Source: Siphonodentalium dalli
Lineage: Eukaryota > Mollusca > Scaphopoda > Gadilida > Siphonodentaliidae
Assembly (NCBI GenBank): GCA_032622095.1
Contig: CP136069.1
Span: 3,561,566 to 3,625,565, forward strand
Length of the DNA: 64,000 bases
Direction: 5' to 3'
The notes below the pieces were generated by a model. It was not told the origin of the DNA, did not search any database, and worked only from the letters and a program-made list of their open reading frames with translations. Both the position numbers and the translations under genes were made by a program. Below, one piece after another: positions 1 to 64,000 of this stretch (the first letter of the stretch is position 1; every line of letters starts with the position of its first letter).

Positions 1-784
1 ACATCCATCACAAATTTCATAATGATCAGACGAACAGTACGACCTGTAGCACGAACCAATGGATTGAATTTTGAAATCCAAAATGGCCACCAGTGGCCAT
101 GTTTTTTGGCCGAATGACCCCAAAATGACTCGTTCCCATCTACATGTTAATGTCAACATTCATGCAAAATTTCATTAAGATCAGACCAAAGGTACGACCT
201 GTAGCCCGCGCCAAAGGATTTAGTCATGCAAAGAGTAAAATCCAAGATGGCTGCTGGCGGCCATGTTTTTTGGCCGAACAACCCCAAAATCACTCGTTCC
301 CATCTACATGTCATTGTTAACATCCATGACAAATTTCATGAAGTTCCAATCAAAACTACGACCTGTAGCCTGCGCCAAATGATTTAGTCATGCAAAGAGT
401 AAAATCCAAGATGGCTGCTGACGGCCATGTTTTTTGGCCGAACGACCCCAAAATGACTCGTTCCCATCTACATGTCAATATTAACATCCATGACAAATTT
501 CATGATGATCAAAAGAACAGTACGACCTGTAGCCCGCGCCAATGGATTGAATTTTGAAATCCAAGATGGCCACCAGCGGCCATGTTTTTTGGCCGAATGA
601 CCCCAAAATGACTCGTTCCCATCTACATGTTAATGTCAACATTCATGCAAAATTTCATTAAGATCAGACCAAAGGTACGACCTGTAGCCCGCGCCAAAGG
701 AAATTGTTGACGGACACACGGACACACGGACGACGGACGCCAAGCCATGGCAATAGCTCAAACTTACAAAAGTAAGTTGAGCTA
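1..784 (-). mobile_element. Pearl/HINE-like element (5' end at 784; other end left of window)
   Basis: At least four core units of about 155-164 bp are visible, each with 'ttggccgaatgacccc', 'tcgttcccatctacatg' and 'cgacctgtagc'. They are followed by a GGACACACGGAC microsatellite and then a terminal hairpin TAGCTCAAACTTAC / GTAAGTTGAGCTA ending at 784. The same layout is seen complete at 31086-33567. The tandem cores, subterminal inverted repeat and microsatellite match non-autonomous Helentrons (pearl/CvE/DINE type). Confidence 0.75.
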
Positions 785-888
785 AAAATGTATTATTAAA
801 TCTTATGGTGGCTCTTGTTTATCTGCAAGGATGGCTTTTTTTATTTTAATTAATTGGTAACAATTGATTTTCATATTTATGAAAGTCA

Positions 889-891
<3 letters not shown>

Positions 892-936
<45 letters not shown>
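892..936. repeat. Poly-C tract, 45 bases
   Basis: An uninterrupted run of C follows AAGT. A proline-rich reading frame across it is an artefact. Length is likely unstable. Confidence 0.95.
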
Positions 937-1207
937 ATTGGCAATGTGCAATTTTTTTTTATTTAATTCATACTACATCCTTAGTATGGGAAGAGCAGGT
1001 AAGATGATTTGTTTGATCATATATTCCATCTGGCGATGGAGAACAAGGAGACACTATGGAGTTGGTAGGTATCTTTCCGGATTTTTCTTGACCCTGATTC
1101 GTTGCATAGAATTAAAATCAATTTCACATTGAAATGTATCAGATTCTGAATTTTATTGCTGTCATTCCAGCTGGTAATTTCCGAAAATTTATCGTATTAT
1201 TGTGTTC

Positions 1208-1703
1208 AATTTATCAACAGAAATATTGCAAAACAAAAAACGCCGGAGATCTGGTTGTGTACGGTACTGCGTGAGACAACACAGTCGCCATAATTTCTTT
1301 ACTGTTAGCAATCACTTTCAAATAAAAAAATGAGATCGTTTTGCAGTGCATTCCTTTAAATTTTCACATCTACATGTGCACCAATCACTCTAGTTCATGT
1401 CCACATGAATGCATACCATAATTTGACATCGTTAAACAAAATTATCCCCCATTATATATTGCATATATAAATTTGCAAAACAGAAAACGTCGTCGCCGAT
1501 TGAGTTGTGTATTACGTAAGACGTCAAGGCAACACAGTTGCCGTACTTTCTTTACTGTTAGCAATAACTTACTAATAAAATAATGAGATCGTTTTACGCG
1601 TGCATTCCTTTAAATTTTCACATCTACATGTGCACCAATCACTCTAGTTCATGTCCATATGAATGCGTACCATACTTTGACATCGTTTAATAAAATTATC
1701 CCC
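1208..1703 (+). repeat. Tandem duplication, two units of about 250 bp
   Basis: The segment around 1316-1450 (ATGAGATCGTTTTGC, CACATCTACATGTGCACC, CATCGTTAAACAAAATTATC) recurs at 1568-1703 with a few changes; weaker similarity extends left to about 1208 and 1461. Confidence 0.8.
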
Positions 1704-3391
1704 AATATTTTATCAACAAAAACACCGCGAAGATTTTGTATGAAGTTTGACGTTGTAACCTCGATTTCCAGAATTACCTTCACTTTTCCACAATCACTAG
1801 CAAAGTGTTAACCAACTTCTATTTATTTGCATTTAATAATGTACCAACGAAATTCAATAAAATGTGGAAATGCATTGTGAAATTGATTCCAGTATTGTAA
1901 AAATCTGATTAACTGTTGTTGACACGTGATCACAAAATAGTAACCAATGTAAACAAAACACAAGCCATGATCGTGAGGATACAGAAATAAGATGTTCAAC
2001 GTCGACGTAAATACTTCGACAATTACTCCGTGTGTCATGTATAAAAAAAGACATAAATACAGCATTAATAGACTAAAATTTCAATTTTTTAAATCATAGG
2101 TTAGAAGTTGAAATGCTATTCAGTAACAATATAATGTTTAATATGTCGGAATTGAAATATATATCGCAAGAACTATATATTCAGCGCTGACAACAACTCC
2201 TTCTGTGTACCTCATGAACGTAATGCGTATGTACTTCGAACTTGACCCAGTTTATTACGATATATCTTTGCACATTTACATGCGTAGATCATGTCCATCA
2301 CATATTGTCATTTGAAAAAGATTGAATGGCCATTAATGTCGATAACAGTGCTTTTCTCTTCGTGAATATATGATGCCAAACTCAATAATAGTTAGCAAGA
2401 CATCGTATTGAATAAGGATGACGAAATATACTAAAAATAAATCACATTGCGACACAGGCGTTACCTTGACCTTGATGTAATGATGATGCAATGTATATCA
2501 CAGTTAGTGCCAAAACACAAGGTGTGTACACAGTTAAACTACCGGTAATAGATATATTGTTTGGCCTATGTTCAACTTGTAACAAAGGACATACTAATAG
2601 TGCAATTTTGTTTGATTAAATGATAAATATCTCTTGAAAAATTATTGATAATTATAAGATTGAAATTCGCGCCCAGCTTGGATGGAAGCCACGTGTTCAG
2701 AAATTGGTAAACGCGCTGTTTGCTGGAAGTTTCTAATTAGTTCCTTGCATTGCTATTCAATACATTTTATACACTCTATAAAAAATATAATATTGTCAAT
2801 ATGATCATGTGAAGAATTAGGAAAAATAAAAAAATAATTGGAAACAGTTTTATTTGGGAATAGGCCTACACAGCAGTAAGAACAAACACGGCGTCCTTTA
2901 GTAAAAAAAACTAACATCAGCATGTCATCTTGCTCTTACCGTAGCTTCGTTAGTCAAATTAATGGTAGTGATTGTTTTATATTTGGATGCATATGATATA
3001 AAAACATAAACAAGTCAAGTAAATATTTTATTGGAAATAAAAATAAAGTTCGAAAATCAATAAATGTCAGTTAGACGACCGTACACAGTTGCCCGAGTAC
3101 GCTGATTTCTCTAGTCGACTTCAAAAAATAGCACCGCGGCATTCCACTTTTCGTTTTATTGCGATTTTATTGACAACTATCGATTAAATTGTACAAAATC
3201 TGCCACAAAACCCCACAAAAACGTAACAATTAATAATGTAACATATATTTTATTATTTACATTAACAATGAAAGCAATTTGTTGTGTTATAATGCAATAG
3301 TTTTCTTGTAAACTATGACTGAAAAAAACGAAAAACTCCGGGCTCTCTGGACGCTAAAGGGTTAAAGGATTGCTATCCTGATAAATACAAC
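1704..3391. other. AT-rich non-coding stretch
   Basis: No supported exon, transposon end or repeat was seen. Short frames at 1823-2065 lack splice signals. Confidence 0.5.
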
Positions 3392-3501
3392 AGTGAGAGC
3401 TTTCCGATGAATGGCAACAAGCCATATTTCCGACTAAATCCTGAAAAATTACCCATAATTCTGCTGTGGTTAAGGAGTCGATTATTTTGGGCATTACTGT
3501 A
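3392..3501. mobile_element. MITE-G, right half only
   Basis: This copy starts at the central AGAGCTTTCCGATGAATGGC and ends GGGCATTACTGTA, matching the right arm of the complete copy at 7125-7341. Confidence 0.85.
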
Positions 3502-4307
3502 TTTCAAACTGCAATCACACTTATTAGACGCAGCTCTGTTCAACAGTTTGCGAATTCTGCCCCCCCCCCCCCAGAATGTTAGTTAATACATTAATGTCAG
3601 AAAAAAGTAGTCTAAATGTGTATATTTTAATTGACGTGTATTTTTGTGTGGGTGAAAACTATTGACAATTATTGGTTGCTACATTGTATGTAATCTTCCT
3701 TTTTGCAGACTTCACGGCCTTTGACGCCGTGACAAGGAACCAGCTTGTCACTTGATCATATAAAAGAGGGGCTGTCGATGGGATATATTACGTTATTGGG
3801 ATATATTACAGAACTAGAGGTGTGACTGTCCCAATGGATACCCCCACCCCCCCCCCCCCCCCCCCCCCCCCGTGTTTGTTTTTAAAACACTAAGATGTTT
3901 CACATGTCAGTAAACATTTAGTTAAAATAATAAAATAACAGATTCCCATTGCAGGTGCACAACCCTAACCCTTAACCCTAATCCTAAACCTATTGTCCAA
4001 AAAATGTAGGAATAAAAGCACGGACAAAATTATGCATGTTGACAAAGTCGACAAACGGGAATAACATGACAAAAAAAGTCTGAATGACGTCATAATCGCA
4101 GGTGCACAGGTTCCCACGGTACTAAATATCTGTGCTAAGTTTAAAAAACATTGACCTAAAATGTAGGAATAAAAGCTCCGACAAAATTATGCATGTTATA
4201 TTAACATTAGAACCGTGTTGATGGTCATTTTTCAACACTGTCGAGAGCGACACTTGTCATTTCGACCAGAGTAAGAAATAAATGATGAAACTGAAACTTG
4301 AACTTAC
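3502..4307. other. Intergenic or intronic sequence with C tracts and short hairpins
   Basis: It holds C runs near 3560-3572 and 3842-3871, two small hairpins (CACGGC/GCCGTG and TGACAAG/CTTGTCA near 3715-3750), and a two-fold 'aaaatgtaggaataaaagc' repeat near 4002 and 4160. A short CCCTAACCCTTAACCC stretch at about 3962 is too short and irregular for telomere DNA. Confidence 0.5.
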
Positions 4308-4342
4308 CTCCAACCTGAACAATTTCTTGAGCAAGTGAGACC
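4308..4342 (-). CDS. Exon 7 (35-nt microexon) of the minus-strand helical-protein gene
   Basis: The acceptor is TGTTTTCTCTTTCAAG and the donor GGAG|GTAAGT. It is read in phase 2 to 1 as VSLAQEIVQVG, after the leucine codon is completed from exon 6. It is the last exon found; the gene should continue left of base 1 or in an exon I could not see. Confidence 0.72.
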
Positions 4343-7300
4343 CTTGAAAGAGAAAACAAATAAGTAAACTATCTCAATGAATTGTTTTGAAAGCAAGAAA
4401 AGCTATTTTTTTTCACACAAGAATGTGATGGATGTGTAAGATCTAAATAAAAATATTCATAGTTTCAGTCCTTGAAATTGGCCACGGCAATAAGCAATGC
4501 CGTGGGAAATTAATGGTGAAATTATTAGGGGTTTTCAGAAGTCGACTAGTTGACAGGAGAAGTTGAGTACAAGTCGAACCACATCTCCTGGTGACATATG
4601 ATTGACAACAGAACAGCTTAATTTTCAAACTTTATTTTTAAAAACTGTTATTCATAATTTTATGACTGATTATTTCACAAATATGTTGTTAATGCCAACT
4701 TAATGGTAAGTGTCACAAGAAATTCAGTCACATATAAAAATAATAGGCTCGATGGATGTAACTAATCTATAGGAATAACGAGTAGAGAAGCTAAACATGA
4801 TAGTCAATGACTGGGTCGCTCACCAGACTGTAAAGACTGAGAAGACTGGGACTCTGAAGACTACAACAGTCAGTACTTGACAAAATCACTTAAGACAAGT
4901 AGTTCTAAACATGGACACAGCTGGAGGTTCTCAGATGAGCAGGGCTCCCATCTTGAAATTTCTAATTGCACACCACTGACAAATCTCCAACCCCTTACCC
5001 TTTTTAAAGAAGACAACCAGACCACAGTATTAAGTTCACAAAATTCCTTTTGCACATCCCTCTTAGGTTGAATTTTACAACTGGTACCCGGCACTTCTTG
5101 AAAGCTCTCAAACTTTTGAATATTACCAACCTGACATCCCCCATAAAGTTTTACTTTGTGGCCAATGCGGTCCAACATTTTAACCTGAAGTAGGAACATA
5201 TGGAGTGTTGGTTTAAAAACTTACTGGTTGGAAAATTAAATCAATCTATGAGAACAATTCTGACATATTTTTGGTGTGAAAATCTTATATACATCTAACG
5301 TTGTATCAGGCATGAAACTTATCAAAATAGGGGGTCAAAATTACACGCCCCCTCCCCATTGCCTCAAACATTGCCCCTCACTCAGGCAGCCTAGAAATCA
5401 ATATTATTATACCAGTACCAAACAGCATAGATACATGTAGGGAGGGTGGGGTTAAATCTCTTATCTCTGCCCCTATTTGAACAAATTGAAATTACCAGAT
5501 GAATGGATCTCATAGATGGGGATTCACATTTGTTCAAATAAGGGTAGATTTAAGAGTTGAAGTGAATTGATTTCCCTCAAAGTTTCCTAAAAAATGACCC
5601 TATTGAACAAATCTGAACCCCAGTCACCCTCCATACCAAATACAAGCTAAATAGGCCCGAAGTAATTGTTTTAAGAATTACTATGGAGGAAAAGAGTTAT
5701 GGCCCTGGCTGCGCACCTTTTGATCTGATGAACTTATTTGAACAAATCTGATTGTGAGTCACCTAGCGAACATCCACACCAAAAACTCATTCCATCTTTA
5801 ACCCTTTACCCAACAAAACGGCCAAAAACGCCCAAATAAAGCTTCAACAGCCTAAAATATCTTCGGTCTGTCTCACTAACACCATACAAAAATATGGATA
5901 TCATTGGAACCGGTTCATTGACCACATTGTGATGGTTACAGTTATGCCCTGTGCCAATGCATTCTCTTATATATGGTCGCCTCGCATATATAAGAGAATG
6001 CACTGGCCTAAACAAAATCTTTTTTTAACACTGTTTACCATTTTTTTCTTACATTCTTTAACAATTTTATAATTTTTTCTTACATTTTTTAACAATTTTT
6101 ATAATATTTTTCTACATTCTTTGACAATTTTATCATTTTTAATATGTGTTAAGCCAATGCATTCTCTTATATATGCGAGGCGACCTATGGTCGACTCGCA
6201 TATATAAGAGAATGCATTGGCACAGGGCCGTTCTGTTGGGTAAAGGGTTAATATGGATCTGGAGAAGAAAACATTGTTGATGGACGGGTGGATAGATATT
6301 TTGATCAAGGCGGGGGGGGGAAATTTGCAAGTTAACTGCTTCGATTGTCACCTAATCAGTTTATGATAATGCCACAGAAACATCTGAAATCCATGCGCAT
6401 ATACAATATTCTGGCAAATGAATCACCTAGCTTTTAAATGTTCCTATTGACTATCATCTGAACTTTGGAAGCAAGAACAAGCCTTAGTCTCCAGATACTT
6501 ACTCTAGTGTCCCGAATAAACATATGTGTATGTTTATTTTTTTTCATGAAAATTGCCGTCCTGTATGAGCTTATTCCGGTCTATATATTTATTATTTTTT
6601 TCAATTTCAATCTGACATAATCGTATAAAAATTGCCAGCTGTGACAAGCTGTAGCTTTTTACTGACAAATTTATAAGCCACAGCTGGCAACAGCCAATTA
6701 CGCATACATGTCATGATACTCAACCCCATCTAAATTTACAACTAGTAGTACATGTATCAGTAGTAATACATGTACCGGTATTGGTACTGGTAGATATCGA
6801 AAACTGGATGTCATTGACTTTGAATTCAATTACAGTTATTGGACACTCAAGTACCAGCAAATACCAAGGGAGGGTTGACAGATTGATAGCCAATGATCGG
6901 CTTGTTCGAATATTGAGACATCTAAGAATTTGTCCACCCTGTACTTCTATTCTGGTCTGTTCTTATATTCGGAGTACCATTGGGAGTTTACTTACCAGTT
7001 CAGCCCTCATAACAAACTGGACCCATGGAAATGGTTGCCATAGCTGATTGCCGAAGCCAAAAAATCTGAATTAAGAGGACTGCCAGTTTACTTACAATGC
7101 TGTGATGAAGAATGAACTTGTATTTACAGTAATGCCTTAAATAATCGACCCCTTATCCACAGCAAAATTATGGGTAACTTTTCAGGATTTAGTCGGAAAT
7201 ATGGCTCGTTGCCATTCATCGGAAAGCTCTCACTGAGAGCTTTCCGATGAATGGCAACAAGCCATATTTCCGACTAAATCCTGAAAAGTTACCAATAATT

Positions 7301-10300
7301 ATGCTGTGGTTAAGGGGTCGATTATTTAGGGCATTACTGTATCTTCCCCAATTTGTCATTCATTTCTGGATGTTGAGCCCATGGGCTACACTGTCACTGT
7401 TGTATACACGGGCATTTCGTTGTACATAAATATTTATTGACAGTACGAATATTTTTAATATATCGATATCTGTATATGGACAATCTACACATGGCCCATC
7501 TTTGTTATTGTGCTTGACACAGGCAATGTGCCAACTTTGCAGCAACGCCACGTCCCCCTGTATCCAATATTCCCGATACGGTAATTTTTCCTGAAAACTC
7601 ATCAAATAATGTCATATTAAATGGACAAATTCATTTGAATGGTGGTACCAAATAGTCTTTAGCATGTCCTCTTTAGTTATGTCATATAATAAAGATAGCA
7701 CTTGATTTTGTACATAATTGTAGTGTTGTATGACGATCATTGATCAGTACATGCCTGCTATATACAAAAAAAATTATGATATACTATAAATGTTTCAGAG
7801 TTGTCTTATAAATTCCTTCGCCCTACATGTAAAATTACTCACAGCATAGGGCTGCTGCTCCATAAATTCTTATAAATTACATTGTCCTACATGTAAAATT
7901 ACTCACAGCATAGCCATAAATTCTTATAAATTACATCGTCCTACATGTAAAATTACTCACAGCATAGCCACAAATTCTTATAAATTCCATCGTCCTACAT
8001 GTAAAATTACTCACAGCATAGCCATAAATTCTTATAAATTCCATCGTCCTACATGTAAAATTACTCACAGCATAGGGCTCCTGCTCCATAAATTCTTATA
8101 AATTACATTGTCCTACATGTAAAATTACTCACAGCATAGCCATAAATTCTTCATCTTGCATGTACTCTTCTTTTAAAATCAGAGGACAGTTCTCCAGAAG
8201 TATATTCAATGTCTTCAAGGTCTGAAAAAATACAATGAGAGGCCGATCACAATCGGCAGATGTTTAACCCATACCTTGGTGATAGCGATTAGCTATAACT
8301 GATAATTGGTCAAAGATATGATCACAGTAATCCATATATCAGTACCTAACTTAAAATCAAAAGCTCAAATAATTTGTCTTAAGAAGGGGTTAAAGTATTT
8401 GGGGTGGGGGAGGAGTCCTTTTAAATCTCATAACTCTATCCTATTCACACAAGGACCTCTCACTGTGAGATCCAATGGTTTAGCGATTAATCAATTTGAC
8501 AGATAGGATAAACAATTATCCAGCCAGCAGGTTGTTTATCTTTACCTTCATACAACCACCCCCTAGAGCAAGGGCCCAAGCTAGGGTTTGAAAACGGAGA
8601 AGTGACTTCTCCCTGTGGAGATTTTGTGAACAACTTCTTTGATCAGAAGGGCATATTTTAAGGCAATGTTTCGCCAAATGGTCAGAGAGATGGGACAACA
8701 ACATTATGACTTATATGTTTTAATATATGTTTTGGCAAAACAAATCAAATTACCACCGGTAAATCTCAGTTTGGTCAAATTTGGAAGGCGACTTCGTTTT
8801 CGCCTCGCGGACGTCTGAGGGCGAAGTCGTCAGCCGGAAGGCGAGAACTTCGCCCGAGTCGTCTCCTAGCTTGGGGCCTGCCTAGAGCTCTGTACCATAT
8901 GTCACCACTCAATTAATAACAGATTTCACTTGGAATGACATCTATTAAAGGTAATCTCATATACTCTGGATATTGGATGTTCACATGGTAATTTATTGCT
9001 ATCATTATATTACATGCAACTATTGCAATAAAATCTTCATATTTTCACACCTAATTAATGGTATACAACTAAAACAAATTAGTGTCAATAACAAATAATT
9101 TTTTTTAATTAAATAATTTTTTTATTATTATAAAAGTTTTAAAATATTTTTTGTGTGTTAAATTTGAGCGAGGAGTTCAATCTAAAAACAAAATTAAAAT
9201 TAAAATAAATATTGTTTTCAAAAAAAGGGTCATAACTCCTTTAAAATAAATCGGATCAAACCCATATTTGAGCTCAATCTGTATTTTGGGCTTGCGTGAA
9301 ACTGATAAGTTAGTATTCAGGCACTATGCCAACTGGAGGAAAAAGGTATTCTACTAACATTGCCGAAAATCTCAAGCAAATCGACCATACCACTCACAGA
9401 CACTCCATAGAAAACATCATCTGAATTACGCTCAATTGTAAATATTTACATCTCGATTCGAGACGCAACTATTAGTGATAAACTAACAAATATGATTTCG
9501 CCATGCAAGATTCACAGCATTTTATTAATATACAAGAATGATTATTCTCGATCTATTTTATCACCCTACCGGAGTGTTTCACATCACTTTAACCCTTTAC
9601 CCAACAAAACGGCCAAAACCGGCCAAATAAAGCTTCAACAGCCTAAAATATCTTCGGTCTGTCGCAATAGAACCATACAAATATGGATATCATTGAAACC
9701 GGCTCCTTGACCACATTGTGATAGTTACAGTTATGCCCTGTGCCAATGCATTCTCTTATTTATGCGAGTCGACCATAGGTCGCCTCGCATATATAAGAGA
9801 ATGCATTGGCCTAAACAAAAATTTTTTTTAACACTTTTTACCATTTGTTCTTACATTCTTTAACAATTTTATAATTTTTAATGTGTTAAGCCAATGCATT
9901 CTCTTATATATGCGAGGCGACCTATGGTCGACTCGCATATATAAGAGAATGCATTGGCACAGGGCCGTTTTGTTGGGTAAAGGGATAAAAGGCTTCCCCG
10001 AATAAGTTGAATTTATTTGACAAGTAGCTTTTTTAGAAATGAAAAATTTCTAAGTCAACAAGGGCCAGAACTCCGGTGAAAAGGAGTAGACCAAACCTAA
10101 ATTTGAATTTGACCTGCATTTTCATGTGAGTAATCCAATTACCAAAAACACAGAAACCAAAATAATCGACAAATTCTAAGTAGACAGGGACCATAACTCT
10201 GGTAAAAATAGCTGGACTGAACCCAAAGTCAAACTAAACCTGTATTTTATGTGGGTAATCCACATACAGTAATGCCCTAAATAATCGACTCCTTAACCAC

Positions 10301-13300
10301 AGCAGAATTATGGGTAACTTTTCAGGATTTAGTCGAAAATATGGCTTGTTGCCATTCGTCAGTAAGCTCTCACTGAGAGCTTTCCGATGAATGGCAACAA
10401 GCCATATTTCCAACTAAATCCTGAAAAGTTACCCATAATTCTGCTGTGGTTAATGAGTCAATTATTTAGGGCATTACTGTACTACGACCAGATGGATGGA
10501 CACCAGTGATTTATATAGTCCCCTGAAAACATTTCGGGGGGAGAACCCCACTTACTTTCAAGACTGTCTGATCAGAATAACCAGCTTAACCCTTTACCCA
10601 ACAGAACGGCCCTGTGCCAATGCATTCTCTTATATATGCGAGTCGACCATAGGTCGCCTCGCATATATAAGAGAATGCATTGGCTTAACACATTAAAAAT
10701 TATAAAATTGTTAAAGAATGTAAGAAAAAATGGTAAAAAGTTTTAGGCCAATGCATTCTCTTATATATGCGAGGCGACCTATGGTCGACTCGCATATATA
10801 AGAGAATGCATTGGCACAGGGCATAACTGTAACTATCACAATGTGGTCAAGGAGCCGGTCCCAATGATATCCATATTTGTATGGTTTTATTGAGACAGAC
10901 CCAAGATAATTTAGGCTGTTGAAGCTTTATTTGGCCGGTTTTGGCCGGTTTGTTGGGTAAAGGGTTAATTGATATAAAAATTAAAAAATATTGGCATGTT
11001 CTGAGCAAGCCTTGAAATAGGGTGTCTGTCATTTGCAGAATGAGGTCCCCAGAGTGTGAATTTAGTGATGCTACCCCACATAGCGGGCTAGCATCACCAA
11101 ATTCACCCTCTGGGAACCTCATTCTGCTGAGGTGTAAGCAGAATGAGGTCCCCAGAGGGTGAATTTGGTGATGCTAGCCCGCTATGCGGGGTACTCTTGA
11201 GTGCCTAATAAAAGTACAGGGTGGAATAATAGTACAGGTTGGAAAATGTCGCATAACTGAATAATAGTACAGGCGGAATAAACGTAGACTGGAAATATTA
11301 GTACCATTCATCCCAACAAAACGCACCATCTGACTGGTTTACTGATGCCATGGGACAGAAATAGTTTCGATGGATAGCCAGGTCTGTGAATCTACAGAGT
11401 GCTGATCACTGTCAACAATCAAGAGTTCATTTATTTAAGTGAATTGGTGAATTATTTCTTTTGGTTAATTTAATAAACATACAGGACCATATAACGATCG
11501 TACAGGTGGGAATTTTACCTAGATTTTAATAATCGTACATGTATGTTTATCACATAATTTGGCCATAAAAGCAGTTTCATAATTATCGGTAATAGACACG
11601 TTTAATATCAGCGCGTGCGATGACGTCACGGCGTTCTTCAAATAACTTGCGATCGCTGTAGTTTATGATTGTTGTTTTCGATGAATATTTCGCGTTGCTT
11701 CGGGTTTATTTGATCATGTGATAAAAGTTATCTCACACTCGTCCTATTTTATACGTAATTTATCAACCTCGTCCTCTAAATTCTATTTGAGCCTCGGTAA
11801 ACCTCGGCTCAAATCGAATTTAGTGAACTCGGTTGATAAATTCCGTATAAAATAGAAACTCATGTGAGATCCTCTATTTATTAGGCACTCAAGAGTAGCA
11901 TCACTAAATTCACCCCCTGGGGGACTTCATTCTGCAAATGACAGACACCCTATTTCAAGGCATGTTCTGAGAATATTCATGAAATCTCGTACCTCAAGTC
12001 TCTGTAAGAAACTGGCTTTCTTGTTCAATGATATTCCGAACAATATGGTGCAACAGGACCTCACTATCTCCAGCTTACCTATGGAAATAAATTATACACG
12101 TACATGTACACACGACCATCAACACAAATTATACACGTGCACACTATCATCTACACAGATTATACACGTAGACACTATCATCTACACAGATTATACACGT
12201 ACACACTATCATCAATACAAATTATACACATACATGTACACACTATCATCAACACAGATTATACATGTACACACTATCATCTACACAGATTATACACGTA
12301 CACACTATCATCTACACAGATTATACACGTACACAAAATCATCAACACAAATTATACACATATATACATGTACACACTATCATCAACACAGATTATACAT
12401 GTACACACTATCATCAACACAGATTATACACGTACACACTATCATCAGTCCTTCCCAGGAGGAAAACACAACAAGAACACTTATTTGCAATTCATAAGAC
12501 GGATGTAATTGCACCCTGTAATATATAATCATAAGTTAGGTGTTTCTCAAACAAAATGTCATAATGGGACATCTACATGTAGTCACACTTTCACATGCCC
12601 ATAATTGAATTGAAACAGAAAATGATCAAAATAAACCTTGAAATAGTTCAATATTAAATCAACGATTACAGTCATCATAATCATTTTGACAAGAGGGATG
12701 AGTGCACATTTTGGCACCTGTAAATTTAAAATTGCGAGTGTGTACGGGTGCGAGAGCAATCCCTCCCATCTCCTGGGAAGGACTGTATCATCAACACAAA
12801 TGATACACGTACACACTATCATCAATACAGATTATACACGTACATGCTATCATCAACATGGATTATACACGTACACATTATCATCAACACAGATTATACA
12901 CATAGACATTATCAACACAGATTATATTAATGTATGTCGTAATCGGAAGTCAAGAAGATGACCCAAATCGGTCAATTTGCAACTTCAATCAGCAATCGTC
13001 ATCATCGCCGTGACGATCTCAACAACATTCTCCTATTTATATAAACGTCATCAAATCATTATTTGTTTTCGAATGACAAGGGCAAGTAGGCTTATAATGT
13101 ATTTCTAATAGGTCTACTCACTCTACTGAATCAAATTCTCGGACCCTATCCGAAAGTTTTGGATACTTGTCAGTTGGACAACGTTATTGGAAGTTTTAAT
13201 TTTCACGACAAATGGGCTATGCCCCACATAAATAGGTATTTGACATATTAAACTAAAATAACTTGACCCACATTTCTGCTATATAACCCTACTTGATGCT

Positions 13301-16300
13301 ATAGTCGGCAAACTCGGGAAAATAACCATAAATTCATTGTGGCAAAAATCCCTATTTTAATGGTATTTGTCGGTTTTTATGGCCGTTTTGTGATAAAATT
13401 GACAAAACATTAATATTCCTTGTGAAATTGGTGGTATTTGGACCAAAAAAGTCACATTTTGCTATAAAAACACGAGATTAAACACACAAAAAGCATTTTC
13501 TGTCTCCAGAAAAAGGGCAAGTCCTGCCCCCGCTCGCCCCCCTTGGTCAAGGGCAGGGGGGTCAGCTGCCCCCTCTGCCCCCCTCTTCCGGCGCCCCTGA
13601 TACTGCATGGTACTGTATGTAGAGACTTTGTGAAAGGAAATAACATAATATTTAAAATGGAATTAACCCTTTGCCCAACAAACAGGCCAAAAACGGCCAA
13701 ATAAAGCTGCAACAGCCTAAATTATCTTGGGTCTGTCTCAATAAAACCATACAAATATGGATATCATTGGAACCGGCTCATTGACCACATTGTGATGGTT
13801 ACAGTTATGCCCTGTGCCAATGCATTCTCTTATATATGCGAGTCGGCCATAGGTCACCTCGCATATATAAGAGAATGCATTGGCCTAAAAAAAATCTTTT
13901 TTTAACACTTTTTACCATTTTTTCTTACATTCTTTAACAATTTTATAATTTTTAATGTGTCAAGCCAATGCATTCTCTTATATATGCGAGGCGACCTATG
14001 GCATTGGCACAGGGCCGTTCTGTTGGGTAAAGGGTTAATTGTTAAGTCTGCATACATACATCTGATAATCCACATATCCTACTATGCAGAAGATACATTC
14101 AGGTTCAGGAGAATTTCGGTCAATGGGGAAAGTTACATAATGACATCGTTCGTCGACATTCGTTGAAATCGACATGATGACATCTTTTGAATGAAATGAA
14201 GATTATGAAATGGACACGCCTCTCCATCTGGCCTGAGTATCTCAAGCGTAGAGCTCCCCATGCAGCGCGCCAAGTTATATAATGGTTAGTTTCAGTTCCA
14301 CTGTCGACAATAAGAACTATTTTCACTCTTGAGTACTTTTACAGTAATGCCCTAAATAATCGACTCCTTAACCACAGCAGAATTATGGGTAACTTTTCAG
14401 GATTTAGTCGGAAATATGGCATGTTGCCATTTATCGGAAAGCTCTGTCATATTTCCGACTAAATCCTGAAAAGTTACCCATAATTCTGCTGTGGTTAAGG
14501 AGTCAATTATTTCGGACATTACTGTATGTTGGTTGTGTTATTTGGGGTTTAAAAACATGAGATGGTGGAGAACCCGTTTGTTTACATTTTAGGCCCTTGT
14601 GAATAGTGGGTTTTTTATCAAATCAAATTCGAACAAAATAGCTCTAAAACTATTCGAAAACAAATTGATTATTTCATAATCTTGCTTGCCGAAATGATAA
14701 GATAAATAAATGTTTCCCATTTCCGTCTGTATATCAGAATTATATTATTTAAAACACATTGTCATCTTGTTTTGTGAACGGTGGATGACACTTAAAGACA
14801 CAATTATGATTCAAAATATAACAAACAATTAGGAAAATACGCTTTTCATGCATAGTAAATAAAAACTTCCGACATCATTAGCGGGGAATAGCACATCGAT
14901 TCAAAACGCTAAGTTAGGAGTGTTATTAATGACCCATACACTGATGCTAAGTTAGAAGTGTTAATGACCCATACATGCTAATGCTAAGTTAGAAGTGTAA
15001 TGACCCATACACACTAATGCTAAGTTAGAAGTGTTATTAATGACCCATACACTGATGCTAAGTTAGAAGTGTTAATGACCCATACACACTAATGCTAAGT
15101 TAGAAGTGTTATTAATGACCCATACACTGATGCTAAGTTAGAAGTGTTAATGACCCATACACACTAATGCTAAGTAAGAAGTGTTATTAATGACCCATAC
15201 ACTGATACATACCATCTTTGCTCCATTCACCCAGAATCTTGAAAAAGAAGAAAAAAAGATAATGAGATGAATATTTATCACATAATTAGCTCCGAAACCC
15301 AGCCTCATATTTTTAAGTGAGAAACATGTGTATTGGCATGCACAGCTTAGTACAATGTACAACTTAACCCTTTACCCAACAAACCGGCCAAAACCGGCCA
15401 AATAAAGCTTCAACAGCCTAAAATATCTTCGGTCTGTCTCAATAGAACCATACAAATATGGATATCATTGGAACCGGCTCCTTGACCACATTGTGATAGT
15501 TACAGTTATGCCCTTTGCCAATGCATTCTCTTATATATGCGAGTCGACCATAGGTCGCCTCGCATATATAAGAGAATGTATTGGCCTAAAAAAAATTAAA
15601 AAATTTACACTTTTTACCATTTTTTCTTACATTCTTTAACAATTTTATAATTTTTAATGTGTTAAGCCAATGCATTCTCTTATATATGCGAGGCGACCTA
15701 TGGTCGACTCGCATATATAAGAGAATGCATTGGCACAGGGCCGTTCTGTTGGGTAAAGGGTTAATACAGATGACAATGTCAATGCCACTATGGGGAATCA
15801 CGTGGTTTTGAGTTGATGAGTATCACGCATTCAAAATGGCCGAGGCGATCTAAAACGCGACCAGAAGCGAGGAAAAAAGGTAATAAACTAAGATATGACA
15901 TATTACATAGCATTTTGACAGCTACAAGCAGATGCTATACTATCTTTCAAACAAGCTGATACCTCATTTATGTCCAAATTCACATTTGTTTGCTCTACTA
16001 TTCTGACCAAAGTTGTCAATCAAAGGATTTTCCAAGAAGTATGGACTGGTGTATTCCTCGCACCTCGGACTGGCAACTTTGGACAGAATGTTATAGAAAA
16101 CCACAAAGTATTTCCGAACAAATAAGGTATAAACTTGTTTCAAAAATAAACCAGCATATGCTCGTAACAGACAAACTGCTACGTTTTGTGTCCGTTCCTC
16201 GTATAGTATGATTTTGTGCATTTGTATATTTTGAATGCATGGTACTAACCAACCTCAAACCATGTGATTCCCCACCGTGAATGCCAGAACTTTATTAATA

Positions 16301-19300
16301 TGTTAATAAGAATATAATTATGATAATCAATTTGTGTTGGGTTATTTAGTGTTGACTGTGAGATAAACATGGGTGATAAGGGTGGTTGAACAATTTTGTC
16401 AACATGAAAAGACACATTTAAAATGAAATTGGGTTGAATTTTTTTTGGCTTAAATTTTTTTGGGTATGCTTAAGCATGCTATAGCAAATTTAAAAACAAA
16501 CTGGATAAAACCTTAGGGGCATGTTATAACTCAAAACTATCACCAAGTATTGATAGTAATAATTTTTATGCCCATGAAAAATGTAAGATTCCCTGGCACT
16601 AAACCTACAAAGTAAGTCTGTTAAAGAATACAAGAAAAAATTATTAAAATTGTAAAAAATTGCGAAAAATAATAACAAATGATGAAAAATTGTTAGGCTA
16701 ATGCATTATCTTATATATGCGAGGCGACCTATGGTCGACTCGCATATATAAGAGAATGCATTGGCACAGGGTATATGGGTTGATACAAAAATCGGACCTG
16801 GCACTGAAAGGATTAAAAAGCCTAGGATCTGCATGGTATGTTCCATTCATGTCGGCTTCTAAAATTTTGTCTCTTAGGCCATAATTAAAAAGGAATTTGT
16901 TTGTCCTCGCCCCGACCGACTCGATTTTAACGCCTGACTGGAAATTCTTTTATTCAGATCGCTAAATTTTTTTTAATTTTTTTTAAGTAGTGGTATGTTG
17001 TCTGAGAAGCTCATTTTCGGTCAGAAACTCCAGCAACTGTGACTGAACAGCATAATTATTTATTGTTCTTGTTGTGTTTTTCCAACTATTAAATTTTTAA
17101 TTTGTTATCAAATTAATTCCCGACTATTTATTAATATTGATACCCTCGGCCTGCACCATGGAGGGGACCCTTAGTATGCCATTCCACCTTGCAAAAAAAA
17201 AAATCCCTACCTACCTACCCACCTGAAAATTTTTGGGTAGGGGTGTGGACAAACAAACAATTTATTAATTTTGGCCCTACAAAAATCTAATTTTACAGGA
17301 GACACAAAAAACTATTTAACCCTTTCAGTGCCAAGTCCGATTTTTGTATCAACCCATATTTCCTTGTTCATTTTTCAAATTTATTGATTATAATAATGTG
17401 ATACATTGATGGAAAGAGCTCTTAGAGGTATAAGAGAACGTGCGCCATCGGGGGTATATGAATGATCCTTGAACTGGCAGTTTCCACCAATCGTGACGTT
17501 GCTCTCGCACGCGGAATTTGACATCACCTGCTGCCGGATCCTTAGGTCAGCTACTGAATTATTCTTATTGGTGTGAATTAATCGGATAACCTATGAAAAG
17601 CACACTTATATTAAGGAGACATGGTTATTGTTGTGGGGACAAAATTGTTATCTCCCGCATCATCGTGGGGTACATGGAGATTTAATACCTGGTTGTCTCT
17701 TTTTGAAAACCGACCTCCAGGTATTAAATCTCCATGTACCCCCGATGTTGCCGAAGATAACTAATAATATCACAGTTGTTTTATACAACATTTTAGAAGT
17801 AAAAATACTAAGTTGTCTATTTAGAGTTGACAATTTTACACAGGTTTGATTAATATCTGTCACTCAAGATATGGAGGAAACACATTCCAGCCATTCCACT
17901 TCAAAACAATTACACAAGAAACCCCAGCTCATGCAACATTTTAGAACCCAATTTTTATCGAAAAATGGCAGTTATACCTGTTTATACTTGAAAAATTGAG
18001 AAGTTAACCCTTTACCCAACAAAACGGCCAAAAACGCCCAAATAAAGCTTCAACAGCCTAAAATATCTTCCGTCTGTCTCACTAACACCATACAAATATG
18101 GATATCATTGGAACCGGTTCATTGACCACATTGTGATGGTTACAGTTATGCCCTGTGCCAATGCATTCTCTTATATATGCGAGTCGACCATAGGTCGCCT
18201 CGCATATATAAGAGAATGCATTGGCCTGAATAAAATCTTTTTTTAACACTTTTTACCATTTTTTTCTTACATTCTTTAACAATTTTATAATGTGTTAAGC
18301 CAATGCATTCTCTTATATATGCGAGGCGACCTATGGTCGACTCGCATATATAAGAGAATGCATTGGCACAGGGCCGTTCTGTTGGGTAAAGTGTTAATAT
18401 CTGAGAAACTTATTCAACAATCGAATCTGTAGATTCTAAATATGCAAAAAAGTTATTTTGCACCAAAATGCCACACATGTATAGTCATGTCCCCTATTAC
18501 CGGTGGTCCTTTATTACCGGTGTATATCATACATGTATAGTCATGTCCCCTATTACCGGTGGTCCTTTATTATATCATACATGTATACAACATTTTAGAA
18601 GCCAACTGACGATATATAATCTTGATTTTACAATAGGAACAAGTTTAACCCTTTCAGTGCCAAGTCCGATTTTTGTATCAACCCATATACCCTGTGCCAA
18701 TGCATTCTCTTATATATGCGAGTCGACCATAGGTCGCCTCGCATATATAAGAGAATGCATTGGCCTAACAATTTTTCATCATTTGTTATTATTTTTTACA
18801 ATTTTTTACAATTTTAATAATTTTTGCTTATATTCTTTAACAGAGACTTATTTTGTAGGTTTAGTGACAGGGAATCTTACGTTTTTCATGGGCATCAAAA
18901 TTATTACTATGAATACTTGGTGATAGTTTTGAGTTATAACATGCCCCTAAGGTTTTATCCAGTTTGTTTTTAAATTTGCTATAGCATGCTTAAGCATAAC
19001 CAAAAAAAATTCAACCCAAAAAAATCTATAAAAAAAAGGAAAAAATAATATTTTTTATTTTTTTAGGGCCGATTTTACAGACCGTAAATTAGGGCCGATG
19101 AGATCGGCCCCTGGCACTGAAAGGGTTAACCATTTATCACAGACTTTGTTTGGTCTCATTTACCAATAAAACAGCTAATAGCCTTTGTTTTCTTGTCCTT
19201 CAATCCATTTTATATGTTGACTTCAGAAATGCCAAAATGTGACCCCAAATGCAATTCCCACAGTAATTCCTTATTTGTTTCCCTATTTTCAGAAACCCAA

Positions 19301-22300
19301 GTATGCATACATGTATAATATATGTGAATTGCTACAGAACATAACCTTTAAGTTTACATTATATATATAGATGAAATGAGTCATTCAGAGATGTGGCTAG
19401 AGGTTCCCTAATGTGGGGGGGATTGTCCACCTTGGAAATTTCCAACTGAACCCCCCCCCCAAACTCCTAGGACACATAATTCAATTTGCACCCCAAAGTT
19501 TCCAACTAGTGCCTGAAGCTTTTACAACTGATAGCCATTTAACCCTTTATAGAGCCCCACATAGACTGGAGCAGACGACACTCTGCAGTGCATGCTTCCA
19601 TCTGTGTGAGGCTCCCTGTAGGATAAATCTCTTAATTAACCCTTTACCCAACAAACCGGCCAAAACCGGCCAAATAAAGCTTCAACAGCCTAAAATATCT
19701 TCGGTCTGTCTCAATAGAACCATACAAATATGGATATCATTGGAATCGGCTCCTTGACCACATTGTGATAGTTACAGTTATGCCCTGTGCCAATGCATTC
19801 TCTTATATATGCGAGTCGACCATATGTCGCCTCGCATATATAAGAGAATGCATTGGCTTAAAAAAAATCTTTTTTTACCATTTTTTCTTACATTCTTTAA
19901 CAATTTTATAATTTTTAATGTGTTAAGCCAATGCATTCTCTTATATATGCGAGGCGACCTATGGTCGACTCGCATATATAAGAGAATGCATTGGCACAGG
20001 GCCGTTCTGTTGGGGAAAGGGTTAAGATAAAACATTTGACCAAAAGTCTAAAAACAACAAAATTCCCAAATGGTTGGAAAATCAAACAATATATAAGAAC
20101 AATGTCAACCTACAGTAATGCCCTAAATAACCTGTATGGTGCCCCTCACGGACACGAGCAGATGACAGTCAGTAATAGATCCTTCTATCTGTGTGGGGCT
20201 CTCTATGGGAGTTAGTCATATATAGTAGAGACACACCCCTAAACCCCGAAGCCACGACAAATAGTTTTCGTGGCTGGCTCAACCAATTTCGTGGCTGGTT
20301 AGCTAAGCTGGCTCAGTCGCGACGTTCGTGGCTGACGAAATATGGCGGCTCAGCCAGCTGAGACATTATCAGTCAGCGTATTATCATTTCTGAAATATTC
20401 CTAATCCCCAGTTATATACCCCAATTAAGTCCTTCGTATATGAACATAATGGAAAAGCCCAACACGGGCAACACCAAATGAATATGTGTGGTCTGGCATT
20501 CGACGGGTTCACCACCAACGCTAAAACAAACGCATGGATGTACTATGTAGTTTCCCCATCTAATCGATATAGTTACATTGAGACTTCTGTCGACTTCAGA
20601 CTGCTATCATTACTGGCATCTTGTGATATATGCATGCATCATTGAATGATGAATCCGATAGCAATGATATAATATTTCAAACTATTTTCTATTCTCTTCT
20701 ACAGGTTATGTGCATATATTGACAAAATTAATGTCGGCAATGTCTGAGACTGAGTCGTGTCGAAATAAACAATTTATACCTTAACCCTTTCAATACTGAG
20801 TGGATGCTCCCATTCATATGAAAGCATGCATTGGAATAGTCTATTCCACATTGAGGGCCCAGGTGTTCTGATATTAATATAACAACCATGCCGTGTAGAG
20901 ATGGGCGGTTAACCGTGGAATCAGTTCGGTTTCGGTTGTCGGGAAAAACCGGAAATGACAACCGTGGTAAGTTGGAAAAACCCGTAGTTTCGGTTGTCAC
21001 AACTTCCTGTAATCATGGCAGAACACGACGAACAAACGAGTCCTGTGTGGTAATATTTTTCAAAGAAAGATAAGAAATCTTGCCGCCTGTAATATATGCA
21101 GAAAGGAGTTCGCATGGTGAAATCGCGCGACGAATTAATTACGTTGCTTCCGTGTACACCTATTTTCGCCGTAGTAAACACAACAAAAGTCACTAGTTTA
21201 TTTCTCATGTTATTTTAATCATTAAGGCCGTACAAATACTCTGAAAGGTGAATTTGATAACGAGGATACGATATGAAAAGGTATCAATGATTGTTACCCG
21301 CATTCCCTATTAGTTTTTATCACTGTTTGGATGTTAAATCGTCAAATATATTTGTGCGCCGTTGATTAAAAATGTTATGCCGGAATCGGAGCCGGAATGA
21401 ATTATACCGTTTGTCGGTAAACTGTTGAGAAATAGCACTCATTCAGGTGACTTGTATTGGATGCATGTATACTGTATAGTGTGTACAATATTATGTTCCC
21501 TAAATATGGTAATAGGCATATAGCCAGATAATGTGATTGAGAGATTCTAGTCATGTTTTATTTTCATTTTGTTGTTTATTTCAAATTTTATTTTTCAAAT
21601 CATAACTATACACATATATCTAGTCACACACATTAGTTTTATGCCAATATAAATGATCAATATATTATTTCACACTTATGATCACATGATGCTGAATTGC
21701 AGTCATACACAATACACAGACTCACTTGCATTCTAGCACTGCCACTCGACATGGACATTAACAATATACATGTAATAGTAACAATATGATACATAATTTA
21801 ATATTATAAAAGGACATGTACCTCACAAGTTATGGTGATACAATTGGTGTGTTTTCTTTGTAATATGATGAAGCATAATTAGATTTTGTTCACATTAGTA
21901 ATTTTTATTAATAAAAACCGAAACCGAAACCGAGACTCAACTCTTTTTCCACAACCGAAACCGAGGCAAAATTTCACAACCGCCCATCTCTAATGCCGTG
22001 TCCATGCGACTATGCCAGTATTAGGCAATGCGGTTTAGTTCTTTGCGTTTCACAGAACAGTTTTGCTTGACATATTAGCCCATTCACACGTACGGCTCTG
22101 CCATTTTACAATTCTGGCGGCGGAGATTTTTTCATGTGGCTGGCGTTAGAGATAATATGGCTGGTGGTGGCTTGTGGCCAATATGGCTGGCGGCGGCGTG
22201 CGATGGCGGCTTTGGGCTTTACACACCCCTCCCTCGCCACATCCCTGGAGTCATTGAACATTAGTTTTACACATATAGTTTCGGTAAATTGGAGAAGGTT

Positions 22301-25300
22301 ATCAGGCTGTTCTGGTTTCTTACTTACACATATAGTTTCGGTAAGTTGGAGAAGAAGGTTATCAAGCTGCTCTGGTTTCTTAACAGCTGTCGAGTTCAAT
22401 CTGAATTTCAGAATGAGTTCTCTGATCTGTAAATAATAAAGAAGACACAATTGAAATTTCTGGTGGTTACTGTAATACAGTAATGCCCCAAATAATCGAC
22501 TCATTAACCACAGCAGAATTATGGGTAACTTTTCAGGATTTAGTTGGAAATATGGCTTGTTGCCATTCATCAGAAAGCTTTCACTTAAAGAAACTATTAT
22601 CAACCATACTTTGATTACGAGCATGAGTAGCTTCATACATGGAAACCCTGTGCACAAAATATCGATACTCAGCAGTCCCGCGGCATTCTTCAATGTTACG
22701 CCACATTTTCATATTTGTATTACGCTGTATACAAGGTCACTAATTGACTGCACACCAAACATTGCATTGTAGTTTTGGCGCTTAATTCTATTTTACAGTG
22801 TTAAATTGACCTGCTGTTTCACCAGTATTCTGTTTAACCTTCGAACTCCCATTGCAGTCGGATTATTCAATAGATTGCTATTGACTTTAGGTACATGTAT
22901 GTCTCAAACATATCATCAGCAAGGGGAATGAGGATGCTGAGCCATAGTAACGGAAACTCTGGAACATGCCCAATTATTTGAATATTCAATTTTCAGTATG
23001 AACTGCTCAAAAATAGAAATATATACTGCAGTTAATGATGGTGGGTCCTGCTTAATTGATATGATGCTGGTAGAACAAACTGATGCTGTTAAGAAAAAGT
23101 ATCTTATGTTTTCTAAAGTTGCCATTTTCACGGTGATCAGATAATCTGAACATATCTGAGAAAAGCCATCATGTGTTTCAAAAATAAAAAACATTCATAT
23201 GACATAATTGTAAAATATTTTATTCCCTTGTTCCCAATCATTATCAAACTTGGATCCCTGCCCCAAGAGCAGGGGCGCCGGAAGAGGGGGGCAGAGGGGG
23301 CAGCTGACCCCCTTGCCCTTGACCAAGGGGGACGAGCGGGGGCAGGACTTGCCCTTTTTCTGGAGACAGAAAATGCTTTTTGTGTGTTTAATCTCGTATT
23401 TTTATAGCAAAATACCACAAATTTCACAAGGAATATTAAGTTTTTGTCAATTTTATCACAAAACGGCCATAAAAACTGACAAATACCATTAAAATAGGGA
23501 TTTTTGCCACAATGAATTTATGGTTATTTTCCCGAGTTTGCGGAGAAAATGCCCTTTTTTGCGGAAAAGTGCCCTTTTTGTAGGGTCTGCCCCCCTGCCC
23601 TTGGATGCTTCCGGCGCCCCTGCCCAAGAGAGCATGCTAAACCAAGATTCACACCCCCAGGGGATTTGCTTGTTGTTAAATGTGACACAATAGTTGAGGT
23701 TAAGTACTAACTATCATGTAAAACTGGTTGTATATTAGTTATTGCAAATCAACTATAATCAAGATGGATATTCACATCATTTTGCAAACATCAGGGCAGC
23801 CATTATTAAATTTTTTTTTAATTTGACCCGCCATATCAAATCCAGTCGTAAGTCGGGATTTTTTTACCCTGTGCCAATGCATTCTCTTATATTAGTGTAG
23901 TGACTTAGCGACAAAATTTTGTCATATTGGAACGGACTGGCCAAAAGTGCCATTTTTATATATTATGTCAAGTTAGGTGTGCTCTTTCAGAAAGTGAACT
24001 AGAAACAGGTTTATGATCAATATTAACCCTTGTTTCCAGTATAAATCCAAGATGGCGGCCAAATTCAATCATTATTTCACCATGACGTTCCAACTGGTAT
24101 ACAATTTAAGGCACATGCATAATAAAGGCATCATTCCATCCGGCATTGTCATATTTTGAAGATATTAGCAATCCAGGCTGACCAAATTTGAAAATTATCA
24201 CTTTTTGGACCAAAAGCATGAAATTTTGTCATAAAATCATTCTCGTTTCAATTATTTCGGAATAATAAACAGACAATTTCTCAAAACTGTTTCAGTGCAG
24301 ATCAAAGGTTAAGATCTTAAAACTTTCAGAAAAGTATACTGCAAACAAAATATACAACAACTAGGACAAATTCGTAACCATATTTTAGACATTTTGGATT
24401 ATGTTACCCCTCACCCCAAAAATCATGACATTTTGTTTTTGTGATAAACATCCGATAGAACATGGATGAGAATCTATAAAGGGCACTATTCGATCACGTT
24501 TCTAAATACTGTAATTGCAATTACACACACAATGACCAAAGTTGAAATTTACAACTTTTTCGACTAAAATATTCAATTTTGTAAGAAAATCCTCGTCATT
24601 TCAAATATTTTGGTCCAATAAATGGTCATTTACACATAAGATATTTGCGATAGTTCAAAATGTTTGGTCTTAAATGTTTTGGACATATATACTGAAAACA
24701 ATGAATACATTTTCTGTGGTTAATATGTAACAACGTTTCAGAAAATTTGGTTTATGTTACCCCTCACCCCAAAAATCACGAAAATGTGACTTGGTAAATG
24801 TATTTTAAGATTCAATAAATCTTTGGTTAAATCTTATAAAGTGAGTTTGTCGATGACAATTAGTCATATATTGTTATGTAACAATCTCATTGACAGTATA
24901 CTGTTTAAATATACAATTGTATGCCTAATAACAGCTATATTTTATGGTAAAATAACCATCATTTGAAATATTTTCAACCAATATATGGGCAATTTCTCAA
25001 AATTTCCCAAGATCGTATACCACGTGCGGCCTTGAAAGTTTCGAAAATGACTGTCGAATACAACACATTTAAAGGTGTATACATGTCATGTCTTGGTGAA
25101 ATAGAATAAAATTCTAATAATCTATTATACCATAAATAATTTGAAGGTTTTGACTTATATAATCTACAAATGTAGCATACAATAGGGGGTATATATAGAC
25201 ATGTAGTTCAGATCACAACTTTAATTTGTCTATCAATAATACACATAACATAAAGATGGTCTATCTTTGTTTATACTCTGTTCTTAAATTCACGTTTGTT

Positions 25301-28300
25301 ATGTTGTACCTGTATAACTATAATGTGCACAGTCTGATCATACCAGCAGATATATAGCTCATAGATTGTCATGTTATAATCACCGGTGACCATGTTGATA
25401 CATTGAACAAATATTTTAGGCATTCTTAATATCACAATTACAACTGCATAATTATGAGCATGGCAAATCAGCTATTGCACATTTCCATCTGTTAAAAGTT
25501 TGGGATTTGCAACAACACTTGATGAGTTCTGAACACGCAGCTGCAGCTTCTGGTAATGTAGTCCACAATATGGTTTACATCCATGATCTTCAACTGTCCA
25601 TTCCCAGTCATGCGGGCCATGTATTGGAATTGTTATGTCATGACAAGTGTACCACAATCCTGGCTCATTTCATATGCTGTATCAGCTAGGGCCCCTTTTG
25701 AGCGACAAGTTTTGGAGAATTCTCTTCATATGCCTCGTTATCAGCAACTTTTGACAACCTTTATTATAATTAATGGTAATGAAACGTTCGAGTTCTTTGA
25801 AAATATATGAGGACGAATCTAGTTGAATAAAGGGTTGATTCGCCTATAGAAGAAATGTACATGTATCTGTGATAACGGGATAATATTTCCATGCTATCCA
25901 GAAACTTTTTCTGCCCTTTATATGGAAGAACAAAGTGGTATCAAAACCAGATATCGAATGAAAATTGGGTAGTGATAACAATTGTCATCGCCCAGAGCGG
26001 AAAATGTGCTGTTGTCATGGTACAATGTTTTAGTTTTGCCTGTTCCTAGAGAAACACATGTATCACTACCACTATTAGCATCCGTAAACTTTGAAAACAG
26101 ACCGATGACCATTACCAGGACATCTGTGTCAACAATCCGAGCACGGATGGTCGTCAGCCCACAAGAAAGCGCATGGATAATGTGCGGCACAATTCTAATA
26201 TCAGCTTCCTCCTGACAACAGTTTCTCAAGATTGACCAGGAAGAATTTGCTATTTTGAGAGTTGACGAACATTCTGTCATGTTTAACACTTTATCATCTT
26301 GTTCTGACGCATTACTTGTCAGGAATTTCTCATTATTGCTGCCTTTTGTGCTGCCTTCAAAATACCTATCCTACACAACACACATGATATTAACACTTCT
26401 TAGTTTGTAGAGTAGAAACTTCATTGGTGACTGTGTAATAATTAAAAGTACATGTAGGCACAATTATATGCACAAGAACGCCTCTATCAAATATCTTGCA
26501 CGTACTTCCAATATTTTATTTCTTGTAATAGTGTGTTCGAACAACATTTGGGCAGTTCAAAAAACCCGAAATCGCTTCTCCGCAATTCCAAACGATCAAG
26601 TGCAGGAACAGGAGAACATCAAATTGAAAGGAAATGGAGCGTTGATAGGTTTAACAGAGAGCTCATCAACAATAACGAGATGGCTACAACTCCCCGAACC
26701 AGATGTGTTTTTCTCCCATGAGAGTCGGCTATTTCCCCCGCCTTATCAACGGGAGGTAAATTCAAGGGGACACAATCTGATTTGCTGGGATGTATCCGGG
26801 AAGCAATTGGAGATATATCGGACCCACCTAAAAATGTTCAGTGCAAGATATTTGATGGAGGCGTTCTTGTAGATATGATTGTACCTGCAATATAGTATCT
26901 ACTTTTAATGATTACGCCCAGTCACTAATGAAGTTTCTACTCTACAGACTAAGAAGTGTTACTGTCATATATATGTGGTGTGGGACATATGAAATGAGCT
27001 GCCTACCAGGTAGGATTGTGGTACACTTATGTCATGCCAAGCTGCAGTTGTGTGCTCAGAACTCATTAAGTGTTGTTGCAAATCACAAACTTGTAACAGA
27101 TGCAAATGTGCAAACGCTGATTTACCATACACAGAGTTATGTAAATGTAATTGTGTGCTTAAAATATTTGTTCAACGTATAAACACAGGCAGCGGTGATT
27201 ATAACATGACAATCTATGAGTTGCTATCTATCGGCTGGTATTATCAGTCTGTGAACATTATAGTTATATAACATAACAAACATGAATTTAAGAACACAGT
27301 ATAAACAAAGATAGGCCATCTTTATGTGTATTATTGATTGACAATTTAAAGTTGTGACCTGAAATGCATATCTATATATACACCCCTCTTGAATGCTAGA
27401 TTACATAAGTCAATGATATTGGGTCAAATATATCAATTAATGGTATTATAGATTCTTTTATTTTTATTTTATTTCACCAAAACATTACATGTATATACCC
27501 TATATGTGTTGTATATATATTGGATGTTCATTTTCGAAACTTTTAAAACCGCATATTGTATATGATTGCATATTGCCATTCTATTGGTTGAACATATTTG
27601 AAATGATCAAATAAATTGTTATTATGCATACAATTGTTAATTTCAACAGTATACTGACAATGAGATTGTTACATTATAATATATGACGAATTGCGATCGA
27701 CAAACTCATTTTATAAGATTTAACCAAAGATTTATTGAATCCTTACAACAAGTCACATTTTCGTGATTTTTGGGGTGAGGGGTAACATAAACCAAGTTTT
27801 CTGAAACGTTGTTACATATTCAACACATACAATGTGTTAATCGTTTTCAGTATATATGTCCAATACATATAAGACCGAACATTGTGAACTATCGCAAATA
27901 TTCTATGAGTAAATGACCATTTATTGGACCAAAATATTTGAAATGACGAGGATTTTCTTACAAAATTGCATATGTTTTGTCGAAAAAGATGTTATATTTC
28001 AACTTTGATCATTGTGTATGTAATTGCCATTGCAGTATTTAGAAATGTGATCAAATAGTGTCCTTTATAGATTCTCATCCATGTTCTATCGGATGCTTAT
28101 CACAAAAACAATATTTCATGATTTTTGGGGTGAGGGGTAACATAATCAAAAATTTCTAAAATACGGTTAAGAATGTGACCTAGATATTGTATGTTTTGAT
28201 TAGAGTATACTTGTCCAAAAATGCTAAGACCTTAACCTTTGATCTACACTGAAACATTTTTGAGAAATTGTCTGTTTATTATTCCGAAATAATTGAAACG

Positions 28301-31300
28301 AGAATGATTATATGACAAAATTGCATGTTTTTGGTACAAAAAGTGATAAATTTCCAATTTGGTCAGCCTGGGTTGCTACTATCTTCAAAATATGACAATG
28401 TCAGGTTGAATGACGCCTTTATTATGCATGCGACTCAAATGTTTATACCAGTTGGAACGTCAGTGTGAAATAATGATTGAATTTGACCGCCATCTTGGAT
28501 TTATACTTTAAACAAGGGTTAATATTGATCAGAAACCTGTTTCTAGTTCACTTTCTGAAAGAGCACACATAACTTGACAAAATATAAAAAAATGGCACTT
28601 TTGGCCAGTCCGTTCCAAAAAAAACGCTAAGTCACTACACTATATATAAGAGAATGCATTGGCTTAACAATTTTTTACAATTTTAATAATTTTTTCTTGT
28701 ATTCTTTAACAATTTTATAATTTCACCCATACAGAGCCCCAGACAAACATGAGCAGACGACACTCTTCTACATGTATATGCTTCTATATATGTGTGGGGC
28801 TCCCTGCAGGGTAATGGATGTTTTTTATTTTATGTCCTAAAAATTGTAAGAAACATTTATTTAAAAAAATTGTTAGGCCAATGCATTCTCTTATATATGG
28901 GAGGCGACCTATGGTCGACTTGCATATATTAGAGAATGCATTGGCACAGGGTAAAAAAAATCCTGACTTACGACTGGATTTGATATGGCGGTTCACAAAT
29001 ATGTTTTTAAATGTTTTATAAAAACACTGGCATTTTCTCAATCACTCTGATTAGACAAACACTGCAAAAAATGACAACTTTAGAAGAATTAACGGTACTT
29101 TTTTGTAACAGCATCAGTTTGTCCTACCTACATCATAGCAATTCAGCAGAACCCCAACATCATAGCACACTAGCAGAACTCTATTCAGGACCACTATATC
29201 AGGGGTGGTAACTCTATTCAGGACCACTATATCAGGGGTGGTAACTCTATTCAGGACCACTATATCAGGGGTGGTAACTCTATTCAGGACCACTATATCA
29301 GGGGTGGTAACTCTATTCAGGACCACTATATAAGGGGTGGTAACTCTATTCAGGACCACTATATCAGGGGTGGTAACTCTATTCAGGACCACTATATCAG
29401 GGGCGGTAACTCTATTCAGGACCCACTATATCAGGGGCGGTAACTCTATTCAGGACCACTATATCAGAGGCGGTAACTCTAGTCAGGACCACTATATCAG
29501 GGGTGGTAACTCTATTCAGGACCACTATATCAGGGGTGGTAACTCTATTCAGGACCACTATATCAGTGGCGGTAACTCTATTCAGGACCACTATATCAGG
29601 GGCGGTAACTCTATTCAGGACCACTATATCAGGGGCGGTAACTCTATTCAGGACCACTATATCAGGGGCGGTAACTCTATTCAGGACCACTATATCAGGG
29701 GCGGTAACTCTATTCAGGACCACTATATCAGGGGTGTTAATGTAGACATAGTTATCTTTATATCCACCAGTTCCAATCTGTAAAATTGCCAAAAACTATC
29801 GTATGTAACTACCGTATGTATAGCGGATATCTGATTATCTGGTACTTATTTATGGATGTACCAGTACACCCTGTACATGTACTAATATTCCGAACTGTAC
29901 TGTTATTAAAACAATTTAGATTTACACGCTGTAGTAATATTCCGACCTGTACTGTTATTAAAACAATTTAGATTTTACACGCTGTAGTATTATTCCGACC
30001 TGTACTGTTATTAAAACAATTTAGATTTACACGCTGTAGTAATATTCCGACCTGTACTGTTATTAAAACAATTTAGATTTACACGCTGTAGTAATATTCC
30101 GACCTGTACTGTTATTAACACAATTTAGATTTACACGCTGTAGTAATATTCCGACCTGTACTGTTATTAAAACAATTTAGATTTTACACGCTGTAGTATT
30201 ATTCCAACCTGTACTATCAGGCACTTTAAAGCAGGGTTCATGCTGCCTGTGCCCAAATTGGCCAATGGCCATTTTTTTGTAAAGAAAGTTTGAACACACA
30301 AGCCAGTAATCACTTCTCCAATTACCATCAGATTTCCGTGAAACACTTAATTAGATATAGGTAGTTGCTCCTCTGTGTGTGAATAACAATTTATCAAAAG
30401 TCACACATGCTAATTTATCAAAACAATGATATTAGCTGCTAGAACGGTGTAAGTACAATAATCTACTACTTTGTTATTTCAAAATAAGAAAATGTGGGCA
30501 AATCAATGATTATTTATTTTGATATATGTTATCAGCTATAGCCCTATTTCAGTTTTGGCAGTTCCCATTGTGAAAATTTATCACTTTTATTCAACTCGAA
30601 ATTTATTAGTTATTTTTTTCCGCATTTCTTTATATTATTGTTTTAGTTTCAGTATCCCATATTTTGGTCTTTCAATTCGGCCAAAGTTTCTGATTATTGG
30701 CCAATAAATCTCAGAAATGGACTAAAAATTAGCTAAACTAATTTTCTGACCAGCGTTAATATTCTCGATTCAACAGTAGTGCATTGCACTCATAAAAAAA
30801 TTCTTGCAAATGTCTGATTGAAGAAGTTAACCCTTTACCCAACAAACCGGCCAAAACCGGCCAAATAAAGCTTCAACAGCCTAAAATATCTTAGGTCTGT
30901 CTCAATAGAACTATACACATATGGATATCATTGGAACCGGCTCATTGACCACATTGTGATGGTTATAGTTATGCCCTGTGCCAATGCATTCTCTTATATA
31001 TGCGAGTCGACCATAGGTCGCCTCGCATATATAAGAGAATGCATTGGCCTAAAAAAATCTTTTTTTAACACTTTTTACCATTTTTAGCTCAACTTTACTT
31101 TGTAAAGTTTGAGCTATTGCCATGGCTTTGTCGTCCGTCGTCCGTGTGTGCGTGTGTGCGTGTATGCGTGTGTGCGTGTGTGCGTGTGTACGGGCGGCGT
31201 CAACAATAGAGGCTACAGGACGTACCTTTGATCGGATCATTATGAAATTTGTCATAGCTGTTGACATCAACATTTGTACCAGAATGATTCATTTTGGGGT

Positions 31301-34300
31301 CATACGGAAAAAAAACATGGCCGCCAGTGGCCATCTTAGATTTCAAAATTCAATCCATTAGCACGGGCTACAGGCCGTACTGTTCATCTGATCGTCATGA
31401 AATTTGTTATGGATGTTAATATTGACATGTAGATGGGAACGAGTAATTTTGAGGTCATTCGGCCAAAAAACATGGCCGCCAGCAGCCATCTTCGATTTTA
31501 CTCTTTGCATGACTAAATCCTTTAGCACGGGCTACAGGTCGTACCTTTAGTCAGATCGTCATAAAATTTATCATGGCTGTTGAAATTGGAATGTAGATGG
31601 GAACGAGTCATTTTGGGGTCATTCGGACAAAAAACATGGCCGCCAGTGGCCATCTTTGTTTTCAAAATTCAATCCATTAGCACGGGCCACAGGTCGCACT
31701 GTTCGTCTGATCATCATGAAATTTGTCATGGATGTTAATATTGTCATGTAGATGGGAACGAGTAATTTTGGGGTCATTCGGCCCAAAAACATGGCCGCCA
31801 GCAGCCATCTTGGATTTTACTCTTTGTATGACTAAATTCTTTAGCACGGGCTACAGGTCGTACCTTTAGTCTGATCATCATAAAATTTGTCATGGATGTT
31901 AACAATGACATGTAGATTGGAACGAGTCATTTTGGGGTCAATTGGCCAAAAAACATGGCCGCCAGCAGCCGTCTTGGATTTTACTCTTTGCATGACTAAA
32001 TCCTTTAGCACGGGCTACAGGTCCTACTTTTCGTCTGATCATCATAAAATTTGTCAAGAATGTTAATAATCACATGTAGATGGGAACGAGTCATTTTGGG
32101 GTCATTCGGCCAAAAAACATGGCCGTCAGCAGCCATCTTGGATTTTACTCTTTGTATGACTAAATCCTTTAGCACGGGCTACAGGTCGTACCTTTAGTCT
32201 GATCATTATAAAATTTGTCTTGGCTGTTGATATTGGAATGTAGATGGGAACGAGTCATTTTGGGGTCATTCGGACAAAAAACATGGCCGCCAGCGGCCAT
32301 CTTGGATTTCAAAATTTAATCCATTAGCATGGGCCACAGGTCGTACTGATTGTCTGATCATCATGAAATTTGTCATGGATGATAATATTTACATGTAGAT
32401 GGGAACGAGTAATTTTGGGGTCATTCGGCCAAAAAACATGGCCACCAGCAGCCATCTAAGATTTTACTCTTTGTATGACTAAATTCTTTATCACGGGCTG
32501 CAGGTCGTACCTTTAGTCTGATCATCATAAAATTTATCATGGATGTTAACAATGACATGTAGATGGGAACGAGTAATTTTGGGGTCAATCGGCCAAAAAA
32601 AATGGTCGCCAGCAGCCATCTTGGATTTTACTCTTTGTATGACTAAATCCTTTAGCACGGGCTACAGGTTGTATCTTTAGTCTGATCATCATAAAAATTT
32701 TCATGAATGTTAATAATGACATGTAGATGGGAACGAGTCATTTTGGGGTCATTCGGCCAAAAAAGATGGCCGCCAGCAGCCATCTTGGATTTTACTCTTT
32801 GTATGACTAAATCCTTTAGCACGGGCTACAGGTCGTACCTTTAGTCTGATCATCATAAAATTTTTCATGGCTGTTGAAATTGGAATGTAAATGGGAACGA
32901 GTCATTTTGGGGTCATTCGGACAAAAAACATGGCCGCCAGTGGCCATCTTGGATTTCAAAATTTAATCCATTAGCACGGGCCACAGGTCGTACTATTCGT
33001 CTGATCATCATGAAATTTGTCCTGGTTGTTAATGTTGAAATGTAGATGGTAACGAGTAATTTTGGGGTCATTTGGCGAAAAAACGTGGCCGCCAGCAGCC
33101 ATCTTGGATTTTACTCTTTGTATGACTAAATTCTTTAGCACGGGCTACAGGTCGTACCTTTAGTCTGATCATCATAAAATTTGTCATGGATGTTAACAAT
33201 GACATGTAGATTTGAACGAGTCATTTTGGGGTCAATCGGCCAAAAAACATGGCCGCCAGCAGCCATCTTGGATTTTACTCTTTGTATGACTAAATTCTTT
33301 AGCATGGGCTACAGGTCGTACCTTTAGTCTGATCGTCATAAAATTTGTCATTGATGTTAACGATGACATGTAGATGGGAACGACTCATTTTGGGGTCATT
33401 CGGCCGAAAACATGGCCGCCAGCAGCCATCTTGGATTTTACTTTTCTCTTCATGTCTATAAACTAGTATTAGACATTCAACTTTCCACATTCCTAATCGC
33501 TCCATTGACTGTAATATATTAAATTATTCCCTTTCCAAGTTGAGCTACAGTGTCATTGACACTTTCATTTCTTACATTCTTTAACAATTTTATAATTTTT
33601 AATGTGTTAAGCCAATGCATTCTCTTATATATGTGAGGCGACCTATGGTCGACTCGCATATATAAGAGAATGCATTGGCACAGGGCCCTTCTGTTGGGTA
33701 AAGGGTTAAATGACCTACCAGGTCTATGACTCCTGCCTCAAACAACATACTGACATTTTCCGAGGCAGCATCTTCAGTAAAGTCAGGTAGATTTTGTACT
33801 GTCTCAAGAAGTAAGCAAATATTCTTTGATAAGTCTTCGAAACTGCAATCCTTTGTTTCCTGCATATAAAATGAATACAATCACCTGTCGTACTCCAACA
33901 CATAATTAATACAATAATCATTTATTCCAACACTGATTTAATACAATCACCTACTGTCATACTCCAACACATAATTAATACATGTGCAATTATCACTTAT
34001 TCCAACACTGATTTAACACAATCATCACCTACTCCAAACAAGAATTACAGTAAAACCTCTCCAAACCGGACCCTCTATAAACTGAATCCTTCTCCATACC
34101 GACCGAATTGTCCGGAAATATGATACGTTTCTAGATATGGCACTTTCCTATGCTCATATTTAAATTCGCGCAGAACTATTTTTTGCTCAGTTTTGAATTC
34201 GCGCACTTTAAATTCATGCAGCTGCGCGAATTCAAAACTGACAAAAATATTTTCGAGATATTTCTGTGATATTTTCGTACATCTTGGAGCTACATGTAAT

Positions 34301-37300
34301 GACAGTTTATGTTCTCATTGCTGGAGATAATATATGTGTAAGGCTTATAATTCTCTATTTAACTGTTGGGTGTGCGAAAAATATTACTGCACGAATTTAA
34401 ATATGAGTAACTTAAGGTAGGTCAGTTTGTAAGCTAGGCGTGGGAAATTTGGTATTCAAGAGAGACCACCCAAACAGAGACAGTGATACACCCATGTTTA
34501 CAATTCCAGAGTTCAGGTTTAATAACCAAAACCGATTGAAGAGGGAATTTTTAAATATAAACTTCAATTAACCCTTTCAGTGCCAGGGGCCGATCTCATC
34601 AGCCCTAATTTACGGTCTGTAAAATCGGCCCTAAAAAATTGGATTTTTTTGGGTTGAATTTGTTTTGGGTATGCTTAAGCATGCTATACTCGAATTTAAA
34701 AACAAACTGGATAAAACCTTAGGGCATGTTATAACTCAAAACTATATTCATAGTAATAATTTTGATGCCCATGAAAAATGCAAGATTCCCTGGCACTAAA
34801 CCTACAAAATAAGTCTGTTAAAGAATATAAGAAAAAAATTATTAAAATTGTAAAAAATTGTAAAAAATAATAACAAATGATGAACATTTTTTAGGCCAAT
34901 GCATTCTCTTATATATGGGAGGCGACCTATGGTCGACTCGCATATATAAGAGAATGCATTGGCACAGGGTATATGGGTTGATACAAAAATCGGACCTGGC
35001 ACTGAAAGGGTTAAACCCAAAGTTTTTCCTTATCTTTCAACAATAGTTGGGTTTGGGTTCAATATAATGCAGTTTCCGTAGTTTGATTTCTCTGCCATTA
35101 TTTGTTTTTGATTGTAATTTGTGTACTAACTGTACATACTTTTTATGTGTTTCATTATTTCTTCATAAAGATCGATTCATAATCTTTATATTCCACTGCA
35201 TCCTGCACTCAAGCCTCGAAATAGTGTGTCTGTCATTTGCAGAATGAGGTCCCCAGAGGGTGAATTTAGTGATGCTATCCCACATATCGGGCTAGCATCA
35301 CCAAATTCACCCTTTGGGGACCTCATTCTGCTTACACCTCGGCAGAATGAGGTTCCCAGAGGGTGAATTTGGTGATCCCCACCCGCTATGTGGGGTAGCA
35401 TCACTAAATTCACCCTCTGGAGACCTCATTCTGCAAATGACAGACATGCTATTTCAAGGCTTGCATGCACTTCTATTTGGCACATGAAAGTAATAATTAG
35501 GCCATATAAGCCTGATGTATTGGATAATGCACATGTAGGCAATTTAACAAAAAAATTAAAAAAATTCCATAACTTTTCCATAACTTTTCCAGACTTCCTG
35601 ATCATTTTTTCAAGACTTTTCAATGAACAAATTCAATAACTTTCCCATACGTCACATCAGGGAATTTGAAGAAAAAAATTGGGAAAGACTTTACAATTTC
35701 CTTATTTTGAAAAGGTCACTGGACTTAGTGTTCGAAATATAGGAAGATGAGTAGCTATTGTGTTTACCATCCATAAAGTCTATGCTTTTATATGTTTTCA
35801 TGGTTGATCACCGTGGCCTCCCCCATGTTTGCTGCAGTGATATATTATCCCTGAACAAACAGTCATTTAGACATCATGTAAGTAATCAGCACTGATATTT
35901 TATATTATTCCATGACTTTTCAAGACCTACTCCCTGTCCCCCACCAATTTTCAAGACCTTTTCCATAACTGGGTGAGAAAAGGTCCCATTTTCCAGACTT
36001 TTCTAGGGTATGGAAATCAAATTTTCGAATTCCATAACTTTTCCAGGATTCTAGACCCGCGTATGAACCCTGTTCTATTTAGCACATGAGTAATAATTAG
36101 GCCCTATATTAAAGCCTGATGTATTGGATAATGCACATGTAGGCAATTTAACCCTTTACCCAACAGAACGGTCCTGTGCCAATGCATTCTCTTATATATA
36201 TAAGAGAATGCATTGGCTTAACACATATTAAAAATGATTAAATTGTCAAAGAATGTAGAAAAATATTATAAAAATTGTTAAAAAATGAAAGAAAAAATTA
36301 TAAAATTGTTACAGAATGTAAGAAAAAATGGTCGACTCGCATATATAAGAGAATGCATTGGCACAGGGCATAACTGTAACCATCACAATGTGGTCAATGA
36401 ACCGGTTCCAATGATATCCATATTTGTATGGTGTTATTGAGACAGACCGAAGATATTTTAGGCCGTTGAAGCTTTATTTGGCCGTTTTTGGCTGTTTTGT
36501 TGGGTAAAGGGTTAAGCAAATTCAAGTCTGAATTAAGAGTGTCTGACATTTGCAGAATGAGGTTCCCTGAAGATGAATTTAGTAATGCTACCCCACACAG
36601 CAGGCTAGCCTCACTAAATTCATCCTCTGGGAACCTCATTCTGCTATCTATCACCTTAAATTTACACTGTTTTTAGTTACTTTTTCTCCTTCTGTTCATG
36701 TTCTATATCCCCTAATTTGCAGAAGATAAAATGCATAATCGAGGTGACTAATTGGTGAACATCACCAACTTCAACTGGGGAACATCAACCTGATCCTATG
36801 GTAGCTAGGTCTCCCAATATAGCAGGTGAGGCATAAACAGATTGAGGTCACCAGAGGGTGAATTTTGTGATGTTAGCCCGAAGGATAGAGTAACTAAATT
36901 CAACATCTGGGGACCTCATTCTGCATATGTCAGACACTCTACATTCAGGCTTGGGTAAAATCCTGATGTGACATGTAGGCAATTCTGAGCGGGCTAGCAT
37001 TACCAAACTCACCCTCTCGGGTCCTCATTCTGATTAGGCCTCAACTGCTATGGGAGACCTAGGATCAGATTTAAGCTTCCCAGAACCATTCATCGACCTA
37101 TTTTAGTAATCGGAACATGACAAAAGTGCAAAATTCCTAGGTTTAGTTTGAGGACTGAAGTTTATGAGTTGCTTCAACGAGAGACGTGATACCTGGAAGG
37201 GGGAGGGGTTAGGTTGGGTTTAGGGCTGGGCGATATTGGCCCCAAAAAATATCGCGATATTATGGTGAACACACCACGATACACGATATTATCGCGATAT

Positions 37301-38966
37301 TATTTTGGTATATAACAGTTGGTAAGTACAATGTATAATATATGCAATATTTCATGAATAAAGTTTGCACAATACATCCCTACGTTTTATTTACGTTTTA
37401 TGGGCCATGCGAGGTCGAGTAAATGTAAATTGAACAATTATCAGTAACACATCACAGTATACATATGTATATAATGACCACTCGTCTGCAACAATTGACA
37501 GTTTGCCGACAGAGAAAACAATAACTTTAAAACAAAGGGATGTAATCATATAACAAGGCCCATGTGCGTTTTAGCATAAATTTTTAGAGTTATATCCCTT
37601 CGACCATAGCGCTCAACACCACACATTAAGCACCACATTCGGTTTCAAATTTCCATTTTATTTATTCGTGAGGAATTGGTTGTTTCAACTTGTTTGTGAG
37701 ACTATTTATTAGTGGTAATTGGTAGCACCGTGAGTCTGCGTGAGACTTCAATGTACATATACGGCAGCCCTGGGAATTAGCGTCGACAATGGGCAGTGCC
37801 GAGGCAAAAGCCGATGTGAAATGAATTTGCATTTTTTTAGCCGAGGAAAATAAATATATACATGTTCAATTAGTTTTATGAATTTGACGTTTGTTGAAGC
37901 GATAGAATCATAGCAATGCCATGATCCGTACGGCACATGTCCACAAAATCATTTTACTCCGAATTTGCACACATTGACACAGTGACACCATCAGCTGGTG
38001 TGGTCAATATAAAATCTGACATCGTAATCCGTCTCCAAGCAACCGGTTACGGTTGATAGAGCAAGCTGCACCAACTTGAAAGGAGGTCATTGTGCCAGTC
38101 GCATGCACTCGACAAACCTGCAATATCACAATGTAGCCAACTGATGCTAGCGCTTTGATGTTTCCGACGAAGCATATCCAACTTGACAAGCACTTTTTTC
38201 CACTGCATATTTCTGGGAATACTTACTCTAACTTCCCTGTTTGTTGGGACCATATGATGGGTTTCAACCTACATGGAGAATATTACAACTTGGGACGGTT
38301 TTACGATATTTTTATATCAGACGATATTATTGACGATATCAAAATTAAAACCGGCTATACCCGATATATCGTCATATCGCCCAGCACTAGTTGGGTTACC
38401 CTCTAACTGTGGTAAAAATGTTCAACAGTTGGAAATTCCTTGACTGACACAGCAACAGTGGAAATTTCGAAACAAATATAGCTTAATTAAAATTATTATG
38501 ATACATGTAGTTTAGTGTGGAATATGCTGTTTTCTGACCAAAAATTGAATATTTAACTACTTTTGGTAAAATTTCGGACTGAAATGGCCATTGGCTGGAA
38601 TTTTTTCAGCCATATATACATGTATGTTGCTATATGTTGGAAATTATGAACAGTTGGAAACATTCAAATACCAGTTGGAAAACTCTGAAATTACAAAAAT
38701 GTCCCACAGCAAATTTTGTGCTGTGGCATATGTTAGATTCCACATGTTGCCACGGCATTGCTTATATAAATTGCCATGGCCAATTTTGAGGACTGCATAC
38801 CTGGACTATGAATATTCAATAGCTTGTTGTCATAACTGGACTATAAATATTCAATATCTTATTGTCATACCTGGATAGTTGATGCAATAACTTTGCTCAG
38901 TTTTTGGACGTTATTCCCAGAATTGTTGTTGAGAATGGTCTGCAGGTTTGAGAATGACATCTTGAT
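4308..38966 (-). CDS. Seven-exon part of an unnamed alpha-helical (ARM/HEAT-like) protein gene
   Basis: Seven small minus-strand exons join into one open frame: 38966-38871 (96 nt), 33859-33719 (141), 22426-22328 (99), 15237-15213 (25), 12078-11993 (86), 8221-8133 (89) and 4342-4308 (35). Junction phases are 0, 0, 0, 1, 0 and 2, and all match. Each exon has a pyrimidine-rich AG acceptor and a GT donor (GTATGA, GTAGGT, GTAAGT, GTATGT, GTACGA, GTGAGT, GTAAGT). The product, about 188 residues from the first ATG, is rich in leucine and isoleucine in amphipathic helices (for example LKTLNILLENCPLILKE and FMAMLVSLAQEIVQVG), as in armadillo/HEAT solenoids. I see no catalytic motif, signal peptide or membrane segment and do not recognise the family. 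It is open at the 3' end (last exon ends in phase 1). Extra phase-0 exons between those listed cannot be excluded. Introns are 3-11 kb and filled with transposons. Confidence 0.8.
4343..5797. other. Intron, mostly unexplained
   Basis: A small foldback occurs at 5452-5557 (CCCCTATTTGAACAAA against TTTGTTCAAATAAGGG). A minus-strand frame at 4870-5199 has an acceptor-like upstream site but no phase fit with the neighbouring exons. Confidence 0.45.
5798..6251 (+). mobile_element. MITE-A copy 1
   Basis: TTAA-CCCTTTACCCAACA at the left and TGTTGGGTAAAGGG-TTAA at the right, with two 69-bp palindromic modules inside (the first shortened). TTAA flanks with CCC...GGG ends suggest piggyBac-type mobilisation. 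Confidence 0.9.
6252..7124. other. Non-coding, nothing recognised
   Basis: Intronic sequence. A plus-strand frame at 6781-7047 has no splice or family support. Confidence 0.4.
7125..7341. mobile_element. MITE-G, complete copy (TA foldback)
   Basis: A near-perfect hairpin: TACAGTAATGCC...GGCATTACTGTA, arms of about 105 bp meeting at GCTCTCACTGAGAGC. TA at both ends fits a Tc1/mariner-type MITE. Confidence 0.9.
7804..8155 (-). repeat. Minisatellite built from a splice-donor region, 54/64-bp units
   Basis: Six copies of the exon-6 donor (plus-strand ACTCAC at 7837, 7901, 7955, 8009, 8063 and 8127), each with 'cctacatgtaaaattactca' and 'cataaattcttataaatt'. Units are 54 bp, or 64 bp with an extra 'gggctgctgctc' type segment. 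Confidence 0.92.
8133..8221 (-). CDS. Exon 6 of the minus-strand helical-protein gene
   Basis: The acceptor is GTATTTTTTCAG and the donor GCT|GTGAGT. The 89-nt exon is phase 0 to 2 and reads TLKTLNILLENCPLILKEEY...FMAML. The exon end plus donor is copied five more times downstream (7804-8132), each copy with its own GTGAGT. Two copies carry a longer exon tail (GAGCAGCAGCCC or GAGCAGGAGCCC), so the original exon end may have differed. Confidence 0.8.
8222..9339. other. Intron without recognised genes
   Basis: It includes a GC-rich inverted stretch near 8785-8870 (GCGACTTCG / CGAAGTCGTC) and a 'gggtcataactcct' mollusc-type repeat fragment near 9226. Confidence 0.45.
9340..9540 (+). repeat. Dispersed repeat K, copy 1
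   Basis: About 200 bp shared with 45265-45465 (GCCGAAAATCT-AAGCAAATCGAC, CTCAATTGTAAATATTTAC). The function is unknown. Confidence 0.75.
9589..9988 (+). mobile_element. MITE-A copy 2
   Basis: TTAACCCTTTACCC at the left; the right end is GGGTAAAGGGATAA, a mutated TTAA. Two complete 69-bp palindromic modules. Confidence 0.9.
10033..10264 (+). repeat. Two diverged units of a 'gggccataactc' repeat
   Basis: 10033-10160 and 10161-10264 share 'aaattctaagt-aacaaggg-ca-aactc-ggt' and 'ctgtatttt-tgtg-gtaatcca'. The same style of repeat is common in bivalve introns. Confidence 0.55.
10265..10481. mobile_element. MITE-G, complete copy
   Basis: TACAGTAATGCCC...GGGCATTACTGTA, with a foldback centre CTCTCACTGAGAG. 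Confidence 0.9.
10586..10968 (-). mobile_element. MITE-A copy 3, inverted
   Basis: TTAA at both ends, with the short arm (CCCTTTACCCAACAG) on the left and the long arm on the right. Both palindromic modules are complete. Confidence 0.9.
11194..11895. mobile_element. MITE-E copy 1, inside MITE-D and itself interrupted
   Basis: TIR CTCTTGAGTGCCTAATAAA at the left and its complement at the right, flanked by TA on both sides. The interrupted MITE-D site reads GGGG-TA-GCATC without it, as in the copy at 35208. It contains a 326-bp insert at 11551-11876. Confidence 0.88.
11551..11876. mobile_element. 326-bp foldback insert inside MITE-E
   Basis: This segment is absent from the second MITE-E (39893-40278), where the site reads GTTTATTAGG. 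Here TTTAT is duplicated at 11546-11550 and 11877-11881. Its right half folds back on itself (CGTCCTATTTTATACG-AATTTATCAACC against GGTTGATAAATTCCGTATAAAATAG). Confidence 0.75.
11993..12078 (-). CDS. Exon 5 of the minus-strand helical-protein gene
   Basis: The acceptor is AATTTATTTCCATAG and the donor GAG|GTACGAG. The 86-nt exon is read in phase 1 to 0: KLEIVRSCCTILFGISLNKK...FLQRLE; the other two frames have stops. The 31-bp minisatellite of 12085-12440 merges into the acceptor's upstream tract, and a foldback element (MITE-D) starts about 20 bases beyond the donor. Confidence 0.8.
12085..12440 (+). repeat. 31-bp minisatellite, part 1
   Basis: Units of ATTATACACGTACACACTAT plus CATCWACACAG. 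Because 31 is not a multiple of three and the unit has no stops, all three frames stay open and give spurious proteins. Confidence 0.92.
12446..12785. mobile_element. Element H (TIR CAGTCCTTCCCAGGAG) inside the 31-bp minisatellite
   Basis: CAGTCCTTCCCAGGAG opens and CTCCTGGGAAGGACTG closes it, with TATCAT on both sides (the minisatellite itself contains TATCAT). Repeat units continue directly afterwards. A related end lies near 52474-52503. Confidence 0.8.
12786..12935 (+). repeat. 31-bp minisatellite, part 2
   Basis: Continuation of the 12085 array after element H, with more diverged units. Confidence 0.88.
12936..13317. other. Non-coding, nothing recognised
   Basis: Mixed sequence between the minisatellite and a hAT-like MITE; no exon seen. 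Confidence 0.4.
13318..13599 (-). mobile_element. CAGGGGCGCC hAT-type MITE, truncated copy
   Basis: It ends CTTCCGGCGCCCCTG and matches the complete copies at 23270-23622 and 40511-40888 in inverse orientation; the other terminus is missing. Confidence 0.8.
13663..14038 (+). mobile_element. MITE-A copy 4
   Basis: TTAA both ends. The second palindromic module has lost its right half (GGCGACCTATGGCATTGGC). Confidence 0.9.
14340..14526. mobile_element. MITE-G copy with shortened centre
   Basis: TACAGTAATGCCC...ATTACTGTA; part of the second arm near the loop is deleted. Confidence 0.85.
14527..14904. other. AT-rich intron, nothing recognised
   Basis: No gene or repeat end seen. Confidence 0.4.
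14905..15206 (+). repeat. Minisatellite next to exon 4, alternating units of about 37-41 bp
   Basis: Units GCTAAGTTAGAAGTGTTA(TTA)ATGACCCATACAC. Long and short forms alternate, giving a higher-order dimer. The array ends about six bases from the exon-4 donor. Confidence 0.9.
15213..15237 (-). CDS. Exon 4 (25-nt microexon) of the minus-strand helical-protein gene
   Basis: This exon has the strongest acceptor in the window (TTTTTTTCTTCTTTTTCAAG) and donor GATG|GTATGT. It reads ILGEWSKD plus one base, taking the frame from phase 0 to the phase 1 that the next exon needs. It was found by searching for an exon that would repair the phase between 22.3 and 12.1 kb, and the fit is exact. A minisatellite (14905-15206) begins about six bases into the downstream intron. 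Confidence 0.75.
15364..15764 (+). mobile_element. MITE-A copy 5
   Basis: TTAA-CCCTTTACCCAACA to TGTTGGGTAAAGGG-TTAA, with both modules complete. Confidence 0.92.
15791..16274. mobile_element. Foldback element, TIR TGGGGAATCACGTGGTTT
   Basis: The left arm TGGGGAATCACGTGGTTTTG is matched by AACCATGTGATTCCCCA at the right, with similarity running about 50 bp inwards (CATTCAAAAT in both). No clear target duplication. Confidence 0.65.
16427..16816 (-). mobile_element. MITE-B copy 1, 5'-truncated
   Basis: It matches the right part of the 34568 copy and ends CCTGGCACTGAAAGGATTAA. It carries one 69-bp palindromic module. Confidence 0.85.
16817..17640. other. Non-coding, with a solo MITE-B end
   Basis: A MITE-B left tip (TTAACCCTTTCAGTGCCAAG) lies at 17316-17366 without the rest of the element. 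No gene recognised. Confidence 0.55.
17640..17770. repeat. Hairpin with 30-bp arms
   Basis: GGGTACATGGAGATTTAATA at 17668 is repeated inverted as TATTAAATCTCCATGTACCC near 17721; outer GTTATCT/AGATAAC extend it. Confidence 0.8.
18004..18397 (+). mobile_element. MITE-A copy 6
   Basis: TTAA at both ends (right end AAAGTGTTAA), both modules complete. Confidence 0.92.
18469..18595 (+). repeat. Tandem duplication of about 65 bp
   Basis: CATACATGTATAGTCATGTC and CCTATTACCGGTGGTCCTTT occur twice, with a partial third copy. Confidence 0.85.
18645..19129 (+). mobile_element. MITE-B copy 2, complete
   Basis: TTAA-CCCTTTCAGTGCCA to TGGCACTGAAAGGG-TTAA. One 69-bp palindromic module, identical in sequence class to those in MITE-A, follows the short left arm. 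Confidence 0.92.
19130..19635. other. Non-coding with a 'gagccccac' foldback fragment
   Basis: 19552-19625 (GAGCCCCACATAGACTGGAG to GTGTGAGGCTCCC) resembles 20140-20215, 28733-28810 and 62411-62462, a degraded hairpin family. Confidence 0.5.
19636..20025 (+). mobile_element. MITE-A copy 7
   Basis: TTAA both ends, both modules present. Confidence 0.92.
20026..20887. other. Non-coding, with a MITE-G tip
   Basis: A MITE-G terminus (TACAGTAATGCCCTAAATAA) at 20113-20132 and a GTGGCTGGCTC repeat near 20260-20360; no exon seen. Confidence 0.5.
20896..21992 (+). mobile_element. hAT element, 1.1 kb, with 8-bp TSD ATGCCGTG
   Basis: Perfect 15-bp TIRs TAGAGATGGGCGGTT / AACCGCCCATCTCTA, flanked by ATGCCGTG at 20888-20895 and 21993-22000. 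The 8-bp duplication and TAGAGATGGGCGG end are hallmarks of the hAT superfamily. Most of the transposase is gone. Confidence 0.93.
21015..21125 (+). pseudogene. Remnant of hAT transposase N-terminus (BED-finger-like)
   Basis: From ATGGCAGAACACGACG the frames give MAEHDEQTSPVW, a stop, YFSKKDKKSCRL, then a frameshift to ICRKEF. The 'W-F-K.....C..C' pattern fits the start of a BED zinc finger as in hAT transposases. It has at least one stop and one frameshift. Confidence 0.5.
22001..22327. other. Intron start beyond exon 3, including a copy of the exon end
   Basis: 22272-22327 repeats the 3' part of exon 3 with its donor. 22100-22215 is a GGC-rich imperfect repeat (GGCTGGCGGCGG). Confidence 0.7.
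22328..22426 (-). CDS. Exon 3 of the minus-strand helical-protein gene
   Basis: The acceptor is CTTTATTATTTACAG and the donor TGT|GTAAGT. The 99-nt exon is phase 0 to 0 and reads IRELILKFRL...LLLQLTETIC. Its last half is tandemly duplicated downstream (about 22272-22327), including a second GT (TGT|GTAAAA). The frame stays open through the copy, so use of the distal donor would add a near-repeat of KKPEQ-DNLL-TETIC. Confidence 0.82.
22476..22585. mobile_element. MITE-G, left half
   Basis: TACAGTAATGCCCCAAATAA to CATTCATCAGAAAGC; the right arm is absent. Confidence 0.85.
22586..23261. other. Non-coding, with a short dispersed repeat
   Basis: 23045-23130 (minus) matches 29061-29140 (plus): CAACTTTAGAA and TAACAGCATCAGTTTGT. 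This repeat also mimics an acceptor, so an exon call here was rejected. Confidence 0.5.
23270..23622 (+). mobile_element. hAT-type MITE, TIR CAGGGGCGCCGGAAG, TSD CCCAAGAG
   Basis: CAGGGGCGCCGGAAG / CTTCCGGCGCCCCTG with an 8-bp duplication CCCAAGAG at 23262-23269 and 23623-23630. Confidence 0.93.
25450..26510 (-). pseudogene. Left-arm copy of an uncharacterised transposon-borne gene
   Basis: On the minus strand: a diverged FNDY segment (about 26440), then an open stretch at 26289-25918 with CQEEADIRIVPHIIHALSCG, VDTDVLVMVIGLFSKFTDA and ALGDD, then, after frameshifts, a W-rich segment and a Cys-rich tail at 25560-25450. The EEADTR / DTDV / Cys-rich tail order is that of a large family of uncharacterised proteins in coral, oyster and sponge genomes (recalled, not searched). 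Biochemical role unknown. Disrupted by stops. Confidence 0.6.
26530..27175 (+). pseudogene. Right-arm copy of the same gene, internally deleted
   Basis: On the plus strand, in shifting frames: FSAIPNDQVQEQENIKLKG and GLTE near 26570-26660, GTQSDLLGCIREAIGDISD near 26770, FDGGVLVDMIVP near 26850, FNDYAQSLMKFLLYRLRSV near 26910, then directly the Cys-rich end CSELIKCCCKSQTCNRCKC near 27050. The EEADTR region present in the left arm is missing. This supplies the upstream half that the left copy lacks. Several frameshifts and stops. Confidence 0.6.
29177..29737 (+). repeat. 33-bp minisatellite, about 17 units
   Basis: Unit GGACCACTATATCAGGGGTG plus GTAACTCTATTCA. The length is a multiple of three without stops, so both strands show long spurious frames. 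Variants GGGGTGG and GGGGCGG fall in blocks (GTGG mainly left, GCGG mainly right). Confidence 0.95.
29870..30212 (+). repeat. 52-bp minisatellite, about 6.5 units
   Basis: Unit GTACTGTTATTAAAACAATT plus TAGATTTACACGCTGTAGTA and ATATTCCGACCT, nearly identical copies. Confidence 0.95.
30213..30826. other. AT-rich non-coding, nothing recognised
   Basis: No exon or transposon end seen. Confidence 0.4.
30827..33709 (+). mobile_element. MITE-A copy 8, split by a pearl/HINE insertion
   Basis: TTAA-CCCTTTACCCAACA at 30827 and GGGTAAAGGG-TTAA ending at 33709. The AT-rich spacer between its two modules is broken in the run of T after 'tttttacca'; intact copies read CCATTTTTTCTTAC there. Confidence 0.92.
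31086..33567 (+). mobile_element. Complete pearl/HINE-like element, 2.5 kb
   Basis: It starts AGCTCAACTTTAC with an immediate hairpin (GTAAAGTTTGAGCTA), then a GTGTGTGC microsatellite and about 14 core units of 160 bp (CATGGCCGCCAGCAGCCATC, 'tagcacgggctacaggtcgt', 'catgtagatgggaacgagtc'). It ends AAGTTGAGCTA followed by a perfect stem AGTGTCA-T-TGACACT and TTTCA. Subterminal inverted repeats, a 3' stem-loop, tandem cores and insertion between Ts match non-autonomous Helentrons. Confidence 0.85.
33719..33859 (-). CDS. Exon 2 of the minus-strand helical-protein gene
   Basis: The acceptor is TTTTATATGCAG and the donor CTG|GTAGGT. The 141-nt exon is phase 0 to 0 and reads ETKDCSFEDLSKNICLLLE...LFEAGVIDL. 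It ends in the kind of 'FEAGVIDL' segment typical of armadillo repeats and joins directly to IRELILKF of the next exon. A TTAA transposon (MITE-A carrying a 2.5-kb pearl/HINE insert) begins only nine bases into the intron and leaves the donor intact. A 75-bp tandem duplication starts about 22 bases upstream of the acceptor. Confidence 0.83.
33882..34040 (+). repeat. Tandem duplication of about 75 bp near the exon-2 acceptor
   Basis: CATACTCCAACACATAATTA-type units and TTATTCCAACACTGATTTAA occur twice, with a third partial copy. Confidence 0.85.
34045..34567. other. Intron with a pogo-like end and nested hairpins
   Basis: TACAGTAAAACCTCTCCAAA at 34046 resembles a Tigger/pogo terminus but has no partner. 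Inverted pairs: GCTCATATTTAAATTCG with CGAATTTAAATATGAG, and CAGTTTTGAATTCGCGCA with TGCGCGAATTCAAAACTG (34172-34247). Confidence 0.55.
34568..35014 (-). mobile_element. MITE-B copy 3, complete
   Basis: TTAACCCTTTCAGTGCCAGG to CTGGCACTGAAAGGGTTAA with one palindromic module; inverted relative to 18645. Confidence 0.92.
35208..35463. mobile_element. MITE-D copy 2, uninterrupted
   Basis: AAGCCTCGAAATAG to CTATTTCAAGGCTT with four GCAGAATGAGG arms. It shows the unfilled TA site that MITE-E occupies in copy 1. Confidence 0.85.
35464..36147. other. Non-coding, repeat-like
   Basis: 'ccataacttttccagact' type segments recur at about 35568, 35925, 35960 and 36030. 'gcacatgagtaataattagg' with 'cctgatgtattggataatgc' occurs twice (35480-35540 and 36078-36148), a direct duplication flanking this block. 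Confidence 0.6.
36148..36515 (-). mobile_element. MITE-A copy 9, with collapsed modules
   Basis: TTAA ends. The first module has lost its centre (CTCTTATATATATAAGAG), the second its left half. Confidence 0.9.
36543..37065. mobile_element. MITE-D remnants, three decayed pieces
   Basis: GCAGAATGAGGTTCCC arms at 36543-36652, ACAGATTGAGGTCACC to GACCTCATTCTGCAT at 36833-36958, and a single arm at 36987-37065. Confidence 0.65.
37221..38389 (+). mobile_element. hAT element, 1.17 kb, with 8-bp TSD GTTGGGTT
   Basis: TIR TAGGGCTGGGCGATAT / ATATCGCCCAGCACTA (one mismatch), flanked by GTTGGGTT at 37213-37220 and 38390-38397. Subterminal ATATCG repeats. No transposase frame recognised; non-autonomous. 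Confidence 0.93.
38398..38870. other. Intron beyond exon 1
   Basis: It contains the duplicated donor region at 38797-38870 (units of about 36 bp with CTGGACTAT-AATATTCAATA). No other feature recognised. Confidence 0.6.
38871..38966 (-). CDS. Exon 1 (first coding exon seen) of the minus-strand helical-protein gene
   Basis: The acceptor is TTATAATTTCAG and the donor CAG|GTATGAC. The 96-nt exon reads IKMSFSNLQTIL...VIASTIQ and ends in phase 0. The ATG at the third codon has a good context (AAGATG), so translation probably starts here and the first six bases are 5' UTR; an upstream coding exon cannot be excluded. The donor region is repeated just inside the intron: the CCAG|GTAT-like boundary recurs at about 36-bp spacing through 38797-38876. 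Confidence 0.72.
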
Positions 38967-39045
38967 CTGAAATTATAAATTTTCTAACTGAAATCACCAA
39001 AACCTTAAAATAATTCCTCTAATCTTCACTTTCACCAAGACTGAG

Positions 39046-39340
39046 TTTAGTGTGACTGTCATTTACAGAATGAGGTCCCCAGAGCGCTAGCAGCCTAGCA
39101 TCACTATATTCACCCACTGGGACCTCATTCTGCTTAGGCCTCGTCTTCTCTTGAAAGTTTCTTTATTATTAAATTTCTGTTGAAACTTCTTCACATAGAT
39201 TCTATTTCTTTTTTAGTTTAGTTTCTCTACATCCCCCAAATTGAGTCTATATCTCCCATAGCAGATGAGGCCATGCAGAATGGGGTACCCAGCGGGTTAA
39301 TTTGATGATGCTAGCCTGCTGTAGAGGAACACTCTTTATT
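39046..39340. mobile_element. MITE-D remnants, two pieces
   Basis: ACAGAATGAGGTCCCCAGAG to GGGACCTCATTCTGC at 39063-39134 and GCAGAATGGGGTACCCAGCG at 39275. Upstream of the coding exons. Confidence 0.6.
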
Positions 39341-39502
39341 GACAATTTACACAGAACTTAGAAGCAGGGCTTTTATTTCGGTAAGAATCCAAATCTAGAT
39401 TCTCGTAAATATGCTCGCAAATTACCCTGGATTGTCGTGAAAAGTATGTATGGATTCTCGCAAAATCAGATGATTACAGTAATTAGTCGACTAAATCTCT
39501 CA

Positions 39503-39892
39503 CATGGTTACAGTTATGCCCTGTGCCAATGCATTCTCTTATATATGCGAGTCGACCATAGGTCGCCTCGCATATATAAGAGAATGCATTGGCTTAACAC
39601 ATTAAAAATTATAAAATTGTTAAAGAATGTAAGAAAAAATGGTAAAAAGCGTTAAAAAAAGATTTTTTTTAGGCCAATGCATTCTCTTATATATGCGAGG
39701 CGACCTATGGTCGACTCGCATATATAAGAGAATGCATTGGCACAGGGCATAACTGTAACCATCACAATGTGGTCAATGAGCCGGTTCCAATGATATCCAT
39801 ATTTGTATGGTTTTATTGAGACAGACCCAAGATAATTTAGGCTGTTGCAGCTTTATTTGGCCGTTTTTGGCCGTTTGTTGGGTAAAGGGTTA
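39503..39892 (-). mobile_element. MITE-A copy 10, outer arm truncated
   Basis: Two complete modules and the right end GGGTAAAGGGTTA, whose TTAA is split by MITE-E copy 2. Confidence 0.85.
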
Positions 39893-40278
39893 CTCTTGAG
39901 TGCCTAATAAAAGTACAGGGTGGAATAATAGTACAGGTTGGAAAATGTCGCGTAACTGAATAATAGTACAGGGCGGAATAAACGTACAGACTGGAAATAT
40001 TAGTACCATACATCCCAACAAAACGCACCATCTGACTGGTTTACTGATGCCATGTGACAGAAATAGTTTCAATGGATAGCCAGGTCTGTGAATCTACAGT
40101 GTGCTGATCACTGTCAACAATCAGAGTTCATTTATCTATGAATAACACAATTTAAGATTGGTGAATTATTTCTTTTGGTTAATTTAATAAACGTACAGGA
40201 CCAAATAACGATCGTACAGGTGGGAATTTTACCTCGATTTTAATAATCGTACATGTATGTTTATTAGGCACTCAAGAG
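39893..40278. mobile_element. MITE-E copy 2 (386 bp)
   Basis: CTCTTGAGTGCCTAATAAA / TTTATTAGGCACTCAAGAG flanked by TA, inserted at the TTAA end of MITE-A. It lacks the 326-bp insert present in copy 1. Confidence 0.92.
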
Positions 40279-40280
40279 TA

Positions 40281-40406
40281 ATAATCGGAAATATGGCTTC
40301 TTGCCTTTCATATAAATGGCAACAAGCCATATTTCCGACTAAATCCTGAAAAGTTACCCATAGTTCAGCTGTGGTTAAGGAGTCGATTAATTACGGCATT
40401 ACTGTA
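40281..40406. mobile_element. MITE-G, mostly right arm
   Basis: A short inverted stub, then CAACAAGCCATATTTCCGAC to GGCATTACTGTA. Confidence 0.85.
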
Positions 40407-40510
40407 ACTGCACAAGGGCAAAGATTATCATCCATTTTAAACCAAACCAAAGTTTGCCTTGATAATAAGGAGCAAGTTCCAATTCTAAACTGAAGTTGTA
40501 TGTGTAGAGT

Positions 40511-40888
40511 CAGGGGCGCCGGAAGAGGGTGGGCAGAGGGGGCAGCTGACCCCACTGCCCTTGACCAAGGGGGGCGAGCGGGGGCAGGACTTGCCCTTTT
40601 TCTGGAGACAAAAAATACTTTTTGTGTGTTTAATCTCGTGTTTTTATAGCAAAATGTGACTTTTTTGGTCCAAATACCACCAATTTCACAAGGAATATTA
40701 ATTTTTTGTCAATTTTATCACCAAACGGCCATAAAAACCGACAAATACCATTAAAATAGTGATTTTTGCCACAATGAATTTATGGTTATTTTCCCGAGTT
40801 TGCTGAGAAAATGCCCTTTTTTTGCGGAAAAGTGCCCTTTTTGTAGACTCTGCCCCCCCCCTGCCCTTGGATGCTTCCGGCGCCCCTG
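40511..40888 (+). mobile_element. hAT-type MITE, TIR CAGGGGCGCC, TSD TGTAGAGT
   Basis: Same family as 23270-23622; the 8-bp duplication TGTAGAGT lies at 40503-40510 and 40889-40896. Confidence 0.93.
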
Positions 40889-40901
40889 TGTAGAGTATAT
40901 A

Positions 40902-41259
40902 CTCTTGTGTGCCAAATAGAAGTGCAGGGCGGAATATAAGTATAAGGTGGAAACTTCCAACAAAATTTATAATAGTGCAGGGTGGAAGCATGTTATTAAT
41001 TCTCACAACAATAATTTTTTCAAATGCCTGGACAATTCCACATGACTTGTAACTTGTAACTTGTAAGAATACTCAAAAGATGATCAAGAGAATGATATTC
41101 TGGTATTTTATTTGCACGGCTGACAGCAGCTTTTATGAACTCCACTTTCGAGCCATCAATTTTCAAGACAACTTGCAGACCCAAATAAGCATCGTGCAGG
41201 GTGGAATATTTTTCATAAAATTAATAAACATACATGTATGTTCATTTGACAGACAAGAG
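40902..41259. mobile_element. MITE-E-like element, diverged copy 3
   Basis: CTCTTGTGTGCCAAATAGAA / TTCATTTGACAGACAAGAG flanked by TA, with internal GTGCAGGGTGGAA motifs as in MITE-E. Confidence 0.75.
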
Positions 41260-41270
41260 TAGAGCAATAC

Positions 41271-41714
41271 TTAAAGGTACTCAATCCAATTTGACGGTCC
41301 CCATATCATCAGATTCCAACAACAACATTTTTTGAAATGCCGCTTCAGTTATCAGAATCGATTAATTGCCCAAAAATAATGCTAACCAAGTCAACTATAG
41401 TATAAAATTGCCCAAAACCTGTTATTTATTAATGTTTTGTTCAACGAAATTTTGCCAGTTGTCAAATATCTGACACAGAAGACCACTGGATTTTAGAGTT
41501 ATCGATCTTCATCTGCTATCTGGTCAGATAAGTTCTTCTCGTTTACAGTTTACTGGGCCACTTAAAATTTAAATAATAGATTTCATACATCGATATATTC
41601 ATGATCACTCCTAGCTTTGATGGGTTAGTTCCTCGAATCGAATCAAATATTTTTTACCCCTGAAGCCAAGGAAATATCAATTTGCGAGCGTTAATTCAGA
41701 TTGAGTACCTTTAA
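41271..41714 (+). mobile_element. MITE-F copy 1
   Basis: TTAA-AGGTACTCAATCC to GATTGAGTACCT-TTAA. It shares 'tcgattaattg-ccaaaaat' with copy 2. Confidence 0.85.
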
Positions 41715-42511
41715 TAGGGACCTTGTAGAAAAAAATATACATGCAATAATAATACCAAAGGGGAGAACCTGGCTTTACACTAAATCTTGGTAGAGTTGAA
41801 TTTGTGGTCGTATAAACGGCATTATCATGTACATTTCGATTATGGAAAGATAATATGTTTCCGCACATCAACTGACCCTATAGCAGCAGGGGATCCCTTT
41901 TTGGGCCAATTTTTCCCCTTCTGTCATATATACCACAGGACATATTCCATATGATAATGTTACAATGTATACAGGTATAAAGATGTTTACTTCTCAATTT
42001 CGTTGGGACACTACTAAGAAATTTAAATAGTTGACAACTTTATTTTATTTCTAGCGAGAATACACCCTCGGACCGATCTAACACGAACTGAGGAAGTGAT
42101 CAAACCGACATCGCTAAAACACATACTTTGGAGTCCGCTGGTGACCGCCGATAATTTAATCATGTTATATTCCGGTACTCCAACGAGAGTGTTACCGTAC
42201 ACAGCAATTAATTTTTATCTAATAAATTTTCTATGTTTTAAAGTCATTGCAGTTGATAGCATAGTAACCTAGGTAGAAAATGGATGCAAAATGATCAGCA
42301 AATCTACTCTCTGTTTCTTCTATTGGCCGATAAAACAAATGTAGGTCCACTAGTGTTTCCACGACATTGAAAACATTGACTGCATTTTCCCCTCGGCGGA
42401 TACAGGACCAGTTCCCCAAAACCTAGTGGAAAGCCTGCCTAAAAATAACAACCGACCCTAAACTTAATTTGTTATTAATATGTTTTTCACTGTTTTTACC
42501 ACCAATGCTCA
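41715..42511. other. Non-coding, with an open plus-strand stretch
   Basis: After an acceptor TTTATTTTATTTCTAG at 42054 there are 72 stop-free codons (42057-42272), including LYSGTPTRVLPYTAINF. A weak resemblance to mitochondrial carriers is discussed in the findings. Otherwise nothing recognised. Confidence 0.3.
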
Positions 42512-42911
42512 TTAACCCTTTACCCAACAGAAGGGCCCTGTGCCAATGCATTCTCTTATATATGTGAGTCGACCATAGGTCGCCTCGCATATATAAGAGA
42601 ATGCATTGGCTTAACACATTAAAAATTATAAAAATGTTAAAGAATGTAAGAAAAAATGGTAAAAAGTGTTAAAAAAAGATTTTTTTTAGGCCAATGCATT
42701 CTCTTATATATGCGAGGCGACCTATGGTCGACTCGCATATATAAGAGAATGCATTGGCACAGGGTATAACTGTAACTATCACAATGTGGTCAAGGAGCCG
42801 GTTCCAATGATATCCATATTTGTATGGTTCTATTGAGACAGACCGAAGATATTTTAGGCTGTTGAAGCTTTATTTGGCCGGTTTTGGCCGTTTTGTTTGG
42901 TAAAGGGTTAA
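42512..42911 (-). mobile_element. MITE-A copy 11
   Basis: TTAA at both ends, both modules complete, inverted orientation. Confidence 0.92.
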
Positions 42912-43189
42912 TATTGATGATTATTAGTGTGCAAAATGCATGGTTTCTAACATACATGTATCTCTGTGAAAAGTCATCATGCTTCTAAAAATTTAAAATC
43001 CCAGGTGTGTGATGGGTTGTGGATTGATGTGCATGATTTTTGTGATTTTAATTTCCTGAGAGTGGACATCAGGCCTTCTTTATACCTTGTTTGGCACTTA
43101 TGGAACAAAGGAACGCTATCAACAGACATGATGGGTGTGTATCTGTATGCATGTATATAAAGAGGTTATCACCACACATATTAGGGGTA

Positions 43190-43297
43190 TTCAGTAATGC
43201 TCTAATTAATCGACTCCTTAAACACAGCAGAATTATGGGTAACTTTTCAGGATTTAGTCGGAAATATGGCTTGTTGCCATTCATCGGAAAGCTCTCC
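43190..43297. mobile_element. MITE-G, left half
   Basis: TTCAGTAATGCTCTAATTAA to CATTCATCGGAAAGCTC; the right arm is missing. Confidence 0.82.
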
Positions 43298-43777
43298 CTT
43301 TCGTAATTTTCAAATCATGGGTGCTAAAATTCGCACCCGTCCCTCATCTCAAAATGCTAATGGAGACTGTAATTGTTGGTTCAATGACCAACTGACAATT
43401 ATAGTATGGAGGATCTGCTCCTCGAATTCTCATTCCGCCCGAGCAAAATTCCGATTCCGAGTGGTATAACGATTTTCCATGACATGTTTACTATTAAATT
43501 TATGTATATCCAGGAAGCAACACATGAGATGATACATTTAAATGATAGGACTTGTTTCTGGTGTATTTTACTCTTCACTTATACTTTAATATTCTTTAGT
43601 CCCATATCTAGCACGCTGATCCCAAATTACAAGGGTTTGCTCACTCAAATCCACACACAGATCAGAAGAAAAGTTTTTATATTTTCCTATAATATCTTGA
43701 GGTACTTTATTAAAAACACCAAACATACATGTAAACGTATGTGGGAATCCAAATTGACATTTAATAAATAATTGAGC

Positions 43778-44204
43778 TTAAATGTGTTCAATCTGATTCG
43801 ATGGTCCCCATATTATCAGATTCCAAAAACAACAATGTTTTTTTTTTAAATGCTGCTCCAGTTATCAGAATCGATTAATTGGCCAAAAATAATGCTAACC
43901 AGCCAACTACAACATGTTATTTATCAACATTTTGTTCAATGAAATTTTGCCGGTTTGTCAATTATTTGACACAAAAAGCCACTTGAGTTCAGAGTTATCC
44001 ATCTTCATCCGTAATTTGGTCCGAGACCGTCTTCTCATCGACCTTTAACTGGGCCACCAAAAATGATCGGTGGTGAAAAATAATAGATTCCAAAAATCCC
44101 TCTGAACTTTGATGAGTGGGTTCCTCAATTCATATCAAATATTTGACCACCGAAGCCAAGGAAATAGTAATTTACGATCGTTAATTCGGATTATGCATCT
44201 TTAA
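43778..44204 (+). mobile_element. MITE-F copy 2
   Basis: TTAA-ATGTGTTCAATCTGATTCG to GGATTATGCATCT-TTAA, diverged, collinear with 41271-41714. Its right TTAA is part of a TTAAGCGCAATAAGG motif. Confidence 0.75.
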
Positions 44205-45264
44205 GCGCAATAAGGAATCTCTAATTGCACTTAAAGACATATTATGTACTTGTTCGGTAGGGATATGCGAATCGGGGATTTTGCATCTCCTTCCTGACAT
44301 CGAATCGAATCGAATCTCGATTCGAATCAGCTAGTGATTGACATTGTTAACCAGCCTGTATCTCCATGTCTCAATACAAAAAACTACAAACTTCACGTCA
44401 CTCAGTCTCATGGAGGGTTTGCTATATGTTGCATTGAATTTATATCTAGCTGTGTCATTGCAAACATGACACAAGAAGTAACAATATTTGACACAAGATT
44501 TGACACAAGTGGACATGGGTACACAGTTCAGCTATATAATGGTAGTTATCTGTTAAACTGCATGTTCACCCCACAATAGATCAAAACACCTACACATCCA
44601 TATTCACAGAGGGGGCCCAATGCAGAAAAGACACAAATTACAAGTGTTAAATGTTATCAACACGATTCATCGCTTTCCCGGGACACAGAAACTGAAAGTA
44701 GGAAACTGAAAGTAGAATAACTGGTCGCACATGATGATGTCCATCTAAGAACATAATAAACCGATTGCTCTAAGGTTTCTCACTGTTTCTGTTCATTCCA
44801 ATCTATGTTTTGTCGCTCACAACAGCGGCTGACATTTAATTTTATTCATATATATAATCTGATTTGGATATCTGAAGATCTAAACATAAGGTAATCAATT
44901 GAGATCCGCATCTAGCGATCACGCACCGTGAAGACAATTTACATAGTGTGTATACAGATTACAAATATATCCAGCGATTGATCACCGTCACGGGTTACGA
45001 TCGAAGCACATAATTTGCATAATGCACGTCTATTCTGAACAGCATTCAAAATTACCTATGTTGGCTAACTTTGCAACTTTGTGCTTAAATTTTTGTAAGT
45101 TCAGGTCATTTGGTATGTGTTATTTAGACGCAAAAAACGAGACTACACAAAAGTAACACCGAATCGAAAATATCCGAATCGGCGGACAGATTCGGTGTCG
45201 ATCTCGAATCGGGTGCCCGATATCGACATCGAATCGAATCTCGAATATTGTTCGGGTGCGTGAA
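44205..45264. other. Non-coding, with GAATCG-rich ends
   Basis: TAGGGATATGCGAATCGGG at 44258 looks like a hAT terminus, and GAATCGAATC repeats recur at about 44300 and 45232, but no matching right end or TSD was found. Confidence 0.35.
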
Positions 45265-45465
45265 ACTGGAGGAATGTAACAGTCTACTAACATCGCCGAA
45301 AATCTTAAGCAAATCGACAAAACCACTCCATAGAAAACATCGTCTGAACTACGCTCAATTGTAAATATTTACTACTCGATTCGGGACGCATCTATCGGCA
45401 ATAAACTAACGAAACCCATTTTGCCATCGATAGTTACTGAATTTAATAAATATATAAGAACTAGC
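45265..45465 (+). repeat. Dispersed repeat K, copy 2
   Basis: Collinear with 9340-9540 (ATAGAAAACATC-TCTGAA, GCTCAATTGTAAATATTTAC). Confidence 0.75.
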
Positions 45466-47860
45466 AGGTTAGCCCGCCACGCCACTGGCGGCATTGGTCC
45501 CATGGCTTTGGTCGATCCATTAATTTTAGTTTTTCAAGGTAACCCCGTACAGGACCGGGCTACTCAAAAACCAAATTTCAAGTCGATAGCTCCACCTGTT
45601 TCCGAGATCTGGTCTGCGGATACGCGAAGCTGGTGTCGCACGGGCTCGGGGACCCGATAAAATTCGTATCCTGTGCAAGATACATTCACATACCAAATTT
45701 CAAGTCGATAGCTCCACCCGTTTCCGATATCTCGTCTGCGCATGCGCTGCACGGGCGTCACACGGGCTCGCCAATACGACAGCGACGACCACCTGGTCAA
45801 ACTACACTCACGTACCCAGCCCTCATAATTGGCTACGGCAATCAGCAATGCCGAAGCCATTTGCTGAAGCAAACTGGGCCACGATAAAGGGTTGCCGTAG
45901 CAGATTGCCGGAGCCAAACAATCTGAATTAAAAGGGCTGCGTACCAAGTTTCGTCCCGATCGGTCGAGGTGTTGGTATCTGATGCAAAAGACGAAATTGT
46001 GAGTGTTGGTCAATAGTCCCCGTCGTGAACCCCATCCTCGCAAAGAGCGAACAGTCAATTAATCCCGTCGTGAACCTCCATCACCAACGCGACGTAAACA
46101 TGTGTTGCGTTCTAAAAATAGGAAAGCACTTTCTCTCTGCATAATAAATTTCGAGCGATAACGTCGTTTGCGTAAATACGAAATTGTGAGTGTTGGTTTG
46201 TAACCGGGATTTCTGAGAAGCATTATGCCTATAACTACCCCCCCCCCAAGCCCTGACCTAAGTGTCATACATACTATAACAATGATGTTGTAAGAGTACT
46301 ATGGCATCCAATAAATCTCCCCGCATAGGAAAGCACTCAATGTTCCCGTATAACTCTGCAGATGCTAATAACGTTGAATGGGAAACAGACGCTCTTTATA
46401 GCGATGCGTCAAAAACAAACCCTCATTAAATAATCACTTGATTAACCCACGCCGTGCCTTTGCGGTGATTTGGGAGTGGATAAAGGGTGCTCAGAGCTTC
46501 TCCAAAATGCGACAACTACGGTGTTCGTGGGTTTTTACACTTATATACGAAATTTGAGCTTGATGGGTGCAGTCGTTTTCGATTCTATAAAGTACACACA
46601 CACACATATACGGAAGTCTCAAAATATATAGTACTAGCAGGTTAGCCCGCCACTGGCGGCATTCGTCCCATGGCTTTGTTTCAGAAACATGACATTTTTG
46701 TAATTATTTTGTTTTTATTTATTTTTGTTTTTTATTTTTGAATATGAATTTAATGTTTTTTAAATTTAATATATTTTGTTTCTGAATTGTTTTTTTATTG
46801 TTAATTTTTTTTAATTTTAAATTGTTTTAATTAAATTGTTTTAATGAATTTTTTTGTTTCTGGCGGAAAAATTTACCCGTAGAAATCCCCCCCTTCCTAG
46901 GAACGACAGACAAGGTATATACTGTAAAAACAAAGCACGCCATCCGTGCTCGCAGGGAATAAATTTCGAGCGATAACGTTTGCGTTCCCGTATAACTCTG
47001 CAGATGCGAATAACGTTGAATGGGAAACAGACGCTCTTTATAGAGATGCGTCAAAAACAAACGCTCATTAAATAATCACTTGATTAACCCCCGCCGTGCC
47101 TTTGCGGTGATTTGAGATTGGAGAACGGGTGCTCGTGTGGGCCATGCCTAACAACCATCAAACACCATACAATGTCCCAGAGAAACCAACAAATTGGTGA
47201 TAAAACTGATATATTGGGGGGAAACATATAAAACAGATAACAGTAGACAGAAACTGTTTACTAAAATTACTTTAATAAACCTGAAACAGGCACTGCCTTG
47301 CCACAACGGGCATCAGCCCTGCATTAAAACAATTTATACAAATAGGGAAAACTGTCCTGTAATGTTTTTTCAGAGATGTTTTTACGTCCCCATTGGGACC
47401 TGCACAATGGGCACAGGTATCAATGGCCCCAAGGGCTGCCCCATAATATCCCAATTCTATTGGAGACCGACAAACAATATCCCGCCGCACCACCATCCTT
47501 GCAGCCTGGCTACGGTCAGGTGGGAGCAGTGGTGCACCACAGGTATAGTCAAAGCCTGTGATTTTTCTAAGTTGAGAAGGGGGCATACAATATAACTGAG
47601 ACTTCTGTAAAATAACCCATATGGTGTGAATCTGACTTTTATTTTGACCCGATTGAACTAGATACCAAGTTTGGTTTGAATCAAATCTGACACCGTGACT
47701 AGAGATTTCAGGTGGAAACAAAGAAATTCATATATGAACGTAATGATCTGTATTTTGATATGATTTTATCAAATACATCTACCAAGTTTGGGGTGGGGTG
47801 GATCAATGGTTAAAAAATTTATGCCTATATATATATATATACTAGCAGGTGATCCGGCTT
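45460..47860 (+). mobile_element. ACTAGC-family elements, two long units
   Basis: ACTAGCAGGTTAGCCCGCCAC occurs at 45460 and 46634, each followed by 'ggcggcatt-gtcccatggctt'. A 140-bp segment (CCGTATAACTCTGCAGATGC, GGGAAACAGACGCTCTTTAT, CCGTGCCTTTGCGGTGATTT) occurs in both (46346-46480 and 46986-47120). The units end near CTCAAAATATATAG and a TA run at 47826. The terminal exon at 47272 lies inside the second block. Confidence 0.65.
47272..47604 (-). CDS. Terminal exon of an uncharacterised Cys-rich protein, possibly transposon-derived
   Basis: After an acceptor GGGTTATTTTACAG the frame is open for 110 codons to a TAA at 47272: KSQLYCMPPSQLRK, then a TCGAPLLPP segment, a VRRDIVCRSPIELGYYGAA segment, CAHC, and PICINC near the end. 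The two CxxC pairs suggest a zinc ribbon. From memory, the order VRR-I-C-SP-E-YY, CxxC, CxxC recurs in uncharacterised proteins of corals, sponges and molluscs that are often repeat-borne; that is recollection, not a search. The intron before it is made of an ACTAGC-family repeat. No other exons were found, so it may be a fragment. Composition and lack of stops make it the best intact protein segment outside the seven-exon gene. Confidence 0.5.
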   Translation of the reverse strand, partial: KSQLYCMPPSQLRKITGFDYTCGAPLLPPDRSQAARMVVRRDIVCRSPIELGYYGAALGAIDTCAHCAGPNGDVKTSLKKHYRTVFPICINCFNAGLMPVVARQCLFQVY

Positions 47861-48530
47861 CGTCCGGGCTTTGACCTTGTATTGACCATTTTGAAGGTCA
47901 AGGTCTGGTCGGGGGTCACGATTTGACCTGTCGAAAACACTCCCCCGACAAAAGTATCCCTAGGTATCAAATTTCGTCGAAATCCGTTAATTTTTTTATT
48001 TAATTTGAGTTAATTCTGCCTTTTTAATCAAGAGAAATGATGGTACCAGTCCCGTGATAGTACCCGTCCCTAAAAGAGGTACGTTTGTGGGTACCCGTTT
48101 CAAGGTGAAGATCACCTCGGGCGGAAAAACTTACCCGATGAAAATTTTCCCCGTTCCTTGGAACCCCTAAGTACGAAGACAGAAATAAGAATCACACAAC
48201 ACGCTCATGTCTGGATACAGACACACTCACGTCTGGCCCCAGACATAAGAATCACACTACACGCATACGCTCTTTATCAACGACACAGCGGATACGAACG
48301 CTCTTTAACTATCAACGCGATTAACCCCACAGTGCCAAGGACGGTCATTTTGGTGACTGAGAATGGAGAAGGCGTGCTCTGACGTTCTCAGAAGCGGTGC
48401 GATGACACTTCATGTGGGATTTTACCCTTAGATAGGAAGTTTGGGCTCAATCCGTCCGGCAGTTTTCCCGGCCATAGCTAACAAACAAACAGACAGACAG
48501 AAGTCCCAAAATATATATTAGACTAGCCGA
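47850..48530 (+). mobile_element. ACTAGC-family element, unit 3
   Basis: ACTAGCAGGTGATCCGGCTT to ACAGAAGTCCCAAAATATAT, with an ACAAACAAACAGACAGACAG tract just before the end. Confidence 0.7.
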
Positions 48531-49225
48531 TGAGCCCGACGTTGTCCGGGCTATTCAAAAAGCTCTACCCAGCCCGACGTTGTCCGGGCATCGATCTATA
48601 CAATATACGTCGATGGTCCGGGCTATTCGAAAACCAAATTTCAAGTCGATAGCTCTACCCGTTTCCGAGATCTGGTCTGCGCATGCGCGAAGCTGGCGTC
48701 GCACGGGCTCGGCGACCCGATAAAATTTGTATCCGGGGCGAGATACATTCACATACCAAATTTCAAGTCGATAGCTCCACCCGTTTCCGATATCTCGTCT
48801 GCGCATGCGCTAAGCTGACGTAGCACTGGCTCGGCGACCCGATAAAATTCGTATCCGGGGCAAGATACATTCACATACCAAATTTCAAGTCGATAGCTCC
48901 ACCCGTTTCCGAGATCTCGTCTGCGCATGCACGAAGCTGGCGTCGCACGGGCTCGGCGACCCGATAAAATTTGTATCCGGGGCATGATACATTCACATAC
49001 CAAATTTCAAGTCGATAGCTCCACCCGTTTCTGAGATCTCTTCTGCGCATGCGCGAAGCGGGCGCCGCACGGGCTCGCCAATACGACAACGTCCACCGCC
49101 TGGTCAAACTACACACACGTACCAAGTTTGGTCCCGATCGGTCGAGAATCGTAGATTTGTATAAATGACAAACATACAGACAAACATACAAACAAACAGA
49201 CAGAGGTCTTCAAAATATATATGAG
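48530..49225 (+). mobile_element. ACTAGC-family element, unit 4, with about 122-bp internal repeats
   Basis: ACTAGCCGATGAGCCCGACG; about four internal units with ATACCAAATTTCAAGTCGAT, 'ccgtttccgagatctcgtct' and 'gcacgggctcggcgacccga'; then ACCAAGTTTGGTCCCGATCG and an ACAAACATACAAACAAACAG tail. Long minus-strand frames over it change frame at each unit and are not genes. Confidence 0.75.
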
Positions 49226-49226
49226 A

Positions 49227-49615
49227 CTAGCCGATGAGCCCGACGTTGTCCGGGCTATTCAAAAACCAAATTTCAAGTCGATAGCTCCACCCGTTTCCGA
49301 GATCTCGTCTGCGCATGCGCGAAGCTGGCGTCGCACGGGCTCGGCGACCCGATAAAATTCGTATCCGGGGCAAGATACATTCACATAGCAAATTTCAAGT
49401 CGATAGCTCCATCCATTTCCGAGATCTCGTCTGCGCATGCGCTGCACGGGCGCTGCACGGGCTCGCCAATATGACAATGTCCACCGCCTGGTCAAACTAC
49501 ACACACGTACCAAGTTTCGTCCCGATCGGTCGAGAATCGTAGATTTGTATAAATGACAGACAAACATACATACAGACAAACAGACAAACAGACAGAGGTC
49601 TTCAAAATATATATG
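49227..49615 (+). mobile_element. ACTAGC-family element, unit 5
   Basis: As unit 4 with about two internal repeats, ending GGTCTTCAAAATATATATGA. Confidence 0.75.
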
Positions 49616-49794
49616 AGATATGTTCGATAGTTGGAAAATCCAAAATATTAAGTAAATGTAAAATTAAATATAAACTTCAAACATCATCAATTAATACCTA
49701 AAATATGCAATATGTTACATGTACAAGTTGGCAATTCATCAACCCCAAATAAAATAGATGAAAATTTAGTTGGCATCCAATAGTTAGGGCCCTA

Positions 49795-49819
49795 GGGGGG
49801 GGGGGGGGGGGGGGGGGGG
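49795..49819. repeat. Poly-G tract, about 24 bases
   Basis: An uninterrupted G run; a C run of similar kind follows at 49938-49957. Confidence 0.92.
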
Positions 49820-50599
49820 TGCAAATAATAAATTCAACAAAAGTTGTTGAAGTTTGGTAGTGGTCCCAAGGGAGAGGGGATGCAATTGAAAATATCAATA
49901 GAAACTCGTAGGTTTATATTCATCCCCAACCGTTACCCACCCCCCCCCCCCCCCCCAGGTACATCCTGATCAATGCACGGGGACTAAAGTTATCGTGAGG
50001 TCACGGAAGCCGAACACAAATTTGAGTACAATAGATACATGTACGGGCCTTCCTCCGTCACTGCGAACTTCGCCTTTCGTGAACTATTCACATCGGAATC
50101 GACCCATGTGCGACCGCCATCGTTGAAATAAACTTATTCCCGCGTTCGAATTTCGGTTCGAATCAACCTCGGAGAACATCCATGTTTAATATAAATACCC
50201 CATATCAACACAAACACGTGCTTCCGGTCGGCGAAGAGGAACGATGACTCGTGATTTTCCAGTATTTCCGGTCGTAATTTGACTTTCCGTTTGAAGAGTG
50301 ACGATGTGGCTTTGCGAAAAATATATAAATATAACAACAACAACAAATATATCAAAGATATCATTTAATGATTTATCTCGCGAGGTGAATCAGATAAAAT
50401 GGAACCACGCGTACATAGTTTGGTTATCAGTACGGTCGGTCGGTTTATAGATTCATTTTTTTTATTTAAAACCAATAAAATGAACTTGGGTCGGGGGAAA
50501 CACGCATTCATTTTGTTTTGGCCTAAGCACAATAATGAAATATATAATTGCACCAATATATATCGCAATAATGAATATTTTATTGCATAATAATTTTCA

Positions 50600-51290
50600 A
50601 GCGCAAAAAGTAATATCTAATTGCACTTTTAAAGTGCAATAAGGAATATTCTTATTGCACTGAAGTAATAAGTGCAATAAGTGGAATTAAAAATTAATCT
50701 TCCTTATTGCCCTCAAACACAATTAACCACATTACATAACCACCCTGTAATTCAAATGGTGTAGTCCATAGTGCATGCAGGGATTTTTCTGTCTATTTTG
50801 GGAATGGGTCTGGGTCCCTTCGAATTGGGAAAAATGTGTCTTTACAGACCAAAATTGGGAATTTTCCATGTTTTAGAAAAAGCCATGGACACCAAACTTC
50901 GACAAGTATTTACACGTAGGTCTATTCAGATTCTACTATTTCCACAGATGGGTGATCTCATGAGGGAGATATTAATTGCGCTTAAGCGCAATACTGATGA
51001 GGAGCCAGAGATGTAATTGCGCTTAAGTGATTTAAGGAGCGTCTTATTTCGCTTAAGCTCCATAAGGAATCTCTAATTGCACTTAAGCGCAATACGGGAA
51101 AATCTAATCGAGCTTAAGCACAATAAGAAAAGATCATATTGCGCTTAAGCGCAACAAGGAATATATCATTGCGTTTAAGCGGAATAACGAATATTCTTAT
51201 TATTATTCTTAAGTGCAAATAGTGATTCCTTATTGTGCTCAAGCTTAATTCCTTATTGCACTTAAGCTTAATTATTTATTAAATGACATT
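50600..51290. repeat. Field of CTTAAG-centred palindromes
   Basis: At least ten short palindromes of the form AATTGCGCTTAAGCGCAAT, interspersed with AAGGAAT and irregularly spaced. The same motif stands at 44200-44235. Confidence 0.8.
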
Positions 51291-53354
51291 TTGGCTTCCA
51301 ATACATGTACATTATATGATCAAAATAATGTGTGCATGCAATATTAGTCAGTAGAGGTATTATACTACTGTAATCTACAACATTTTAGAAACTGTGTCGG
51401 GGTTATTTGTTTTTCGTATTAGCCTTCATTGCGTTGCTATTGATGACGTAAATCATCCATACTTTTTAAGATGGCGATTGACCCACACTGATCTCTGATG
51501 GGAATGCACGTTACATAGCAATATCGAGCTTCGGGTAGGGTTTTATCTATGAGCAAGAGACGAGTCATTCAGTTGGCGATCAGCTGATTCGTTTTCGTCT
51601 ACAATTAATTTGTCAAAACAGTCGCCTGACAGCAATAATTGTAAATCAAAATCACAAAACCGCATATAATAAAAAGGAAACATATACGGCTTTTGACTGA
51701 ATACATTATATCAAGCCGGTCGTGGAAATCGGTATTTGCTTGTACCCGCTCATGATAATTCTCGTTTTCAGTCAAAAGCCATATAGTTATCCTCTCGTAT
51801 CATCGTTGATTATTTGCCCTGCTAATCGATATATATACGTCGCTCGGCACAATTTCAAAGTAAAATGTGAGACTTCCGATGCGAAACTGACGTAGGAAAG
51901 TTTTCAACGACGAATACTGTTTATATCAGGAAAATGAAGACATTGATAACATTTCATAACATTCTCCGAAAATATACTGCATAAAGAGTCTGAATGCATG
52001 CCCATTTAATACTCGCGCATCATTTTGAAGACAAAAGCTAAGGGCGGTCCCATGGAGACGTCTATCGTTAGAAAACTGGACGTTTCTATAGTCGAAATCT
52101 AAATAGCATTGCTCGGGCGACAATTGAACTTACTCGGGCGATTACGGAACATACAGGGCGGGAATTGGAGCGAAAACATAAATCACCGATTACAGCATTT
52201 TGCTGGGCTTTTTTGGCAACAAAATGATCGGGGAACATGTCCCGGTTGAAGCTAGAGGTAAAAATTAACATAATATGTTTAAACGTAACTTATATCTGTC
52301 GACCTTTATAAGTTTTTCTGCCGGTAAATTTGAAAATTGCTTGGTCGACAATCGGAAATCGGACTTTGCTCAGGCAGAATGAGAAATCGAGGAGCATATC
52401 GTCCACAGTGACAGTGGGTGCAATAGTATTACACCCAACTTCGGAATTACGGGAGCAAATAAATGCTCTCGCACTCGCAGTGTTTTCCTCATGGGAAGGA
52501 CTGCTTTAAGTCATCAAAGTTGGAAATAATATGCATACCACATACACATTGAATTGACATCAATCATCCATGATCGATCCACGCACCCAAACTTGGCCAA
52601 AGACAAAGTGACATACCCAATTTCACCCTTCTATTCCGCTTTTTGGACTTGTGTTCGTTGTTTAGTAGGAGCGATTTGCCCGATGACATATTTTTTTTAA
52701 ACAAATTTGCATTCCAACATCTTGAAGTAGAAGTTCTCGTACTAGTACTACTACACTACAGTAACTACTACTACTAAAACGACTCGATGAGTTAGTGAAC
52801 AACTCGTTGTTGTGTTCTTTAATCACTCTTTCGTTGATTTACTAGTAAGGTCCCTGGGCTGGTGCTGTAATAATTTGCTTGACTCTTGCCTTGGTACGTT
52901 AAACACTAGATGCTGTCCTCGGTGCTTCATATAAAGTTGAACTGCAAGTGTAATATAATAAATAACTGTTGGCTTCTTCAAGTTCTTGTCCATTTTAACA
53001 TTGCCCGATGACATATTTTTTTTATAGTATACCGGTAATAATAATATCAGGAAATGATATTGATATTAAAACAGTCTAGTTTTAGGAGAAGTTCTGTGAT
53101 ACATGTATATGAAAATTAGAATGGTATGGTTCAAGACAAAAGATGCGAGAACACCCCTGTTAGTTTGACTCCTTCAAGGACACTGCAACGGTCACAGTGG
53201 TTTCGAAAGTTTGTTCACTGTCAGTGTCAGTCACTTTCTCAAACTTTCTGTGGTTTCAATTTGAAATTCAACAACTATTCAAATAAATAATCGAACTTCG
53301 AAGTTTTGTATGTGCATTATCATGCCATTCCAATTTCCATCACACATACCTACC
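51291..53354. other. Largely repeat-free stretch without a supported gene
   Basis: A mixed-composition region with CRE-like TGACGTAA (51445), an E2F-like GGCGGGAA (52158), and a GTAAGT donor on the minus strand near 52130 (CGA|GTAAGTTC). An element-H end lies at 52474-52503. It could hold upstream exons or a promoter, but none is proven. Confidence 0.35.
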
Positions 53355-53500
53355 GCGCTGTACTTCAGAAACAGGCGAAATCTGTTTTTCACGGGCAATG
53401 AAAATAAAATGAAAACAGTGTTTACATTTCGGGATCTCAAACTTCAATGACAGACGACATGATATAACCTTTGAACTTTCACTAACCCATGACGTCAGAA
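53355..53500 (-). promoter_or_regulatory. Possible promoter and 5' UTR exon of the minus-strand gene
   Basis: A perfect CRE palindrome TGACGTCA lies at 53490-53497 in a locally repeat-free stretch. About 135 bases downstream on the minus strand is a good donor, GCG|GTAGGTATG (at 53353). This could be a non-coding first exon for the gene whose ATG exon is at 38966. It is placed by position only; no transcript evidence exists here, and other upstream exons are possible. Confidence 0.15.
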
Positions 53501-53742
53501 CGCGCACCTGCCGAATAAAATATTTGTACTGCTGTTATTTCGTTCATTGTTTCAAGTAAGTTGGCCATTTCAGAATTTGTTTGGTCTTTTCTTTTTCAAT
53601 CCAAAAAAATTGTATTAATTCGTCCTCGGTAAGAAAATGTCCAATATCGTAGGGGGTGTATTGGTTGGAATTTAGTATCAGTTGGAAGGTTGCGAAAACT
53701 GATTGGTTCATGTGCGTGTTTCGAAATACCCCCTTACCCCAA

Positions 53743-54174
53743 GCTGAAATGGTCATTGTCACCCCCTTTCGTTCAGTTGGGTACCCAGCTTTTTTTTATT
53801 TTCAGTTGGGTACCCATCTTTTGTAAAATTTACATTTGGGTACCCAGCTTTATGAAATCTCACACAAAGCTTGATTTAATTAGTGATTGCCCTCAGTTGA
53901 TTGCGAAATGAACCTGGTAATTTTGTGAATTCTTGTTTACATATGAATAATAATGTCTATTCGTCACGATGCTTGAAAATAATAGCGGAGAAGAATTATA
54001 TCCATAGAACATAGGTACTGCAGATTGACTGCTCATAAAGCTGGGTAGCCAACTGTAAATTTTATAAAAGCTGGGTACCCAACTGAAAGCTTTAAAAATC
54101 TGGGTACTCAACTGAAAGTTTTAAAAAGCTGGGTACCCAACTGAACGAAATGGGGTGACAATGACCATTTCAGC
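53743..54174. mobile_element. Long-TIR foldback with 9-bp target duplication
   Basis: GCTGAAATGGTCATTGTCAC / GTGACAATGACCATTTCAGC, arms of over 100 bp with repeated AGTTGGGTACCCAGCTTT. Flanked by CTTACCCCAA (53733) and CTTACCCAA (54175). The TSD length suggests a Mutator-like element. Confidence 0.8.
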
Positions 54175-54514
54175 CTTACCCAACGAATGTCGAACGTCCC
54201 TACAATATAGGTCACACCCTTTCCCAGACTAAAGATGTTCCATCCGAGTTGACACCAAACGACAAAAACAAGCATATAAAACGCTCTTTAACATACACCG
54301 TATACGGATAATTAAAAAAAACGCTCTTTATCATAGATGATCCAGCCGACCAAAATTTAAAACATGTATGGTAATAATCCAGTTCTCGACAACTTGCTAA
54401 AAAAAAAACTCTCGCGAAACGACAAATTGGTTCGATCTCAATAATTCTCGGATAAATTTGCAATTAACAGAAACTGTTCCACTTACATGTACCTCTTGTT
54501 CTTCGGTATGTCTG

Positions 54515-54966
54515 TGTTGTACGGCTGGATTTAACGTAGATATAGTAACTCCAACACACAAATTAAAGGGTTAATAAAGTGTATTTAAAATAAAGGCATC
54601 AACATAATAATCATATCACAGCAGTCATTAAAGATTAAACCATTAAAGATAGGCCTACTCCATAAAATGAAATCTGCATTTCATTATATATATCTAGAAT
54701 TGGTAATCCAAAATACTACGTCTGACCATTTCGAAAACTAATTAGTGACTGCCCCCAGACCGCGCTAATTTTCCCGCCAGTAACAGGTGGGTGCTAATCA
54801 GAGTGCAGGTGGCACTATCGTCCATACTCTCACGCGCATACACACTGACACACATTTCAGTTAACAAAAGGCTGAAATAACAAAGCAGGATGCGCGCAAG
54901 TATCATGATACATAAAAGAATATACAACCGCGTGTACTAAAACAGATAAAAACGGCACCTATAACA
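54515..54966 (-). mobile_element. LTR of a retrotransposon (3' LTR), 452 bp
   Basis: On the minus strand it runs TGTTATAGGTGCCG to CCGTACAACA (TG...CA), preceded by a purine tract CTGGAGGGGGTGAA. It lies about 0.87 kb downstream of the polyprotein tail. The 5' LTR was not found. Confidence 0.6.
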
Positions 54967-55831
54967 TTCACCCCCTCCAGGTGAAGAATGGCTCCCCACA
55001 TTCACTGAAATGTATGAACAATTTAGGTAGGCATTTCCATTGAGAATATCACCATCTTACAATAGTAAATGCTGAAATAAACTGCAAGTCAAAATCTGCA
55101 ACAGGTAGCTGCAAAAGTGGCAGCATGTATACTAGTACAGGTTATTGCTGAAACCGTACAACCTGATATCCAATGAAAAACACATCACTGATGTCGGGTA
55201 TCAGATCTGAAATATCTAATAATTACAGTTGGTAACATGTAGAGGAATCTGTAGTACAAGTTACAGTTTAACACGAGAGGCTGAAATAAAACATACAAGT
55301 CATTTCTGCAATAGGTCCAGTCTCTGCAAAGTTAATATGTTCAAATAAAATTGATTTATCACTAAATCAAATATCTGACATGAAATACTAATGAAGGAAT
55401 GTGGTTATATAATAGTGGAATAGTATATACAATACTATCTCCAAAGTTGAACCTGGAAAGGAAAATTTCTTACATAGCTGGAACATCAGTCAGTTTTTAC
55501 ACGGCACTGTGTCTTCAGCTGAAATAATCTTACTTGGCCTTTGATCGGAATGAGACAATATGTATAACAAGTCATTACATAATAATAAATACACAATAAG
55601 ATTAAAATATGAGAAAGCAGCAAAATACTATCTCATGAGATACCTGGATTTACAAAGGACATTTCTCATGAACTGGTACCTCAGTAGGTTTTGACCATTA
55701 CTGGATCTTCTGCTGAAATTCCTACCAGGCCCTCTTTCATACAGATAAGCATGTGTTTTAGAATCTCAAAATAGATTAATAAAATGAACAGCAATGCAGC
55801 AATGATCACTCAAGTGATTACACAGTTGGTG
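54967..55831 (-). other. Sequence between retrotransposon tail and LTR
   Basis: No frame recognised. GCTGAAATAA-type motifs recur at about 55075, 55270, 55518 and 55712 with 150-240-bp spacing, suggesting decayed repeats. Confidence 0.4.
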
Positions 55832-56206
55832 TTAGACAAATACAATTGTATCTGCAACTTGAGGACAGACCCAGGATCCAAGTCGATCTGGGGCCTTCTT
55901 ATGCCTAACTGGTCTTTGATGTCTATACTGAAATTGATCATTTATAGGGGTCGAAGCAGAAGTTCCATCTGTAATGTTGTTAAGTGTGGACTGAGATGCT
56001 GGACTCCTTTCAAAGTTACCTGGAATATGAGGACTTACATTATAAGGGTGTGTTTCAGAAGTATTACTATTTCTGTGACCTGAAATGTAAGAACGAGAAT
56101 CCATAGGCGACATGTAAGTAGAAGAGTGAATAGGAGAAGACCTCTGAGAAATCTCAGGGATTCCAGAAGGAACAGATTGATGAGTAAATAAATGTTTAGC
56201 CGACAA
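55832..56206 (-). pseudogene. C-terminal part of a retrotransposon polyprotein
   Basis: An open minus-strand stretch of about 124 codons with no start of its own, Ser/Thr/Pro-rich, ending in HQRPVRHKKAPDRLGSWV and a stop. A Pro/Ser-rich linker then 'RP-R-RK-P-R' is typical of polyprotein tails downstream of integrase. The LTR downstream on the same strand supports this. Reverse transcriptase and integrase cores are not in the window. Confidence 0.5.
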
Positions 56207-56684
56207 TTTAAGTCATCACTGAGAGCGATTGTTTGATCGATTTTTCAATTATAATAACCTTGGATGGTGATGAATTTTCGGGAATCATTTCGCCACATTG
56301 CTTGAATTGGATCAAACTGGATTATTGCGCTTTCTGGATACAATATTCGGTGGTAAAACAATTATTAAATGCATGCTACATATTTAAATGGAATTGAGGG
56401 TCGCTTGTGGTATCGCATGATTGAAAGAGGAATCCTTCGTTGACACATCCATGTCAATATCGATGCCATTGCTCGGATAAACTAAATTTGTCAAATTTAC
56501 GAGTGATGGTAAATAGTACTGTTTCCCTTGTCCTCGGTATTATATGCATTAAGATAAAGCAGGCGCGTATATAGCTATGGCATATAGGGACAGTGCAAAA
56601 GGGTTATTGTGGGCAGCTGAGAGCTTTGCACACCCCTGCATGTACCTACAACCAAGGCCATCCTTTAACATTTAACCTTTAATT
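56207..56684. other. Non-coding, nothing recognised
   Basis: No gene or transposon end seen before the satellite. Confidence 0.4.
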
Positions 56685-58907
56685 AAATATACCATCAAAT
56701 GCACCCACCGGCACGTCCACGTGAACACCATGCGTGATGTGTTAAATATACAACCAAATACACCCACCGGCACGTCCACGTGAACACCATGCGTGATGTG
56801 TTAAATATACCATCAAATATACATCCACCCGGCACGTCCACGTGAACACCATGCGTGATGTGTTAAATATACGCACGGTGTTAAATATACCACCAAATAC
56901 ACCCATCGGCACGCCCACGTGAACACCATGCGTGATGTGTTAAATATACAACCAAATACACCCACCGGCACGTCCACGTGAACACCATGCGTGATGTGTT
57001 AAATATACCATCAAATATACATCCACCCGGCACGTCCACGTGAACACAATGCGTGATGTGTTAAATATACGCACGGTGTTAAATATACCACCAAATACAC
57101 CCATCGGCACGTCCACGTGAACACCATGCGTGATGTGTTAAATATACAACCAAATACACCCACCGGCACGTCCACGTGAACACCATGCGTGATGTGTTAA
57201 ATATACCATCAAATATACATCCACTCGGCACGTCCACGTGAACACCATGCGTGATGTGTTAAATATACAACCAAATATACATCCACCCGGCACGTCCACG
57301 TGAACACCATGCGTGATGTGTTAAATATACAACCAAATACACCCACCGGCACGTCCACGTGAACACAATGCGTGATGTGTTAAATATACCACCAAATACA
57401 CCCATCGGCACGTCCACGTGAACACCATGCGTGATGTGTTAAATATACCATCAAATGCACCCACCGACACGTCCACGTGAACACCATGCGTGATGTGTTG
57501 AATATACGCACGGTGTTAAATATACGCACGGTGTTAAATATACAACCAATTGCACCCACCGACACGTCCACGTGAACACCATGCGTGACGTGTTAAATAT
57601 ACAACCAAATATACATCCACCCGGCACGTCCGTGTGAACAACATGCGTGATGTGTTAAATATACAACCAAATATACATCCACCGGCACGTCCACGTGAAC
57701 ACCATGCGTGATGTGTTAAATATACGCACGGTGTTAAATATATAACCAAATACACACACCGGCACGTCAACGTGAACACCATGCGTGATGTGTTAAATAT
57801 ACGCACGGTGTTAAATATACAACCAAATACACACACCGGCACGTCAACGTGAACACCATGTGCATGTGATGTGTTAAATATACGCACGGTGTTAAATATA
57901 CAACCAAATATACATCCACCCGGCACGTCCACGTGAACAACATGCGTGATGTTAAATATACAACCAAATATACATCCACCCGGCACGTCCACGTGAACAC
58001 CATGTGTGATGTGTTAAATATACCATCAAAGGCACCCACCGGCACGTCAACGTGAACACCATGCGTGGTGTGTTAAATATACCACCAAATATACATCCAC
58101 CCGGCACGTCCACGTGAACACCATGCGTGATGTGTTAAATATACCACAAAATATACATCCACCCGGCACGTCCACGTGAACACCATGCGTGATGTGTTAA
58201 ATATACCATCAAATATACCCACCGGCACGTCAACGTGAACACCATGCGTGGTGTGTTAAATATACCACCAAATGCACCCACCGGCACGTCCACGTGAACA
58301 CCATGCGTGATGTGTTAAATATACCACCAAATATACATCCACCCGGCACGTCCACGTGAACACCATGCGTGATGTGTTAAATATACCACAAAATATACAT
58401 CCACCCGGCACGTCCACGTGAACACCATGCGTGATGTGTTAAATATACCACCAAATATACATCCACCCGGCACGTCCACGTGAACACCATGCGTGATTTG
58501 TTAAATATACCACCAAATACACCCACCGGCACGTCCACGTGAACAACATGCGTGATGTGTTAAATATACGCACGTTGCATGTGTTAAATATACGCACGTT
58601 GCATGTGTTAAATATACGCACGGTGTTAAATATACAACCAAATACACACACGCGGCACGTCCGTGTGAACAACATGCATGCGTGGTGTGTTAAATATACG
58701 CACGTTGCGTGTGTTAAATATACAAATACACCCACCGGCACGTCCGTGTGTACAACATGCGTGCATGATGTGTTAAATATATGCACGATTATGTGTTATA
58801 TACAACCAAATGCACGCACGTCCGCGTGAACACCATGCGTGATGTGTTAAATATACCACCAAATACACCACCCGACACATCCGTGCATGTGGACACCATG
58901 TTAAATA
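56685..58907 (+). repeat. 60-bp satellite, about 35 units, with CACGTG in most units
   Basis: Unit GGCACGTCCACGTGAACACC plus ATGCGTGATGTGTTAAATAT and ACMACCAAATRCACCCACC (59-61 bp). An extra 18-bp GCACGGTGTTAAATATA insert appears in some units, and longer blocks repeat as higher-order groups near the left end (about 56720-57200). Right-end units are diverged (CGTCCGTGTG). Reading frames across it are artefacts. Confidence 0.95.
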
Positions 58908-60186
58908 CCGCCAAATATTGTTACCTGAATATCGATCAGCATGTTATCAATTTGAGATCACTTTCATTAATTGATGCCGTGCGACAAATCTCGAATATAT
59001 CGACTGTGAATGATGTATAATCTTACCTCTATATTATGCAAATATAAACAATATAATGGGCGGAATATACTCGAGTCACAGTCGAGTGTACAATGAGGTG
59101 CAGGCGAAAGTGAGCCACATACCCCGAACATGCTGAGCAATTAGCCCATATCGAAGGGTTTACGCCCGGTTCAATGGCTGGCGCTAACCATTAATTTTAG
59201 TTGAAACAGCTATGTCTCTGTGGATGCCCCGCTGCGGGAGTTCTTTGAAATCAGCCATTCACCTGTCGTGTTATTTAAATCAGCCATTCACCTGTCGTGT
59301 TATTTAAATTAAATTACGCACGCGTTTGGCTTTATTTTGATAAAAAAAAAAAATACAGAACAAATTAGAATGTAGAGTTATGCCTCTTGCGATACTCATC
59401 GGAGACAGTCACGTTGAGACGGCTGCAGTGAGATTTACCGATCTTCTTCAAATATTACCTGGGGGAGGGCGATCTTGCCAAAATAAATCCCACAGCGCGG
59501 ATATTGAATATTGCTAATTTAAAATTTTCAAATATCTCCATTATTTCGTCAATTTTATTATTGTTACGTGGTTGGCAGTCGAAATAAATTATTACGGAGA
59601 TATTTACGTCGACTGCGTGTTTGGTTATTGTGAATGTGAAGCAATTTTGGCATGCCATTGACTGCATGTATACTTGTTTGGTTGTATAGTGAAGCAATTT
59701 TTGCACGTCAGATCTAGAGCTTCAGATTGGCATGTAATATTAGCATTACCGACGGCTAATATTTCTTAACAAAAATAGACTAATGTTTGACTGTATTTGG
59801 TGTCCACAAGATTTACAATTATCTGTCATTAAGAGGCTTCACTATAAAGGCAATATTTAAAACTAAATACAGACTTGTTTCAGAGCCGATGAACTATTTC
59901 ACACGAATGGTTTTCCCGGTAATATTTGGTGACATAGCGCTCACGCAGACAATTGTATTTGTCACAGACGAGTACATTCTTTAGCATGAAATTCACCTCT
60001 CTCGACAGATATTGGGCCGCGTTTATTTATGGAAGAGGTTATTTCCCTGCAAACAAGTAAACCCCCTTCAAAATATACCGATATAATATACTTGTTGCTT
60101 ACACATGAACCAAAACTTTCAACACCAATATAATAGTTTAGTGCTATAGATGAGCTTATTTGATACAATCTGATTCCTCTTGAGGC
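58908..60186. other. Non-coding, one 30-bp direct repeat
   Basis: AATCAGCCATTCACCTGTCG with TGTTATTTAA is duplicated in tandem at 59249-59309. Otherwise nothing recognised. Confidence 0.5.
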
Positions 60187-60229
60187 TTAAAGGTACTCAA
60201 TCCGATTAAACACCCCTAAATTACGGGTG

Positions 60230-61600
60230 TACCTAAAACGCTGAATCAGCAGCTGATCAGCAGGTTATCACCTAAAACGCTGATCAGCAGATTTCCCGAT
60301 TTTAATTTAACTCAAATATAACGACGATGATGGGTTGTAGGTTGTGTAAATGGCACGTAATATATGTGTTATATGCCAATATAGGAAGGGGACACATTTT
60401 GACCGCCCGCAATGCCCGTTCAGCAGATCAAAATCCCGTTCAGCAGTACGGCGGCTGCAGTTCAGCAGATTATCGCGAACGCAGTTTAACTCAATTGTAA
60501 CGAAGTTAGAAGAGTTTAGGTTTTGGCAAATGACTTGTAATTAATGGGACATAACCAGGTACATGGATAGAAAGCCATTTGGCCGACGTCCACCACAGTT
60601 CAGCAGTTCAAAATCCCGTTCAGCAGTTCATATCGAGCAGTTCAGCATATTACGCGCGAACGTAGTTTAACCGATTTTTAACGAGGATAGTCGGGTAAGT
60701 GTTGTGCAAATGACATTTTGATCGATGGTTCATAAAGAAACACAGGAAGAAAACACGATTTGGCCAACATACACCTTCGTTCAGCAGTTCAAAATCCCGT
60801 TCAGCACTTTATTTGGGGCAGTTCAGCAGAATCTCCAAAACTCAGTTTAACTGATTTTTAACAAAGATATTCGGGTATAGGTGATGCAAATTACATTTTA
60901 TCGATGGCTCATAACCATGGTACATGGATATAAAACAATTTGGACGACGTCCGCCCCAGATCAGCAGTTCAAAATCCAGTTCAGCACTTCACCGGAAACA
61001 GTTCAGCAGATTCCCCGAACGCAGTTTCACAGATTTTTAACCAAGACAGTCGGGTATATGTTGTGCAAATGACATTTTATCAATGGCCCACAAGGAAATG
61101 TAGAAAGAGAACACGATTTGACCGACCTCCACCCCAGTTCAGCAGTTCAAAATCCCGTTCAGCACTTTATTTGGGGCAGTTCAGCATATTATCACCTATA
61201 AAACGCTGATCAGCAGATTTCCCGATTTTAGTTTAACTCAAATATAACGACGATGGCGGGTTGAAGGTTGTGTAAATGACACGTAGTATATATGTGTTAT
61301 ATGCCAATACAGGAAGGGGACACATTTTGACCGCCCGCCATGCACGTTCAGCAGTTCAAAATCCCGTTCAGCACTCTATTTGGGGCAGTTCAGCAGAATC
61401 TCCAAAACTCAGTTTAACTGATTTTTAACAAAGATATTCAGGTATAGGTGATGCAAATGACATTTTATCGATGGCTCATAACCAGGTACATGGATAGAAA
61501 ACCATTTGGCTGACGTCCACCCCAGTTCAGCAGTTCAAAATCCCGTTCAACACTTTACCGGGAACAGTTCAGCAGATTCCCCGAACGCGGAATGGAACGG
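60230..61600 (+). repeat. 180-bp satellite, about 7 units, motif GTTCAGCAGTTCAAAATCCC
   Basis: The motif recurs at about 60418, 60598, 60778, 60958, 61138, 61348 and 61527; units share 'gatgcaaatgacattttatc' and 'cagtttaactgatttttaac'. One unit (61200-61345) is about 30 bp longer and repeats the array's first unit. Confidence 0.92.
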
Positions 61601-61779
61601 TGGTCACGATCATACCATTTTCTAATGATTTGGACAACTATCAGTGATGTTTCTGAAGAGACTTAGTTTATATGTTTTAGTGTTAATTCTACTGAATTAT
61701 TCTGGAATGGAAGTTGATGACGTCAAAGACGTGCATAACATTGGCGCTGTGCTGGAAACTAGAACTGAACTTGTTATAG

Positions 61780-61994
61780 AGAAAACAACTGATGGTAAGG
61801 AACTGCGCTCGAATGGGATGAACTTATTAGAAGAGCGCAGAAGTTACAGTCACGCCGGAGATCGTGCGTTCAGTGTATGCGCTCCATCGTTGTGGAACTA
61901 TCTGTCTGGTGAAATTCGAGGCTGTTGGGATTTAATGGAGTTTCGTCATCTGTTAAAGACTCATTTCTTTAAATTAGCTTTTGAAACTGACTAA
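61780..61994 (+). pseudogene. C-terminal end of a LINE reverse transcriptase ORF
   Basis: LRSNGMNLLEERRSYSHAGD, then RAFSVCAPSLWNYLSGEIRG, then FRHLLKTHFFKLAFETD and stop. The order 'G-R-FSV-AP-LWN-L...FK-LKTHLF--AF' is the standard end of CR1/L2-type non-LTR reverse transcriptases. 5'-truncated; catalytic regions absent. Confidence 0.8.
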
Positions 61995-62150
61995 CATGCA
62001 GCTACTGGTATCGTAATTTGTATTTCTCGACAACTGTTTTCAGACTCGTGTAAACTATAACTTTGTTGCGCGTGTGAACATGTATATGGAATTTGCGCGT
62101 TATAAATGTATTAAATAATAATAATAATAATAATAATAATTCTGGGTTTT
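61995..62150 (+). mobile_element. LINE 3' UTR and (AAT)n tail
   Basis: The UTR ends TTGCGCGTTATAAATGTATT and runs into (AATAAT)n at 62115-62140, the usual 3' microsatellite of CR1/L2-like LINEs. Confidence 0.75.
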
Positions 62151-62246
62151 GATGGGTGGGTTCCTCGAGACAAATCTAATAGTTTTTACCAATGAAGCCG
62201 AAGAGATAGTAATTTAGGAGGGTCTGATCGGGTTGAGTACCTTTAA

Positions 62247-62470
62247 TACCCTGTGCCAATGCATTCTCTTATATATGCGAGTCGACCATAGGTCGCCTCG
62301 CATATATAAGAGAATGCATTGGCCTAACAATTTTTTATCATTTGTTGTTATATTTTACAATTTTAATAATTTTTTCTTATATTCTGTAACAATTTTATAA
62401 TTTCACCCATACAGAGCCCCAGACAAACATGAGCAGACGTATGTGTGGGGCTCCCTGCAGGGTAATTTAA
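62247..62470 (+). mobile_element. Palindromic module with 'gagccccagac' hairpin remnant
   Basis: CCCTGTGCCAATGCATTCTC opens a complete 69-bp module immediately beside the TTAA of the F-type element, followed by ACAGAGCCCCAGACAAACAT to GTGTGGGGCTCCCTGCAGGG, collinear with 28733-28810 in MITE-C. Confidence 0.75.
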
Positions 62471-62586
62471 AGATTAATTTGCACATTAAAACCTGATTTT
62501 GTAATTCTCAGGTGTCAGCACACCTAAAATGCCAAATAAAATGCCAAACTGCCGAGTGCCAACTTGGAGATTATTTGCCAGACGGG

Positions 62587-62609
62587 CGGGGGGGGGGGGG
62601 GGGGGGGGG
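62587..62609. repeat. Poly-G tract, about 22 bases
   Basis: GACGGGC followed by an uninterrupted G run; a C run (about 12) is at 62967. Confidence 0.92.
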
Positions 62610-62734
62610 TGGAATTTTTTTTTCCGGGCACGTATGCCCATCAATAGGATCAACAAACAAATTTTGCCGCAACTTAAAAATATTTTTCCTGCAAGTCGTT
62701 TTGACTGTTTTTGCAATGAGTTAGTTTGGCTTAA

Positions 62735-62930
62735 AACACATCTATATGTCAATATTAACATAATTGACAAATTTCATGATGATCATACAAACATTATAGC
62801 CCATGCTAATGGATTGAATTTTGAAATCCAAGATGGCCGCTGGCAGCCATGTTTTTTTTTTGGCCGAATGACCCCAACATGACTTGTTCCTATTTTCAAG
62901 TCAATGTTAACACCCATGACTAATAGTATG
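62735..62930 (-). mobile_element. Pearl/HINE core fragment
   Basis: About one core unit (GGATTGAATTTTGAAATCCA, AGATGGCCGCTGGCAGCCAT) without visible element ends. Confidence 0.75.
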
Positions 62931-63696
62931 CACAGAAATTCATATACACCTGTTTACAGTGAATTCCCCCCCCCCCCGTAAATCTATGTTTTAGTGTTAA
63001 AAGGGGTGGGTGTCCAAAATTGTCGGAAAAACTGCCGAAAACGGAAAACAATTTGGACGCGGGGGTGGGTGGGTCCCAACAAGGGTCGAAAGTAACAAAT
63101 CAGCATACGTGCCTGCAAATTTTTTTCAGACCCCCCTCCCGGCTGTATTATCTGTCGTCTGCTTATTTTGTTCTGAAAGCCCTTCCATATGAATATACCA
63201 TTCCAATGTTTACCATTATAACTGAGTAGGAGAATAAATACAAGAACTGGAAGGTTTATACTGCGTCGCACTCCACACAGCAATAGACTGTATATCTTTA
63301 TATGAAGCGGCTATACACTCACAGGCTAATCTACTTCTCTGTCCTTACCCACAAAATGCAATAAAACAGACCACTATATGTCATGTCACGTGACATGTCT
63401 TGATTGCGAAGCATTTATTTATCTCGTTTTAAGATATCTATATAATAGAATAGGATGTCTGTCTGTTTGCGATTTTTCTCCCAGACCCAGGACCGATTTC
63501 AACCAAATATGATTAGGACTAGGGGTTCCCCGGCGGATGTTATATATAATGGTGTAAGTTTTTCAAAATTTTGATTTAAACAAAAATTAGATATAACTTA
63601 AAACAAACAAAAACTGTTAATTTGAGCAAGGGGTTCAGTAACAAATTCAAAACTTAAATTAAAAAAATATTAAATTTTACTTAAAATTTTCTTCTT
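62931..63696. other. Non-coding, repeat-like
   Basis: 63430-63560 (ATAGAATAGGATGTCTGTCT, 'ccgatttcaaccaaatatg') has the style of a dispersed repeat, and 63560-63690 resembles 9150-9215. No gene recognised. Confidence 0.4.
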
Positions 63697-64000
63697 CTAA
63701 CCCTTTACCCAACAAAACTGCCAAAAAACGCACAAAATAAAGCTTCAACGGCCTAAAATATCTTCGGTCTGTCTCAATAACACCATACAAATATGGATAT
63801 CATATATAAGAGAATGCATTGGCCTAAAAAAAATCTTTTTTTAACACTTTTTACCATTTTTTCTTAAATTCTTTACAATTTTATAATTTTTTCTTACAGT
63901 TTTTAACAATTTTTATAATATTTTTCTACATTCTTTGACAATTTTATAATTTTTAATATGTGTTAAGCCAATGCATTCTCTTATATATGTGAGGCGACCT
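63697..64000 (+). mobile_element. MITE-A copy 12, cut by window end
   Basis: CTAACCCTTTACCCAACAAA (TTAA mutated), first module reduced to its right half (ATATCATATATAAGAGAATG), second module running off the end. Confidence 0.88.

Follow-up and report, generated by a model that had tools for sequence, protein, structure and literature searches.

The window analysed here comprises 64,000 nucleotides of the genome of the scaphopod mollusc Siphonodentalium dalli (C9:3561566-3625565). Its minus strand carries a series of small exons that, to judge by the homology of the joined peptide, is the N-terminal part of a homologue of SYCP2, an axial-element protein of the synaptonemal complex. Seven of these exons had been described in a first-pass annotation as a seven-exon gene. 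They represent a fragment, since five more predicted exons chain on outside the window to give at least 12. The predicted exons are listed below, with coordinates counted from the first letter of the window unless the prefix C9 denotes genome positions; ARLD and SLD are the two domains of the SYCP2 N-terminal region.

38871..38966, minus strand: exon 1, 96 nt, ATCAAG then ATG; start of the ARLD; weak acceptor; matched in the whole-genome search
33719..33859, minus strand: exon 2, 141 nt, phase 0-0, ARLD; matched at one place genome-wide
22328..22426, minus strand: exon 3, 99 nt, phase 0-0, ARLD; matched in the whole-genome search
15213..15237, minus strand: exon 4, a 25-nt microexon encoding ILGEWSKD, phase 0-1, ARLD
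11993..12078, minus strand: exon 5, 86 nt, phase 1-0, ARLD; matched in the whole-genome search
8133..8221, minus strand: exon 6, 89 nt, phase 0-2, ARLD; donor inside a 54-bp tandem array
4308..4342, minus strand: exon 7, 35 nt, phase 2-1; leads to exon 8 at C9:3559341-3559199
C9:3559341-3559199, minus strand: exon 8, predicted; continues the phase
C9:3554774-3554722, minus strand: exon 9, predicted; continues the phase
C9:3548769-3548724, minus strand: exon 10, predicted, 46 nt; continues the phase; found with mammalian SYCP2 patterns
C9:3547747-3547643, minus strand: exon 11, predicted, the SLD exon; continues the phase
C9:3542925-3542860, minus strand: exon 12, predicted; continues the phase; weak donor (-2.8)

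The 12 chained exons range in size from 25 to 143 nt and span about 57.7 kb so far, and all have AG/GT borders with no stop and no break of frame. For the seven exons within the window, rechecking the letters confirmed the coordinates, lengths, borders and open frame as originally claimed, and the phases 0,0,0,1,0,2 again fit without exception when the exons were joined. The splice sites had also been called strong. When scored with a rough metazoan matrix, this description holds for most borders (2.1 to 7.8), but not for the acceptor of exon 1 (-1.7) or the donor of exon 3 (0.8), both of which are weak.

Agreement of phases proves to be extremely common in this DNA. The same stretch and strand yielded 148 different open exon candidates, between 25 and 141 nt long, whose sites are approximately as good as the weakest real ones, and all seven real exons are among them. 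From these candidates, 681,777,675 phase-compatible seven-exon chains can be formed when introns are at least 30 nt and split codons are not checked for stops. Phase fit by itself is very little evidence for an exon chain, and because compatible chains are so common, the seven-exon chain needs outside evidence.

Homology provides this evidence. The 188-aa peptide joined from the seven exons matches the Pfam family SYCP2_ARLD (PF18581) with an E value of 2.3e-6 and a score of 28.1 bits against a cut-off of 27.8, while the second family listed by Pfam falls far below its own cut-off. The alignment pairs peptide residues 3-160 with model positions 15-172 and has no net gap. Given that the aligned lengths are equal, junctions 1 through 5, including those of the 25-nt microexon, are crossed without net gap. 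Likewise, the best solved structure for this peptide alone is mouse SYCP2 (5iwz; E 0.0012, residues 91-188), and the next two structures have E values of 1.1 and 1.8. The earlier suggestion of an armadillo/HEAT-like product was well aimed, as SYCP2_ARLD is an armadillo-repeat-like domain. The ARLD part is diverged and its Pfam score is marginal; within the longer peptide described below it scores 25.9 bits, which is below the cut-off of 27.8. A whole-genome search with the SYCP2_ARLD profile did not pick out the locus, where the ARLD is divided among small exons, and the two matches that it listed elsewhere are weak (E 1.1 and 7.7).

The roughly 6.8e8 compatible chains in the stretch could be taken to imply that the claimed exons are open segments that happen to be in phase. 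However, none of ten stop-free decoy chains built from the same stretch without the real exons (122-156 aa, compared with 188 aa for the claimed chain) exceeded a Pfam cut-off. Four of the ten produced sub-threshold matches, the best with an E value of 0.024, versus 2.3e-6 and a score just over the cut-off for the claimed chain. Moreover, the claimed chain matches one family collinearly with no net gap, and it runs on in phase into the only SLD match listed for the genome. We consider a chance assembly to be exceedingly improbable.

That SLD match was found by prediction from the domain order of SYCP2, in which the SLD follows the ARLD directly. When the whole genome (2.23 Gb) was searched with SYCP2_SLD (PF18584), one match was listed at E values up to 10. 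It lies on the minus strand at C9:3547753-3547658 and scores 27.8 bits (cut-off 26.5, E 0.0047). Because the window begins at C9:3561566, this match lies 13.8 kb past its low end, on the same strand as exon 7 and downstream of it. Exons 8 through 12 were then placed in 70 kb fetched beside the window, with exons 8, 9, 10 and 12 chosen visually or through sequence patterns of mammalian SYCP2.

The 326-aa peptide encoded by the 12 exons matches SYCP2_SLD with 52.3 bits (cut-off 26.5, E 9.1e-14, model positions 1-63 of 112). Its match to mouse SYCP2 (5iwz) reaches an E value of 3e-33 and 118.4 bits over residues 91-325, although the share contributed by exons 8, 9, 10 and 12 is not independent because these were chosen with SYCP2 in mind; the next structure has an E value of 0.26. 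The ARLD and SLD follow one another directly and are collinear with mouse SYCP2, and both junctions of the exon 4 microexon are crossed gap-free in this alignment. The homology of the joined peptide to both domains supports the earlier claim that a real multi-exon gene is present.

The first-pass annotation had recognised no family in the product. A novel armadillo/HEAT family with no relation to SYCP2, as guessed there, would be in keeping with the divergence of the ARLD part and its marginal Pfam score, but the succession of ARLD and SLD in the order of mouse SYCP2, collinear and with an E value of 3e-33, makes such a family scarcely credible. A description of the gene as matching no described family was also rejected, because the peptide matches SYCP2 by Pfam (SYCP2_ARLD and SYCP2_SLD) and by 5iwz. 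By its domains the gene belongs to a known family, so that the original reading was right on the exons and incomplete on the gene, and an apparently unknown gene is corrected to SYCP2. The case illustrates that a diverged meiosis gene in small exons can be read from raw sequence, and that homology rather than phase fit validates the reading.

When the peptide was searched against the whole genome, all nine matches listed corresponded to exons of this gene (1, 2, 3, 5, 6, 8, 9, 11 and 12). Exons 4, 7 and 10, which are 25, 35 and 46 nt in length, gave no match on their own in this search, and no second SYCP2 copy was present among the matches listed. These results bear on whether the locus might be a dead copy of SYCP2. 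The region is rich in tandem arrays and palindromic elements and some of the splice sites are weak, both of which would suit a pseudogene. However, 12 chained exons are without a stop or frame break and have AG/GT borders throughout, and no better copy was among the genome matches listed, which together make a pseudogene very unlikely. We estimate a probability of about 0.96 that the seven exons encode most of the ARLD of an SYCP2 homologue, which is the sole copy found in the genome and probably an orthologue. SYCP2L is a vertebrate paralogue with ARLD and SLD domains. Since one gene was found here, we do not assign it to either SYCP2 or SYCP2L as a single vertebrate paralogue.

The gene probably extends further at both ends. 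The modelled frame takes the ATG at 38960 as its first codon; this ATG comes after an acceptor-like AG, and an in-frame TAA is located just upstream of the exon 1 acceptor. A coding exon upstream of exon 1 is likely because residue 3 of the peptide already aligns to position 15 of SYCP2_ARLD. No candidate for this upstream first exon stood out in the 35 kb above exon 1, either among 28 ATG-to-donor candidates with donor scores of at least 1.5 or in a longer list at a lower donor threshold that was read by eye. At the other end, the rest of the SLD and the C-terminal half of the protein (exon 13 onward) were not found by eye in candidate lists (at most 40 per phase) that reached down to C9:3512566, in an open-exon scan to C9:3527000, or in a pattern scan to 3520000. 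The intron after exon 12 carries a long tandem array (C9 about 3528600-3541000) that translates as repeated NNAGNIFLSLYLYL.

Immediately beyond exon 3, the intron carries an in-frame tandem copy, 57 nt long, of the exon's end (22271..22327, minus strand). The copy has its own donor, GTAAAA, which scores -4.7 compared to 0.8 for the donor of exon 3. With the copy included, the score against mouse SYCP2 drops from 118.4 to 113.5 bits, and for this reason we prefer the shorter exon 3 ending at donor 22328. That the copy serves as an alternative exon end, yielding an SYCP2 isoform that is specific to the lineage and in which a 19-aa ARLD segment is duplicated, is in our estimation unlikely.

Minisatellites overlap or adjoin several exon ends (7860-8151, 38796-38875, 14908-15206, 12089-12446 and 33874-34024). 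Tandem duplications anchored at donors or acceptors were considered as a general pattern and assessed with a border test, in which a close copy was defined as at least 19 of 24 bases matching within 400 bp. Such a copy accompanies 4 of the 24 borders of the 12 exons. The corresponding share is 22.9% among 3000 random positions, 32.6% among 270 donor-like sites and 22.8% in a sample of 600 from 684 acceptor-like sites. Exon borders show no excess of copies over these controls in this repeat-rich region, and the pattern was rejected.

Other features of the window include a near-perfect palindrome of 67 bp, which occurs as 24 hairpins (for example at 9748-9952, 10622-10809, 15523-15728, 39531-39735 and 42548-42752). 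Several pairs of hairpins spaced by ∼130-150 bp bound an element of ∼205 bp with an AT-rich middle and shared flanks, which looks like a non-autonomous mobile element. A 164-bp satellite unit is present at 1-701 and at 31211-33442, where the two arrays appear the same by eye and are in opposite orientations. The open reading frame at 61629-61994 (plus strand) ends in what we take to be a likeness to the C-terminal tail of LINE reverse transcriptases, and that at 25918-26370 (minus strand) has an EEADIRI...DTDVLV pattern presumably like those near transposons; neither has a Pfam match. Among the open reading frames of at least 120 aa in the window, 7 of 21 were tested and none of the seven has a Pfam match at an E value of 0.1. 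Rfam and tRNA scans of the window likewise returned no hits. In the genome, the molluscan haemocyanin family PF14830 gave no match, a result that does not demonstrate its absence.

Searches of the genome for families that partner with SYCP2 gave candidates for each. Seven matches were listed for Cor1/SYCP3, four of which form an ordered series at C7:147592402-147605225 that together spans model positions 1-132; two members of the series exceed the cut-off, and its last member is a weak match with an E value of 3.2. On C1 there is one match to the SCP-1 family (SYCP1), covering positions 70-109 of 787 with an E value of 1.2e-4, although this is a coiled-coil family and chance resemblance is hence a risk. 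Four HORMA matches are distributed between C7 (three) and C5 (one), and the best of them reads through four stops, as expected of a match that crosses an intron. The genome thus now has an SYCP2 locus together with likely partner genes.

By homology with mouse and silkworm, the protein would be made in germ cells entering meiosis, and the choice of testis and ovary reads in the first-pass annotation fits a meiosis gene. The ARLD of the protein would bind partners such as centromere proteins, as in mouse, and a closure motif beyond the SLD would bring in a HORMA-domain protein. At the C-terminus, a coiled coil would assemble together with SYCP3 to form the meiotic axis filament, which is the lateral element of the synaptonemal complex. 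We infer all of these functions, including expression, localisation, partner binding and the actions of the closure motif and coiled coil, by analogy with the known systems.

In mouse, the N-terminal region of SYCP2 consists of an ARLD plus an SLD, and binding to CENP J and CENP F was seen with the ARLD and not with the SLD (PMC5498334). Nucleosome binding by this region was not observed (PMC5498334), and we therefore make no claim of chromatin binding for the homologue. A closure motif past the ordered N-terminal domain binds the HORMA domain of HORMAD2 (PMC6349405). The same study describes coiled-coil assemblies of SYCP2 with SYCP3, from which filaments grow that make up the core of the meiotic chromosome axis. 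The S. dalli protein resembles mouse SYCP2 (5iwz) in its succession of ARLD and SLD, and the two proteins align collinearly across query residues 91-325 (E 3e-33). It differs in that it is diverged and that ∼27 residues at the start of the mouse chain lack a counterpart, as extrapolated from the alignment.

Compared by description only, the protein is also like silkworm SYCP2, another homologue outside vertebrates, which has an armadillo repeat and a PH-type domain. The silkworm protein is described as having N-terminal domains like those of mouse together with a closure motif, and as coassociating with SYCP1 on the synaptonemal complex (PMC10151401). Relatives of SYCP2 in molluscs, including oyster, as well as in echinoderms and cephalochordates were listed in 2014 (PMC4132317). 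The gene described here is like those of oyster and other invertebrates, again by their description only, in being an SYCP2 homologue outside vertebrates (PMC4132317).
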